DNA of 40,342 nt from Cupriavidus respiraculi (GTDB lineage: Bacteria > Pseudomonadota > Gammaproteobacteria > Burkholderiales > Burkholderiaceae). Numbering within the stretch: position 1 is the stretch's first letter; each line of letters opens with the position of its first letter. The stretch covers positions 1-40,342 of the forward strand of contig NZ_CAJZAH010000011.1 of NCBI RefSeq assembly GCF_914271545.1. The letters run 5' to 3'. The notes beneath the pieces were generated by a model, which had not been told where the DNA came from, did no database searches, and saw nothing but the letters and a program-made list of their open reading frames with translations. Shown here in pieces: positions 1 to 40,342 of this stretch. A program made the translations under genes and the position numbers.

Positions 1-85
1 GCGGCCGCGCGTCAGCGCCAACGGGTCCACGTCCCATACGGATTCGCAGTGGTGCTCCGTCTGCGGATGGTTGATCGCGTGCATG
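1..85. repeat. Left copy of 85-bp terminal direct repeat
   Basis: The first 85 bases are identical to the last 85 (40258-40342). The repeat lies inside the cytosine methyltransferase gene, whose reading frame continues across the joined ends without interruption. This fits a circular molecule written out with a short assembly overlap. A true terminal redundancy is less likely, because the repeat holds ordinary coding sequence. The first eight bases happen to be GCGGCCGC. Confidence 0.95.
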
Positions 86-231
86 GCCACGGCCTCGGGG
101 TCGTGGTTGATCGCGATGTCGACGTGGCGGCCCAAAGCCAGCTCGATGCCGCAGCTGGCGCCGCCGCCGCCGGCGAAGTTGTCGACGACGAGTTCGTGGC
201 TGATGTCGAGCAGGAATTGATCGCGAATCAT
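1..231 (-). CDS. DNA (cytosine-5) methyltransferase, N-terminal part (gene spans the junction)
   Basis: This is the start of the methyltransferase whose remainder is at 38695-40342. Translation begins at ATG 231, and the preceding gene ends with TGA at 228-230, giving an ATGA overlap typical of coupled genes. The N-terminal residues contain C5-methyltransferase motif I, NFAGGGGASCGIE (about residues 18-30), the S-adenosylmethionine pocket. The frame then runs through the 85-bp repeat into the right-hand copy. The joined protein is 597 residues. A local annotation of either end alone would miss motif I or call an internal Met as the start. Confidence 0.9.
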   Translation of the reverse strand, partial: MIRDQFLLDISHELVVDNFAGGGGASCGIELALGRHVDIAINHDPEAVAMHAINHPQTEHHCESVWDVDPLALTRGR

Positions 232-626
232 GCGCGGCACTCCGGTGTGCGCAGTGCGCGAATCTCTGCGACAAGTTCCGCGATGCGGCTGGACTGGTCC
301 TCCCGCGAGCCGCGGAGCAGCGCGCGCCGGGCATGCTCTGCGACCAGGTCGGCCGGCGCGCCGCGGCTATGCAGCATTGCCGCAAAGTTGGCCGCGTCGA
401 CCAGCTTGCCCTTGCACATCGATTCGGCCATCAGACCGGCGAGCAGCTCCAGCGAGCAAAGGCGCGGATCATCCCAGCCTGAATAGCCCTGAGCGCGTTT
501 CTCGGCCAGGCGCGCTTTCATCGCGTTGGAGATCTTCTCGACGGCGATGTCGTCAACGTGTTGGCGGGGTAGGGACGTGATGGCGGCGTGCGAGGTCGCC
601 GCAAACTTGGTGGCGCGATGGTTCAT
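228..626 (-). CDS. Phage early protein of unknown function
   Basis: A 132-residue soluble protein with no signal or membrane segment. Its middle, around YSGWDDPRLCSLELL followed by GKLVDAANFAAMLHSRG, resembles a short motif (GW.D....L...KG..VDVANF.MM) that I recall from small phage early proteins without known function. GGAG lies upstream of ATG 626. Its stop overlaps the methyltransferase start by four bases, so the two are probably co-translated in the leftward early operon. Function not assignable. Confidence 0.75.
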   Translation of the reverse strand: MNHRATKFAATSHAAITSLPRQHVDDIAVEKISNAMKARLAEKRAQGYSGWDDPRLCSLELLAGLMAESMCKGKLVDAANFAAMLHSRGAPADLVAEHARRALLRGSREDQSSRIAELVAEIRALRTPECRA

Positions 627-650
627 GATTTCTCCGGGGTGAAGGTGTTA

Positions 651-1085
651 TCAGCGGAGGGAGGGGAGGTCGTCGACGTTGATGCCCTGGACCGATAGCT
701 CGGCCTTGGCGATGTCGTGTGCTGCCTGGAGCGAGCGGCTCGATGCGGCCGCCAGTGCTTGGGCGATGTGCTCGGCGGCCGCGCGGATGGTGTCTTTTTC
801 CGCCTGCAGCGCGACGACCAGGTTCGTGGCTTCCCAACGATCAAAAATGACGTCGAGCGCGCGCTGGATAGAGCGGATCTGTGTGTCGAAGTCGCGCACG
901 CCTTGCATGCGCATCGCTTCGCGGGCCGTGGCGACCATGCAGGCCACCTGGGTGTAGGTGGCCTCGCAGGGGTCTAGGAAGAAAAACGCGATCGCGCGGT
1001 ACCAGTGCGTCTGCAGGGCGTGCGCCTCGGCCGCTGCGGTGAGCGCGGCGCCGTGGCGGGCCTGGTGATGGTGGGTGGTAGTCAT
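651..1085 (-). CDS. Hypothetical early protein, alpha-helical
   Basis: A 144-residue protein from ATG 1085, which overlaps the stop of the kinase-like gene (TGA 1082-1084) in an ATGA arrangement; a longer start at 1106 is possible but less likely. The N-terminus is His-rich (TTTHHHQARHG). The rest is Ala-rich and predicted helical, for example around AAAEHIAQALAAASSRSLQAA. No catalytic motif is recognised. It is part of the leftward early operon. Confidence 0.7.
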   Translation of the reverse strand: MTTTHHHQARHGAALTAAAEAHALQTHWYRAIAFFFLDPCEATYTQVACMVATAREAMRMQGVRDFDTQIRSIQRALDVIFDRWEATNLVVALQAEKDTIRAAAEHIAQALAAASSRSLQAAHDIAKAELSVQGINVDDLPSLR

Positions 1086-1603
1086 GCTGCGGCCGCCTCT
1101 TCCCAAGCCTGCTCTTCCACCAGCCTGTCGAGCAGGTCAAAGAAAGGGAAGGGCCTGTCCGGCACGTCGATCCGCTGCGCAATGAGGTCGTCAGGAATGG
1201 CTGGCTCGTCGCCGCGGTGAGGCGCATGGCTGTTTGTCAGCCGGACAACGATGCCGCCGAGCGAGCGAATCAGCTGCGCCTCCGCGATGTTCGTGACGTC
1301 GGGCACTACGGTCGGATGGGGGCCGGTGTCCTCGATCTGCTGGCGCGCAACAAGGGCGAGCGTGTCGTGCCCCAGCGCCGGGTGCTGGCGCAGCGTGGCG
1401 AGGAACTCATGGGGGGTAGAGGCGTAGCCCTTCGCAAGGGCGTGAAGCTGAGCCGGGAGGAACGCCTCCGCTCCCAGGTGTCCGGCCAATATGTGGCGCA
1501 GCGGTTCATCGAGGCGAATGACGGCGAAACCGTGCGCCTTGCCGAGATAGTCGGCGGCGTCGTCCTGGCCAGCGCCGGGACGACCGGAAAATCCGATCAA
1601 CAT
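1082..1603 (-). CDS. Deoxynucleoside monophosphate kinase-like protein with altered P-loop
   Basis: A 173-residue protein resembling phage dNMP kinases (T4 gp1-like P-loop fold), which phosphorylate dNMPs for phage DNA synthesis. The N-terminus MLIGFSGRPGAGQDDAADYL has the position and flanks of a Walker A loop, but the invariant lysine is replaced by Gln (GAGQDD where GxGKD/T is expected). The C-terminal half has a plausible lid/effector pattern (DVTNIAEAQLIRSLGG). Without the lysine, ordinary phosphoryl transfer is doubtful, so it may be inactive or bind another ligand. The family call is moderate, the lysine loss is seen directly. Confidence 0.6.
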   Translation of the reverse strand: MLIGFSGRPGAGQDDAADYLGKAHGFAVIRLDEPLRHILAGHLGAEAFLPAQLHALAKGYASTPHEFLATLRQHPALGHDTLALVARQQIEDTGPHPTVVPDVTNIAEAQLIRSLGGIVVRLTNSHAPHRGDEPAIPDDLIAQRIDVPDRPFPFFDLLDRLVEEQAWEEAAAA

Positions 1604-1614
1604 AGGGAAGGTCC

Positions 1615-1833
1615 TCAGTCGAGGTCGTTGGCCTGGCGGCGCTTGTGGTCGATCACGTTCGGATCGCGCAGCTTGGCGGGGGTCTTGCGCTTGCCCTTCA
1701 GGCGGGCCTCGATGGAGGCCACCAGCTGCAGGCGCATCTGCGGCGTGCGAATCGCGTCCTCGGGCCGGCCGCTTCCCTTCAGGCGCAGGAATTCGGCCAT
1801 CAGGGCAGCATTCGAGTAGGGGCGCGACCGCAC
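1615..1833 (-). CDS. Small basic hypothetical protein
   Basis: A 72-residue Arg/Lys-rich protein read from GTG 1833; an internal ATG at 1800 is an alternative giving 61 residues. Neither has a strong Shine-Dalgarno sequence. The C-terminus (KGKRKTPAKLRDPNVIDHKRRQ) is strongly basic and could bind nucleic acid. It lies tightly between its operon neighbours. Function unknown. Confidence 0.55.
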   Translation of the reverse strand: MRSRPYSNAALMAEFLRLKGSGRPEDAIRTPQMRLQLVASIEARLKGKRKTPAKLRDPNVIDHKRRQANDLD

Positions 1834-1839
1834 GGTGGG

Positions 1840-1971
1840 TCAGGCGTGGTAGGTCGGGGGCGGCGGGGCAGATTGCTCGTCGCTATGTACGGCGTAGGCA
1901 TGCGCGCCGGCGACCACGGCCGCCGCGGTGAGCGCGGCCAGCCAGCCCTTGATGCGCTTCAGCTTGTTCAT
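1840..1971 (-). CDS. Small signal-anchored/exported protein, first gene of the leftward operon
   Basis: Read from ATG 1971 (MNKLKRIKGWLAALTAAAVVA...), a 43-residue protein with a basic N-terminus, one hydrophobic Ala/Val stretch (about residues 10-24) and a polar Pro-rich tail. An AHA-like signal peptidase motif follows the hydrophobic stretch, so it could be exported or stay as a membrane anchor. It is the first gene behind the operator-covered leftward promoter and would be made immediately after induction. An in-frame extension to 2025 runs into the promoter and is unlikely. Confidence 0.6.
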   Translation of the reverse strand: MNKLKRIKGWLAALTAAAVVAGAHAYAVHSDEQSAPPPPTYHA

Positions 1972-2017
1972 GGTGTGACTCCTCGAATCGCGCACCGGGC
2001 GGTGCGGTCGAGGCGAG

Positions 2018-2045
2018 ATTACCAAAGGGTAATTTTCGGTGTCAA
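2018..2045 (-). promoter_or_regulatory. Leftward early promoter (PL-like)
   Basis: On the minus strand a perfect TTGACA (-35, plus-strand 2040-2045) is followed after 16 bases by GGTAAT (-10, 2018-2023). This points to a start near 2011, about 40 bases before the first leftward gene. The -10 box coincides with an operator arm and the -35 overlaps the next operator, so repressor binding should block it. Called by eye. Confidence 0.65.
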
Positions 2046-2091
2046 TACCGAACGGTGATATGTGCGGGCGTGACTATTGCCGGAGCGTAAT
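2018..2091. promoter_or_regulatory. Left operator cluster: three ATTACC-N4-GGTAAT sites
   Basis: Three 16-bp imperfect palindromes share one pattern: ATTACCAAAGGGTAAT (2018-2033), AATACCGAACGGTGAT (2044-2059) and ATTGCCGGAGCGTAAT (2076-2091). Centres are 26 and 32 bp apart. The same pattern recurs beside the repressor gene (2962-2977, 3001-3016) and upstream of the CII-like gene (3471-3486). The arrangement resembles a lambdoid OL with three sites and is the likely binding target of the CI-like and/or Cro-like proteins. Confidence 0.7.
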
Positions 2092-2220
2092 TTTCCGTGG
2101 CGAAAGAGCGACGGCTGCTCCCCAGCCGGCGCGAGATGTGGGGGCGATGGTCGTCCTGCGGCTCTGTGGCGGCGCTGTGGTGGACGGCTTTATTGCGGGC
2201 GCGTTGCGGCCCTGGTGGTG

Positions 2221-2940
2221 CTACAGCTCGAAGGTGGCCGTCTGAATGACGCCACAGATCTGGTCGTCCTTCTGCATGGGAATGAAGCGATTGGGCCAGT
2301 CTGGATTCAGTGCCTCCAGGTAGGGATCGCCATCGACCATGGTGAGCTTTTTAAAGGTGGCCTCGTTACCGTTGCGGCGCACGACCACGAACTTGCCGGG
2401 CAGTGCTTCAGCGTCAGGATTCACGCCCAGCAGCATGCCCTCCGGGAAGGAGGGCGACTGCCCCGGCGGGGCTGTCATCGAAAAACCTTTGACGCGCAGC
2501 ATGAAGCCGTGCGCCCCCAAATCCTTGTGACAGTAGTGCCAATCCTGCGCTGCGGCAGGTTCAAAGTTGTCTGCTATTTCTGTCCACATTCCCGCTTGTA
2601 CCCATGAAATCTCGGGATAGAGCCGCGGCCTCAAGTCGGGCCCGGTCTCGAAGTTGTCGCCGAGTGTCGGGAAATTGTAAGGGTCTGCTGAATAGCTGAC
2701 CTGTCCCCCCGTTGGTGGGGTGCCACTGCGATCGTCTGGTAAGTCCAGCCAGCCCGTTGGGAGGCCGGCCTTTGCCTCGAGCTTGCGTGCCTTCTTTTCG
2801 CCAAAGCCCTTCGCGCCCCGCACGATCGCGGAGATTTCCCCCTGGTTCTCGCCGGTCTGGCGGATGAATTCGGCCTGAGTCCCGTACTTCTCGGTGATCA
2901 GGCGCTGGAGGCGCTTGCGGCGGTTGTCAACGGTCGTCAT
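2221..2940 (-). CDS. CI-like phage repressor (HTH + S24 autocleaving domain)
   Basis: A 239-residue lysogeny repressor. The N-terminal helix-turn-helix (about residues 16-50, TQAEFIRQTGENQGEIS) is followed by a linker and a LexA/CI-type S24 peptidase domain. The cleavage dipeptide is probably Ala116-Gly117 in WVQAGMW. The catalytic Ser is Ser154 (GFSM) and the Lys is Lys197 in TFKKL. All are present, so RecA-stimulated self-cleavage and SOS induction are expected. It is divergent from the Cro-like gene, with operators in between. The maintenance promoter places the transcript start almost at the ATG. Confidence 0.9.
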   Translation of the reverse strand: MTTVDNRRKRLQRLITEKYGTQAEFIRQTGENQGEISAIVRGAKGFGEKKARKLEAKAGLPTGWLDLPDDRSGTPPTGGQVSYSADPYNFPTLGDNFETGPDLRPRLYPEISWVQAGMWTEIADNFEPAAAQDWHYCHKDLGAHGFMLRVKGFSMTAPPGQSPSFPEGMLLGVNPDAEALPGKFVVVRRNGNEATFKKLTMVDGDPYLEALNPDWPNRFIPMQKDDQICGVIQTATFEL

Positions 2941-2948
2941 GAGGGCGA

Positions 2949-2977
2949 ATTATCCCTACCTATTACTTTAAGGTAAA
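2949..2977 (-). promoter_or_regulatory. Candidate repressor maintenance promoter (PRM-like)
   Basis: Minus-strand TTTACC (plus-strand 2972-2977) and GATAAT (2949-2954) are separated by 17 bases. The expected transcript start is about 2940-2942, at the repressor ATG (2940), so the mRNA may be leaderless, as known for lambda cI from PRM. The -35 lies in the right arm of the operator at 2962-2977. Confidence 0.5.
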
Positions 2978-3016
2978 ACCCTAAAAGGTACTACCGCGGC
3001 ATTACTTTATGGTAAT
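2962..3016. promoter_or_regulatory. Right operator cluster between repressor and Cro-like genes
   Basis: Two good sites of the ATTACC-N4-GGTAAT family are seen: ATTACTTTAAGGTAAA (2962-2977) and ATTACTTTATGGTAAT (3001-3016). A weak third, AACCCTAAAAGGTACT (2977-2992), lies between them. They cover the region that must hold both the repressor and the rightward early promoters. No convincing rightward -35/-10 pair could be picked out. Confidence 0.65.
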
Positions 3017-3027
3017 CTCGCGGCCAT

Positions 3028-3294
3028 ATGGAAAAGCTGCTCGCCTACCTCAACGACCTTAGCAAGACCGAACGCGCAGCGTTCTGCGCTGCCATCGGCA
3101 CGACCGAGGGCTACCTGCGCAAGGCCATCAGTACTGGCCGTGCCCGCCATTTCAAGTGCGAGCTGTGCGTGGCCATCGAGATGCACTCGGGCGGCGCAGT
3201 GTCCCGAAAGGACCTGCGAGAGGACTGGGCGAGGGTGTGGCCGGAAATGACCTACATCACGATCGACCTGCACCGAATGCAGGCAGGCGAGTAG
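3028..3294 (+). CDS. Cro-like repressor of the YdaS type
   Basis: An 88-residue protein divergent from the repressor, in the position of Cro. The N-terminus (MEKLLAYLNDLSKTERAAFC, then GTTEGYLRKAIS) matches the YdaS_antitoxin/Cro-like HTH family found as prophage Cro analogues. The C-terminus is Trp-containing and acidic/basic mixed. It probably binds the same operators to switch off the repressor during lytic growth. The start is ATG 3028, just downstream of the operator at 3001-3016. Confidence 0.75.
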   Translation: MEKLLAYLNDLSKTERAAFCAAIGTTEGYLRKAISTGRARHFKCELCVAIEMHSGGAVSRKDLREDWARVWPEMTYITIDLHRMQAGE

Positions 3295-3470
3295 GTCCTG
3301 GCAGGGGAGCTGCCGGCGGCGCGGTGACGCGCTTTCACGAGACGCTGGGGGGTATTTCGCCGCCTCTCCAGCGGAGACATACGGCGAAGGAATTTCGGCT
3401 TGGGTTGACGCATGTTTTCTCCCGGGCTCCGCGGTCGATGTGCCGCGTTTCAGACGTAGATTAACCGGCT

Positions 3471-3486
3471 GTGACCTATTGGTAAC
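3471..3486. promoter_or_regulatory. Operator-like site upstream of the CII-like gene
   Basis: GTGACCTATTGGTAAC has the N4-spaced GACC/GGTAA arms of the operator family, 25 bp before the GTG start of the CII-like gene. It is the only such site seen in the 216-bp gap 3295-3510, which otherwise shows no gene and no clear terminator. Confidence 0.45.
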
Positions 3487-3510
3487 ACGGCCAAATTCCG
3501 GGGGTTTACC

Positions 3511-4026
3511 GTGACGTACCAGTACTCCGACATCGACCAGCACGAGGCGCTCTACAGCCTCGCCCGTCGATACCCAGGCGGCATCGATGCGCTCGCGCAG
3601 GCGATGGGCCGGCGCCAGGATAAGCAGGTCTCTCCCAACACTCTGCGCAACAAGCTGCGCCCGGGTATCGAGTCGCACGCGATGAGCGCGGAGGAGTTCT
3701 CCCTCGTCATCGAGCTGTGCGAAGAGGCCGGCGTCGAGCGGCACAACGCGCCGCTGCAGGCGATGTGCTGGCGCCACGGTCTGGTGGCCGTTGAGCCGCC
3801 GCGGCCCGGGCTGGTGGCCAAGGACGTCGTCGGCACGCTGGGCTCCGTGTCCCGGGAGTTTGCCGACCTGGTTGCCGAGGTTTCGGTCGGCGTCGCAGAT
3901 GGGCGCCTCAGCCCGAAAGAGAGCGAGCGTATCCAGACGGCGGCGCTCGAGCTCATGCGGGAGGTCCTGGGGCTCTCGATGACGGCCGAGGTAGTGGCCG
4001 AAGAGGGCGGGGCGGCCTCAGCATGA
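3511..4026 (+). CDS. CII-like phage regulatory protein (CP76 family)
   Basis: A 171-residue protein starting at GTG 3511 behind a GGGGG ribosome-binding stretch. The order of segments fits the phage regulatory CII (CP76) family: DIDQHEALYSLARRYPGGIDALAQAMG, then SPNTLRNKLRPG (HTH), then LSPKESERIQTAALELM near the C-terminus. It probably acts as a transcription regulator in the lysis/lysogeny decision. Its stop overlaps the next ATG (ATGA at 4023). Confidence 0.8.
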   Translation: MTYQYSDIDQHEALYSLARRYPGGIDALAQAMGRRQDKQVSPNTLRNKLRPGIESHAMSAEEFSLVIELCEEAGVERHNAPLQAMCWRHGLVAVEPPRPGLVAKDVVGTLGSVSREFADLVAEVSVGVADGRLSPKESERIQTAALELMREVLGLSMTAEVVAEEGGAASA

Positions 4027-4376
4027 CGCGCGTGGATCTGCTGCCGGGCGCTGCGATCGCTGCGCCCGTAGGACGCGTGCGCGTCAAAGCCCTCCTGAGG
4101 CCACGCAAGCCGCTCACCGGGCGCGAGCTAACCTCCCTCTTTGGCCGTATCCAGCAACGCATCCTGAAGGGCGGCGAGCCCTTCGGCGTATTCGTCATCA
4201 AGCACGGCCGCGGCCGTGTGTTTCGGCTGCTCAGCGTCCGCGATCCCAACTACAAGGTGCAGTTGCGCGTGGACCGGGCGCAGCAACACATGATCGCGAC
4301 GTATGACGGCAATGCCGACCTCGGTGATGTGTGGGACGACCTCTGTTCCTTCGACCAGGTGAGGGCCGGGGCGTGA
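4023..4376 (+). CDS. Hypothetical early protein
   Basis: A 117-residue protein translationally coupled to the CII-like gene (ATGA) and to the next gene (GTGA at 4373). It has no membrane segment. The central part (FGVFVIKHGRGRVFRLLSVRD) is beta-rich and basic, possibly nucleic-acid binding, but no family is recognised. Confidence 0.65.
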   Translation: MTRVDLLPGAAIAAPVGRVRVKALLRPRKPLTGRELTSLFGRIQQRILKGGEPFGVFVIKHGRGRVFRLLSVRDPNYKVQLRVDRAQQHMIATYDGNADLGDVWDDLCSFDQVRAGA

Positions 4377-4789
4377 CACCGGTGCAGATTCGGTTTGCGC
4401 GCGACATGCGCTGTTGCCGTTCCGCTCGCTCGGAGCTGGGCTTGGCATGCGCGCAACCGCGGCAGCTGTGCTGCGCATGGTGGCATGTCGAGCGCATCGC
4501 GCACGCGAAGGGCCTCCCCGTGCTTAAGGAGTTCGCCGAGCACCTGCTCGGCTTCTGGCCACTCTGCGACGTGTTCTATGCGTTCGCCGCCGGTAAGCAG
4601 ATGTCCGCGCTGGCGCTGGCCTGTGTCGAGCGCTGGTTGCAAATGCCAGATGACGAAGCGCGCGCGGCCTATCGATCCCAGGTGGTCGTCGCCACGCAGG
4701 TGTACCGCACGGAATGCGGTCCCGACAATCCGGCCGCGTTCGTGGCCACCTTTGATGTTCTCTGTGGGGCCGCGCAACAGCGGCGGTAA
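4373..4789 (+). CDS. Cys-rich hypothetical early protein
   Basis: A 138-residue protein read from GTG 4373, which overlaps the preceding stop (GTGA). The first 40 residues carry several cysteines (RDMRCCRSARSELGLAC...QLCCAWW), suggesting a metal site. The remainder looks helical. An upstream in-frame ATG at 4331 would overlap the previous gene by 46 bases and is less likely. Function unknown. Confidence 0.6.
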   Translation: MTPVQIRFARDMRCCRSARSELGLACAQPRQLCCAWWHVERIAHAKGLPVLKEFAEHLLGFWPLCDVFYAFAAGKQMSALALACVERWLQMPDDEARAAYRSQVVVATQVYRTECGPDNPAAFVATFDVLCGAAQQRR

Positions 4790-4798
4790 GGACTCTCT

Positions 4799-4984
4799 AT
4801 GGACTATCCCATCCAGCCAATCGAACAGATCGAAGCGCAGGGCAGGGCGGCCGCCGCGGCCGAGGCCTGCCCGATGCGCGCCAATCCGTATGCCGAGGGC
4901 ACGCCCCACAGCCACGCATGGCAGGTGGGCTTCCTGGCGTACCAGCTCGAGCAGAGCATGATCGAGGCGGAGCAAGGCCAATGA
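4799..4984 (+). CDS. Rmf/CrpP-fold small protein
   Basis: A 61-residue protein with the pattern AQGRAAAAAEACPMRANPY followed by HAWQVGFLAYQ. This resembles the ribosome-modulation-factor-like (Rmf/CrpP) fold, in which a Gly/Ala helix, a CP-NPY turn and a W..G...A helix recur in short proteins of phages and mobile elements. The role in phages is not established, and ribosome binding is only an inference from Rmf. Its stop overlaps the next gene (ATGA at 4981). Confidence 0.6.
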   Translation: MDYPIQPIEQIEAQGRAAAAAEACPMRANPYAEGTPHSHAWQVGFLAYQLEQSMIEAEQGQ

Positions 4985-6024
4985 CTACTTTCGTCATCGA
5001 TGACCGCGAGTGGACCGCGATGCGTGCCGTCGACCATTTGGCGCGCGACCTGTATGACGCCCTGCGGCGAAGCATGGACTACAAGACCGGCATCGTCGGT
5101 GGCCCGGCAAAGGCGATCTCGTGGTGGTCCCTACGCGAGGACACCGAGGTGCCAGGGCGGCCCGGTGTGAAGGCGTACAAGCCCTCCGAGCAGCAGCTGC
5201 GGCGCCGCATGGCGCAGTTGGAAAAGATCGGCCTGGTCGAGTCGATCGGCAACAAGCTGCAGCTCAAGTTTCGATTGCTGTTGGCCCGCACAGCTTCGCT
5301 CGCCTCGGAAAAAGCCGACACCCCTTCGACACCCCCTGAGGCGTCCCGCAAAGCCAGTAAGGACAAGGCAGTCCGGGGTTATGCACAGATGGGGTCTGGC
5401 CCGAAAGCCGGCACACATCAGGAGTCAGATAAAACCGTAAAAACCTCTCCCCCTACCCCCTCACGCCTGCGGCGCGAGAGGGATGACAAAGCGATCGACC
5501 CTCCCGCACCTGCGGTGCGAGAGGCCGACAACCCCAAAGGCGACGAAACACCCATCGCGGCGCAAGGGCGCCTCGAGCCCTCAGAGCAACGCCACGAGCC
5601 AGCAGCCGCGGTGGGGGGAGGGCCTTCGGCCCCGAATCCAGAGGAGGAGCGCGAAGCGACCATCGAGTGGGAAGCGGGGCTCCATTGGCCGAGGGGCCTG
5701 ACGCAGCGGCAGCGGGCCTACGTTGCACGAAGGCTGCGGCCGCTAGGCGCGGCGCTCGGACAGCGCGTTTTGGACGAATGGCGGGGCGCCAATCAAGCCG
5801 GTGGCATTCACGCCCCGTGGGCGTTCTTCAACGCCCTGGTGGCGAAGGCGCAGCAGCCGGATTGGGACCCGATCTACGCCGACGACGTCGCGCATCAACG
5901 CGAGCTGGTGCGGGCCAACCGCGCCGCGCAAGAAGCAGCGCACGCCGCCAGGGTTGGTGATCTGCCGAAGGGGCCGATGCCCAAGGGCATGCTGGCCAAG
6001 CTGATCAAGCGGCGGGCACGGTGA
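4981..6024 (+). CDS. Phage replication initiator, O-like
   Basis: A 347-residue protein starting at ATG 4981. The N-terminal third has a winged-helix look (FVIDDREWTAMRAVDHLARDLYDALRR...SEQQLRRRMAQLEKIGLVE). The middle (about residues 105-235) is a Pro/Ser/Glu-rich low-complexity linker. The C-terminus (LTQRQRAYVARRLRPLGAALGQRVLDEWRG) is helical. Domain order and position just before the antiterminator fit lambda O-type/helix-loading proteins. The low-complexity middle contains a pair of direct repeats (5462-5524) that could belong to a lytic origin. Confidence is moderate because no catalytic motif exists in this family. Confidence 0.65.
   Translation: MTTFVIDDREWTAMRAVDHLARDLYDALRRSMDYKTGIVGGPAKAISWWSLREDTEVPGRPGVKAYKPSEQQLRRRMAQLEKIGLVESIGNKLQLKFRLLLARTASLASEKADTPSTPPEASRKASKDKAVRGYAQMGSGPKAGTHQESDKTVKTSPPTPSRLRRERDDKAIDPPAPAVREADNPKGDETPIAAQGRLEPSEQRHEPAAAVGGGPSAPNPEEEREATIEWEAGLHWPRGLTQRQRAYVARRLRPLGAALGQRVLDEWRGANQAGGIHAPWAFFNALVAKAQQPDWDPIYADDVAHQRELVRANRAAQEAAHAARVGDLPKGPMPKGMLAKLIKRRAR
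5462..5524. repeat. Two ~20-bp direct repeats inside the O-like gene
   Basis: CACGCCTGCGGCGCGAGAGG (5462-5481) and CGCACCTGCGGTGCGAGAGG (5505-5524) are near-identical and 43 bp apart. The second contains the palindrome CGCACCTGCGGTGCG. Lambda-type origins lie inside the O gene as iterons, so this is a candidate lytic origin. Two copies only is weak, and repeated coding sequence in a low-complexity linker is the alternative. Confidence 0.35.
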
Positions 6025-6341
6025 TGGCCGGCGCTCATACGGCGGCGACCGCCTTCGCCGAGGCGGTGGCGATGTGCAGCGGCGATGCGGCGCCGGCGGC
6101 GTGGTCGTCGCGCGCGGCTTACTGGACGGCGGTGCGGTACGGCACGGTGGCATTGCGCGACGCACCTGCGTGGGCCGATGCGCAGGACCGGTGGGGCCGG
6201 CTGTGGGACGTCGTGCGCCAGGAACATCTGCCGCCCATTCCTGGCGCGCCCGAGGTGGGCCAGCAGCGCGCGACAGCCACGGTGGCAGAGCACAACATCG
6301 CGCAGATGCGCACGATGGTCGGAGGGAGGAAACGGCGATGA
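6024..6341 (+). CDS. Hypothetical early protein downstream of O-like gene
   Basis: A 105-residue protein from ATG 6024, sharing its A with the preceding stop (TGATG). It is Ala/Trp-rich and helical (AAYWTAVRYGTVALRDAPAW), soluble, with a basic C-terminus (GGRKRR). Position suggests a replication accessory role such as helicase loading, but the sequence gives no direct support. Its last bases overlap the next gene by four (ATGA at 6338). Confidence 0.6.
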   Translation: MAGAHTAATAFAEAVAMCSGDAAPAAWSSRAAYWTAVRYGTVALRDAPAWADAQDRWGRLWDVVRQEHLPPIPGAPEVGQQRATATVAEHNIAQMRTMVGGRKRR

Positions 6342-6754
6342 ACGCAGAAAAGGGTACGGGCTCGCGGCTGTCCCGCGAGCGACTGGCGCGAGTGGTGGAG
6401 CGCCTGCATTCCTGGGGTCGATGGGCCAAGAGCGGTGGCGGGCGCAACGGCTACGGACAGAGCTGCCTCACGTTGGAGGAGATCCGCTCGATGCCGGTGC
6501 AGGCGTACATTCCCATGTCACCGCCCGAATGCGAGCAGACGCACGAAGCCTTGCGCAAGCTGCCTGCCGAGCTGCACCGGCTGGCGATCGCCTGGTACAT
6601 CGATGAGCTGTCCAAGCCGATGGTGGCGCGTCGACTGCGGGTCAGCGAGCGCCATGTCTGGCGCCTGCATGATTCGCTGCTGTCCGGCGTCGACTTTTGC
6701 CTTAGGAATCCACGGCTTAAGGCACCCCCCTTGGAATTGCTATTGAAATCGTGA
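6338..6754 (+). CDS. Q-like late antitermination protein
   Basis: A 138-residue protein from ATG 6338. Its C-terminal half (ALRKLPAELHRLAIAWYIDE, then MVARRLRVSERHVWRLHDSLL) has a sigma-region-4-like helix-turn-helix typical of phage antiterminator Q families. It is the last gene of the rightward early block. It is directly followed by a candidate promoter overlapping its 3' end and by hairpins, as with lambdoid Q/pR'/tR'. It probably lets RNA polymerase read through the downstream terminators into the late genes. Confidence 0.7.
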   Translation: MNAEKGTGSRLSRERLARVVERLHSWGRWAKSGGGRNGYGQSCLTLEEIRSMPVQAYIPMSPPECEQTHEALRKLPAELHRLAIAWYIDELSKPMVARRLRVSERHVWRLHDSLLSGVDFCLRNPRLKAPPLELLLKS

Positions 6755-6771
6755 CAGGGTTTCAGTAGATT
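6743..6771 (+). promoter_or_regulatory. Candidate late promoter (pR'-like)
   Basis: TTGAAA (6743-6748, 5 of 6 to consensus) and TAGATT (6766-6771, 4 of 6) are 17 bases apart. The start would be about 6778, some 30 bases before a clear intrinsic terminator. The -35 lies in the last codons of the Q-like gene. The promoter-terminator-long leader order matches the targets of Q proteins. Called by eye. Confidence 0.5.
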
Positions 6772-6808
6772 TCGGCTACGCTGTGGTTTCAGTGCGTGCA
6801 GCGAAACA

Positions 6809-6844
6809 AAGCCCGATCCGGTTCCTCGACTGGTCGGGCTTTTT
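6809..6844 (+). terminator. Intrinsic terminator in the late leader (tR'-like)
   Basis: Stem AAGCCCGA (6809-6816) pairs with TCGGGCTT (6834-6841), followed by T residues to 6844. It lies about 30-65 bases downstream of the candidate late promoter and would stop late transcription until the Q-like protein modifies the polymerase. Confidence 0.8.
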
Positions 6845-7013
6845 GCATTCTCGGCGATGGGGCGCAGGGGATGCGGTCGGCGCTCACGCACTCGCTGGCA
6901 GACCGGTGTCTGCCTCGTTCCGCTGATGCGCAGCGGGATGGAATCGGTAGGCCAACGGGCGCCGCATCGCCGCCGGATCCGTAACCGGCAACGTTTCGCA
7001 GTTGTCTCCTCCC

Positions 7014-7076
7014 GCCCGCGCTCGCGGGCTTTCACGTTGGGCCGGCGCCTTCGGGTTGCCGGCCCAATGTCTTTTT
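7014..7076 (+). terminator. Two further hairpins in the late leader
   Basis: GCCCGCG/CGCGGGC (7014-7029, followed by TTT) and a perfect 10-bp stem TTGGGCCGGC/GCCGGCCCAA (7037-7067, followed by TGTCTTTTT to 7076). The 19-base unit GCCCGCGCTCGCGGGCTTT at 7014-7032 recurs exactly at 27380-27398 before the endolysin gene. No gene is supported between 6755 and 7087, so this stretch is best read as a late leader. Confidence 0.65.
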
Positions 7077-7087
7077 GGGATTCCGTC

Positions 7088-7264
7088 ATGGCCCGTTGCA
7101 CTGTTCGCGTTCGGCTGGTGCGCGCCTGGTGGCTCGCGCCGTTCCTCTGTGCTGCTCGACTGTGCATCGCCGCCGCGCGTTGTTCACCTGAGCCGGAGTG
7201 GATCGGCCGCGTTGTGGCGCGGGGCTTTCGCGTTCGCGTGGATGTCGACGAGAGCGTGCGCTGA
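7088..7264 (+). CDS. Small basic protein, possible membrane association
   Basis: A 58-residue ORF from ATG 7088 (MARCTVRVRLVRAWWLAPFL...) whose stop overlaps the HNH start (TGATG at 7262-7266). It is Arg-rich at both ends with a short hydrophobic, Cys-containing centre. The tight coupling to the HNH gene supports translation, but the ribosome-binding site is weak. Function unknown. Confidence 0.5.
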   Translation: MARCTVRVRLVRAWWLAPFLCAARLCIAAARCSPEPEWIGRVVARGFRVRVDVDESVR

Positions 7265-7638
7265 TGCCGAGCAAAGCGCCTCGGCCGTGCCGGCATCCGG
7301 GTTGCCCGCGCTACGCGGCCGGCGGCACCGCTTACTGCGCGGACCATGCGGTCAAGCGCAGCACCGAGGCGGAGGAGCGCCGCGGCAGTTCAGCGGCGCG
7401 CGGCTATGGAGGGAAGTGGCAGCGAGAGCGCGCCGAGTACCTCAAGGCGAATCCCATTTGTGTCGAGCATCGCAAGGCTGGGCGCATCGTGCCGGCCACC
7501 GTGGTCGACCACATCGTGCCCCACAAGGGTGACCAGCGACTGTTCTGGCGCCGAAGCAACTGGCAGGCGCTGTGCAAGTCGTGCCACGACCGCAAGACCG
7601 CGCGCGAGGACGGCGGCTTCGGCAACCGGCGCTGCTGA
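7264..7638 (+). CDS. HNH endonuclease associated with terminase
   Basis: A 124-residue HNH nuclease. The N-terminus carries Cys/His pairs (CRHPGCPRYAAGGTAYCADH) typical of the zinc-supported phage HNH family. The core reads VVDHIVPHKGD...NWQALCKSCHDRKT, giving the His-Asn-His metal-binding ββα fold. Position just before the P27-type terminase small subunit matches HK97-like phages, where such HNH proteins are required for cos cleavage and packaging. A homing role is less likely here. Confidence 0.9.
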   Translation: MPSKAPRPCRHPGCPRYAAGGTAYCADHAVKRSTEAEERRGSSAARGYGGKWQRERAEYLKANPICVEHRKAGRIVPATVVDHIVPHKGDQRLFWRRSNWQALCKSCHDRKTAREDGGFGNRRC

Positions 7639-7823
7639 CCGCGCGCGGGTAGGGGGGGGGGTGGGTCAATCTCTGGCGGCCTTCCGAGCCTAGACCGCGC
7701 TCCAGGTGGATTTTTGAGAGCAGTGATTTTGAAAGAGGGGGGGGTAAGAAATATCCGCCTCATAGAGAGCATGAAAACGGGCCGGAGATCGTTTTCGGTG
7801 CCTCGCATGAAAAGGAGCTGTCT
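7639..7823. other. Candidate cos/packaging region
   Basis: A 185-bp non-coding gap between HNH and terminase holds two long G runs: ten G at 7652-7661 and eight at 7737-7744. HNH/P27-terminase phages usually carry cos at this location. No cohesive-end sequence can be proven from one molecule. AAAAGGAG upstream of 7824 is the terminase ribosome-binding site. Confidence 0.4.
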
Positions 7824-8327
7824 ATGGGCCTGCAAGACCTCGGCCTGCCGGACGACGAGGGCGATACCCCGGCGGTCCCCTCTGGTGGCAATGGAAAGGA
7901 CTCGCCGCAATCGCCGCCGGGCGCCCACCTCACCCCGCGCGAGCGCAAGGTGTGGGACTACATCTGCGGCGTGCTGCGCGACGAGGGCATCCCGCACAAG
8001 ACGGCGGGCATCGCCATCACCATCATCTGCAAGACCTTCGTGCAGTACGTGCGTACCGAGCTGGAGCTGCGTCAGTTCATCGAAGGCAACGGCGGATCCA
8101 TCCTGGTGAAGTCGCAAAAGAGCGAGTACACCCAGCCGCACCCGCTCTACTACGCGGCGCGGGACATCAAGCAGGAGTTGCTGAAATGGCTACCGGAGGC
8201 ATGTCTGAGCCTGCCCTCGGCGGTGATGGCTCGCGCCAAGCTGGGGGACGCGGGCAAGCAGGACGACCTGTTCGACGACCTGGTCGAGCACGGCCGCGCC
8301 GATCGAAGAAGCGCGTTGACGCACTGA
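7824..8327 (+). CDS. Terminase small subunit, P27 family
   Basis: A 167-residue protein. The pattern LTPRERKVWDYICGVLRDEGIPHKT, then YYAARDIKQELLKWLPEACLSLPSAVMARAKLG, fits phage terminase small subunits of the P27 type, which recognise the packaging site and bring in the large subunit. A strong ribosome-binding site (AAAAGGAG) precedes ATG 7824. Its 3' end overlaps the most likely large-subunit start. Confidence 0.9.
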   Translation: MGLQDLGLPDDEGDTPAVPSGGNGKDSPQSPPGAHLTPRERKVWDYICGVLRDEGIPHKTAGIAITIICKTFVQYVRTELELRQFIEGNGGSILVKSQKSEYTQPHPLYYAARDIKQELLKWLPEACLSLPSAVMARAKLGDAGKQDDLFDDLVEHGRADRRSALTH

Positions 8328-10042
8328 CCCCTGCCGAGCTGCAGGAGTGGGACCAGTCCTACGGACTGCCCGTGCTGCGCGGCGAGATCGTGGTGGGCGA
8401 GCTGGTCTACCTGGCTGTCGAGCGGCATTACCGTGACCTGCGGGACGGTCACAAGCGCGGCCTGCACTTCAGTCCTGGCCATGCCTGGCATGTGATCCGC
8501 TACATCGAACGGTATTTCGTTCACATCAAGGGCTCCCTGGCTGGCACGCCCATCCTGCTCGATCCCTGGCAAAAGTTCTGGACCGCGGTGCTGTACGGCT
8601 GGCTGCGCGACGACGGCGCGCGGCGTTTCAGCCGCGGCTATGAGGAGGTCGCTCGCAAGAACGGCAAGAGCACCTGGAAGGGGCCGCAGGGCGCGTACCT
8701 GTTCATGATGGACGATGAGCCGGGCGCGGAAGTGTACGCGGTGGCCACCACGCGAGAGCAGGCCATGTCGGTGTTCAAGCCCGCCTTCGACAACGTCCGC
8801 AAGTGGGCGCGGCGCTCCGCCGGCATCAAGCGGTCCTTCAAGATCCACGAGGGCAAGAACCTGGAGCAGATCACCGGCGACACCTCGGTGTTCAAGCCGC
8901 TGCCGGCCAACGCCGAGTCGCTCGATGGTCTGAACCCGCACGCCATTCTGTTCGATGAGCTGCACGCGCAGAAGACGCCCGAGGTGTGGGAAGTCATGGA
9001 GTCCGCGCTGGGCGCGCGGCGCCAGCCGCTGTTGTCGGCCATCACTACCGCCGGCTTCATCCTCGATGGCATCTGCACGCAGATCCGCAAGTACCTGATC
9101 GACGTGCTGCGCGGCGATACCGAGGACGACGCATTCTTCGGCTACGTCTACACGCTGGACGAAGCCGACGACCCGTTCGATGAGGCTGTGTGGGCCAAGG
9201 CCAACCCAGGACTCGGGCTGTCGAAGCATCTCCACTACATGCGGACGATGGCCAAGAAGGCGAAGGCGCTGCCCAGTGCCCGCGCCAACTTCATGACCAA
9301 GGACTTGAACCTGTGGGTCAACGATGCCGAGGGATGGCTGGACCCGGCCACGTGGGACAAGGGCGGCAAGAAATTCGACCCGCGCATCCTGGATGGGCGC
9401 CGCTGCTATGGCGGCATCGACCTGTCGTCGACGCAGGATCTGACCGCGTTCGCGTTGGTCTTCCCACCGGCGGACGATGACCCGGACGGCCCCTGGTATG
9501 TCCTGGTGCAGACGTGGTGCCCGCAGGAGAAGGTCGATACGCAGGCCGGCGCCGACCGCGCGGATTACAAGGGCTGGGCAGCTGGCGGCTGGCTTTCGGT
9601 GACGCCGGGCGCGATCACCGACCACCGGCCGGTCAAGGAAGCTGTGCTGGCCGCGCGCGATCGGTACGACCTGGCCGAATGCGGGTTCGACGTGTGGAAC
9701 AGCAGCCAGCTGGTCGGCGAGTTGCTCGATGAGGGCGTGCCCATGGTCGAGGTTCCGCAGAACACCCACGGCATGTATCCGGGCGCCAAGCGTTTGGAGG
9801 AGCTGGTCTACGGCAAGAGACTGCGACACGGCGGCAACCCGGTGCTGCGCTGGGCGGCCATCAACGTGTCGCTGCTGTTCGACAGCAACGGCAATTTCCG
9901 CCCCGACAAGAAGCGGTCGCGGGCGCGCGGCCGTATCGACCCCGCCGTTGCGACGGTAATGGCCCTCAGTCGCGCCGCGGTGCTCGAGGAACGCCTGTTC
10001 TCTCTGAGCGACCTCGACGATGACGACATTCTGACGATGTGA
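8186..10042 (+). CDS. Terminase large subunit (HK97-like)
   Basis: The motor ATPase and nuclease that packages DNA. Clear family sequence begins near 8315 (VDALTPAELQEWDQ). Walker A is RKNGKS (about residues 157-162 from this start) and Walker B ILFDE (Asp257-Glu258). The C-terminal nuclease begins at GGIDLSSTQDLTAFALV. The start is uncertain. ATG 8186 has AGGAG eight bases upstream but overlaps the small-subunit gene by 142 bp, and the first ~43 residues look like out-of-frame sequence. ATG 8201 or a CTG at 8324 are alternatives. Confidence 0.9.
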   Translation: MATGGMSEPALGGDGSRQAGGRGQAGRPVRRPGRARPRRSKKRVDALTPAELQEWDQSYGLPVLRGEIVVGELVYLAVERHYRDLRDGHKRGLHFSPGHAWHVIRYIERYFVHIKGSLAGTPILLDPWQKFWTAVLYGWLRDDGARRFSRGYEEVARKNGKSTWKGPQGAYLFMMDDEPGAEVYAVATTREQAMSVFKPAFDNVRKWARRSAGIKRSFKIHEGKNLEQITGDTSVFKPLPANAESLDGLNPHAILFDELHAQKTPEVWEVMESALGARRQPLLSAITTAGFILDGICTQIRKYLIDVLRGDTEDDAFFGYVYTLDEADDPFDEAVWAKANPGLGLSKHLHYMRTMAKKAKALPSARANFMTKDLNLWVNDAEGWLDPATWDKGGKKFDPRILDGRRCYGGIDLSSTQDLTAFALVFPPADDDPDGPWYVLVQTWCPQEKVDTQAGADRADYKGWAAGGWLSVTPGAITDHRPVKEAVLAARDRYDLAECGFDVWNSSQLVGELLDEGVPMVEVPQNTHGMYPGAKRLEELVYGKRLRHGGNPVLRWAAINVSLLFDSNGNFRPDKKRSRARGRIDPAVATVMALSRAAVLEERLFSLSDLDDDDILTM

Positions 10043-10043
10043 C

Positions 10044-10199
10044 ATGAAAACACTGCTGACCGATGTGGTCGGCCTGGGGGGCCTCGGCTGCCTGGGCGCC
10101 GGCCTGTACCTGCAATTCGGCGCCGGGCCAGCCCTCATGGGTGTGGGCGCGCTGCTGCTGGGCGGCGCGGTGCGCGCTGCTGCCGGGAGGGGGCGATGA
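10044..10199 (+). CDS. 51-residue membrane protein between terminase and portal
   Basis: A short ORF starting at ATG 10044, one base after the terminase stop. It reads MKTLLTDVVGLGGLGCLGAG... with two hydrophobic Gly/Leu-rich segments (about residues 8-24 and 27-43) and a basic end (AAAGRGR). Its stop TGA overlaps the portal ATG (ATGA at 10196), which argues strongly that it is translated. Function unknown; similar tiny membrane proteins occur at this place in other HK97-like phages. Confidence 0.7.
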   Translation: MKTLLTDVVGLGGLGCLGAGLYLQFGAGPALMGVGALLLGGAVRAAAGRGR

Positions 10200-11419
10200 T
10201 CCTGGACACCCTGTTCGAGTCTCGCAGTTTGGAGAACCCATCGGTGCCGCTGACCGGTCAGAACCTGCATGAGTACCTGCGGGGCGATGGCGGCGTGCCA
10301 GTGACCGAGCTGACCGCCATGCGACTGCCGGCGGCGTATGCGTGCATCAACGTGCTGGCCACCGCGCTGGCGCAGCTGCCGGCCGTGGTGATGCGCCGGA
10401 CCGGCAACCGGATCGAGCCGGCCACCGATCACCCGGCGTACTACCTGCTGCAGGATGCGCCGAACGACTGGCAGACCAGCTACAAGTGGCGCGAAACCAA
10501 GCAGGCGCACGTTTGCGGCTGGGGCAACGGATACAGCTACATCCGTCGCAACGCCGCCGGCGAGCTGGTGGCGCTGGAGCGCCGTCTCCCGTGGGCGACG
10601 AGTCTGGTGCAGATCGGTCCGCGCTGGACCTATGCGACGCTCGACGACGACGAGCGACCGCAATCGGTGGCGCTCGAGGACATGATCCACATCCGGGCGC
10701 TTGGCTCCGATGGCCGCACCGGCATTAGTCCTGTGCGCCAGCACGCCGAAACCATCGGCCTCGGACTGTCGGTGCAGCGCTACGGCAAGGAGTTCTTCGA
10801 CGGCGGTGGACGGCCCACCGGGCTGCTGACCGTGAAGGGCGACTTGAAAGAGGCGAGCTGGGAGCGGCTCAAGTCGTTCTGGAATAAGGCGGTGACCCGC
10901 CTGAAGCAGTCGGACAACAAGACGCTGCTGCTGCCGGCGGAGCTGGACTACAAGACGATCAGCATCGCGCCCGAGGACGCGCAGTTCCTGGAGACGCGCA
11001 AGCTGACCCGGTCGGAGATCGCCAGCATCTACAACGTGCCGGCGCACATGATCAACGATCTGGAGCGCGCCACCTTCACCAACATCAGCGAGCAGGCGGT
11101 GGGCTTCGTGCGCCACACGATGATGCCTTGGGTGGTGAACTGGGAGCAGGAGCTGAACCGCAAGCTGTTCACTCGCGCAGAGCGGGCGGCCGGCTACTAC
11201 GTGCGCCTGAACCTTGCGGCCTTGCTGCGCGGCACGCCGAAAGAGCGTGCGGAGTTTTACCACTACGCCATCACGGATGGCTGGATGGACCGTAACGAAG
11301 TGCGCGAGCAGGAGGATCTGAACCCGCGCGACGGTCTGGACGACCTGCTCATCAGCGTCAACGCCAAGCCGGCGACCGATATTGCCGCGCCCGCTCCCGG
11401 GCCGGCCGACAACCCGTAG
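10196..11419 (+). CDS. Portal protein (HK97 family)
   Basis: A 407-residue protein of the HK97 portal family, forming the dodecameric DNA channel at the capsid vertex. Family signatures include LPAAYACINVLATALAQLP near the N-terminus, GRTGISPV, and FLETRKLTRSEIASIYNVPAHMI in the C-terminal half. Length is typical. It is followed by the protease and capsid genes, the standard HK97 order. Confidence 0.95.
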   Translation: MILDTLFESRSLENPSVPLTGQNLHEYLRGDGGVPVTELTAMRLPAAYACINVLATALAQLPAVVMRRTGNRIEPATDHPAYYLLQDAPNDWQTSYKWRETKQAHVCGWGNGYSYIRRNAAGELVALERRLPWATSLVQIGPRWTYATLDDDERPQSVALEDMIHIRALGSDGRTGISPVRQHAETIGLGLSVQRYGKEFFDGGGRPTGLLTVKGDLKEASWERLKSFWNKAVTRLKQSDNKTLLLPAELDYKTISIAPEDAQFLETRKLTRSEIASIYNVPAHMINDLERATFTNISEQAVGFVRHTMMPWVVNWEQELNRKLFTRAERAAGYYVRLNLAALLRGTPKERAEFYHYAITDGWMDRNEVREQEDLNPRDGLDDLLISVNAKPATDIAAPAPGPADNP

Positions 11420-11428
11420 GGGCACTCC

Positions 11429-12040
11429 ATGCAAGACATCGAAAAGCGCACGCTGCCCGGGCAGCTGTGCGAACTGCGCTCGTCCGAAGGCGGCGCAGCG
11501 CAGCCGACGACCATTTACGGCTATGGCGCCGTCTTCAACACGCGCAGCGCTCCCATCATGGGGCTGTTCGTGGAGGAGATCGCGCCGGGCGCGTTCGACG
11601 ACGTGCTCGGTGACGACGTGCGGGCGCTGTTCAATCACGACCCGAACTTTGTGCTTGGTCGCACGCGCAGCAACACGCTGCAGCTGACGATCGACACGCG
11701 GGGGCTGGCGTACACGGTCACGCCGCCCGACACGCAGACCGTGCGCGACCTGGTGCTCGCGCCGATGGCGCGGGGCGACATCAACGGCTCCAGCTTCCGC
11801 TTCATCGTTGCCAGCGACGGCGACGAGTGGCGCCAGGAGGGCGAGCTGGTGGTGCGCCGCATTCACCGGTTCCGCTCCCTGATCGACGTATCTCCGGTCA
11901 CCTATCCGGCATACGACGAAAGCCCGTCGGCCCAGCGCTCGCTGGAAGCCTGGCGGCAGGCCCGCGAAGAGAAGGCGCACATCGCGGCAGTAACCCAGCG
12001 TCGCGCACGCGAACGCATCCTTGACCTCATCAATATCTGA
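11429..12040 (+). CDS. Prohead maturation protease (HK97 family)
   Basis: A 203-residue serine protease of the HK97/U35 type. The His is in ALFNHDPNFVLGR, the nucleophile Ser in GSSFRF, and PVTYPAYDES follows as in relatives. It degrades the capsid delta domain before expansion. It sits between portal and major capsid genes. Confidence 0.93.
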   Translation: MQDIEKRTLPGQLCELRSSEGGAAQPTTIYGYGAVFNTRSAPIMGLFVEEIAPGAFDDVLGDDVRALFNHDPNFVLGRTRSNTLQLTIDTRGLAYTVTPPDTQTVRDLVLAPMARGDINGSSFRFIVASDGDEWRQEGELVVRRIHRFRSLIDVSPVTYPAYDESPSAQRSLEAWRQAREEKAHIAAVTQRRARERILDLINI

Positions 12041-12051
12041 ACGGAGAAGTT

Positions 12052-13296
12052 ATGACCCTGGCTGAACTGAAGCAAAAGCGTGCCAAGATCGCGGCCGAAA
12101 TGCGCTCGCTGCACGAATCGATCGGCGACGCCGCCTGGACCGACGAGCAGCGCTCGCGCTGGGAATCCATGAAGGCGGACTTGAAGCAGCACGACGAGAA
12201 GATCGACCGCGAGGAGCAGCTGCGCCAGACCGAGCAGCGCTACGTCGAGACCAATACCGACGACCTGGCAGCGCGGGCGCGTCAGGCCGCCGCATTGACC
12301 GGCGGGGCGCCGGCCACCGGCAGTGACGATGAGCGCCGCTCGGCGGCCTTCGACCGCTTCGTGCGCGAGGGCCTCGGCGAGCTGTCGCCGGAGGAGCGCC
12401 AGATCATGAGCGAGATGCGGGCGCAAGCCGCGGGCGTCGGTGACAAGGGCGGCTACACCGTGCCCAAGACCTTCCTCGCTCGGGTGATCGAGTCGATGGT
12501 GTCCTACGGCGGCATCGCCGGCGTATCGCAGATCCTCGTGACCGATGGCGGCAACCCCATCGAGTGGCCGGTCGGCTTGGGCGTCGACGAAGAGGGCGAG
12601 CTGATCGGCGAGAACACCGATGCGGCCGAGGGCGACGTTGAGTTCGGCATGGGATCGCTGGGCTCGCACAAGCTGTCGTCCAAGGTGATCCGCGTCAGCA
12701 ACGAGCTGCTGGGCGACTCGGGCATCGACATCGAGGGATTCCTGGCCGGCCGCATCGGCTCGCGCATCGGCCGTGCGGAATCCCGCCTGATTGTCCAGGG
12801 TACCGGCGTTGGCACGCCGGCCCAGCCCAAGGGTCTGGAGCAGTCGGTCATCATCACGCGCAACACCGCGGCCGCTACCAAGGTCACCTGGCAGGAGGTC
12901 AACACCCTGATCCACGCCGTGGATCCGGCCTATCGCAACGCGCCCCAGTTCCGGCTGGCGTTCAACGATCAGACCCTCCAGGTGCTGGAAGAGCTGGTCG
13001 ATGGCCAGGGCCGGCCGCTGTGGCTGCCCGGCCTGGACGCCTCGGCGCCGCCGATGATCCTCAAGCAGCGCTACGTCGTCGACCAGGCGATCGCAGGCAT
13101 TGCCGCTGGTGCCAAGTTCATGTACGCCGGCGACTTCAGCCAGTTCGTAATTCGTCGCGTGCGCTACATGGCGATCAAGCGGCTGGTCGAGCGCTTCGCC
13201 GAATACGACCAGACCGGCTTCCTGGCATTCCACCGCTTCGGCTGCGTCTTGCAGGACCTGTCGGCGATGGCGGCACTGGTCGGCAAGCCGGCCTAA
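12052..13296 (+). CDS. Major capsid protein (HK97 fold)
   Basis: A 414-residue capsid precursor. Residues 1 to about 75 form a charged coiled-coil delta (scaffold) domain (LAELKQKRAKIAAEM...). The mature part begins around residue 100-125, with the family motif GDKGGYTVPKTFLARVIE. The C-terminal segment (FNDQTLQVLEELVDGQGRPLW) also fits. The protease cut site cannot be fixed by eye. A good ribosome-binding site (GGAGAA) precedes it. Confidence 0.95.
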   Translation: MTLAELKQKRAKIAAEMRSLHESIGDAAWTDEQRSRWESMKADLKQHDEKIDREEQLRQTEQRYVETNTDDLAARARQAAALTGGAPATGSDDERRSAAFDRFVREGLGELSPEERQIMSEMRAQAAGVGDKGGYTVPKTFLARVIESMVSYGGIAGVSQILVTDGGNPIEWPVGLGVDEEGELIGENTDAAEGDVEFGMGSLGSHKLSSKVIRVSNELLGDSGIDIEGFLAGRIGSRIGRAESRLIVQGTGVGTPAQPKGLEQSVIITRNTAAATKVTWQEVNTLIHAVDPAYRNAPQFRLAFNDQTLQVLEELVDGQGRPLWLPGLDASAPPMILKQRYVVDQAIAGIAAGAKFMYAGDFSQFVIRRVRYMAIKRLVERFAEYDQTGFLAFHRFGCVLQDLSAMAALVGKPA

Positions 13297-13330
13297 CTCG
13301 AGGCGGGCCGCTCGCGCGGCCCGGATCAGC

Positions 13331-13651
13331 ATGATCCCACTTCCACAGATCCGCGAGCAGCTCAAGATCGATGACGACCAGGTCAGCGATGCGCTGCTGC
13401 AGCGGTGGCTCGGCGCGGCACAGCGCTACGTCGAGAACCGGATCAACCGGACGCTGTATCCGCCGGGCCAGGCGTTGCCTGCGGATGCTCCCGCCAACGC
13501 GCTACAGCTCGGCGACGACATTGCCCTGGCGATGCTGCTGCTGATCGGCCATTGGGACAGCAACCGCTCCGACACCACCGAGGTGGACATCAAGTCCATC
13601 CCGGCCGGCGTGACGGCGCTGATCGAGCCGTACCGCTGGTTCTTCGAATAG
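13331..13651 (+). CDS. Head-tail connector (gp6-like)
   Basis: A 106-residue, helical protein (MIPLPQIREQLKIDDDQVSDALLQRWLGAAQRYVENRINR) matching phage gp6-like connector/DNA-packaging proteins that form a ring below the portal. It has the expected position directly after the capsid gene. Confidence 0.88.
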   Translation: MIPLPQIREQLKIDDDQVSDALLQRWLGAAQRYVENRINRTLYPPGQALPADAPANALQLGDDIALAMLLLIGHWDSNRSDTTEVDIKSIPAGVTALIEPYRWFFE

Positions 13652-13659
13652 GGGCGGCC

Positions 13660-13986
13660 ATGGAGCTGGGCAAGTACAACCGCCGGATTACGCTGCAGCG
13701 CCTGCAGCCGGGCCAGCGGCCGACCGGACAGCCAGTAGACGAATGGGTCGACGTGGCCCGCCCTTGGGCGTGGATCCGCGGAAAAAGCGGGCGCGAAACC
13801 ATCGCGGCCGACATGGAAGTCGCCGAGACCTCCTACAGCATGCGGATCCGGTACCGGGCCGACGTGCAAGCGGACTGGCGTGTGGCCTACGGCGGCGACG
13901 TCTACCGGATCCGGCAGGTTCTGCCGGACCTCGCGCGACGCGAGCACGTCGACCTGGTCGTCGCGCTGATCTCGGTGCAGGAGTGA
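13660..13986 (+). CDS. Head closure / head-tail adaptor
   Basis: A 108-residue protein from ATG 13660. It starts MELGKYNRRITLQRL and contains WVDVARPWAWIRGKSGRE and YRIRQVLPDLARREHVDL. This is the SPP1 gp16-like head closure (adaptor) beta-barrel family, which plugs the portal channel and docks the tail. Confidence 0.88.
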   Translation: MELGKYNRRITLQRLQPGQRPTGQPVDEWVDVARPWAWIRGKSGRETIAADMEVAETSYSMRIRYRADVQADWRVAYGGDVYRIRQVLPDLARREHVDLVVALISVQE

Positions 13987-13988
13987 CC

Positions 13989-14504
13989 ATGCTTCAGCTC
14001 AAGGGCGACCTGGTCGCCAGCCTGGAGGCACTCGATGCGGCCGTGCAGGAAAAGGTGGTCCGCTCTGCGGCGCATGCTGGCGCGGTGGTGTTCTACGAAG
14101 AGGCGCGGCGCCTGGCGCCCGTCTATGACGGCCCGCCGCGCCCCCACATCAAGCCGGGGCAGCTGCGGGACTCGATCTATCGGGCCTATGCGGAAAAGCA
14201 GTCGGACCTGCAGCGTGCGGTCTACCAAGTGAGCTGGAACGCCTACAAGGCGCCTCACGCCCATCTGCTCGAGTACGGTCACTGGCGCATCAACAAGCTG
14301 GTCAAGCTGCCGGACGGCTGGAGGGCGTTGCCGGATCGGCTCGATATCCCAGTATGGGTGCCCGGTGTCGCCTTCATTCGCCGCGCCGGCGATCGGGCGG
14401 AGGCGGCGGTAGAAGCAATGCGGCAACGTGCAGCCCAGCGCTTGGCAGAAGTGTTGGACCAGAGCGCGGGGCAGATTGCCCCGGGAGAGGCGGATGACGA
14501 TTGA
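13989..14504 (+). CDS. Neck protein (HK97 gp10-like)
   Basis: A 171-residue protein from ATG 13989. It begins with LKGDLVASLEALDAAVQEKVVRSAAHAGA and contains ARRLAPVYDGPPRPHIKPGQLRDSI and HAHLLEYGHW, signatures of HK97-gp10-like neck/tail-completion proteins. It overlaps the next gene by 11 bp. Confidence 0.88.
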   Translation: MLQLKGDLVASLEALDAAVQEKVVRSAAHAGAVVFYEEARRLAPVYDGPPRPHIKPGQLRDSIYRAYAEKQSDLQRAVYQVSWNAYKAPHAHLLEYGHWRINKLVKLPDGWRALPDRLDIPVWVPGVAFIRRAGDRAEAAVEAMRQRAAQRLAEVLDQSAGQIAPGEADDD

Positions 14505-14847
14505 GGAAACGCTGTTTGCCGTGCTGGGCGACATGGTTGGCGGTCGGGTCTTTCCCGATGAGGCGCCGGCCAACGTGCCGCGGCCCTTCGTGATCTACCA
14601 GCAGGTGGGGGGAGATCCGTTTTCATTCCTGGAGGGCGCCGCCGATGTCGCCAATGGCCGCTTCCAGATTGCCGTCTGGAGCGGAGACCGCGGTGAGGCT
14701 GGCGCCTTGTCGCGGGCCATCGCCAAACGGCTCATCGACGATCCGCGCACGCGGGCGACGCCTGTGTCCGGTGCGCTCAGTTCGCGTGAGCCTTTGACCG
14801 GCCTGTACGGCCTCATGCAGGATTTTTCCATCTGGTTCGACGTGTAG
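14494..14847 (+). CDS. Tail terminator (DUF3168-like)
   Basis: A 117-residue protein from ATG 14494, overlapping the neck gene. It carries the DUF3168 pattern VFPDEAPANVPRPFVIYQ, then FQIAVWSGDRGEAGALSRAI and the C-terminal DFSIWFDV. It is expected to cap the growing tail tube. An intrinsic terminator-like hairpin follows. Confidence 0.85.
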   Translation: MTIEETLFAVLGDMVGGRVFPDEAPANVPRPFVIYQQVGGDPFSFLEGAADVANGRFQIAVWSGDRGEAGALSRAIAKRLIDDPRTRATPVSGALSSREPLTGLYGLMQDFSIWFDV

Positions 14848-14872
14848 CGTCGGCCTGCAGCACATCCCAACC

Positions 14873-14896
14873 GGCCTGCCTCGCGCGGGCCTTTTT
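14873..14896 (+). terminator. Terminator-like hairpin before the tail tube gene
   Basis: GGCCTGC (14873-14879) pairs with GCGGGCC (14885-14891, one G-T pair), followed by five T (14892-14896) and CATTTC. The same stem-end plus T-tract plus CATTTC lies before the endolysin gene. Because it sits inside the late operon, it may tune expression or protect RNA ends. Confidence 0.6.
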
Positions 14897-14914
14897 CATT
14901 TCTAGGAGTCGCAC

Positions 14915-15577
14915 ATGAGTGCTGTACGCCTGCCCAACGGGGCAACTTTCTCCATTGCCACCGCAATGGCCGCCGCCACCACGATGACGGCGCTGACCAA
15001 TGCGGCGCCGCCGGTGGCCACCGCCGCCGCGCACACGCTGGTCGACAACGACATCGTGGAAATCGCCTCCGGCTGGTCTGGCCTCGACGGCCGCGTGGCC
15101 CGCATCGAGGACGTGGCCTCCGGCACCTTCGCGCTGGAGGGCTACGATGCCACCAACACCAGCAAGTACCCGGCCGGTACCGGCGTGGGCAGCGTGCGCA
15201 AGGTGAGCGGGTGGCAGCAGATCCAGGGGATCATGCAGTCGGCCAGCCAGGGCGGCGAGCAGCAGTTCTACACCTACTCGTTCCTCGAGGACACCGGCGA
15301 CGAGAAGCAGATCCCGACCACGCGCAGCGCGCGATCGATCGTGCTGACCATCGCGGACGACGACACGCAGCCGCACTACGCGCTGCTGGCCGCGGCCGAC
15401 GAGGACCGCGAGCCGCGTGTCATCCAGTTCCTGCTGCCCAATGGCTCGCTGATCTACTTCCGCGCCTACGTGTCGATGGCCAAGATGCCGAGCACCACCA
15501 AGAACGAGGCCATGACCATCGCCGTCACGCTGTCCCTGACCGGCGAGCCGACGCGCTACGCAAAGGTGGGTGCCTGA
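14915..15577 (+). CDS. Major tail tube protein
   Basis: A 220-residue protein of the lambda V/phage tail-tube type. It starts MSAVRLPNGATFSIATAM, with a central IVEIASGWSGLDGRVARI barrel segment and a C-terminal FLLPNGSLIYFRAYVSM. It should be the most abundant tail protein and has its own upstream hairpin and ribosome-binding site (TAGGAG). The stop overlaps the next ATG (TGATG). Confidence 0.88.
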   Translation: MSAVRLPNGATFSIATAMAAATTMTALTNAAPPVATAAAHTLVDNDIVEIASGWSGLDGRVARIEDVASGTFALEGYDATNTSKYPAGTGVGSVRKVSGWQQIQGIMQSASQGGEQQFYTYSFLEDTGDEKQIPTTRSARSIVLTIADDDTQPHYALLAAADEDREPRVIQFLLPNGSLIYFRAYVSMAKMPSTTKNEAMTIAVTLSLTGEPTRYAKVGA

Positions 15578-15894
15578 TGTTCAAGATCCAACCGAATCCG
15601 ACCTTCAACCTGACGGTCAAGGTACCGACGCCGGGCGAGGCGCCGCAGTCGCTGAAGCTGCTGTGCCACTACAAGGACGAGGAGCAGGCGCGGGAATTCC
15701 TGGCCCGCGCCATCGAGGCCGAGGGTCAGGGCGAGCGCGCGGACCTGACCGAGATCGTGGCGGGCTGGGAAGACGTCGACGAAGAATTCTCGCCCGAGGC
15801 GCTCAAGCGCCTCCTGCGCAACTACGGCGGCGCTGGCCGCGCCATCTTCCAGGCGTACCTGGACGAGCTGCAGGGGCAACGCCGGGGAAACTGA
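15577..15894 (+). CDS. Tail assembly chaperone, G-like (unshifted product)
   Basis: A 105-residue chaperone in the lambda G position, between tail tube and tape measure. The N-terminal part is beta-like (FNLTVKVPTPGEAPQSLKLLCHY) and the remainder helical. It ends in GGA-AAC-TGA, where the heptamer GGGAAAC (15885-15891) lies in the correct X XXY YYZ phase for -1 slippage just before the stop. Most ribosomes should end here and a minority make the longer product. Confidence 0.9.
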   Translation: MFKIQPNPTFNLTVKVPTPGEAPQSLKLLCHYKDEEQAREFLARAIEAEGQGERADLTEIVAGWEDVDEEFSPEALKRLLRNYGGAGRAIFQAYLDELQGQRRGN

Positions 15895-16202
15895 TCGCCG
15901 CGGCACGCCGGCTGTTCTGGCGGCCGCCGCCGGCGGACCAGCTGGCGGCGTTCTGCCTGACGCCGGCCGACATGGAGCCCGACGACGCGGAGGTCTGGCC
16001 AGACACCGACCTGTCGGTGTCGCTGTTCGGCCAGATCTCCACGCAATGGCGGATGGGCATGAATGGCCCGGTGGGGCTGGACTACGGTGTGCTGGAGTTC
16101 GTGTTGAAGCTGCGGCGCGTGCCGCGGTCGCAATGGCCGCGCGTCTTCGATGACGTGCGATTGATGGAACACGCGGCCATGCAAGAAATTACCGGGAGCT
16201 GA
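15577..16202 (+). CDS. Tail assembly chaperone G-T fusion by -1 frameshift
   Basis: Slippage at GGGAAAC (15885-15891) moves ribosomes to the -1 frame, which stays open to 16202 and adds about 103 residues (LIAAARRLFWRPPPADQLAAFCL...). The fusion is about 208 residues. In lambda, the G and GT forms chaperone the tape measure protein during tail assembly. The downstream frame has no good start of its own, ends two bases before the tape-measure ATG, and contains PADQLAAFCLTPADMEPDDAEVW, which looks like real protein. Confidence 0.9.
15885..15891 (+). promoter_or_regulatory. -1 ribosomal frameshift slippery site GGGAAAC
   Basis: Zero-frame codons read cGG-GGA-AAC-TGA, so P- and A-site tRNAs can re-pair on GGG and AAA one base back. 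It is comparable to the lambda G-T slippery GGGAAAG. The GC-rich stretch just downstream could supply a stimulatory structure, though no specific pseudoknot was modelled. Confidence 0.9.
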
Positions 16203-16203
16203 G

Positions 16204-19071
16204 ATGAGCGACGTTGTAGGCAAGGCCACACTCGAGGTCGGCGCCGATGTCAGCGGGCTCCAGGCTGGCTTTCGTGAGGGCGAGCGCGCCATCAAGAGCC
16301 TGGAGGCCACGGCGGCCTCGAGCGGACGCAGCGCGGCCGGCAGCATCCGCGGCGTCGGTGATGCCGCCACCGATACGGCCCAGCGCATGGACGCGCAGAG
16401 CCGGCGCTTTCTGGCGTCGCTTGAGCGCCAGGCCGACCGGGCCGGCAAGACGGCCTCCGAGTACGCGGCGCTGCGCGCCTCCCAGCTCGGCGTGGCCGAC
16501 GCGGCCGCGCCGCTGGTGGAGCGCTTGCGCGCGACCGAGGCGGCGATGGCCAAGGGCGGCGTTTCGGCCGCCCAGACCGCTGCGGCGCTGCGCCTGGTGC
16601 CCGCGCAGCTGACCGATATCGTCACGCAGCTGGCCGGCGGCCAGAGCGCGCTGCTGATCCTGACCCAGCAGGGTGGGCAGCTGAAAGACATGTTCGGCGG
16701 CGTGGTGCCGGCCGCGCGGGCGCTGACGTCCCACATTGCGGGGATGATCAACCCGGCGACGGCTGCGGCAGCGGCGCTGGGCCTGGTGGGCGCGGCGGCC
16801 TACATCGGCGCGCAGGAACAGACCGCCTACCAGAAAGCGCTGGTGACGACCGGCAACTATGCCGGCACCACCGCCAACCAGCTCTCCGTCATGGCGGGGC
16901 AGATCAGCCAGGCGATCGGCACGCAGGGGCAGGCCGCTGACGTGCTGGTGAAGCTGGCCGGCAGCGGCAAGATCGCGGCCGGCCAGTTCGAGTCGCTGGT
17001 CGCGGCGACCATCGCCTGGGAAAAGGCCAGCGGCACTGCGGTGGACGAGTCGGTCAAGCGCTACGTCGAGCTGGGCGACGAGCCGGTCAAGGCGTCGCTC
17101 AAGCTCAACGAGCAGTATCACTACCTGACCGACGCGGTCTACCAGCAGATCCGTGCCCTCGAGGAGCAGGGGAGCAAGGAGGAGGCCGCGGCGCTGGCGC
17201 AGCGCACCTACGCTGACGCGATGGGCAAGCGCGCCAACGAGATCCTGGCCAACCTCGGTCTCATCGAGCGCGGCTGGGGTGCCGTCACTGGCGCCGCCAA
17301 AAGCGCCTGGGACGCGATGCTGGGCCTTGGCCGGCCCGATACGCTGCCCGATATCAAGGGACGCATCGCGGCGGTGCGTGCCGAGATCGAGCGGCTGGGC
17401 GATGGCGAGAACTTCGGCAACACCCAAGGCGGGGCGGCGACCGGCGGTAGCGATCGCCGGCGAGCCGGCGCGCAGGCCCGCCTGCGGGCGCTGCTCGAGC
17501 AGGAGCGCGCGCTCGAGGCCGAGGCGGCCAAGGCGCGTGCGGACGCGGAGCGCCAGCGCGGCGAGGAGGAAACGATCGCCGCGCGCGCCCGCCTGGACGC
17601 GCAGGCCAAGGCGACGCGCAGCCGCGCCGAGCAGCGTGCCGATGAGCTGCGCCAGCTGCGGGAGGATGCGGCCAAGGTCGGCCTGGCCACCGAGGAGTAC
17701 AACAAGCGCGCGGCGGCCATCGAGGCCAAGTACAAGGACCGCGGCGCACGGCCCAAAGCCTACGTCGAGGACTACGCCACCCGCTACCTGGACCAGCTGC
17801 GGCAGACCGGCGCCGCGCTGCAGGCGCAGACGCTCGACGCCGACAAGCTGACGGCGGCCGAAAAGGCGCGCGCCGAGTTCGCGCAGCAGCTGGCGGACAT
17901 CAAGACCAAGCAGACGCTCACGGCGGACCAGAAAAGCCTGCTGGCGCGCAAGGACGAGATCCTGGCGCAGCTGGACCTGAACGTGGCCACCGAGAAAGCC
18001 GCGCTCGCCCGCCGCGAGGAAACCAAAGAGCTGGAGCGCCAAGCCAGGCTGCTCAAGGACGCGCAGACCCAGGCCGAAGGCGTGGCCGTGCGCATCCGGG
18101 AGAGTGCGATCGCCCGCGGCGAGCAGTTCGACCGCCAGCTGGGCGCCTTCGGCATGGGCGCGCTGGCCCAGGAACAGATTACGGCCCAGCGCGGGGTCTA
18201 CCGCGAATTTGAGCGCATCCGCACCGACTGGATCAAGAGCATGACCGACCGCGACCTGGTCGGCACGGATCTGTACACCCAGGAGCTGACACGCATCAAG
18301 GACGCGGAGCGCGAGGCGCTGGCGCAGGTCGGGCAGTACTACGACCAGCTGGCGCTCAAGCGCGAGGACTGGCGCAACGGCGCCATGGCGGCCATGGCCG
18401 ACTACCGCGACTACTCGGCCAACGTGGCGGACCAAACGGGACGCCTGTTCGGCGGGATGTTCCAGGGTCTGGAGGACTCGGTGGTGGAGTTCGCCATGAC
18501 GGGCAAGGCCAGCTTTGGCGACTTCGCCAAGTCGGTGATCGCCGACCTTGCGAGGATCCAGGCACGCGCCGCGATCTCTGGCCTGGTGCAGATGGGCATC
18601 GGGCTCGTCGGCAGCCTGTTCTCCGCAGGGGCTGGCGCCGGCGCCGCGTCCACCGCTGGATCGGCGTGGGGCGGCTTCAGCACTGGGCCGGCCACCACCG
18701 GGTACACCGGCGCCGCCGCTACTGGAACCTTCGGGAACGGGCTGAGCGGCGTGTTCGTGAGCGGCGCGCGCGCCGATGGCGGCCCGGTCGCGGCCGGCAG
18801 CACCTACCTGGTGGGCGAGCGCGGGCCGGAGCTGTTCAAGCCGAATCAGTCCGGCACGATCGTGCCGAACCATGCGCTGGGCGGCGGGGGTGACATCAAC
18901 ATCAACACCCACGTGAGCGTCGACAACGGCGGCGTGCAGGCGCAAAGCGACAGCAATGACGCTTTGAGCAAGCAGCTCGGCTCCGCAATCAACGCCGCAG
19001 TCACTGAGCGGCTTTCACGCGAGATGCGCCAGGGCGGCATGCTCTGGCGGATGCGAAACGGACAGGCATAG
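16204..19071 (+). CDS. Tail tape measure protein
   Basis: A 955-residue tape measure of the lambda H type. The N-terminal region (LEVGADVSGLQAGFREGERAI) and the motif LVPAQLTDIVTQLAGGQSALLILTQ match prophage tail length tape measure proteins. Hydrophobic Gly/Ala segments lie near residues 165-200. A long coiled coil rich in Glu/Arg/Ala spans about 420-650. The C-terminus (GRLFGGMFQGLEDSVVEFAMTGKASFGDFAKSVIADL) matches the lambda tape-measure C-terminal domain. By the usual rule of about 0.15 nm per residue the tail would be roughly 140 nm. Confidence 0.95.
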   Translation: MSDVVGKATLEVGADVSGLQAGFREGERAIKSLEATAASSGRSAAGSIRGVGDAATDTAQRMDAQSRRFLASLERQADRAGKTASEYAALRASQLGVADAAAPLVERLRATEAAMAKGGVSAAQTAAALRLVPAQLTDIVTQLAGGQSALLILTQQGGQLKDMFGGVVPAARALTSHIAGMINPATAAAAALGLVGAAAYIGAQEQTAYQKALVTTGNYAGTTANQLSVMAGQISQAIGTQGQAADVLVKLAGSGKIAAGQFESLVAATIAWEKASGTAVDESVKRYVELGDEPVKASLKLNEQYHYLTDAVYQQIRALEEQGSKEEAAALAQRTYADAMGKRANEILANLGLIERGWGAVTGAAKSAWDAMLGLGRPDTLPDIKGRIAAVRAEIERLGDGENFGNTQGGAATGGSDRRRAGAQARLRALLEQERALEAEAAKARADAERQRGEEETIAARARLDAQAKATRSRAEQRADELRQLREDAAKVGLATEEYNKRAAAIEAKYKDRGARPKAYVEDYATRYLDQLRQTGAALQAQTLDADKLTAAEKARAEFAQQLADIKTKQTLTADQKSLLARKDEILAQLDLNVATEKAALARREETKELERQARLLKDAQTQAEGVAVRIRESAIARGEQFDRQLGAFGMGALAQEQITAQRGVYREFERIRTDWIKSMTDRDLVGTDLYTQELTRIKDAEREALAQVGQYYDQLALKREDWRNGAMAAMADYRDYSANVADQTGRLFGGMFQGLEDSVVEFAMTGKASFGDFAKSVIADLARIQARAAISGLVQMGIGLVGSLFSAGAGAGAASTAGSAWGGFSTGPATTGYTGAAATGTFGNGLSGVFVSGARADGGPVAAGSTYLVGERGPELFKPNQSGTIVPNHALGGGGDININTHVSVDNGGVQAQSDSNDALSKQLGSAINAAVTERLSREMRQGGMLWRMRNGQA

Positions 19072-19410
19072 ATGGCCACGGAAACCTTCACATGGCGGCC
19101 GGTGAACACGGCCGCCGGCCAGGTCACGCTGCGTACCCGCACCGCGCAGTTCGGCGATGGCTACAGCCAGGCGGTCGGCGATGGCCTCAACAACAAGGTC
19201 CAGAGCTGGCCGCTGCAGTTCGCTGGCCTCAAGGCCGAGATCCAGGCGATCCAGGACTTTCTCGACCGGCACGGCGGCTACCGGTCGTTTCTCTGGACCC
19301 CGCCGCTGGGCGTGCAGGGGATGTACCGCGTCCCCGAGTACTCGCCGGCGGCTGACAAGGGTGGCATCTACACGCTCTCGGCAACCTTCGTTCAAGCCTT
19401 CGCACCCTGA
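19072..19410 (+). CDS. Minor tail protein M-like
   Basis: A 112-residue protein beginning directly after the tape-measure stop. The family pattern FGDGYSQAVGDGLNN and FLDRHGGYRSFLWTPPLG is typical of lambda gpM (distal tail/tip) proteins. The fibre-like gene follows, where gpL would normally come next. Confidence 0.92.
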   Translation: MATETFTWRPVNTAAGQVTLRTRTAQFGDGYSQAVGDGLNNKVQSWPLQFAGLKAEIQAIQDFLDRHGGYRSFLWTPPLGVQGMYRVPEYSPAADKGGIYTLSATFVQAFAP

Positions 19411-19414
19411 CAAC

Positions 19415-20770
19415 ATGGCAAAGCAAACAATCAATCTTGGCACGCCGCCATCCGGCAGCGACGGCGACACCTACCGGACCGCGAACGTCAAGACCATTTC
19501 GAACTTCGATGAGTTGTACCTGCGCGCTCAGGGCCGGCTGCAAAAGAGCATCGCCGGCGGGGCCGGCACCGTGGTGCTGACCGCCACGGAGGCGCTAAAC
19601 GGCATCATCGACTTCGTCGGCGACATCACCGGCAACAAGGTGATCCAGGTTCCCCCGACGACCACGATGATGTGGGTGGTGCGCAATAGCACCGCTGGCA
19701 ATTTCTCGGTGACGTTCCAGGTGACCGGCGCGGCCACCGGCATCGTCATCCCGCGCGGGGTGTCAAAGCTCCTGTACAGCAATGGTGCCGACATGTTCGA
19801 CGCGACAGCGGAGCCGCCGTCGATCATCAAGGACGGCGTCCTGGAGATCTCTGGCGCCGCGCCCACGCTGATGCTGACAGAGACGGATCAGACGGCGCCG
19901 GTCGGTCGGTGGCAGTGGCGTGCGGATGGGGGTTCGGTGTGGCTGCAGCGCATGCTCACAGCGCCCGGCACCTACGACAACATGATCGGGATCACCCCGG
20001 CCGGTCTCGATATTCGTCCCTTAAGCGCAGGCCCCGCCTATTCCAACAGGCTGACCCTTTCGTCGGGAGCTTCCGGGCAATACCAGCCGTTTATGCGCTC
20101 GAATTCCAACGAGCAGTGCATCCAGTTCGTCAACTCCGCCAACACGCGGGTGATGATGCGGCTGTACGAGAACGGCCAGGTCCATATTCCGGGACGGCTG
20201 CAGGTAGACACTTCCGAGAACGCGACAAAGCTGTTCGTCGGCGGCTTTGGCTCCGGGTATGGATATGGCGTTGAAACCCGGCCTGTGGTGGGTGGCAACA
20301 ATGCCGTGGTCAACTTTCTCACCGTGAATGGTGTTTCGGTTGGGCACATCGCGTCCAGCGACTCGGCGGTGGCATACAACTCCGCATCCGACTACCGCGT
20401 CAAGGCGAACTACGCGCCGATGGCCGGCGCGTTGGAGAGCGTGCGGCGCATGAAGTTCTATACCGGCGAGTTTCGCGCGGAGCCGGGGAAGCTGTACGAC
20501 TATGTCCTGGCGCATGAGCTGCAGGAGGAGCTGCCGAGTGCCGTGACCGGAGAAAAGGACGCCATGGGCGACTGGTATCCGGTGTTTCGGGAGGGGTATG
20601 ACCCTGACGACGTGCAGCCCGGCGATGTGGTCGATGTCCAGCAGATGATTGTGCCGCAGGCCGTGGACTACTCGCGCCTCGTTCCCAGGCTGGGCGCGGC
20701 CGTGCAAGAGCTGGCCGGCGCGCTGGAGCAGGCCCTGGCGCGTCTTGCGCAGCTCGAGGCATCGACATGA
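19415..20770 (+). CDS. Tail fibre/tailspike with S74 intramolecular chaperone
   Basis: A 451-residue protein from ATG 19415. The N-terminus (INLGTPPSGSDGDTYRTANVKTISNFDELY) is a short attachment segment. The centre is beta-rich and repeat-like, with receptor-binding character. The C-terminal ~127 residues form an S74 endosialidase-type chaperone: Ser325 in ASDYRVKANYAPM, then RRMKFYTG and LYDYVLAHELQEELPSAVTGEKD, ending in a coiled coil. Auto-cleavage just before Ser325 would release the chaperone after trimerisation. Its place between M-like and L-like genes departs from the lambda order. Confidence 0.88.
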   Translation: MAKQTINLGTPPSGSDGDTYRTANVKTISNFDELYLRAQGRLQKSIAGGAGTVVLTATEALNGIIDFVGDITGNKVIQVPPTTTMMWVVRNSTAGNFSVTFQVTGAATGIVIPRGVSKLLYSNGADMFDATAEPPSIIKDGVLEISGAAPTLMLTETDQTAPVGRWQWRADGGSVWLQRMLTAPGTYDNMIGITPAGLDIRPLSAGPAYSNRLTLSSGASGQYQPFMRSNSNEQCIQFVNSANTRVMMRLYENGQVHIPGRLQVDTSENATKLFVGGFGSGYGYGVETRPVVGGNNAVVNFLTVNGVSVGHIASSDSAVAYNSASDYRVKANYAPMAGALESVRRMKFYTGEFRAEPGKLYDYVLAHELQEELPSAVTGEKDAMGDWYPVFREGYDPDDVQPGDVVDVQQMIVPQAVDYSRLVPRLGAAVQELAGALEQALARLAQLEAST

Positions 20771-21468
20771 AGATCAACTACGACATCCAGACGCTAGAGC
20801 CCGGCGAGCGCATCGAGCTATTCGAGCTGGACGCCACGGCGATCGGCGGCGACCAGCTGCGCTTCCATGGCCATACGCGCGTCGGCCCGATCTGGTGGCA
20901 GGGCAACGAGTACTCGCCCTGGCCCATCCGCACCGAGGGGTTCGCGCGCACCGGCGAGGGCCAGCAACCCACGCCGACGGTGTCGGTGGGGAACGTGGAC
21001 GGCTCCATTACCGCCATGTGCCTGTACCTGGACGATATGGTGGGCGCCACGCTGCATCGCATGCAGACGCTGGGCAAATACCTGGATGCCGCCAATTTCC
21101 CGCAGGGGAATCCCGACGCCGATCCGGATGAGCAGTACGCGCCCGAGTTCTGGTTCGTGGAGCGCAAGACGGAGGAAACCAACGAGGCCGTGACCTTCGA
21201 GCTGTCGAGCGCCCTCGACTTCAACGGCACGCAACTGCCGCGCCGCCAGATCGTCGCCAACGTGTGCGGCTGGCTGGCGATCGGGAAGTACCGCGGCCCG
21301 TACTGCGGCTACACCGGCTTGGCCTACTTCGACCGGAACGACAACCCAGTGGGTGACCCGGCGCTGGATCGTTGCGGCGGCCGGTTGTCGTCATGCAAGG
21401 CGCGATTCGGCGAGAACAACTCGCTGCCGTTCGGCTCCTTCCCGGCCGCCGATCTCATCCGAGGCTGA
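20767..21468 (+). CDS. Minor tail protein L-like (Fe-S cysteines present)
   Basis: A 233-residue gpL homologue overlapping the fibre gene by four bases (ATGA). It has NYDIQTLEPGERIELFELD at the N-terminus. Four spaced cysteines lie in the C-terminal domain: NVCGW, PYCGY, DRCGG and SSCKAR. In lambda gpL such cysteines bind an iron-sulphur cluster, so this protein probably does too. It is part of the tail tip beneath J. Confidence 0.92.
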   Translation: MKINYDIQTLEPGERIELFELDATAIGGDQLRFHGHTRVGPIWWQGNEYSPWPIRTEGFARTGEGQQPTPTVSVGNVDGSITAMCLYLDDMVGATLHRMQTLGKYLDAANFPQGNPDADPDEQYAPEFWFVERKTEETNEAVTFELSSALDFNGTQLPRRQIVANVCGWLAIGKYRGPYCGYTGLAYFDRNDNPVGDPALDRCGGRLSSCKARFGENNSLPFGSFPAADLIRG

Positions 21469-21470
21469 TC

Positions 21471-22175
21471 ATGGAAAAAGCAACGTTGGACGCGGTTCGC
21501 GCGCACGCGGCCGCGGAGTATCCGCGCGAGTGCTGCGGCCTGGTGGTGGTTGCGCGCGGCCGCGAGCGCTATGTCGCCTGTCGCAACGCAGCGCAGGGCG
21601 GCGAGCATTTCATCCTGCCGGCCGAAGACTATGCCGCGGCCGAGGATCTCGGCGACGTGGTGGCGGTGGTCCATAGCCACCCCGACGCGCCGGCGGCGCC
21701 GAGCGAAGCGGATCTGGTCGCTTGCGAGGCTTCTGGCCTGCCGTGGCACATCCTGTCGTGGCCGGCCGATGATCTGCGCACCATCGCGCCGCAGGGTTAC
21801 GAGGCGCCGCTGGTCGGCCGCCAGTTCGCGCACGGCGTGCTGGACTGCTACACCCTGGTGCGCGACTGGTACCGGCGCGAGCTGGGCATCGAGCTGCGCG
21901 ACTTCCCGCGCCGGGATGACTGGTGGGCGCAGGGCGGCGACCTGTACATGCAGCACTACGCCGAGGCCGGCTTCGCCGTGGTCTCGCAGGACGCGCCGGA
22001 CCAGCAAGGGGACGTGATCCTCATGCAGCTGCGCGCCCCGGTGCCCAACCACGCCGGCATCTACCTCGGCGACGGGCTGATGCTTCATCACCTCCACGGC
22101 CGGCTGTCGTCGCGCGATGTGTACGGCGGCTATTGGCAAGAAATCACGCGCTGCGTGCTCAGGTATCAGGGATGA
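21471..22175 (+). CDS. Tail tip peptidase K-like (JAMM + NlpC/P60)
   Basis: A 234-residue two-domain protein. The JAMM/Mov34 metalloprotease motif HSHPDAPAAPSEAD (about residues 66-79) is complete. The NlpC/P60 half has Cys in GVLDCYTLVRDWYR and His in PNHAGIYLG. Lambda gpK-type proteins act at the tail tip and may help open peptidoglycan during DNA entry. Its stop overlaps the next start (ATGA at 22172). Confidence 0.93.
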   Translation: MEKATLDAVRAHAAAEYPRECCGLVVVARGRERYVACRNAAQGGEHFILPAEDYAAAEDLGDVVAVVHSHPDAPAAPSEADLVACEASGLPWHILSWPADDLRTIAPQGYEAPLVGRQFAHGVLDCYTLVRDWYRRELGIELRDFPRRDDWWAQGGDLYMQHYAEAGFAVVSQDAPDQQGDVILMQLRAPVPNHAGIYLGDGLMLHHLHGRLSSRDVYGGYWQEITRCVLRYQG

Positions 22176-22741
22176 CCAACAAGATCCGCACCATTCGCCT
22201 GTATGGCGCGCTGGGGGCGCGCTTCGGGCGCATCCACCGGCTGGCCGTTGCCAGCGCTGCAGAGGCTGTGCGCGCACTGTGCGTGCTGCTGCCAGGCTTC
22301 CGCCAAGAACTCGGCACCAGCCACGGTCGTGGCGTGGCGTATGCCGTCTTTGCCGGCAAGAAAAACCTCGCGGCCAACGAACTGGATATGCCGCCCGGCG
22401 CCGACGATATCCGCATCGCGCCGGTGCTGCGGGGCAGTAAGCGCGGGGGCATCTTCCAGACGATCATCGGCGCGGCGCTGTTGGTGGTCGGCTTCTACTT
22501 CGGCCAGCCGCAGTTGATGCAACTCGGCGCGGCGCTGGCGCTCGGCGGGGTCGTTCAGATGCTGTCGCCGCAGCAGCGCGGCCTATCCGCGAAGGATGGT
22601 CCCGACAACGGCGCCAGCTACAACTTCAACGGGCCGGTCAACACCACAGCGCAGGGCAACCCGGTGCCGCTGCTGTACGGCCGCATGATCGTCGGCAGTG
22701 CCGTCATATCGGGCGGCATCTACGCACAAGATCAGGCGTAG
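22172..22741 (+). CDS. Tail assembly protein I-like
   Basis: A 189-residue lambda gpI family protein. It has an N-terminal ubiquitin-like segment (KIRTIRLYGALGARFGRIHRLAV), a hydrophobic pair of helices (FQTIIGAALLVVGFYFG and LMQLGAALALGGVVQML), and a C-terminal SYNFNGPVNTTAQGNPVPLLYGRMIVGSAVIS typical of the family. It is required for tail-tip assembly with J and K. Confidence 0.92.
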   Translation: MTNKIRTIRLYGALGARFGRIHRLAVASAAEAVRALCVLLPGFRQELGTSHGRGVAYAVFAGKKNLAANELDMPPGADDIRIAPVLRGSKRGGIFQTIIGAALLVVGFYFGQPQLMQLGAALALGGVVQMLSPQQRGLSAKDGPDNGASYNFNGPVNTTAQGNPVPLLYGRMIVGSAVISGGIYAQDQA

Positions 22742-22761
22742 CAACCTCACTCTTCAGTCCG

Positions 22762-22791
22762 AAGCCCCGCTCCGAGCGGGGCTTTTCTTTT
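22762..22791 (+). terminator. Strong intrinsic terminator between I-like and J-like genes
   Basis: A perfect 10-bp stem, AAGCCCCGCT (22762-22771) and AGCGGGGCTT (22775-22784), has a CCG loop and TTCTTTT after it. It sits inside the tail operon, 13 bases before the J start, so read-through must depend on antitermination, or the hairpin adjusts J level. The symmetric AA...TT ends would also work on the other strand. Confidence 0.85.
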
Positions 22792-22803
22792 GGTGCAATA
22801 CAC

Positions 22804-25800
22804 ATGCGCGACATCATCGGTTATGGCGGGGGAGGGAAGGGCGGCGGCGGTGGCTCGGCGCCGACTGAGAGCCCCGATAGCCTGCATTCGATCGCCTACG
22901 CGAGGGTGCTCGATCTGATCTCGGAGGGCGAGATTGGCGGCCTGGTCAACGGACTGCGCAGCGTCTACCTGGACGGCACGCCGCTCGTCAACGACGATGG
23001 CAGCGCCAATTTCCAGAACGTCACGGTGGATCACCGTGTCGGCACGCAGGACCAGGACCACATTCCCGGCTTCCCGGCGGTCGAGAACGAAACGGCCGTC
23101 GCGGTGACGCTCACTGCGGCGTCGGCCTGGAGCCGCGCGGTCACCAACATCCAGCTGTCAGCCGTGCGGATCCGGCTGTCAGTGCCGGCGCTGTCCAAGG
23201 CGAACACCAGCACCGGGGACATTGGCGGCTACCGGGTCGAGTATGCGATCGACGTGGCCACCGACGGCGGCAGCTATGAGCAGGTGCTCGCCTCGGCCTT
23301 CGATGGCAAGACCACCAGCAAGTATGAGCGCAGCGAGCGCATCAACCTGCCGCCGGCGACCATCGGCTGGACGGTGCGCGTGCGGCGCCTCACCCCGAAC
23401 GCCAACAGCAGCACAATCCAGGACACGACCATTGTCGAGTCCATCACGGAAATCATCGACGCGAAGCTGCGTTACCCGAACAGCGCCATCGTCGGCATTC
23501 AGGTCGACGCGCGCCAGTTCAACAACATTCCGACCCGTTCCTACGATCAGTGGGGCCGGATCATCCGGGTGCCGAGCAACTACGACGCCGAGAGCCGCAC
23601 GTACATCGGCGTGTGGGACGGCACTTTCAAGACCGCCTGGACGAACAACCCGGCGTGGGTCTTCTACGACCTGGTGCTGCACCAGCGCTACGGCCTCGGC
23701 GACCGTGTCAACGCCGCGATGATCGACAAGTGGTCGCTCTACCAGATCGGGCAGTACTGCGACCAGCTGGTGCCGGACGGCAAGGGCGGCCAGGAACCGC
23801 GCTTCACCTGCAACTGCTACCTGCAGTCGCGTGCCGACGCATACAAGGTCCTGCAGGACCTGGCGTCGATCTTCCGCGGCATGGCGTATTGGGCCTCGGG
23901 CAACGTCATGGCCGTGGCTGACATGCCGGCAGACCCGGTCTACACCTTCACCGCGGCCAACGTGGTGGACGGCCGGTTCACCTATGCGGGCAGCTCGCGC
24001 AAGAGCCGCAAGACCGTGGCGCTGGTGAGCTGGAACGACCCGGACGACTTCTACCGGGCCAAGGTCGAGTACGTGCCCGACGAGGAGGGCATGGGCCGGT
24101 ATGGCGTACAGGAAACGGAGGTGATCGCCTTCGGCTGCACGTCCCAGGGGCAGGCGCATCGGGCTGGCCAGTGGATTCTACTGACCAGCCGGCTGGAGAC
24201 CGAGACCGTGACGTTCCAGGTGGGGCTGGACGCCGCGCTGGTGGGGCCGGGCAGCATCGTCCGCGTAGTCGACCCGGCGCGGGCGGGGCGCCGCATCGGC
24301 GGCCGCATTCGCAGCGCGGCCGGCCGCACCGTCGTGCTCGACAAGGCTGACCAGATCGAGGTGGGCAATACGCTGACCGTGGTATTGCCGTCAGGGGTGG
24401 CGCAGACCCGGACGGTGGCCGCCCTCGATGGCGACAGCATCACGGTATCGGCGGACTGGACCGAGGCGCTGCAGCCGCAGTCGGTGTGGGCGATCGAGAG
24501 CGCGGAGCTGAAGGCGCAGCTGTTCCGCATTCTGAGCGTGGCAGAGGGGGATGGCATCACCTACTCGATCACGGCGGTCAAGCACGAGCCAGGCAAGTTT
24601 GCGGCGATCGACAACGGCACGCGGATCGAGCCGCGGCCGGTGACGGTGATCCCGCCGTCCGTGCAGCCGCCGCCGACCAACGTGGGGTTCGCCACCTACT
24701 CGCTGATCGACCAGGGCATCGCTATCACCACGATGGAGATCAAGTGGGAGGCCGCCCCCAAGGCCATCGCCTATGAGGTGGAATGGCGCCGGGACAACAG
24801 CGAGTGGGTGCGGGCGGGCCGCACGGGATCGCAGAGCATCGAGGTCAGGGGTATCTACGCGGGCACCTATGTCGCGCGCGTGCGGGCGATCAACCCGTTG
24901 GACGTGGCATCGGTTCCCGCCTACTCGCCCGAGACGTACCTGCAAGGCAAGACGTCGCCGCCTCCTGTGGTGAGCAGCTTCTTTGCCACCGGTCTGGTGT
25001 TCGGCATCCGGTTGGATTGGGGCTTTCCGGCTGGACCGCTCGATGTGGAGCGCACCGAGATCTGGTACAGCCAGACCAGCCAGCGCGAGGATGCGATCAA
25101 GCTGGCCGACTTCGCCTATCCGCAGAACACCCACACCATGATGGGGCTGGCCGCCGGCGTGACGTTCTTCTTTTGGGCGCGCCTGGTCGACAAGAGCGGC
25201 AACATCGGCGAGTGGTATCCGACCGGAGTCGGCATCATCGGGCAGAGCAGCTCCGATGCCGACGAGGTACTCGACTATCTCACCGGCAAGATCACCAAGA
25301 CGCAGCTGGCCGGCGGGCTGCTTACCGCTATCGACTCGATCCAACCGCCCTTTGCGGGCAGCGACGAGGACTATGCCGGCGACGACAACGTCTTTGCCGG
25401 CATCGTTTCGACACAGTCCACGCTGGAGGCGGCGGACATGGCGATGGCCCAGCAGATCACCACCATGCAGGCGACGGTGGGGCAAAGCTCGGCCGCGGTG
25501 CAGACGATCGCGCAGACGGTGGCGAATCAGAACGGCAAGTTGGCCGCGATGTACACCATCAAGACGCAGATCACTCAGGACGGCCGGACGTACCTGGCCG
25601 GCATTGGGATCGGCGTGGAGAGCGATGGCGAAGTGGTGGAGAGCCAGGTGCTGGTGGCTGCTGACCGGTTCGCCGTGATTCACCCGAACGGCAGCGGTGT
25701 GGTGTCGCCCTTCGTCATCCAGAACGGGCAGGTCTTTATGAGCCAGGCATTCATCGGCGACGGGACGATCACCAACGCCAAGATCGGAAACACCATCCAG

Positions 25801-25968
25801 TCCAACACCTACGCGCCGAACGGCCGGCCGACCTGGTACCTCGACAAGTCGGGGGTGTTCGAGCAGAACGCCGGGGACGCCTCCGGCGGCATGGAGCAGC
25901 GGCCGACCGCGATCCGCATGTGGGACCAGAACGGGACCACACGCATTTTTATCGGGAGACGAAGCTGA
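22804..25968 (+). CDS. Central tail tip / host specificity protein J-like
   Basis: A 1054-residue receptor-binding hub. It has a Gly-rich N-terminus (YGGGGKGGGGGSAPTESPDSL), then the conserved J core (IAYARVLDLISEGEIGGLVNGLRSVYLDGTPL and WVFYDLVLHQRYGLGDRV). Fibronectin-III-like domains lie around residues 610-820. The C-terminal lambda-J-like section (MAQQITTMQATVG...AVIHPNGSGVVSPFVIQNGQVFMSQAFIGDGTITNAKIG) is also present. It determines adsorption to the host. Confidence 0.95.
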   Translation: MRDIIGYGGGGKGGGGGSAPTESPDSLHSIAYARVLDLISEGEIGGLVNGLRSVYLDGTPLVNDDGSANFQNVTVDHRVGTQDQDHIPGFPAVENETAVAVTLTAASAWSRAVTNIQLSAVRIRLSVPALSKANTSTGDIGGYRVEYAIDVATDGGSYEQVLASAFDGKTTSKYERSERINLPPATIGWTVRVRRLTPNANSSTIQDTTIVESITEIIDAKLRYPNSAIVGIQVDARQFNNIPTRSYDQWGRIIRVPSNYDAESRTYIGVWDGTFKTAWTNNPAWVFYDLVLHQRYGLGDRVNAAMIDKWSLYQIGQYCDQLVPDGKGGQEPRFTCNCYLQSRADAYKVLQDLASIFRGMAYWASGNVMAVADMPADPVYTFTAANVVDGRFTYAGSSRKSRKTVALVSWNDPDDFYRAKVEYVPDEEGMGRYGVQETEVIAFGCTSQGQAHRAGQWILLTSRLETETVTFQVGLDAALVGPGSIVRVVDPARAGRRIGGRIRSAAGRTVVLDKADQIEVGNTLTVVLPSGVAQTRTVAALDGDSITVSADWTEALQPQSVWAIESAELKAQLFRILSVAEGDGITYSITAVKHEPGKFAAIDNGTRIEPRPVTVIPPSVQPPPTNVGFATYSLIDQGIAITTMEIKWEAAPKAIAYEVEWRRDNSEWVRAGRTGSQSIEVRGIYAGTYVARVRAINPLDVASVPAYSPETYLQGKTSPPPVVSSFFATGLVFGIRLDWGFPAGPLDVERTEIWYSQTSQREDAIKLADFAYPQNTHTMMGLAAGVTFFFWARLVDKSGNIGEWYPTGVGIIGQSSSDADEVLDYLTGKITKTQLAGGLLTAIDSIQPPFAGSDEDYAGDDNVFAGIVSTQSTLEAADMAMAQQITTMQATVGQSSAAVQTIAQTVANQNGKLAAMYTIKTQITQDGRTYLAGIGIGVESDGEVVESQVLVAADRFAVIHPNGSGVVSPFVIQNGQVFMSQAFIGDGTITNAKIGNTIQSNTYAPNGRPTWYLDKSGVFEQNAGDASGGMEQRPTAIRMWDQNGTTRIFIGRRS

Positions 25969-26252
25969 TGGCCTCGCAGTATGTGCTCGAGGCGTTCAAT
26001 GCCGACGGTTCGCTCAATTTCGGCAGCGGCGACCGCCTGGGGCGCGTCGTCGGCACGCAGTGGACAGGAACGTCCGACGGTTCAATCAATGTGCCGGCCT
26101 TCGCGCAAGGTACCGGCTTTGCTATTGCAATGCCGGCCGCGGGTTCGGGCGTTTTTGTGCCGCGGATCAGCGTGAGCGGGACCACGCTGAGTTGGACGTT
26201 CGACAGCCCGATCTACCGGGCGCCATCGTACATTTTCTATGGGGTGCGATAA
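25968..26252 (+). CDS. Tail-tip associated hypothetical protein
   Basis: A 94-residue beta-rich protein overlapping the J stop by one base (TGATG). It has no signal or membrane segment (MASQYVLEAFNADGSLNFGSGDRLG...). It is likely a structural tail-tip or fibre accessory by position only. Confidence 0.65.
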   Translation: MASQYVLEAFNADGSLNFGSGDRLGRVVGTQWTGTSDGSINVPAFAQGTGFAIAMPAAGSGVFVPRISVSGTTLSWTFDSPIYRAPSYIFYGVR

Positions 26253-26936
26253 ATGACGTGGGAGTTTAGGGTCGTCAACGATTGGGGCACAGTCCAGATC
26301 GATGACACCTATGCCAATCTGGCGCTCAAGCACGCGCAGACCTATCAGACCGGGCCACCGGCTTCGCAGTACTACGGCAGCGACCTGACGTTCAGTTTTG
26401 CCGGCGCCACGCCGTTTTTTGCGTACCGCTGCACTGCCGGATACGCAACCGTCTTTAGCATTCACGAAAGCGGCGGCGTGTGGACAGTGCGCATGCGCTG
26501 TTCGGCGGGCGTGGGCACGCCGATCACCGTCTACGTGTTCGACCGTCCCATCGTGTCGGCCGGCGGTTGGGGCTTCGACGTGTTCGATGCCGCCGGCAAC
26601 CTGACCTTCAGCTCCGGCTACAAGTACATGCGCGTGGTGGACTGGGTTAGCCCTGCGGCGACCAACCCGCCGGCGGACTATGCGCTCGATCCCAGCAGAA
26701 TCTATGCGGTCTGCCAGGGGTCGTTCGCGTACTCGCAGTACTGGGTATCGCCGGCACCGCCGACCGACCCCAATGCCCGGGGTGACGTCATCACGGAAAT
26801 CTGCGGCGCGGTGTTCCTTGGGTCGGTTCTAAGGTTGGGCACCTATGAGGAAAACGTGGTCATGAACCAGCCGTTCTACCAAGGGTTCGCTGGCGGCAGC
26901 GCTCAGTACCTCATCATCGACGTGACGGGTCTGTAG
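26253..26936 (+). CDS. Hypothetical tail protein
   Basis: A 227-residue protein that starts immediately after the previous stop. It is beta-rich and aromatic (MTWEFRVVNDWGTVQIDDTY...), with four Cys residues and a Gly-rich C-terminal GFAGGSAQYLIIDVTGL. Position after J and its composition suggest a virion or adsorption-related role. No family is assigned with confidence. It ends four bases before the oppositely oriented lipoprotein gene. Confidence 0.65.
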   Translation: MTWEFRVVNDWGTVQIDDTYANLALKHAQTYQTGPPASQYYGSDLTFSFAGATPFFAYRCTAGYATVFSIHESGGVWTVRMRCSAGVGTPITVYVFDRPIVSAGGWGFDVFDAAGNLTFSSGYKYMRVVDWVSPAATNPPADYALDPSRIYAVCQGSFAYSQYWVSPAPPTDPNARGDVITEICGAVFLGSVLRLGTYEENVVMNQPFYQGFAGGSAQYLIIDVTGL

Positions 26937-26940
26937 CCGG

Positions 26941-27228
26941 TCACATCCCCCCGACCTTGAATGAGGACCCGCCCAACTGGCGCACCCGCCGGATATCGGC
27001 GTCCTCGGCCACCCGCGTTGCCTCGATGACGCGGGCGCGCTCGGTGGAGCAGTCAGAGGCTTTCGCGTCCAGGCATGCATACATCGCCTTACGGGCGTTG
27101 TAGAGCGCCTGGGCGGGATCGTTGGGGTTCTCGGGCATCGCTTTCGGTGCCCAGGAGCCGCAGGCGGCGAGAGTGGCGGCGGCGAGCGCCGGCAGCGCTC
27201 GGGTGGCGATAGTGTGGAGCTGACCCAT
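26941..27228 (-). CDS. Lipoprotein, candidate moron / superinfection exclusion
   Basis: A 95-residue protein from ATG 27228, the only minus-strand gene inside the late block. It has a type II signal peptide with lipobox LAAC (Cys23) followed by Gly-Ser-Trp. The mature part has a CysX7Cys pair (YACLDAKASDCS) and is helical. Reverse orientation, a single gene and an envelope signal fit a lysogenic-conversion moron. Blocking of superinfection is one common role, but nothing here proves it. An in-frame start at 27291 or 27261 would add residues before the signal. Confidence 0.7.
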   Translation of the reverse strand: MGQLHTIATRALPALAAATLAACGSWAPKAMPENPNDPAQALYNARKAMYACLDAKASDCSTERARVIEATRVAEDADIRRVRQLGGSSFKVGGM

Positions 27229-27378
27229 TTTCTTGTCCGTTTTGTTGTGTTTGGCCGACATTGGCCGCGCCGATGGTAACGGCGGGCTCACCTTCTGACT
27301 ACGGTAAAACCGCCCCCCTTTTGTAGGGTGGAAGTCTCCCGCCGCCGCCGTCCAACCCGCTGAACTCCTTTTCCACCC

Positions 27379-27400
27379 AGCCCGCGCTCGCGGGCTTTTT
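27379..27400 (+). terminator. Terminator-like hairpin before the endolysin gene
   Basis: AGCCCGCG (27379-27386) pairs with CGCGGGCT (27389-27396), followed by five T and CATTTC. The core 19 bases (27380-27398) repeat 7014-7032 exactly. It sits nine bases before the endolysin ATG. Confidence 0.65.
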
Positions 27401-27408
27401 CATTTCCC

Positions 27409-28047
27409 ATGGACAAACAGACATTCCAAAAGGCGGCCGGCCTGTCGGCGGCGCTCGCCGATCGCTGGTTCGCGCCCGTGTCGGCCGCGCTCTTCGAGTT
27501 CGGAATCCTGCAGCCGCACCGCGTGGCGCAATGGATCGCCCAGGTGGGCCACGAATCGCGGGGGTTCTCGGCCCTGTCGGAATCGTTCGACTACCGGCCT
27601 GAAGCGCTGGTGGCCACCTTCTCGCGCATGACGCCGGCGGTGGCCCGGCAGCTCGGCCGCCAGGCCGGCGAGCGGATGGTCCCGCTGGACCGCCAGGCCC
27701 GCATCGCCAACATCGCCTACGCGGGCCGGTACGGCAACGGCGACGCGGCCAGCGGCGACGGCTGGCGACATCGCGGCCGGGGCCTCAAGCAGATCACCTT
27801 CCGCGACAACTACCGCGACTGCGGGCAGGCGCTCGGCGTTGACCTGGTCAGTCAGCCCGATCTGCTGGCCACCGACGACACACTGGCCGCGCGCTCGGCG
27901 GCGTGGTTCTGGTACGCGAACGGCTGCAACCAGCTGGCCGACCGCGGCGACTTTCGCCAGCTCACCCGCCGGATCAACGGCGGGGAGAACGGCATCGAGC
28001 AACGCGAGCAGCGATGGCTGCTGGCGCGGCAATTCATCCACGCATGA
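27409..28047 (+). CDS. Endolysin, glycoside hydrolase family 19
   Basis: A 212-residue chitinase-like GH19 lysozyme that cleaves peptidoglycan glycan strands. The first catalytic Glu is in VGHESRGFSAL and the second probably in SESFDYRPEAL. YRGRGLKQIT-like sequence (HRGRGLKQITFRDNY) and the C-terminal TRRINGGENGIEQREQRW also match. No signal peptide is seen, so it depends on the holin. Its stop overlaps a possible holin start (ATGA at 28044). Confidence 0.92.
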   Translation: MDKQTFQKAAGLSAALADRWFAPVSAALFEFGILQPHRVAQWIAQVGHESRGFSALSESFDYRPEALVATFSRMTPAVARQLGRQAGERMVPLDRQARIANIAYAGRYGNGDAASGDGWRHRGRGLKQITFRDNYRDCGQALGVDLVSQPDLLATDDTLAARSAAWFWYANGCNQLADRGDFRQLTRRINGGENGIEQREQRWLLARQFIHA

Positions 28048-28070
28048 CCCAACGAAAGGAACGGGTGCAA

Positions 28071-28367
28071 ATGGAAAAAGAGCAAAACGCAGTGCTGTCG
28101 CTGCTGGTGCTGGGCGCGGTGATCGCGGTGGGCAAGATGCTGGTCAGCGATGACCCGATCAAGCTGCGCCTGGTTCTCGGGCGGGCGCTACTCGGCTCAG
28201 CCACGGCGATGGTGGCCGGTGTCGCGTTGATGCAGTTCCCCGAGATGTCGCTCACCGCGCTGCTGGGAATCGGCTCGGCGCTGGGCATCGTCGGTAGCCA
28301 GTACCTTGAACTGTTCTTCCGGCGCTGGATGGGCCGGCAGGGAGGTGGCCGTGATCAATCTCGTTAA
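28071..28367 (+). CDS. Holin with three membrane segments, possible dual start
   Basis: A 98-residue protein from ATG 28071, with AAAGGA ten bases upstream. Three hydrophobic segments (about 5-24, 33-56 and 60-83) and a basic C-terminus (FFRRWMGRQGGGRDQSR) fit a class I holin. An in-frame ATG at 28044, coupled to the endolysin stop, adds nine residues (MTQRKERVQ) with three extra positive charges. This resembles the lambda holin/antiholin dual start. The overlap with Rz (28351) is 17 bp. Confidence 0.8.
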   Translation: MEKEQNAVLSLLVLGAVIAVGKMLVSDDPIKLRLVLGRALLGSATAMVAGVALMQFPEMSLTALLGIGSALGIVGSQYLELFFRRWMGRQGGGRDQSR

Positions 28368-28926
28368 GCGCGTGGCCGGCGCGCTGGCAAGTGGCAAGGG
28401 CTACGTCCTGGTGCTGCTGGTCGTTCTCGGGCTGGGGCTCGTGATCGGCGGCACCAGTGCGTGGCGCTGGCAGGCCAACGCCTACGGCAAGCAGCTCGCT
28501 GAGCAGCGCGGCGCGCACAAGGCAGAGCTGGCGGAGGCGTGGAAGGATTCGGCGGGCTGGTCGGAGCGGTACCGCGAGTCGGAACGCAATGCGGGCCTGG
28601 CCCGCGACAACATCATGGCGCAAGCCAGAAAGGAAATCGATGCGGAAAAGTCTGCTGCAGCTGCTCGTATTGCTGCTTTGCGCGCTGGCACTGTCCGGCT
28701 GTCAGTCCCTGTCGTCGCAGCCCTCCCGGCCTCCGGCGCCGGCGACGTGCCCGCGCATGCCGGCCCTGCCTGGGGACTTCGTGAAGCGCGAGCCGAACTT
28801 GCTCCAGAGGCTGGAGCGGCTCTCTACGCCATCGCCGTCGACGGCAATGCCGGGATCCGCGACGCCAACGCCTGTATCGACATCTACAACGCCGTCCGCG
28901 AGCAGGTGAACGTGGCCGGCGAGTAA
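28351..28926 (+). CDS. Inner-membrane spanin Rz-like
   Basis: A 191-residue protein from GTG 28351, with GGAGG five bases upstream. The N-terminal membrane anchor (VLVLLVVLGLGLVIGG) is followed by a long coiled coil (AYGKQLAEQRGAHKAELAEAWK...). This is the Rz layout, in which the periplasmic part spans to Rz1 and fuses inner and outer membranes after endolysin action. A separate lipoprotein frame lies inside it at 28640-28909. Confidence 0.88.
   Translation: MINLVKRVAGALASGKGYVLVLLVVLGLGLVIGGTSAWRWQANAYGKQLAEQRGAHKAELAEAWKDSAGWSERYRESERNAGLARDNIMAQARKEIDAEKSAAAARIAALRAGTVRLSVPVVAALPASGAGDVPAHAGPAWGLREARAELAPEAGAALYAIAVDGNAGIRDANACIDIYNAVREQVNVAGE
28640..28909 (+). CDS. Outer-membrane spanin Rz1-like, nested in Rz
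   Basis: An 89-residue lipoprotein in the +1 frame inside the Rz gene, with AAGGAA before ATG 28640. Signal peptide and lipobox ALSGC (Cys21) are clear, followed by a Pro/Ser-rich mature chain. Rz/Rz1 embedding is known from lambda. It completes the spanin complex. Confidence 0.87.
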   Translation: MRKSLLQLLVLLLCALALSGCQSLSSQPSRPPAPATCPRMPALPGDFVKREPNLLQRLERLSTPSPSTAMPGSATPTPVSTSTTPSASR

Positions 28927-29064
28927 AGACAGGGCGACCACCAGCGGCGTTGCAGCGCCGCCGGTGGCCACCGAACACACTGAGCATGCCAGTGAGCCCA
29001 GCCAAGGCCCTGCCACCTTCCTAGGAGGCGGGCGGATCATACCAAAAAGTAAAGGCTCACCAGA

Positions 29065-29853
29065 ATGGCAAATCCCATCATCCCGTGGATCGGCGGCAAG
29101 CGCCGGCTCGCGGAGACTCTTCTTTCGCGGTTCCCCGCGCACCAGTGCTATGTCGAGGTGTTCGCCGGCGGCGCCGCCCTGTTCTTCATGCGCCCGCCCG
29201 CCCAGGTCGAGGTCATCAACGACGTCAACGGCGAGCTGGTCAACCTGTATCGCGTGGTGCAGCATCACCTTGAGGAATTCGTGCGCCAGTTCAAATGGGC
29301 GCTCACCAGCCGCCAGGTGTTCCAGTGGCTGAAGGAAACGAAGCCGGCCACGCTCACCGACATTCAACGCGCGGCGCGCTTCTACTACCTGCAGCAAAAC
29401 TGCTTCGGCGGCAAGGTCGACGGCCAGACGTTCGGCACGGCCACCACCACGCCGCCGGGCCTGAACCTGTTGCGCCTCGAGGAGAACCTGTCGGCGGCGC
29501 ACCTGCGGCTGGCCAGCGCCTTCGTGGAGCATCTGGACTGGTCCGCGTGCCTGGCGCGCTATGACCGCGCGCATACGCTGTTCTACATGGACCCGCCCTA
29601 TTGGGAAACGGAAGGGTATGGCGTGGACTTCCCGCTGAGCGAATATGAGCGCATGGCTGAGGCGATGCGCGGGCTCAAGGGCAAGGCCATCGTCAGCCTG
29701 AACGACCATCCCGAGATCCGGCGGATCTTCGCCGGCTTTGACATCGAGTCGCTGGACATCAATTACACCGTGGGCGGCGGCCAGGGCGTCGCCAGGCGCG
29801 AGGTGATCATCTACAGCTGGGACAGGGAAGAAGAACCGGCGGGATTGTTCTGA
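29065..29853 (+). CDS. DNA adenine methylase, Dam-like
   Basis: A 262-residue N6-adenine methyltransferase of the D12/Dam class. The SAM motif is VEVFAGGAALFF (residues 30-41) and the catalytic DPPY is at 176-179 (YMDPPYW). The N-terminal IPWIGGKRRLAETLL is typical. No restriction enzyme is adjacent, so protection from host enzymes or regulation by methylation are the likely uses. It ends the rightward gene set, and the 138-bp gap before it (28927-29064) shows no feature. Confidence 0.92.
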   Translation: MANPIIPWIGGKRRLAETLLSRFPAHQCYVEVFAGGAALFFMRPPAQVEVINDVNGELVNLYRVVQHHLEEFVRQFKWALTSRQVFQWLKETKPATLTDIQRAARFYYLQQNCFGGKVDGQTFGTATTTPPGLNLLRLEENLSAAHLRLASAFVEHLDWSACLARYDRAHTLFYMDPPYWETEGYGVDFPLSEYERMAEAMRGLKGKAIVSLNDHPEIRRIFAGFDIESLDINYTVGGGQGVARREVIIYSWDREEEPAGLF

Positions 29854-29882
29854 GCAATACGAACGCGCTGCTCGTTCGACTG

Positions 29883-29908
29883 TGCGGGCCGGCTCGCGCC
29901 GGCCCGCA
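29883..29908. terminator. GC-rich hairpin after the Dam-like gene
   Basis: TGCGGGCCGGC pairs perfectly over 11 bp with GCCGGCCCGCA around a TCGC loop. No T tract follows on either strand, so it may act as a weak terminator or an RNA-end stabiliser. Confidence 0.4.
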
Positions 29909-29911
29909 ACG

Positions 29912-30004
29912 TCAGGTCGCGATGATCCAGATGACCCAGCATAACGCCCTAAGGCATGCCGCCACGTCGACTTTCACATCCACCTTCACAGTTACTTTCG
30001 CCAT
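29912..30004 (-). CDS. Possible 30-residue hydrophobic peptide
   Basis: From ATG 30004 the frame reads MAKVTVKVDVKVDVAACLRA followed by LCWVIWIIAT. An alternating Val/Lys strand is followed by a short hydrophobic end. No good ribosome-binding site is present. A perfect 16-bp palindrome lies 17 bases upstream. It could be a small membrane peptide or chance. Confidence 0.28.
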   Translation of the reverse strand: MAKVTVKVDVKVDVAACLRALCWVIWIIAT

Positions 30005-30021
30005 GATTGCGTCAGGGGAAA

Positions 30022-30037
30022 GCCTGTGGCCACAGGC
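30022..30037. promoter_or_regulatory. Perfect 16-bp palindrome, function unknown
   Basis: GCCTGTGGCCACAGGC is a complete inverted repeat, and GCCTGT occurs again at 30043-30048. It may be a protein-binding site in front of the minus-strand peptide frame. Confidence 0.4.
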
Positions 30038-30184
30038 AGTTAGCCTGTTGAATTTGTATCCCGCCCTTGCATGGCGGCTGCGAGCGGCCTGTCTAGAATG
30101 GTCCCTCGCGCCCGGTTCCGCGTTATCCGCATGAATCACTCCTGCGGGCGCTTCCACGGGTCAGCTCTACGCCCTTAAGGCTGG

Positions 30185-30203
30185 ATTGAGACACCGTCTC
30201 AAT
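30185..30203. terminator. Isolated 8-bp stem hairpin
   Basis: ATTGAGAC and GTCTCAAT enclose a three-base loop. It lies about 75 bp downstream of the last minus-strand gene. No T tract follows, so termination is uncertain and an operator is possible. Confidence 0.35.
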
Positions 30204-30278
30204 CTTCGTACAGGCATTTCACCTTGAGCGGCTTGCGAGGCCGCAACCGGGCTTCGCATTCCCGGCGACGTCAATATA

Positions 30279-30461
30279 TCAGAGAGGCCGGTGAGCCAGT
30301 GGGCCATACCGTTCTAGGTATTGTTCCAGCAGGTCAATGGCGGCCTGGACGTTGGAGGCATGGACGCGGCACCAGTCGTAGGTCGGCGTGCCGTCCTTGC
30401 TGGCGCGCAGTCTGGCGATCAGATCCTGCGTGCCATCGCGTGAATACAGGTCGTGCTCCAT
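30279..30461 (-). CDS. Small hypothetical protein downstream of the antitoxin
   Basis: A 60-residue protein from ATG 30461 with a GGAG ribosome-binding site. It is helical and charged (AIDLLEQYLERYG). It starts 25 bp after the antitoxin stop and is probably the third gene of the toxin-antitoxin operon. Function unknown. Confidence 0.6.
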   Translation of the reverse strand: MEHDLYSRDGTQDLIARLRASKDGTPTYDWCRVHASNVQAAIDLLEQYLERYGPLAHRPL

Positions 30462-30486
30462 GGTGGTCTCCTCGCCGGCCACGCCG

Positions 30487-30813
30487 TCACGCAACGTCGA
30501 GCTGCTCCGCATGGATGCCCATGGCGGCCGCGATCTTCTCGCGCGTCGCCTTGCGCACCCGCGGGGCGTTTTCCTGCTTGGCAAAAGCCGGCTGGCTGAT
30601 GCCGAGGCGCTCGGCCACCTCCTTTTGCGTCAGGCCCAGGTGCTCGCGCCAGGCGCGAATGGGTGGCACTTCGTCAACCAGGATGCGCTCGGCCACGGCA
30701 TGGGGCACCAGGTCCTTATCGGTGTCGCTGCGCAGGGCAACGTAGTCGGCGTAGGGGATGACGGCAAAGGCCGGTTGCCCTTGGCCATCGGTGATGATCT
30801 GTACGCGGTCCAT
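30487..30813 (-). CDS. HTH antitoxin
   Basis: A 108-residue protein. The N-terminus (MDRVQIITDGQGQPAFAVIPYADYVAL) resembles Phd/RelB-type segments. The C-terminal half is an XRE helix-turn-helix (LTQKEVAERLGISQPAFAKQE, about residues 60-82). It follows the toxin gene, the toxin-first order of higBA-like systems. It should neutralise the toxin and repress the operon through the palindrome at 31165-31189. Confidence 0.82.
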   Translation of the reverse strand: MDRVQIITDGQGQPAFAVIPYADYVALRSDTDKDLVPHAVAERILVDEVPPIRAWREHLGLTQKEVAERLGISQPAFAKQENAPRVRKATREKIAAAMGIHAEQLDVA

Positions 30814-30858
30814 GTTGGATGTTCCTCTATTCGCTACTGGCTACGGGCTACGAGAACA

Positions 30859-30880
30859 GGGCCGGCCCTCCCGCCGGCCC
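30859..30880 (-). terminator. Hairpin between toxin and antitoxin genes
   Basis: GGGCCGGC (30859-30866) and GCCGGCCC (30873-30880) form an 8-bp GC stem in the 72-bp toxin-antitoxin gap. On the transcript it is followed by UGUUCU only, so it may pause or partly end transcription, or stabilise the RNA. Confidence 0.4.
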
Positions 30881-30885
30881 CTTGT

Positions 30886-31143
30886 TTAGTAGGTCGATCT
30901 GTTCCTGATCTTCACCTCTTGCACGCTTACGATCCTGATTCCGCCATCCCAATCAAACAACACTCTGTAATCTCCAACTCTCAGGCGGTAACCATACTGG
31001 TGATCGGTTAGAGCTATGACATTCGCTACGTTCGGCATCCCCTCCAGTTCTGCTACTGCCTTCACGATCCTGCTGCGCGTCGGGCGATCCAGCTTGCCTA
31101 CCTGCTTCAGCGCCTTGGCTTTCCATTCAATGTTGTTCGCCAT
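30886..31143 (-). CDS. RelE/ParE-superfamily toxin
   Basis: An 85-residue protein with the RelE fold pattern: WKAKALKQVGKLDRPTRSRIVKAVAEL, then YGYRLRVGDYRVLFDW and IRIVSVQEVKIRNRSTY. The Arg-rich strand region (YRLRVGDYRVLFD) is where RelE enzymes carry ribosome-dependent mRNA-cutting residues. The gene is visibly AT-richer than its neighbours, suggesting recent transfer. Its promoter would start transcription at or next to the ATG. Confidence 0.85.
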   Translation of the reverse strand: MANNIEWKAKALKQVGKLDRPTRSRIVKAVAELEGMPNVANVIALTDHQYGYRLRVGDYRVLFDWDGGIRIVSVQEVKIRNRSTY

Positions 31144-31150
31144 GGATCAG

Positions 31151-31189
31151 ACTATAACCGTAATATAACCGTTCGTCAAGAACGGTTAT
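31151..31189 (-). promoter_or_regulatory. Toxin-antitoxin promoter with central operator palindrome
   Basis: Minus-strand TTGACG (plus 31174-31179) and TATAGT (31151-31156) are 17 bases apart. A 25-bp palindrome with perfect 10-bp arms (ATAACCGTTC at 31165-31174, GAACGGTTAT at 31180-31189) is centred on the -35. ATAACCGT is repeated at 31154-31161. The toxin ATG lies only seven bases past the -10, so the mRNA is probably leaderless. Confidence 0.75.
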
Positions 31190-31193
31190 GTTT

Positions 31194-31580
31194 TCATCTG
31201 CCCCGGCGGCGCGTGGCATGTGGAACGGCCGAGAATACCTCCTCGAACTCGCGCGCCCGACTCGCCATCTCCACTACGCAGGGCTCGGTGTCCAGCTGCC
31301 GGCGTATCGCCTCGAGGAGGGTCGGGAAGGCCGGCGATGTCGCGTGGCTGTCGTACAGCGGAAAGCAGGCCGTGAGCTGAGCGGCGCGGCGCGCCAGCGC
31401 CTGTAGGCGCGCGATCTCCCATAGCAGATCGCGGACCTCGGGCGTGCTGTTGCGGCGATACATCGCGCGCAGCTGCTCGCGGGTCAGCGGAGGGGGAAAG
31501 GCGCGCGCGGTGGCGTCCTGGTGGGCGTCGTCAGTGCTCGCCTGCTTGGCCCACTGGTGCTCGTTGCGAGGCGACGGCAT
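31194..31580 (-). CDS. Hypothetical protein in LexA-box operon
   Basis: A 128-residue, Arg/Ala-rich helical protein (LTREQLRAMYRRNSTPEVRDLLWEIARLQALARRAAQL). It lies eight bases behind the 87-residue gene and so is likely under the same LexA box. No family is recognised. Confidence 0.6.
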   Translation of the reverse strand: MPSPRNEHQWAKQASTDDAHQDATARAFPPPLTREQLRAMYRRNSTPEVRDLLWEIARLQALARRAAQLTACFPLYDSHATSPAFPTLLEAIRRQLDTEPCVVEMASRAREFEEVFSAVPHATRRRGR

Positions 31581-31588
31581 GGGGCGGC

Positions 31589-31852
31589 CTACCGAAGTGG
31601 GAAACGTACCGTGAGAGGGTCTACCGCCTCGGGCCGGCCCACGCGGTGACGGATGTGGTGGTCGTAGACGTCGAACGAGAGCGCATCGGGTGTCCAGCGC
31701 AGACGCGTCAGCTGCCGCGCCTCGACGCCGCGCACTACGATGGTCTGTTGGCCAACGGTCACGGCCTCGCAGGGTAGCCGCAATTCCTCGCGGTCTTCAC
31801 CGAAAAAATGGGCCTCTAGGAATATCGACGCGGTGGGGTAGGTGGCGGGCAT
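31589..31852 (-). CDS. 87-residue hypothetical protein directly behind LexA box
   Basis: From ATG 31852 the protein reads MPATYPTASIFLEAHFFGED... It is small and beta-rich with His-rich RHRVG and DHHIRH segments, and has no membrane segment. No Shine-Dalgarno sequence is seen. The LexA box is 15-34 bases upstream of the start, so it is likely the first SOS-controlled gene here. Function unknown. Confidence 0.6.
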   Translation of the reverse strand: MPATYPTASIFLEAHFFGEDREELRLPCEAVTVGQQTIVVRGVEARQLTRLRWTPDALSFDVYDHHIRHRVGRPEAVDPLTVRFPLR

Positions 31853-31866
31853 GGCGGGGAGGCGAG

Positions 31867-31886
31867 TACTGTACGGATGTACAGTA
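31867..31886. promoter_or_regulatory. LexA-binding (SOS) box
   Basis: TACTGTACGGATGTACAGTA matches the E. coli-type LexA operator: CTGT-N8-ACAG with fully consensus TACTGT and ACAGTA ends. On the minus strand a TATACT -10-like hexamer (plus 31883-31888) overlaps it. It stands between the ligase 3' end and the 87-residue gene. Confidence 0.85.
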
Positions 31887-31902
31887 TAACGAAGCCGGTG
31901 CC

Positions 31903-32532
31903 TCAGATGGCGCGATGGAAGCGGCCGGGCGGAATCGCGCCGGGCCGCTTGATCTTGAGCCAGTCGGCCGACCGCCCGCCCACATACGGGCTGTTGGCGC
32001 GCTTGGCCACGATGCCCTCCAGCTGCAGCGCGACGGCCTGCTGGTACAGCCACTGGCCATCGTCCACAGTGCCGACGCATAGCATGCCGCGGGGCGGGTC
32101 CGCCAGCAGCTGCTGCAGGTGGCCGCGGCGTGTCTCGATCGGCTCGGCGCGCAGGTCGCGGCCGCGATAGACCAGCAGGTCGAACGCACAGTAGACCACC
32201 AGGTCGTCGCCGGGCCGATAGCCGCGCCGCCTGGCGCGTCGGTGCAGCCGGTCGAAGTCCGGCCTGCCGTATTCGTCCAGCACTACCACCTCGCCATCCA
32301 GCACGTGCGCACCGCGCGGCAACGCCTTGAGCCCCTGGACGACCTCGGCGAACCACCGGGACGCGTCGGCGCCGTTGCGGGTTCGAAGCGCCGCCGGCGC
32401 AGTGCCGGCCAACGCGCGGTAGCCGTCGTACTTGATCTCGTAGTGCCAGTGCCCTGTGCTGGGCAGCGTCTTGCGATCGCACAGGAGCATGGGCTCGAAG
32501 GCCGCCAGCGGCGCTGCCTGGGCACGCGGCAT
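31903..32532 (-). CDS. Short ATP-dependent DNA ligase (nucleotidyltransferase domain only)
   Basis: A 209-residue protein from ATG 32532. Motif I is EIKYDGYR (adenylated Lys), followed by LDGEVVVLDEYGRPDF, VYCAFDLL and motif V-like WLKIKR close to the C-terminus. This is the adenylation domain of LigD-like ligases. The OB-fold domain that normally follows (about 100 residues) is absent, because the gene stops 13 residues after motif V. Nick sealing might need a partner. The DUF2188 gene lies just upstream. Confidence 0.85.
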   Translation of the reverse strand: MPRAQAAPLAAFEPMLLCDRKTLPSTGHWHYEIKYDGYRALAGTAPAALRTRNGADASRWFAEVVQGLKALPRGAHVLDGEVVVLDEYGRPDFDRLHRRARRRGYRPGDDLVVYCAFDLLVYRGRDLRAEPIETRRGHLQQLLADPPRGMLCVGTVDDGQWLYQQAVALQLEGIVAKRANSPYVGGRSADWLKIKRPGAIPPGRFHRAI

Positions 32533-32546
32533 GACCGCCTTGCCCG

Positions 32547-32768
32547 TCAGCCCTTGGTCCGGGCGGGATCGTTGCCGAAGCTGTTGCGCATGCGGATCTG
32601 GCCATCCTTGCCGTGGACCAGCAGCTCGACCTTGTCGCGCTTGGCCGCGGCGGTGGCCGCCTCGATGGCCTCGGCCTGGGTCGCATGGTGCGAGCTGGCG
32701 CGCTGGCCGCCCTCGCGGCTTACGTCCCAGCCGCCGTCCTTGGGCACTACGTGGACGTTCTTTCCCAT
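32547..32768 (-). CDS. DUF2188 protein
   Basis: A 73-residue protein with GGAGGT before ATG 32768. The pattern HVVPKDGGWDVSREGGQRASSHHATQAEAIEAA followed by ELLVHGKDGQIRMRNSFG is that of DUF2188 proteins, whose role is not established. It is 14 bases upstream of the ligase and probably co-transcribed. The 127-bp gap before it (32769-32895) shows no gene. Confidence 0.88.
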   Translation of the reverse strand: MGKNVHVVPKDGGWDVSREGGQRASSHHATQAEAIEAATAAAKRDKVELLVHGKDGQIRMRNSFGNDPARTKG

Positions 32769-32895
32769 GATTGACCTCCGTGAGAGATGTACACATTGTG
32801 GCGGGCCAGACGGTCGTCGCCATCCGTTTGCGTCCGACATCGCGCCGAGGAAAGAGAGGCCCCCAACGTAGGGAGCCATATCGTCCGAGTGCTGG

Positions 32896-33357
32896 CTATT
32901 TCAGATGGTTGTTCAGGAGGCTGAAGAGAGCCTCTTCATCAAACCGAGCGGGTTGCTGCTGGTTCTTGGGCGCTTGTTTCACCGTCAGCGTCCATTGCCA
33001 TGGATATGTCCCGTTGATGCGCGTCAGATGCGCGTCGTACTTAAGGCCCCCAATTTCCACGAGCCCCATTCCTCCAAGCAGGTAAAGGGCGTTGGGCCGG
33101 AACACCAAGCGCTTGTCATTGAATCGCAGGGTCGTTTCGGTGGCGGCGTATTCCTTACGGACCGTTTCGTCACGGACCGTAACCTGCCGCGTTTCAGCGG
33201 TAATGGGAGTGCCTTCTACCCAGCTCTTCAGGTCCTTTGCCAGCTGCAAGGATGCTTCCTGGAACGCCGCGATGTCTTCGGCGGCCTTTTTTTCAGCGGC
33301 CGCTCGTTGCTCCGCTTCGGTCTGTTGCGATGCGATGAATTTCGCTTTCTCGGACAA
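32896..33357 (-). CDS. Hypothetical protein next to RepA
   Basis: A 153-residue protein. Residues 1-50 form a Gln/Glu/Ala coiled coil (SQQTEAEQRAAAEKKAAEDIAAFQEASLQLAKDL). The rest is beta-rich (VFRPNALYLLGGMGLVEIGG). It lies 64 bp downstream of repA. A plasmid maintenance role is possible but not shown. Confidence 0.65.
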   Translation of the reverse strand: MSEKAKFIASQQTEAEQRAAAEKKAAEDIAAFQEASLQLAKDLKSWVEGTPITAETRQVTVRDETVRKEYAATETTLRFNDKRLVFRPNALYLLGGMGLVEIGGLKYDAHLTRINGTYPWQWTLTVKQAPKNQQQPARFDEEALFSLLNNHLK

Positions 33358-33421
33358 CGTCTATCTCCTTTTTAACATAAAGAACATTCTCGGCAGCGCG
33401 CACAAGGCGTCACGCGACGGG

Positions 33422-34390
33422 CTACCAGTCTTTCACCAAGCGCGGGACACTGGTCCGCGAGGGCTCCAGGTACAGGCCCTCTTTCGTCGGCTGCACCTTT
33501 GCCGGGTACACAGTCAGGACCTGCTGCAGCTGCTTGCTGAGGACCTCCCTGAATTTTCGATCCCGCCCGGCCTCGGACCCAAACTGTTGTTTTAGCGATT
33601 CCCAGGGGACAGTCGTAGGGGCGCGCAACGAAAAATTGCGGTACGTCAGCCAGCAGTACAGGTCCAGGGCCATCGGCGATTGCCGGAGCGCCCGCAGCGC
33701 TCGCAGGTCGATCGGCACCGGGGTGTTGATCACCTCGTTGTAGAAGCGCTCGGACAGGGTGATGGTGGATTGCCACAGGCCGGCCTGGTCAGGGCGCTGA
33801 GGGTCCCACCACAGATCTGTTTCGTCCGCGATGAGGAAAGACTTTTGCCCGAAGTCGGCGCCCTGCTCTCCTCCGTAGACAACGGCGATGTGGGCCGCGA
33901 ATAGCCGCTTCATCTGTTCACGGATGCGGGTGATGTTTCCTCGCGGGCCGCCGTTCTGGCTGGTGTAGCCGAGAGCCTCCATGAAGTCCGACAGGCGATC
34001 GCCGAGCACCAGCTGGCGGTCCTTTGTGCGAAAAGCCTCGGTTGCGATCCATGCCAAGAGCAGGCGGGGATATGTGCCGTAGGGATAGCCGATGCTCTGG
34101 TCCTTCCCCTTCTCGTCAAAGTAGACGCCCGGCTGGATAACCAGGCTGACATTGCCGGCGCGCCGCCCCCAGGCTCGGAGATCCTTGTCCGGTTCCTTGT
34201 AGGGGAGCGTGGCTTGCACCAGGGCGCGCCCCATGAAGCCCATCATGCCCGCGGCCTTCGCGTCCTCCAGCTCCATGGCTTGAGACTCTTCAAAGAGGCG
34301 AGCGGCGATGCTGGGGCGGATGCCGCCGGCGGCGGCTTGGCCGCCCTCCCCTTCTTTTGCGTTCGTCACGATATGCAGCGGTCTGGCCAT
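33422..34390 (-). CDS. repA: Plasmid replication initiator RepA
   Basis: A 322-residue protein of the plasmid-encoded RepA family (PF04796 type), read from ATG 34390 with GGAG upstream. Family features include MMGFMGRALVQATLPYKEP near the N-terminus, PYGTYPRLLLAWIATEAFRTKDRQLVLG, and YCWLTYRNFSLRAPTTVPWESLKQQFG. It should bind the iterons at 34641-34850 to start plasmid replication of the prophage. The single inverted iteron at its own promoter suggests autoregulation. Confidence 0.9.
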   Translation of the reverse strand: MARPLHIVTNAKEGEGGQAAAGGIRPSIAARLFEESQAMELEDAKAAGMMGFMGRALVQATLPYKEPDKDLRAWGRRAGNVSLVIQPGVYFDEKGKDQSIGYPYGTYPRLLLAWIATEAFRTKDRQLVLGDRLSDFMEALGYTSQNGGPRGNITRIREQMKRLFAAHIAVVYGGEQGADFGQKSFLIADETDLWWDPQRPDQAGLWQSTITLSERFYNEVINTPVPIDLRALRALRQSPMALDLYCWLTYRNFSLRAPTTVPWESLKQQFGSEAGRDRKFREVLSKQLQQVLTVYPAKVQPTKEGLYLEPSRTSVPRLVKDW

Positions 34391-34416
34391 TGATGGCAAC
34401 TCCACAAAGTTTGCGT

Positions 34417-34462
34417 GGTATAGCACAGGGCCGGATCTGCGGTCACGCTGATCTAGGGGCGC
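34417..34462 (-). promoter_or_regulatory. repA promoter with inverted iteron
   Basis: Minus-strand GTGACC (plus 34441-34446) and TATACC (34417-34422, preceded by an extended TG) are 18 bases apart. The iteron GCGCCCCTAGATCAGCG reads on the minus strand at 34446-34462 and touches the -35. RepA binding here could regulate its own transcription. Confidence 0.6.
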
Positions 34463-34531
34463 TCGGTGTTGACTGTCGCTGTGTCTCTACATTGCTGGTG
34501 GGCGGCGCAGCGTATGGTGGGCAACCGCAGG

Positions 34532-34600
34532 TTGTCCACAGAAGCGCGTCGCTATACCAGCAAAGCTATAAGTAAACTACTCTTATCAGTAAACTAGAGG
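34532..34600. promoter_or_regulatory. AT-rich stretch with DnaA-like box and direct repeats
   Basis: A DnaA-like TTGTCCACA lies at 34532-34540. An AT-rich segment follows, with AGTAAACTA at 34571-34579 and again at 34588-34596 (17 bp apart). This is the likeliest DNA-unwinding element beside the iterons. Confidence 0.6.
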
Positions 34601-34640
34601 CCGCCATTTCGCCTTATACCTCAACGAGTTACGAGGGAAA

Positions 34641-34850
34641 TCGCCCCTAGATCAGCGCCCGACCGCCCCTACTTCAGCGTGAAAGCGCCCCCACATCAGC
34701 GGGCGGGCGCCCCCACATCAGCGTTGGAACGCCCCTACTTCAGCGTGGATAAGTGCCGCTGTCCACAGGCTTTATGCACAGGCAGCATTGCCAGTGGGCC
34801 GACGCCGAAAGCGCCCCTAGATCAGCGTGAAAGGCGCCCCCACTTCAGCG
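34641..34850 (+). repeat. Iteron array of the plasmid origin
   Basis: Seven direct 17-bp copies of GCGCCCCYANWTCAGCG (first base variable) start at 34641, 34663, 34685, 34707, 34729, 34811 and 34834. The first five have an exact 22-bp period, two turns of the helix, so bound RepA would face one side. Sequence variants are TAGATC, TACTTC, CACATC and CACTTC. A truncated copy follows near 34856. An eighth full copy is inverted at 34446-34462. Confidence 0.93.
34744..34780. promoter_or_regulatory. DnaA boxes between iteron groups
   Basis: TTATCCACG is on the minus strand at 34744-34752. CTGTCCACA (34759-34767) and the consensus-matching TTATGCACA (34772-34780) are on the plus strand. They fill the 65-bp gap between iterons five and six and should recruit host DnaA. 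Confidence 0.7.
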
Positions 34851-34870
34851 TGATGGCGCCCCTCCCCTGC

Positions 34871-35887
34871 TTACTTCGTTTCGTCCAGCAAGCTGGCCAC
34901 GTAGGCTTCGCGCTTCGCAGGATCGTCAAAGGTCATGTCCACAGTGACGCGACCGTTGTCCCACTCTTTGAGGGTGCCGATGGGTTGCCCGGCTCGCATG
35001 ATCTTGTACTGACGCGACGTGTTGCGTTTTGCGCGGGTGCCCTCCTCCGCCTTCTTGCGGATCGCCTCCACCTTGGTGAATGGAAGGCGCTCCGCGGCAA
35101 TGCGCTGGGCAAGTTCTGCCGTCTTATCCTCGCCTGCCACCTTGTTGTATAGGGTCAGCTCATAGCCCACCGAAACGCCGAAAGCGTCCGGATTCTCCGT
35201 GATCACATCGAGAACCGATTGCGGCAGCTCCACTAGCGCCAGCATTTTGCTGATCTTTGCTTTGCTCTCGCCGACGATGGGGACCAACTCCTCGTCCGTC
35301 TTTGCAATACCGGCATTGAGCAGCTGCCGATATGAAAACGCCACATCGAGGATGCTCTCCTGCTCGCGCTCGTTGTTCAGCAGATGCGCCAGCTTGTAGA
35401 AGTCGACCGGAGACAGGCCCTCCAAGATGCGGCATTCCATGTCCGAATGGTTAAGGTGGAGGAGCGCCTTTTTGCGATAGTGCCCGTCAATGAGGGTATA
35501 GCGGCCCTGTTTGGTGGGATTAGGTGCCACCGGCGCCGGGACCATTTGACCTTCGGCGGCGATCGAAGCAGCCCGCGCTTTCACCTTATTTTCGTCGTAG
35601 AACTTGCGGCTGTTGAGCGGATTGTCATCGATCAGATCCAGAGGGATACGCGCATACCGGCTCGACGCCCTACCCTCCGCCACCAAGGTTTCTACGTGGA
35701 AACTTTCATTGGCGCTGCTCGGTTTGGCGGATGTGCCCTCCCCCGTCTGAAGGAGATTCGTTCTTCCGCTCAATACATCGTCCACACGATCGAACCGATC
35801 TAGGGCCGCCGTCTGGCGGATGGCTTGATCGCGCTCAGCGCCGGCTTCAAGTGAATCGAGGAAATTCTTTTTGCCTTTTGTAGCCAT
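34871..35887 (-). CDS. parB: Partition protein ParB
   Basis: A 338-residue ParB/RepB/Spo0J-family DNA-binding protein. The N-terminal ParB domain holds IPLDLIDDNPLNSRKFYDE and RYTLIDGHYRKKALLHL. The HTH region is LVPIVGESKAKISKMLALVELP. The C-terminal part probably dimerises. It is coupled to parA (10-bp gap) and should bind the GTTTCTACGTAGAAAC palindromes. One such site lies inside its own gene (35688-35703). Confidence 0.93.
   Translation of the reverse strand: MATKGKKNFLDSLEAGAERDQAIRQTAALDRFDRVDDVLSGRTNLLQTGEGTSAKPSSANESFHVETLVAEGRASSRYARIPLDLIDDNPLNSRKFYDENKVKARAASIAAEGQMVPAPVAPNPTKQGRYTLIDGHYRKKALLHLNHSDMECRILEGLSPVDFYKLAHLLNNEREQESILDVAFSYRQLLNAGIAKTDEELVPIVGESKAKISKMLALVELPQSVLDVITENPDAFGVSVGYELTLYNKVAGEDKTAELAQRIAAERLPFTKVEAIRKKAEEGTRAKRNTSRQYKIMRAGQPIGTLKEWDNGRVTVDMTFDDPAKREAYVASLLDETK
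35688..35703. promoter_or_regulatory. parS-like palindrome inside parB
   Basis: GTTTCTACGTGGAAAC differs by one base from the perfect palindromes at 36584-36599 and 36679-36694. It may be a partition site embedded in coding sequence. Confidence 0.55.
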
Positions 35888-35897
35888 CTTGTAATCC

Positions 35898-36554
35898 TTA
35901 ATTCTTGATGAGCGATAGCACTTCGTCCACCAGTGCGTTGACCTCGCGCTTTGCCTCTCTGGCGCTTGCGTTCAATGCAGTCACGGGTTGGCCCATAACC
36001 TCCGCTTCGGGATATGCCGCCCGGTCGCCGATGACCGTCTGGCAAAGCGGGATCTCCTCGTCCTTGCCCAGCAGCTCGAAGACTTGCCGGCTGATCGTGC
36101 GATTCTTGTTCATGTTCGCCAGCGTGCGGACTTGAAGGTTTTCGTTCTCAGCCATCGCGCGTAGAGCCAGGTTCTTCGCTTCTTTGACAGCCCACATATT
36201 GCCGCCGGAGCCTGCTACCGGGATGAGCCCAACATCGGAAATGAGCAGCGACACGGAGGGTGCGGTGGACTCGATGGCCGGAGGGCAGTCGATGACGATG
36301 AAGTCATAATCCGCGACGTGTTTTCGGATCTCTTGGTGCGGCTTCGGGTGGTGGCCGAGATTGATCACTGTCGCCGGAAAAGGTTTGTCCTCGGGCGCTT
36401 GGCCGGACGATATGGTCGCTGTGTTTTGCGGGTCCAAATCAACGAGCATGGTCTTGTGCGAGCGGAGCCCCAGCGTCCCCGCAAGATTCAGGGATACCGT
36501 AGTCTTACCGCAGCCGCCTTTTTGGTTGAACACCGTGATGATCTTCGCTGGCAT
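35898..36554 (-). CDS. parA: Partition ATPase ParA
   Basis: A 218-residue ParA/MinD ATPase. The deviant Walker A KGGCGKTT (residues 12-19), DLDPQNTATIS and the Walker B region FIVIDCPP are all clear. It lacks an N-terminal HTH, as in the small ParA type, so autoregulation would come from ParB at the palindromes upstream. AGGAG precedes ATG 36554. It moves plasmid copies apart together with ParB. Confidence 0.95.
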   Translation of the reverse strand: MPAKIITVFNQKGGCGKTTVSLNLAGTLGLRSHKTMLVDLDPQNTATISSGQAPEDKPFPATVINLGHHPKPHQEIRKHVADYDFIVIDCPPAIESTAPSVSLLISDVGLIPVAGSGGNMWAVKEAKNLALRAMAENENLQVRTLANMNKNRTISRQVFELLGKDEEIPLCQTVIGDRAAYPEAEVMGQPVTALNASAREAKREVNALVDEVLSLIKN

Positions 36555-36580
36555 GTGCCTTAGCTCCTAGTGGCGCCGCC

Positions 36581-36602
36581 GAGGTTTCTACGTAGAAACC
36601 TC
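36581..36602. promoter_or_regulatory. parS-like palindrome upstream of parA
   Basis: A perfect 22-bp palindrome whose left half is GAGGTTTCTAC, 27 bp before the parA start. It contains the shared core GTTTCTACGTAGAAAC and could serve as partition site and operator. Confidence 0.8.
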
Positions 36603-36633
36603 CCTGGGCATGCGACGGATGATATACAGTAAG

Positions 36634-36673
36634 AATAAAAATAAAAAGAAAATAAAAGCGGGCATCGCCCGCT
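36634..36673 (-). terminator. Terminator of the leftward early operon
   Basis: Read on the minus strand, the stem AGCGGGC/GCCCGCT (36657-36673, 3-base loop) is followed by a long T/A-rich tract (plus-strand A run 36634-36657). It lies just after the last early gene and isolates it from parAB. Confidence 0.85.
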
Positions 36674-36678
36674 GCGTG

Positions 36679-36694
36679 GTTTCTACGTAGAAAC
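36679..36694. promoter_or_regulatory. Second parS-like palindrome
   Basis: GTTTCTACGTAGAAAC, a perfect 16-bp palindrome, lies 80 bp beyond the first, on the far side of the operon terminator and six bases after the last early gene's stop codon. Confidence 0.75.
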
Positions 36695-36699
36695 TACGG

Positions 36700-36972
36700 C
36701 TACCCGTTGCTCCTGCGCCACGCGCTGAAGGGCAGGGCGACCAGGAGGGTGAACCTCCGACCGGCTTCGGGATCTGTGTCGAACTCGCGCCGCGACTGAA
36801 CGTCGCACAGGTCTTTGATGACTGCTGCGGCGCGGTCACGCGGCCCGAGGCTGTCGTGCGCGTCCCATCGGGAGGAGTGGTTCGCAGCGATGAAACTCTG
36901 GAAGTCGCTGCGGGCACCTAGGATCGCGGCGTCGCGCGAAAGGGTAGGCCGGCGCGGTTTCGGGTCAGCCAT
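36700..36972 (-). CDS. Small hypothetical protein, last of the leftward operon
   Basis: A 90-residue basic protein from ATG 36972, overlapping the previous stop by eight bases. It has a soluble, mixed helical composition (LSRDAAILGARSDFQSFIAA, then RDRAAAVIKDLCDV). The operon terminator follows. Function unknown. Confidence 0.6.
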   Translation of the reverse strand: MADPKPRRPTLSRDAAILGARSDFQSFIAANHSSRWDAHDSLGPRDRAAAVIKDLCDVQSRREFDTDPEAGRRFTLLVALPFSAWRRSNG

Positions 36973-37303
36973 TGCAGTGGCCCTCCTGTTGGTTGGCGCG
37001 GTCGCGCAATTTCCATCGCGCCTGTAGGGCGGCGCCGTTGTCATGCCAGCTCAGCGCCATCGCGTGGCAGCAGTGAGCGCACCAGCGGTAGGACCGCATG
37101 GTGTCGTCAAACTTTGCGTCGAGACGGCGCTGCTGCTCCCCTGCGTTGATTGCGCCTAAACAGTCGTTGCAGGTGCCCGGCTTTCGCGCGAGGCAGACGC
37201 GATCCGCAAAGACCATGTCGCCGGGCGAGCCGAAGTCGCCATCGAACGGATTTAGCGCGAGGCAGTCCTCGACTTGCTTGGCTGAAAGGCGTTCGGCTTC
37301 CAT
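36965..37303 (-). CDS. Zinc-finger-like hypothetical protein
   Basis: A 112-residue protein whose centre carries Cys pairs consistent with a metal site: CLARKPGTCNDCLG, then WCAHCCHAM. Its start shares a base region with the upstream gene's stop (37303). Similar Cys-pair proteins occur in many early operons of high-GC phages, without assigned function. Confidence 0.65.
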   Translation of the reverse strand: MEAERLSAKQVEDCLALNPFDGDFGSPGDMVFADRVCLARKPGTCNDCLGAINAGEQQRRLDAKFDDTMRSYRWCAHCCHAMALSWHDNGAALQARWKLRDRANQQEGHCNG

Positions 37304-38229
37304 TAGCCCTCCTGCGCGGGTTGGCCGGAGCGGGCGAGGATGGCGAAGCCCGGTAGCGGAAGCGGCATCCAGTGCGTGGCGGCGGCGGCGACTTCAGTGC
37401 GTGCGTCCTGCTCGCCGTCAGGGCTTGGGTACAGGTCATCGGCCTTGATGTCGAAAAACTGTTCGCCCGCGAAATCCGCTCCTTCGGTGTAGACGAGCAC
37501 GCGCTCGCCGGTGCCGATCGGCGGCAGGCGGTCATTCACGGATACCCACGGCAGCCCCGCCTGCGCCACCGATGGGACATGCTCGGGCAGCGGCGAGTGC
37601 TTCGGCTTGGCGGCCTGCTTGGCGCGGATCTGCTCGACCTTCGTCCAGATGCGGGCCAGTTCGGTTTCGCCCGCGGCGTGCATGTCGAGGCCTTGGGCGA
37701 GGCACAAGGCGGCCAGCGTCACCATGACGCCGCCAACTTCCTGCGTCTTCTCACCGACCGGGCGGCGGTAGACGTAGTCGACCAGCTGGTGTGCCTCGCT
37801 CGCCGTGGCGCCGCACGCCTGCACCAACTCCAATGCTTCTTCGAGGAAGCGGTGATTGCGCTCTTGCACGTCGGCGGCGATCTCGGCCCCGAAACACGCC
37901 AGCATCCAGGGCTGCACGCGCCGCTGAGAGTCGGTCGCCACAGCCTCGCCCACCGGCTGCGATGCGGCGTAGATGCGTTCTGCGGCTTTGAATCCCTCGG
38001 TGTAACCGTTACGGTGGGCCTCTTCCACGTCGGCCGGGTAGACCACCGGCACGCTCGGCGCAACACGGGCGAGCGTGGCGAGCTCGATGGCGCGGGTGTA
38101 CTCGTAAGTCCTCCGGCTTTGGCCGCATGGATCGTGCTGCTCGATGAGCCTCCTGATCTTGTCTTCAGTCAGGCCGCCGCTGTGTGGGTGGGCAGGAGCG
38201 GGGTAGTTCGTGATCGGCTTGTTTGTCAT
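37303..38229 (-). CDS. MazG-like domain fused to DUF551
   Basis: A 308-residue protein. The middle (NHRFLEEALELVQACGATASEAHQLVDYV, then KTQEVGGVMVTLAALC) has the all-alpha NTP-pyrophosphohydrolase pattern with the Glu-rich EExxE-like helix and a downstream Glu. The C-terminal ~85 residues are DUF551-like (WVSVNDRLPPIGTGERVLVY ... THWMPLPLPG). Such phage proteins may adjust nucleotide pools, but the substrate is not readable. The combination of domains is worth noting. Confidence 0.75.
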   Translation of the reverse strand: MTNKPITNYPAPAHPHSGGLTEDKIRRLIEQHDPCGQSRRTYEYTRAIELATLARVAPSVPVVYPADVEEAHRNGYTEGFKAAERIYAASQPVGEAVATDSQRRVQPWMLACFGAEIAADVQERNHRFLEEALELVQACGATASEAHQLVDYVYRRPVGEKTQEVGGVMVTLAALCLAQGLDMHAAGETELARIWTKVEQIRAKQAAKPKHSPLPEHVPSVAQAGLPWVSVNDRLPPIGTGERVLVYTEGADFAGEQFFDIKADDLYPSPDGEQDARTEVAAAATHWMPLPLPGFAILARSGQPAQEG

Positions 38230-38233
38230 TGCG

Positions 38234-38698
38234 TCACTCGGAGAAAAGCGCCACCTGGCGCGGGTCGATAGGGGAGGGCACTTCTTTGCTGGCGCGTGCC
38301 TTCGGTGGATCGGCTTGCAAGGGTGGTGGGCGATGAATCAGCCCGCCGGCATGCACGTGTGCAAACAGCCGGCGGATCGCGTCCGCTGGGTTGGCGCAGG
38401 CGCGTGCCTCCCCCGGGATGAACAGGCCGGCGTTGTGCGGAATCGCATCGCTGTAAAAGCAGCCGAGATCTCGTGCGAGATCCGTCATGGCCTGGTGGAT
38501 AGCGGTGGCCACATCGGTGGGCTGGTCGACCGCGCCGGTCGGTGCGTGCGGCAGCTCGCCTGGCAAGACCTCGCGCACTAGCACGCGCTCGATCGTCGCA
38601 GGGCTACGGCTCCATGCCCCCGGGGTCGCATCCATCACGCCGCGGGTGGGGCTGGTGAGAGCGGCGGTCCATTCGCGGGGACGTTGCGCTCCGGTCAT
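38234..38698 (-). CDS. Hypothetical early protein
   Basis: A 154-residue protein from ATG 38698, coupled to the methyltransferase stop (ATGA). The part from DVATAIHQAMTDLARDLGCFYSDAIPHNAGLFIPG is helical and similar in feel to uncharacterised phage early proteins. No motif is recognised. Confidence 0.6.
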   Translation of the reverse strand: MTGAQRPREWTAALTSPTRGVMDATPGAWSRSPATIERVLVREVLPGELPHAPTGAVDQPTDVATAIHQAMTDLARDLGCFYSDAIPHNAGLFIPGEARACANPADAIRRLFAHVHAGGLIHRPPPLQADPPKARASKEVPSPIDPRQVALFSE

Positions 38699-40342
38699 GC
38701 TGCCACCTTCGCGGCCTTTGCCTCGCGGGCGGACCAACTCGCCAGCTCGGGCGCGTTGGCCCGAACGAGAGCGGCCGCCATGGGTGGACTCACGCTGTTG
38801 CCGCACATACGCACCTGCGCATGCTTCGGCAGCCGGCGGCCGTTGATGATGGGCGCGATCACGTAGGTGCTGGGGAACCCCTGGGCGGCGTACAGCTCGT
38901 GCGGCTCCAGCATCCGCATGCCGATGTCAGCGATCTGGTATTGCTCGCCAGCCACCGTTACAAGGCCAAAGCGGCCCTTCGTCGGGATGGTGTGCATCGG
39001 GTCGCGGCAGTCCTGATCCTGTCCGCCTTCCGAATAGTATTTAACGAGGAAGGCCCGGACCTCGCCGATATGCGTGCCGCTGGCGGTGACCGTCGGCACG
39101 GGCTCGGCCAGCGCGCTGCCGGTGCACTCGCCGCGGAGCTTCACCAGGTGCGACGTTGCGATCGCGGTGTCGCCCTTGGCCGTGATGGTCTGCACGGGTT
39201 CGCCGGCGTCGCGCGGGCGGCTCTGGCCGGCGCGGCCGCCGCAGCCCACCAGTTGAGCGGATACCAGTCCGTGGTGATCGGTGGCGGTGATGGTGTGTAG
39301 TGGGTCGCTCAGCTCGTGGCCAACCACGCCCGTGAAGTGCTTTGCCATGAAGGCGGATACCAGCGCATGCTTGCGGCCCTGAGCAGTGACGGTGCCAAGC
39401 GGCTTGTGAAGGTCGAGGCAGCGCGGTGCCTGACCGGCGCGCTCACCGAAGCCAGCCTGGATCATCGTCGGCGCGATGATGCCCAGCGCGTGCGGCGCGC
39501 CAGCCGGCCTTTTCTTCGGGCCGGCCGTGATAGTCGGCATCGGGGTGCGAAGATCAGCGCCCGTGCTGCCGGTGCGGAACTTCGTCAGGTGCGGAGCCAC
39601 GACGCCGTAGCCGTGCTTTCCGGTGATGGTTTGGATCGGCTCGGCCAGGGCCTGTCCACGGAACTCGTCGCCGCCATGGTTCACCTTCACGATGAACGGG
39701 GCCGCCGCGTCGATGACATACCGGTGCAGACCGCGCGCAATGCGCCGCTGCGTGGCCTCCGCCAGGGGCTTCGCCCGCTCGAAGATGGACGGGCACGGGA
39801 TCGACCAGTCAATGCACTCGGCGGCGGTGCGCCACGGCTTGCGCTGCTTGGCCACGACAGCGGCGCTGTCCGGCGCGCCGTGGGTCGGCTCCGGCCAAAC
39901 GATGGGCTGACCATCGCAACGGGCGATCAGAAACAGGCGTTTGCGGGTGGTCGGCGCGCCATAGTCGCAAGCGCGCAACTCGCGCCATTCGACGGCGTAG
40001 CCCTTCTCTTGCAGCTGCCGAACGAAGGACCGGAAGGTATCGCCCTTGCGCTTCGGGCACGGGGTGCCGTCTGCCAGCACCGGCCCCCACGTTTTGAATT
40101 CCTCGACGTTCTCCAGCATGATCACGCGCGGGCGCACCAGCGCTGCCCAGCGCATCGCCACCCAGGCGAGGCCGCGGATCTTCTTGTCTCGCGGCTTGCC
40201 GCCCTTCGCCTTGCTGAAGTGTTTGCAGTCCGGCGAGAACCACGCCAGGCCGACGGGGCGGCCGCGCGTCAGCGCCAACGGGTCCACGTCCCATACGGAT
40301 TCGCAGTGGTGCTCCGTCTGCGGATGGTTGATCGCGTGCATG
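38695..40342 (-). CDS. DNA (cytosine-5) methyltransferase with internal repeat array, C-terminal part
   Basis: This is the remainder of the gene that starts at 231; joined length is 597 residues. Motif IV is FSPDCKHFSKAKGG with catalytic Cys88 in SPDC instead of the common PPC. ENVEEF (VI), TTRKRLFLIA (VIII), PHELYAAQGFP (IX) and GNSVSPPMAAALV (X) are all present. Between VIII and IX, about 235 residues hold seven units of the form P-x-x-T-[IV]-[TP] followed by a Gly and a hydrophobic strand (full-length residues about 283-515, positions ~38943-39645). This is much longer than usual and is probably a multi-part target-recognition region. No restriction partner is nearby. Confidence 0.93.
   Translation of the reverse strand, partial: MHAINHPQTEHHCESVWDVDPLALTRGRPVGLAWFSPDCKHFSKAKGGKPRDKKIRGLAWVAMRWAALVRPRVIMLENVEEFKTWGPVLADGTPCPKRKGDTFRSFVRQLQEKGYAVEWRELRACDYGAPTTRKRLFLIARCDGQPIVWPEPTHGAPDSAAVVAKQRKPWRTAAECIDWSIPCPSIFERAKPLAEATQRRIARGLHRYVIDAAAPFIVKVNHGGDEFRGQALAEPIQTITGKHGYGVVAPHLTKFRTGSTGADLRTPMPTITAGPKKRPAGAPHALGIIAPTMIQAGFGERAGQAPRCLDLHKPLGTVTAQGRKHALVSAFMAKHFTGVVGHELSDPLHTITATDHHGLVSAQLVGCGGRAGQSRPRDAGEPVQTITAKGDTAIATSHLVKLRGECTGSALAEPVPTVTASGTHIGEVRAFLVKYYSEGGQDQDCRDPMHTIPTKGRFGLVTVAGEQYQIADIGMRMLEPHELYAAQGFPSTYVIAPIINGRRLPKHAQVRMCGNSVSPPMAAALVRANAPELASWSAREAKAAKVAA
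40258..40342. repeat. Right copy of 85-bp terminal direct repeat
   Basis: Identical to 1-85. Joining the two copies restores one uninterrupted methyltransferase gene and gives a circle of 40,257 bp. Confidence 0.95.

Follow-up and report, generated by a model that had tools for sequence, protein, structure and literature searches.

Gene content of the element

The element under study, designated W, is the whole window analysed, namely the complete contig NZ_CAJZAH010000011.1 (C11; 40,342 nt as assembled), and its features are listed in Table 1. Plasmid replication and partition genes (RepA_C, ParB and ParA) were found together with a full set of virion and lysis genes, as expected of a phage-plasmid. 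The virion genes are those of an HK97/lambda-type siphovirus, the principal virion and lysis genes have open frames, with matches covering most of their length, and no insertion sequence was identified among the scanned ORFs. When the two halves of W were compared with phages and plasmids using megablast, only patches were matched, the longest (~1.5 kb, 76%) in the head genes of Halomonas phage QHHSV-1.

Table 1. Features of W, with positions in the window
Feature	Position	Strand	Remarks
Terminal direct repeat	1..85, identical to 40258-40342		Sign of circular closure
Early genes g01-g05	228..1971	-	Leftward; g03 dNMP-kinase-like
CI-type repressor	2221..2940	-	
g07, Cro/YdaS-like regulator	3028..3294	+	
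g08, CII-type activator	3511..4026	+	
g09	4023..4376	+	No assigned function; present in 5/5 plasmid-type members
g12	4981..6024	+	Winged-helix-like N-terminal domain, low-confidence model
g14, HTH	6338..6754	+	Weak antiterminator Q similarity
HNH endonuclease	7264..7638	+	Adjoins terminase
Terminase small subunit (TerS)	7824..8327	+	
Terminase large subunit (TerL)	8372..10042	+	phrog_9
Portal, head protease, major capsid protein	10196..13296	+	HK97 type
Head-tail connectors, tail terminator, major tail protein	13331..15577	+	
Tape measure, lambda-type minor tail proteins, J, tail fibre genes	15577..26936	+	Siphovirus
Tape measure	16204-19071	+	
J	22804-25968	+	
Endolysin, holin, Rz-like spanin	27409..28926	+	Lysis
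DNA methyltransferase	29065..29853	+	Adenine type per annotation of plasmid homologue
Toxin-antitoxin pair	30487..31143	-	HTH antitoxin 30487-30813, ParE-type toxin 30886-31143
g47 and g48	31903..32768	-	g47 lone ATP-dependent DNA ligase domain, LigD-like; g48 DUF2188
RepA, plasmid replication initiator	33422..34390	-	RepA_C
Putative origin, 8 iterons CGCTGAWSTRGGGGCG	34446..34850	7 on -, 1 on +	
ParB	34871..35887	-	PDB sequence matches are Spo0J/Noc-type ParBs
ParA ATPase	35898..36554	-	
parS-like palindrome GTTTCTACGTAGAAAC, 2 copies	36582..36694 (within 36582-36601; 36679-36694)		Upstream of parA
g53	36700..36972	-	Cassette border on early side
Cytosine DNA methyltransferase g57	38695..40342, on across join to 231	-	

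The eight iterons are exact copies against 0.02 expected, a figure that flatters the excess because the pattern was read from the sequence under test; the tandem array was also detected unprompted. In ParB, HTH_ParB scored above the Pfam cut-off and ParB_N below it. The palindrome near parA is perfect, 16 bp long and present twice, and over the whole circle palindromes of at least 14 bp were not in excess (8 positions versus 5.1 in shuffles). The iterons, parS-like palindromes and toxin-antitoxin pair described in the initial annotation were all recovered. On the lysis side of W, the lysogeny cassette is bordered by g47 and g48.

Genes g01-g04 are common to most relatives of W. The CI sequence includes what reads as an S24-like autocleavage signature, and the CI homologue in the plasmid-type relative OX (see below) is annotated as an S24 peptidase. 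The g12 product is a candidate lytic replication protein, and the position of its gene resembles that of lambda O. Homology of g12 to lambda O is tentative, as there was no Pfam hit and only generic winged-helix or unrelated structures were matched, with no structural match to the model (pLDDT 66.7) at E <= 0.001. The similarity of g14 to antiterminator Q (E 0.021) is below the cut-off.

Circular closure

The 85 nt at both ends of W are identical, giving a circle of 40,257 bp, and no end overlap of any other length from 20 to 399 nt was found. The g57 gene (597 aa) spans the join, its relatives align over 600-601 columns (76% and 90%), and the alignment with a homologue on host contig C2 runs colinearly across the join when the 85 nt are counted once. 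In the assembly, a draft of 18 contigs, W stands alone as a circular contig and may be an independent replicon in the lysogen. With this end identity and its siphovirus, lysis, CI/CII and RepA/ParAB genes, W has the gene content of a complete circular phage-plasmid, as had been proposed.

Other contig ends of the same assembly were also compared (excepting C14-C18, whose ends read as N), and two further pairs have exactly 111 nt in common. The 85 nt is therefore not simply the assembler's word length, an explanation that was considered and found to be unsupported. The mismatch between 85 and 111 nt speaks against the phage-plasmid reading of W given below.

Search for an integrase

No integrase was found among 56 of the 57 called ORFs of W (50 with PHROGs and 6 more with Pfam; g05, of 43 aa, lies outside this set, and g57 was covered for 548 of 597 aa), and a small local integrase profile gave no match on W, in agreement with the initial annotation. 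A genome-wide PF00589 search also found none on C11. However, the same search missed an integrase at C2:677342, which scores 38 bits in a protein scan, so absences by this search are weak.

Plasmid-type relatives

Four plasmid-type elements share early, lysis and RepA genes with W and differ in their virion genes: Cupriavidus oxalaticus X32 plasmid unnamed3 (OX; NZ_CP038638.1, 37,950 bp) and three IMG/VR records (A, B and C). Three of the four are metagenome-derived records, and two have contractile tails. OX is recorded as circular, B and C have 127-nt end repeats and A has no end repeat; the record IMGVR_UViG_2846725519_000001 matches OX across the 13,365 bases compared. The order parA-parB-repA is identical in all five elements, a g53 homologue lies within ~170 nt of parA in each, and no integrase was detected in A, B, OX or C.

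W has the shared early genes, the endolysin-holin pair, RepA_C and g53 beside parA that define this group, and its ParAB is of another type. Its ParA and ParB have only 22-29% identity to their counterparts in the other four elements, and the iterons also differ; the plasmid part is therefore no single conserved unit. OX resembles W in TerL (77%), CI (61%), CII (61%), g09 (55%), g12 (42%), g14 (54%), endolysin (71%), holin (65%) and RepA (55%), and in the parA-parB-repA order beside g53, whereas its tail is contractile (sheath), its portal (33%), capsid (23%), ParA (29%) and ParB (26%) are distant, and its iterons are of another type.

With virion sets delimited by hand from coordinates, W and B share 1 of 22 virion genes and 20 of 35 other genes. 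A and OX share 3 of 18 and 18 of 29, respectively, and are 99% identical in ParA, 89% in ParB and 86% in RepA. W and A nevertheless have 9 of 22 virion genes in common (mean 35%), so the virion difference is partly divergence.

Integrase-bearing relatives

Records were drawn from TerL searches (the best 80 of 103 TerL stretches in viral contigs were kept) and early-gene searches, and 50 were scanned for RepA_C and integrase; 39 carry an integrase, one RepA_C and ten neither. Besides A, B and OX, 16 records bear g12 or g09, and of these ten have an integrase (G404, G405, G406, G412, G413, G414, G415, G416, G418 and G420), one has RepA_C (C), five have neither and none has both, the counts leaving out fragments L151, L154 and L155. 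The five with neither are G419 (45 kb), which carries an integrase-like fragment, and fragments G402, G411, G417 and G422 (7.8-20.7 kb).

In the chromosomal prophage G331, int directly adjoins the g53 homologue, the position held by parA-parB-repA in W, and a g47 homologue lies at the opposite prophage end in both G331 and I2. G331 and I1 (IMGVR_UViG_2834641062_000001) share with W the early genes (27-71% and 41-81%, respectively) and a LigD-like gene, but an integrase replaces repA-parAB and the tails are of contractile type. The endolysin is 75% identical to that of W in G331 and only 37% in I1, which means that the lysis genes do not always belong to the shared gene set. OX and I1 have 21 of 24 virion genes in common (mean 70%), and W shares 15 of 22 virion genes and 3 of 35 other genes with the chromosomal prophage G192.

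Phylogeny and source of RepA

The early-gene (g12) tree, which leaves out G405, rejects monophyly of the plasmid types (AU p = 8e-11) and places the g12 of W in a 100/100 group with eight integrase-bearing rows. In the RepA tree, one clade for the five plasmid types was not rejected (p-AU 0.107). RepA gave one match among phages (33%, in a 3,940-base record), and a search of genome contigs found no RepA above 44%. Burkholderia plasmids, such as bpln_1p (NZ_CP007214.1, typed conjugative), are closer, with RepA of 65-69%, the parA-parB-repA order and iterons ending in GGGGCG, but their ParA and ParB are only ~27-30% identical and no phage gene is annotated in the stretches seen. Separate acquisition of repA by W from such plasmids was considered, as these RepAs are the nearest, yet the tree does not nest W among them; a separate gain is no more than possible, given that a single clade of all five survives the RepA test.

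Mode of lysogeny and alternatives

Judged on gene content, W is very probably an intact temperate siphovirus with a circular low-copy plasmid prophage, belonging to a modular lineage that exchanges its lysogeny cassette and its virion separately. CI would silence the lytic genes, while RepA, acting on the iterons, would replicate the circle, ParA and ParB with the palindrome pair would partition it, and the toxin-antitoxin pair would penalise its loss. On induction, CI would be inactivated, the early genes would run and terminase would package the DNA into particles. The extrachromosomal lysogeny predicted in the initial annotation is well supported by the circle, the plasmid-family replicon, the lack of a detected integrase and the four relatives with like gene order.

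Relatives that share its early genes do integrate, and excised phage circles generally also assemble as circular contigs, so W could be the excised form of an ordinary integrating prophage with plasmid genes as passengers. This is very unlikely given that neither the scan of 56 of the 57 ORFs nor the small local profile found an integrase, that the iteron-RepA-ParAB set is complete, and that the recorded circular plasmid OX has the same arrangement. It is also unlikely that W is a defective phage-plasmid, maintained as a plasmid yet forming no particles; PMC10879196 reports derivatives of this kind for P1-like elements, but the main frames of W are open and no scanned ORF is an insertion sequence. 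Mis-joining of a plasmid and a phage, which the initial annotation had raised as a possible objection, is favoured only by the draft state of the assembly. It is highly improbable because four other elements have the same parA-parB-repA order without a detected integrase; the phage-plus-RepA-ParAB layout recurs in four other records, and g53 adjoins parA in 5/5.

In the lineage of temperate phages to which W is assigned here, a common chassis comprises the early and immunity genes, usually with endolysin-holin. One address, from the lysis side (LigD/DUF2188 where present) to g53, holds repA-parB-parA or an integrase, and the virion module, of which there are several, is carried separately. The sequences themselves show the common gene set, the differing virions and the presence of int or repA in this interval. 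We lean slightly towards the further view that these are two independent sockets. As the one address takes either, the mode of lysogeny would have been switched repeatedly between chromosome and plasmid, and whole virion modules would have been swapped, crossing non-contractile and contractile tails and terminase types. This would reverse the rule reportedly given in the title of a 2021 paper by Pfeifer et al.

These results bear on the origin of phage-plasmids and on whether temperate phages switch between integrating and plasmid lysogeny; the conversions of P1-like elements described in PMC10879196 proceed by gene loss. In phages whose immunity and early genes are related, the same interval contains either int or repA-parAB, which makes the switch amenable to mapping and testing. 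Typing of phage-plasmids by conserved virion proteins would probably split the lineage of W.

Comparison with known phage-plasmids

Phage-plasmid N15 resembles W in combining lambda-like virion genes with RepA, but its prophage is linear with a protelomerase, whereas W closes as a circle and no protelomerase family was named among its scanned ORFs. Table 1 of PMC12977533 gives ten well-defined phage-plasmid types, including N15 (siphovirus, 40-66 kb) and the P1 and SSU5 types (72-134 kb, versus 40.3 kb for W), and W belongs to none of them. It is therefore plausible that the group of W is undescribed; the 5,712 phage-plasmid-like genomes reported in PMC13221032 may list members, and one member is already public as plasmid record NZ_CP038638.1. 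The initial annotation had suggested that the combination of virion and replicon seen in W may represent such a group. However, the pairing does not mark the group, because the virion differs among members and repA- and integrase-bearing phages share early genes.

Burkholderia phage KS14 lysogenises as a plasmid, and its relatives KS5 and KL3 integrate (PMC3091744). As described there, KS14 is a P2-like phage of 32,317 bp with its plasmid state shown by plasmid preparation, whereas W carries HK97/lambda-type siphovirus genes in place of a P2-type virion.

Circularity and gene content

The window is contig C11 of the 18 contigs (5.59 Mb) of the host genome, and the 85 nt at its start are identical to the 85 nt at its end, indicating that it is circular, as the initial annotation had proposed, with a length of 40,257 bp. 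The join is crossed by a cytosine methyltransferase frame that relatives match along its full length. Across the joined ends, the element (W) is colinear with a homologue located on host contig C2.

Gene calling with a codon-usage caller of our own gave 57 ORFs. PHROGs and Pfam identified head and packaging genes (TerS, TerL, portal, protease, capsid and connectors), tail genes (major tail protein, tape measure, lambda-type minor tail proteins and J), lysis and regulatory genes (endolysin, holin, Rz, CI and CII), RepA, ParB and ParA, a ParE-type toxin with an HTH antitoxin, and two DNA methyltransferases. Of the 57 ORFs, 56 were scanned, and none was assigned as an integrase, transposase or protelomerase. 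Eight iterons were found upstream of repA against 0.02 expected, using a pattern derived from the same sequence. The ParB matches are Spo0J/Noc-type ParBs, and parA is adjoined by a twin palindrome, GTTTCTACGTAGAAAC, which we liken to chromosomal parS.

Plasmid-type relatives

An IMG/VR search with RepA returned the Cupriavidus oxalaticus plasmid NZ_CP038638.1 (OX) together with records A and B, plus a single distant match (33%) on a 148-kb contig. Record C was found via g09, a gene of W, and its RepA was detected afterwards. OX is recorded as circular, and an end repeat of 127 nt is present in both B and C. Once repeats are discounted, the elements measure 36.2 (C), 37.95 (OX), 38.8 (A) and 45.0 kb (B). 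Common to W and all four are part or most of the early region from CI to g14 (an HTH gene), endolysin-holin and RepA, while g01–g04 of W are shared in part. RepA (E <= 1e-20) and TerL (E <= 1e-40) matches occurred on the same contig in 2/398 family genomes, the host (G000) and G301 from the same genus, in which contig C5 matches NZ_CP038638.1 exactly (3,915 bases compared). By this link the host is probably a Cupriavidus too. The g09 profile matched 8/398 family genomes, strongly in three (G000, G301 and G331), and in the order sample only W's own genome (1/399).

Between the lysis genes and repA, A, B, OX and C encode a coiled-coil protein that we take to be KfrA-like, for which W had no match at E <= 1e-4. 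Record A (L046, L141) has an ISL3 transposase close to the early genes and, between tail and lysis genes, two acyltransferases and a GDSL hydrolase, perhaps serotype-conversion cargo; C (L171) has one acyltransferase. The Comamonas odontotermitis plasmid NZ_CP083453.1 (36,925 bp), perhaps another phage-plasmid, matches W at the DNA adenine methylase.

Integrase and repA in the same interval

Fifty records chosen by TerL or early genes were tested for integrase and RepA_C: 39 had an integrase (38 above the cut-off), one (C) had RepA_C, ten had neither and none had both, absences being provisional for records not scanned protein by protein, as the genome search can miss integrases. In the 16 carrying g12 (an early gene) or g09, the counts were ten, one and five. 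RepA was present and integrase undetected in A, B and OX, and Pfam found no integrase in the ten long proteins scanned from A, B and C.

In G331, which belongs to the same genus, a prophage within a 3.87-Mb contig has the order int (identified by a local profile of our own), g53, early genes, virion, lysis and LigD-like gene, followed by host-like genes. In a second relative, I2, an integrase frame stops 1.5 kb before g53 and the opposite end holds part of g47, the LigD-like gene. I1 (IMGVR_UViG_2834641062_000001) has no g53 match, and one gene separates its integrase from DUF2188-LigD. A g53 homologue adjoins parA in W, A, B, OX and C. These positions relative to g53 and the LigD block indicate that int and parA-parB-repA use the same interval.

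Probable exchange of virion modules

W combines an HK97-type head with a lambda-type tail. The tails of OX and C are contractile, and their sheaths are 76% identical. The head of A is of HK97 type (TerL 40%); its tail genes are of a different kind, with no sheath among ten proteins scanned. The terminase of B belongs to a different family (phrog_15, presumably lambda gpA-type), and its portal and tail genes also differ. W shares 1/22 virion and 20/35 other genes with B, 3/22 and 14/35 with C, 4/22 (mean 48%) and 16/35 with OX, and 9/22 (mean 35%) and 16/35 with A. ParA, ParB and RepA of A and OX are 99, 89 and 86% identical, yet only 3/18 virion genes are shared. OX shares 21/24 virion genes at 70% with the integrase-bearing I1, and W shares 15/22 virion and 3/35 other genes with a chromosomal prophage in G192 (different genus, same family).

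In the g12 tree, W lies inside a 100/100 group of 13 rows (eight integrase-bearing, four unlabelled fragments), and forcing the five plasmid types together was 114 log units worse (p-AU 8e-11). The label needs three changes, but 78/500 label shuffles gave three or fewer, so this tree shows mixing and not direction. The RepA tree groups A, B, C and OX in a single clade; W is placed next to it and next to the Burkholderia plasmids, and monophyly of all five was not rejected (p-AU 0.107).

Candidate recombination partners for W are present within the same cell. In the C2 prophage, the integrase is adjoined by a presumably uvrB-like gene, and the cytosine methylase shares 90% identity with that of W. 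A 381-bp stretch shared with C2 suggests that W and the host genome may have exchanged sequence recently. The best account of W is a plasmid prophage built on shared early and immunity genes, a chassis to which lysogeny cassettes and virion modules are fitted separately. A RepA homologue is encoded on a large host contig, and cross-talk with W RepA is possible; among the genus genomes listed, 57 have a RepA match and one has none.

Coordinates of features in W, its host genome and record B
Feature	Sequence	Coordinates	Observation
Solitary ligase domain	Window	31903-32532	Homologues in B, I1 and G331
Stretch shared with C2	Window	36965-37345	96% identity to C2:498892-499272
Prophage	Host contig C2	about 631,900-678,400	Lambda-type integrase and DUF2188-LigD block
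RepA homologue	G000:C1	1574551-1575525	About 50% identical to W RepA
670-aa protein	Record B (L047)	2266-4278	ParB_N-like start (weak), H-NS C-terminus; homologues in I2, D and G331

Comparison with known phage-plasmids

Lambda-like phage-plasmids are known, for example N15. Among the papers listed by a literature search, we found no account of phages that exchange whole virions while keeping a conserved chassis, with either int or repA occupying the same interval. Burkholderia phage KS14 is a plasmid prophage (PMC3091744), and conversion has already been published for P1-like phage-plasmids (PMC10879196). The group of W, A, B, C and OX is absent from the ten phage-plasmid types in PMC12977533, though OX, A, B or C could be among the catalogued untyped singletons or the 5,712 genomes reported in PMC13221032.
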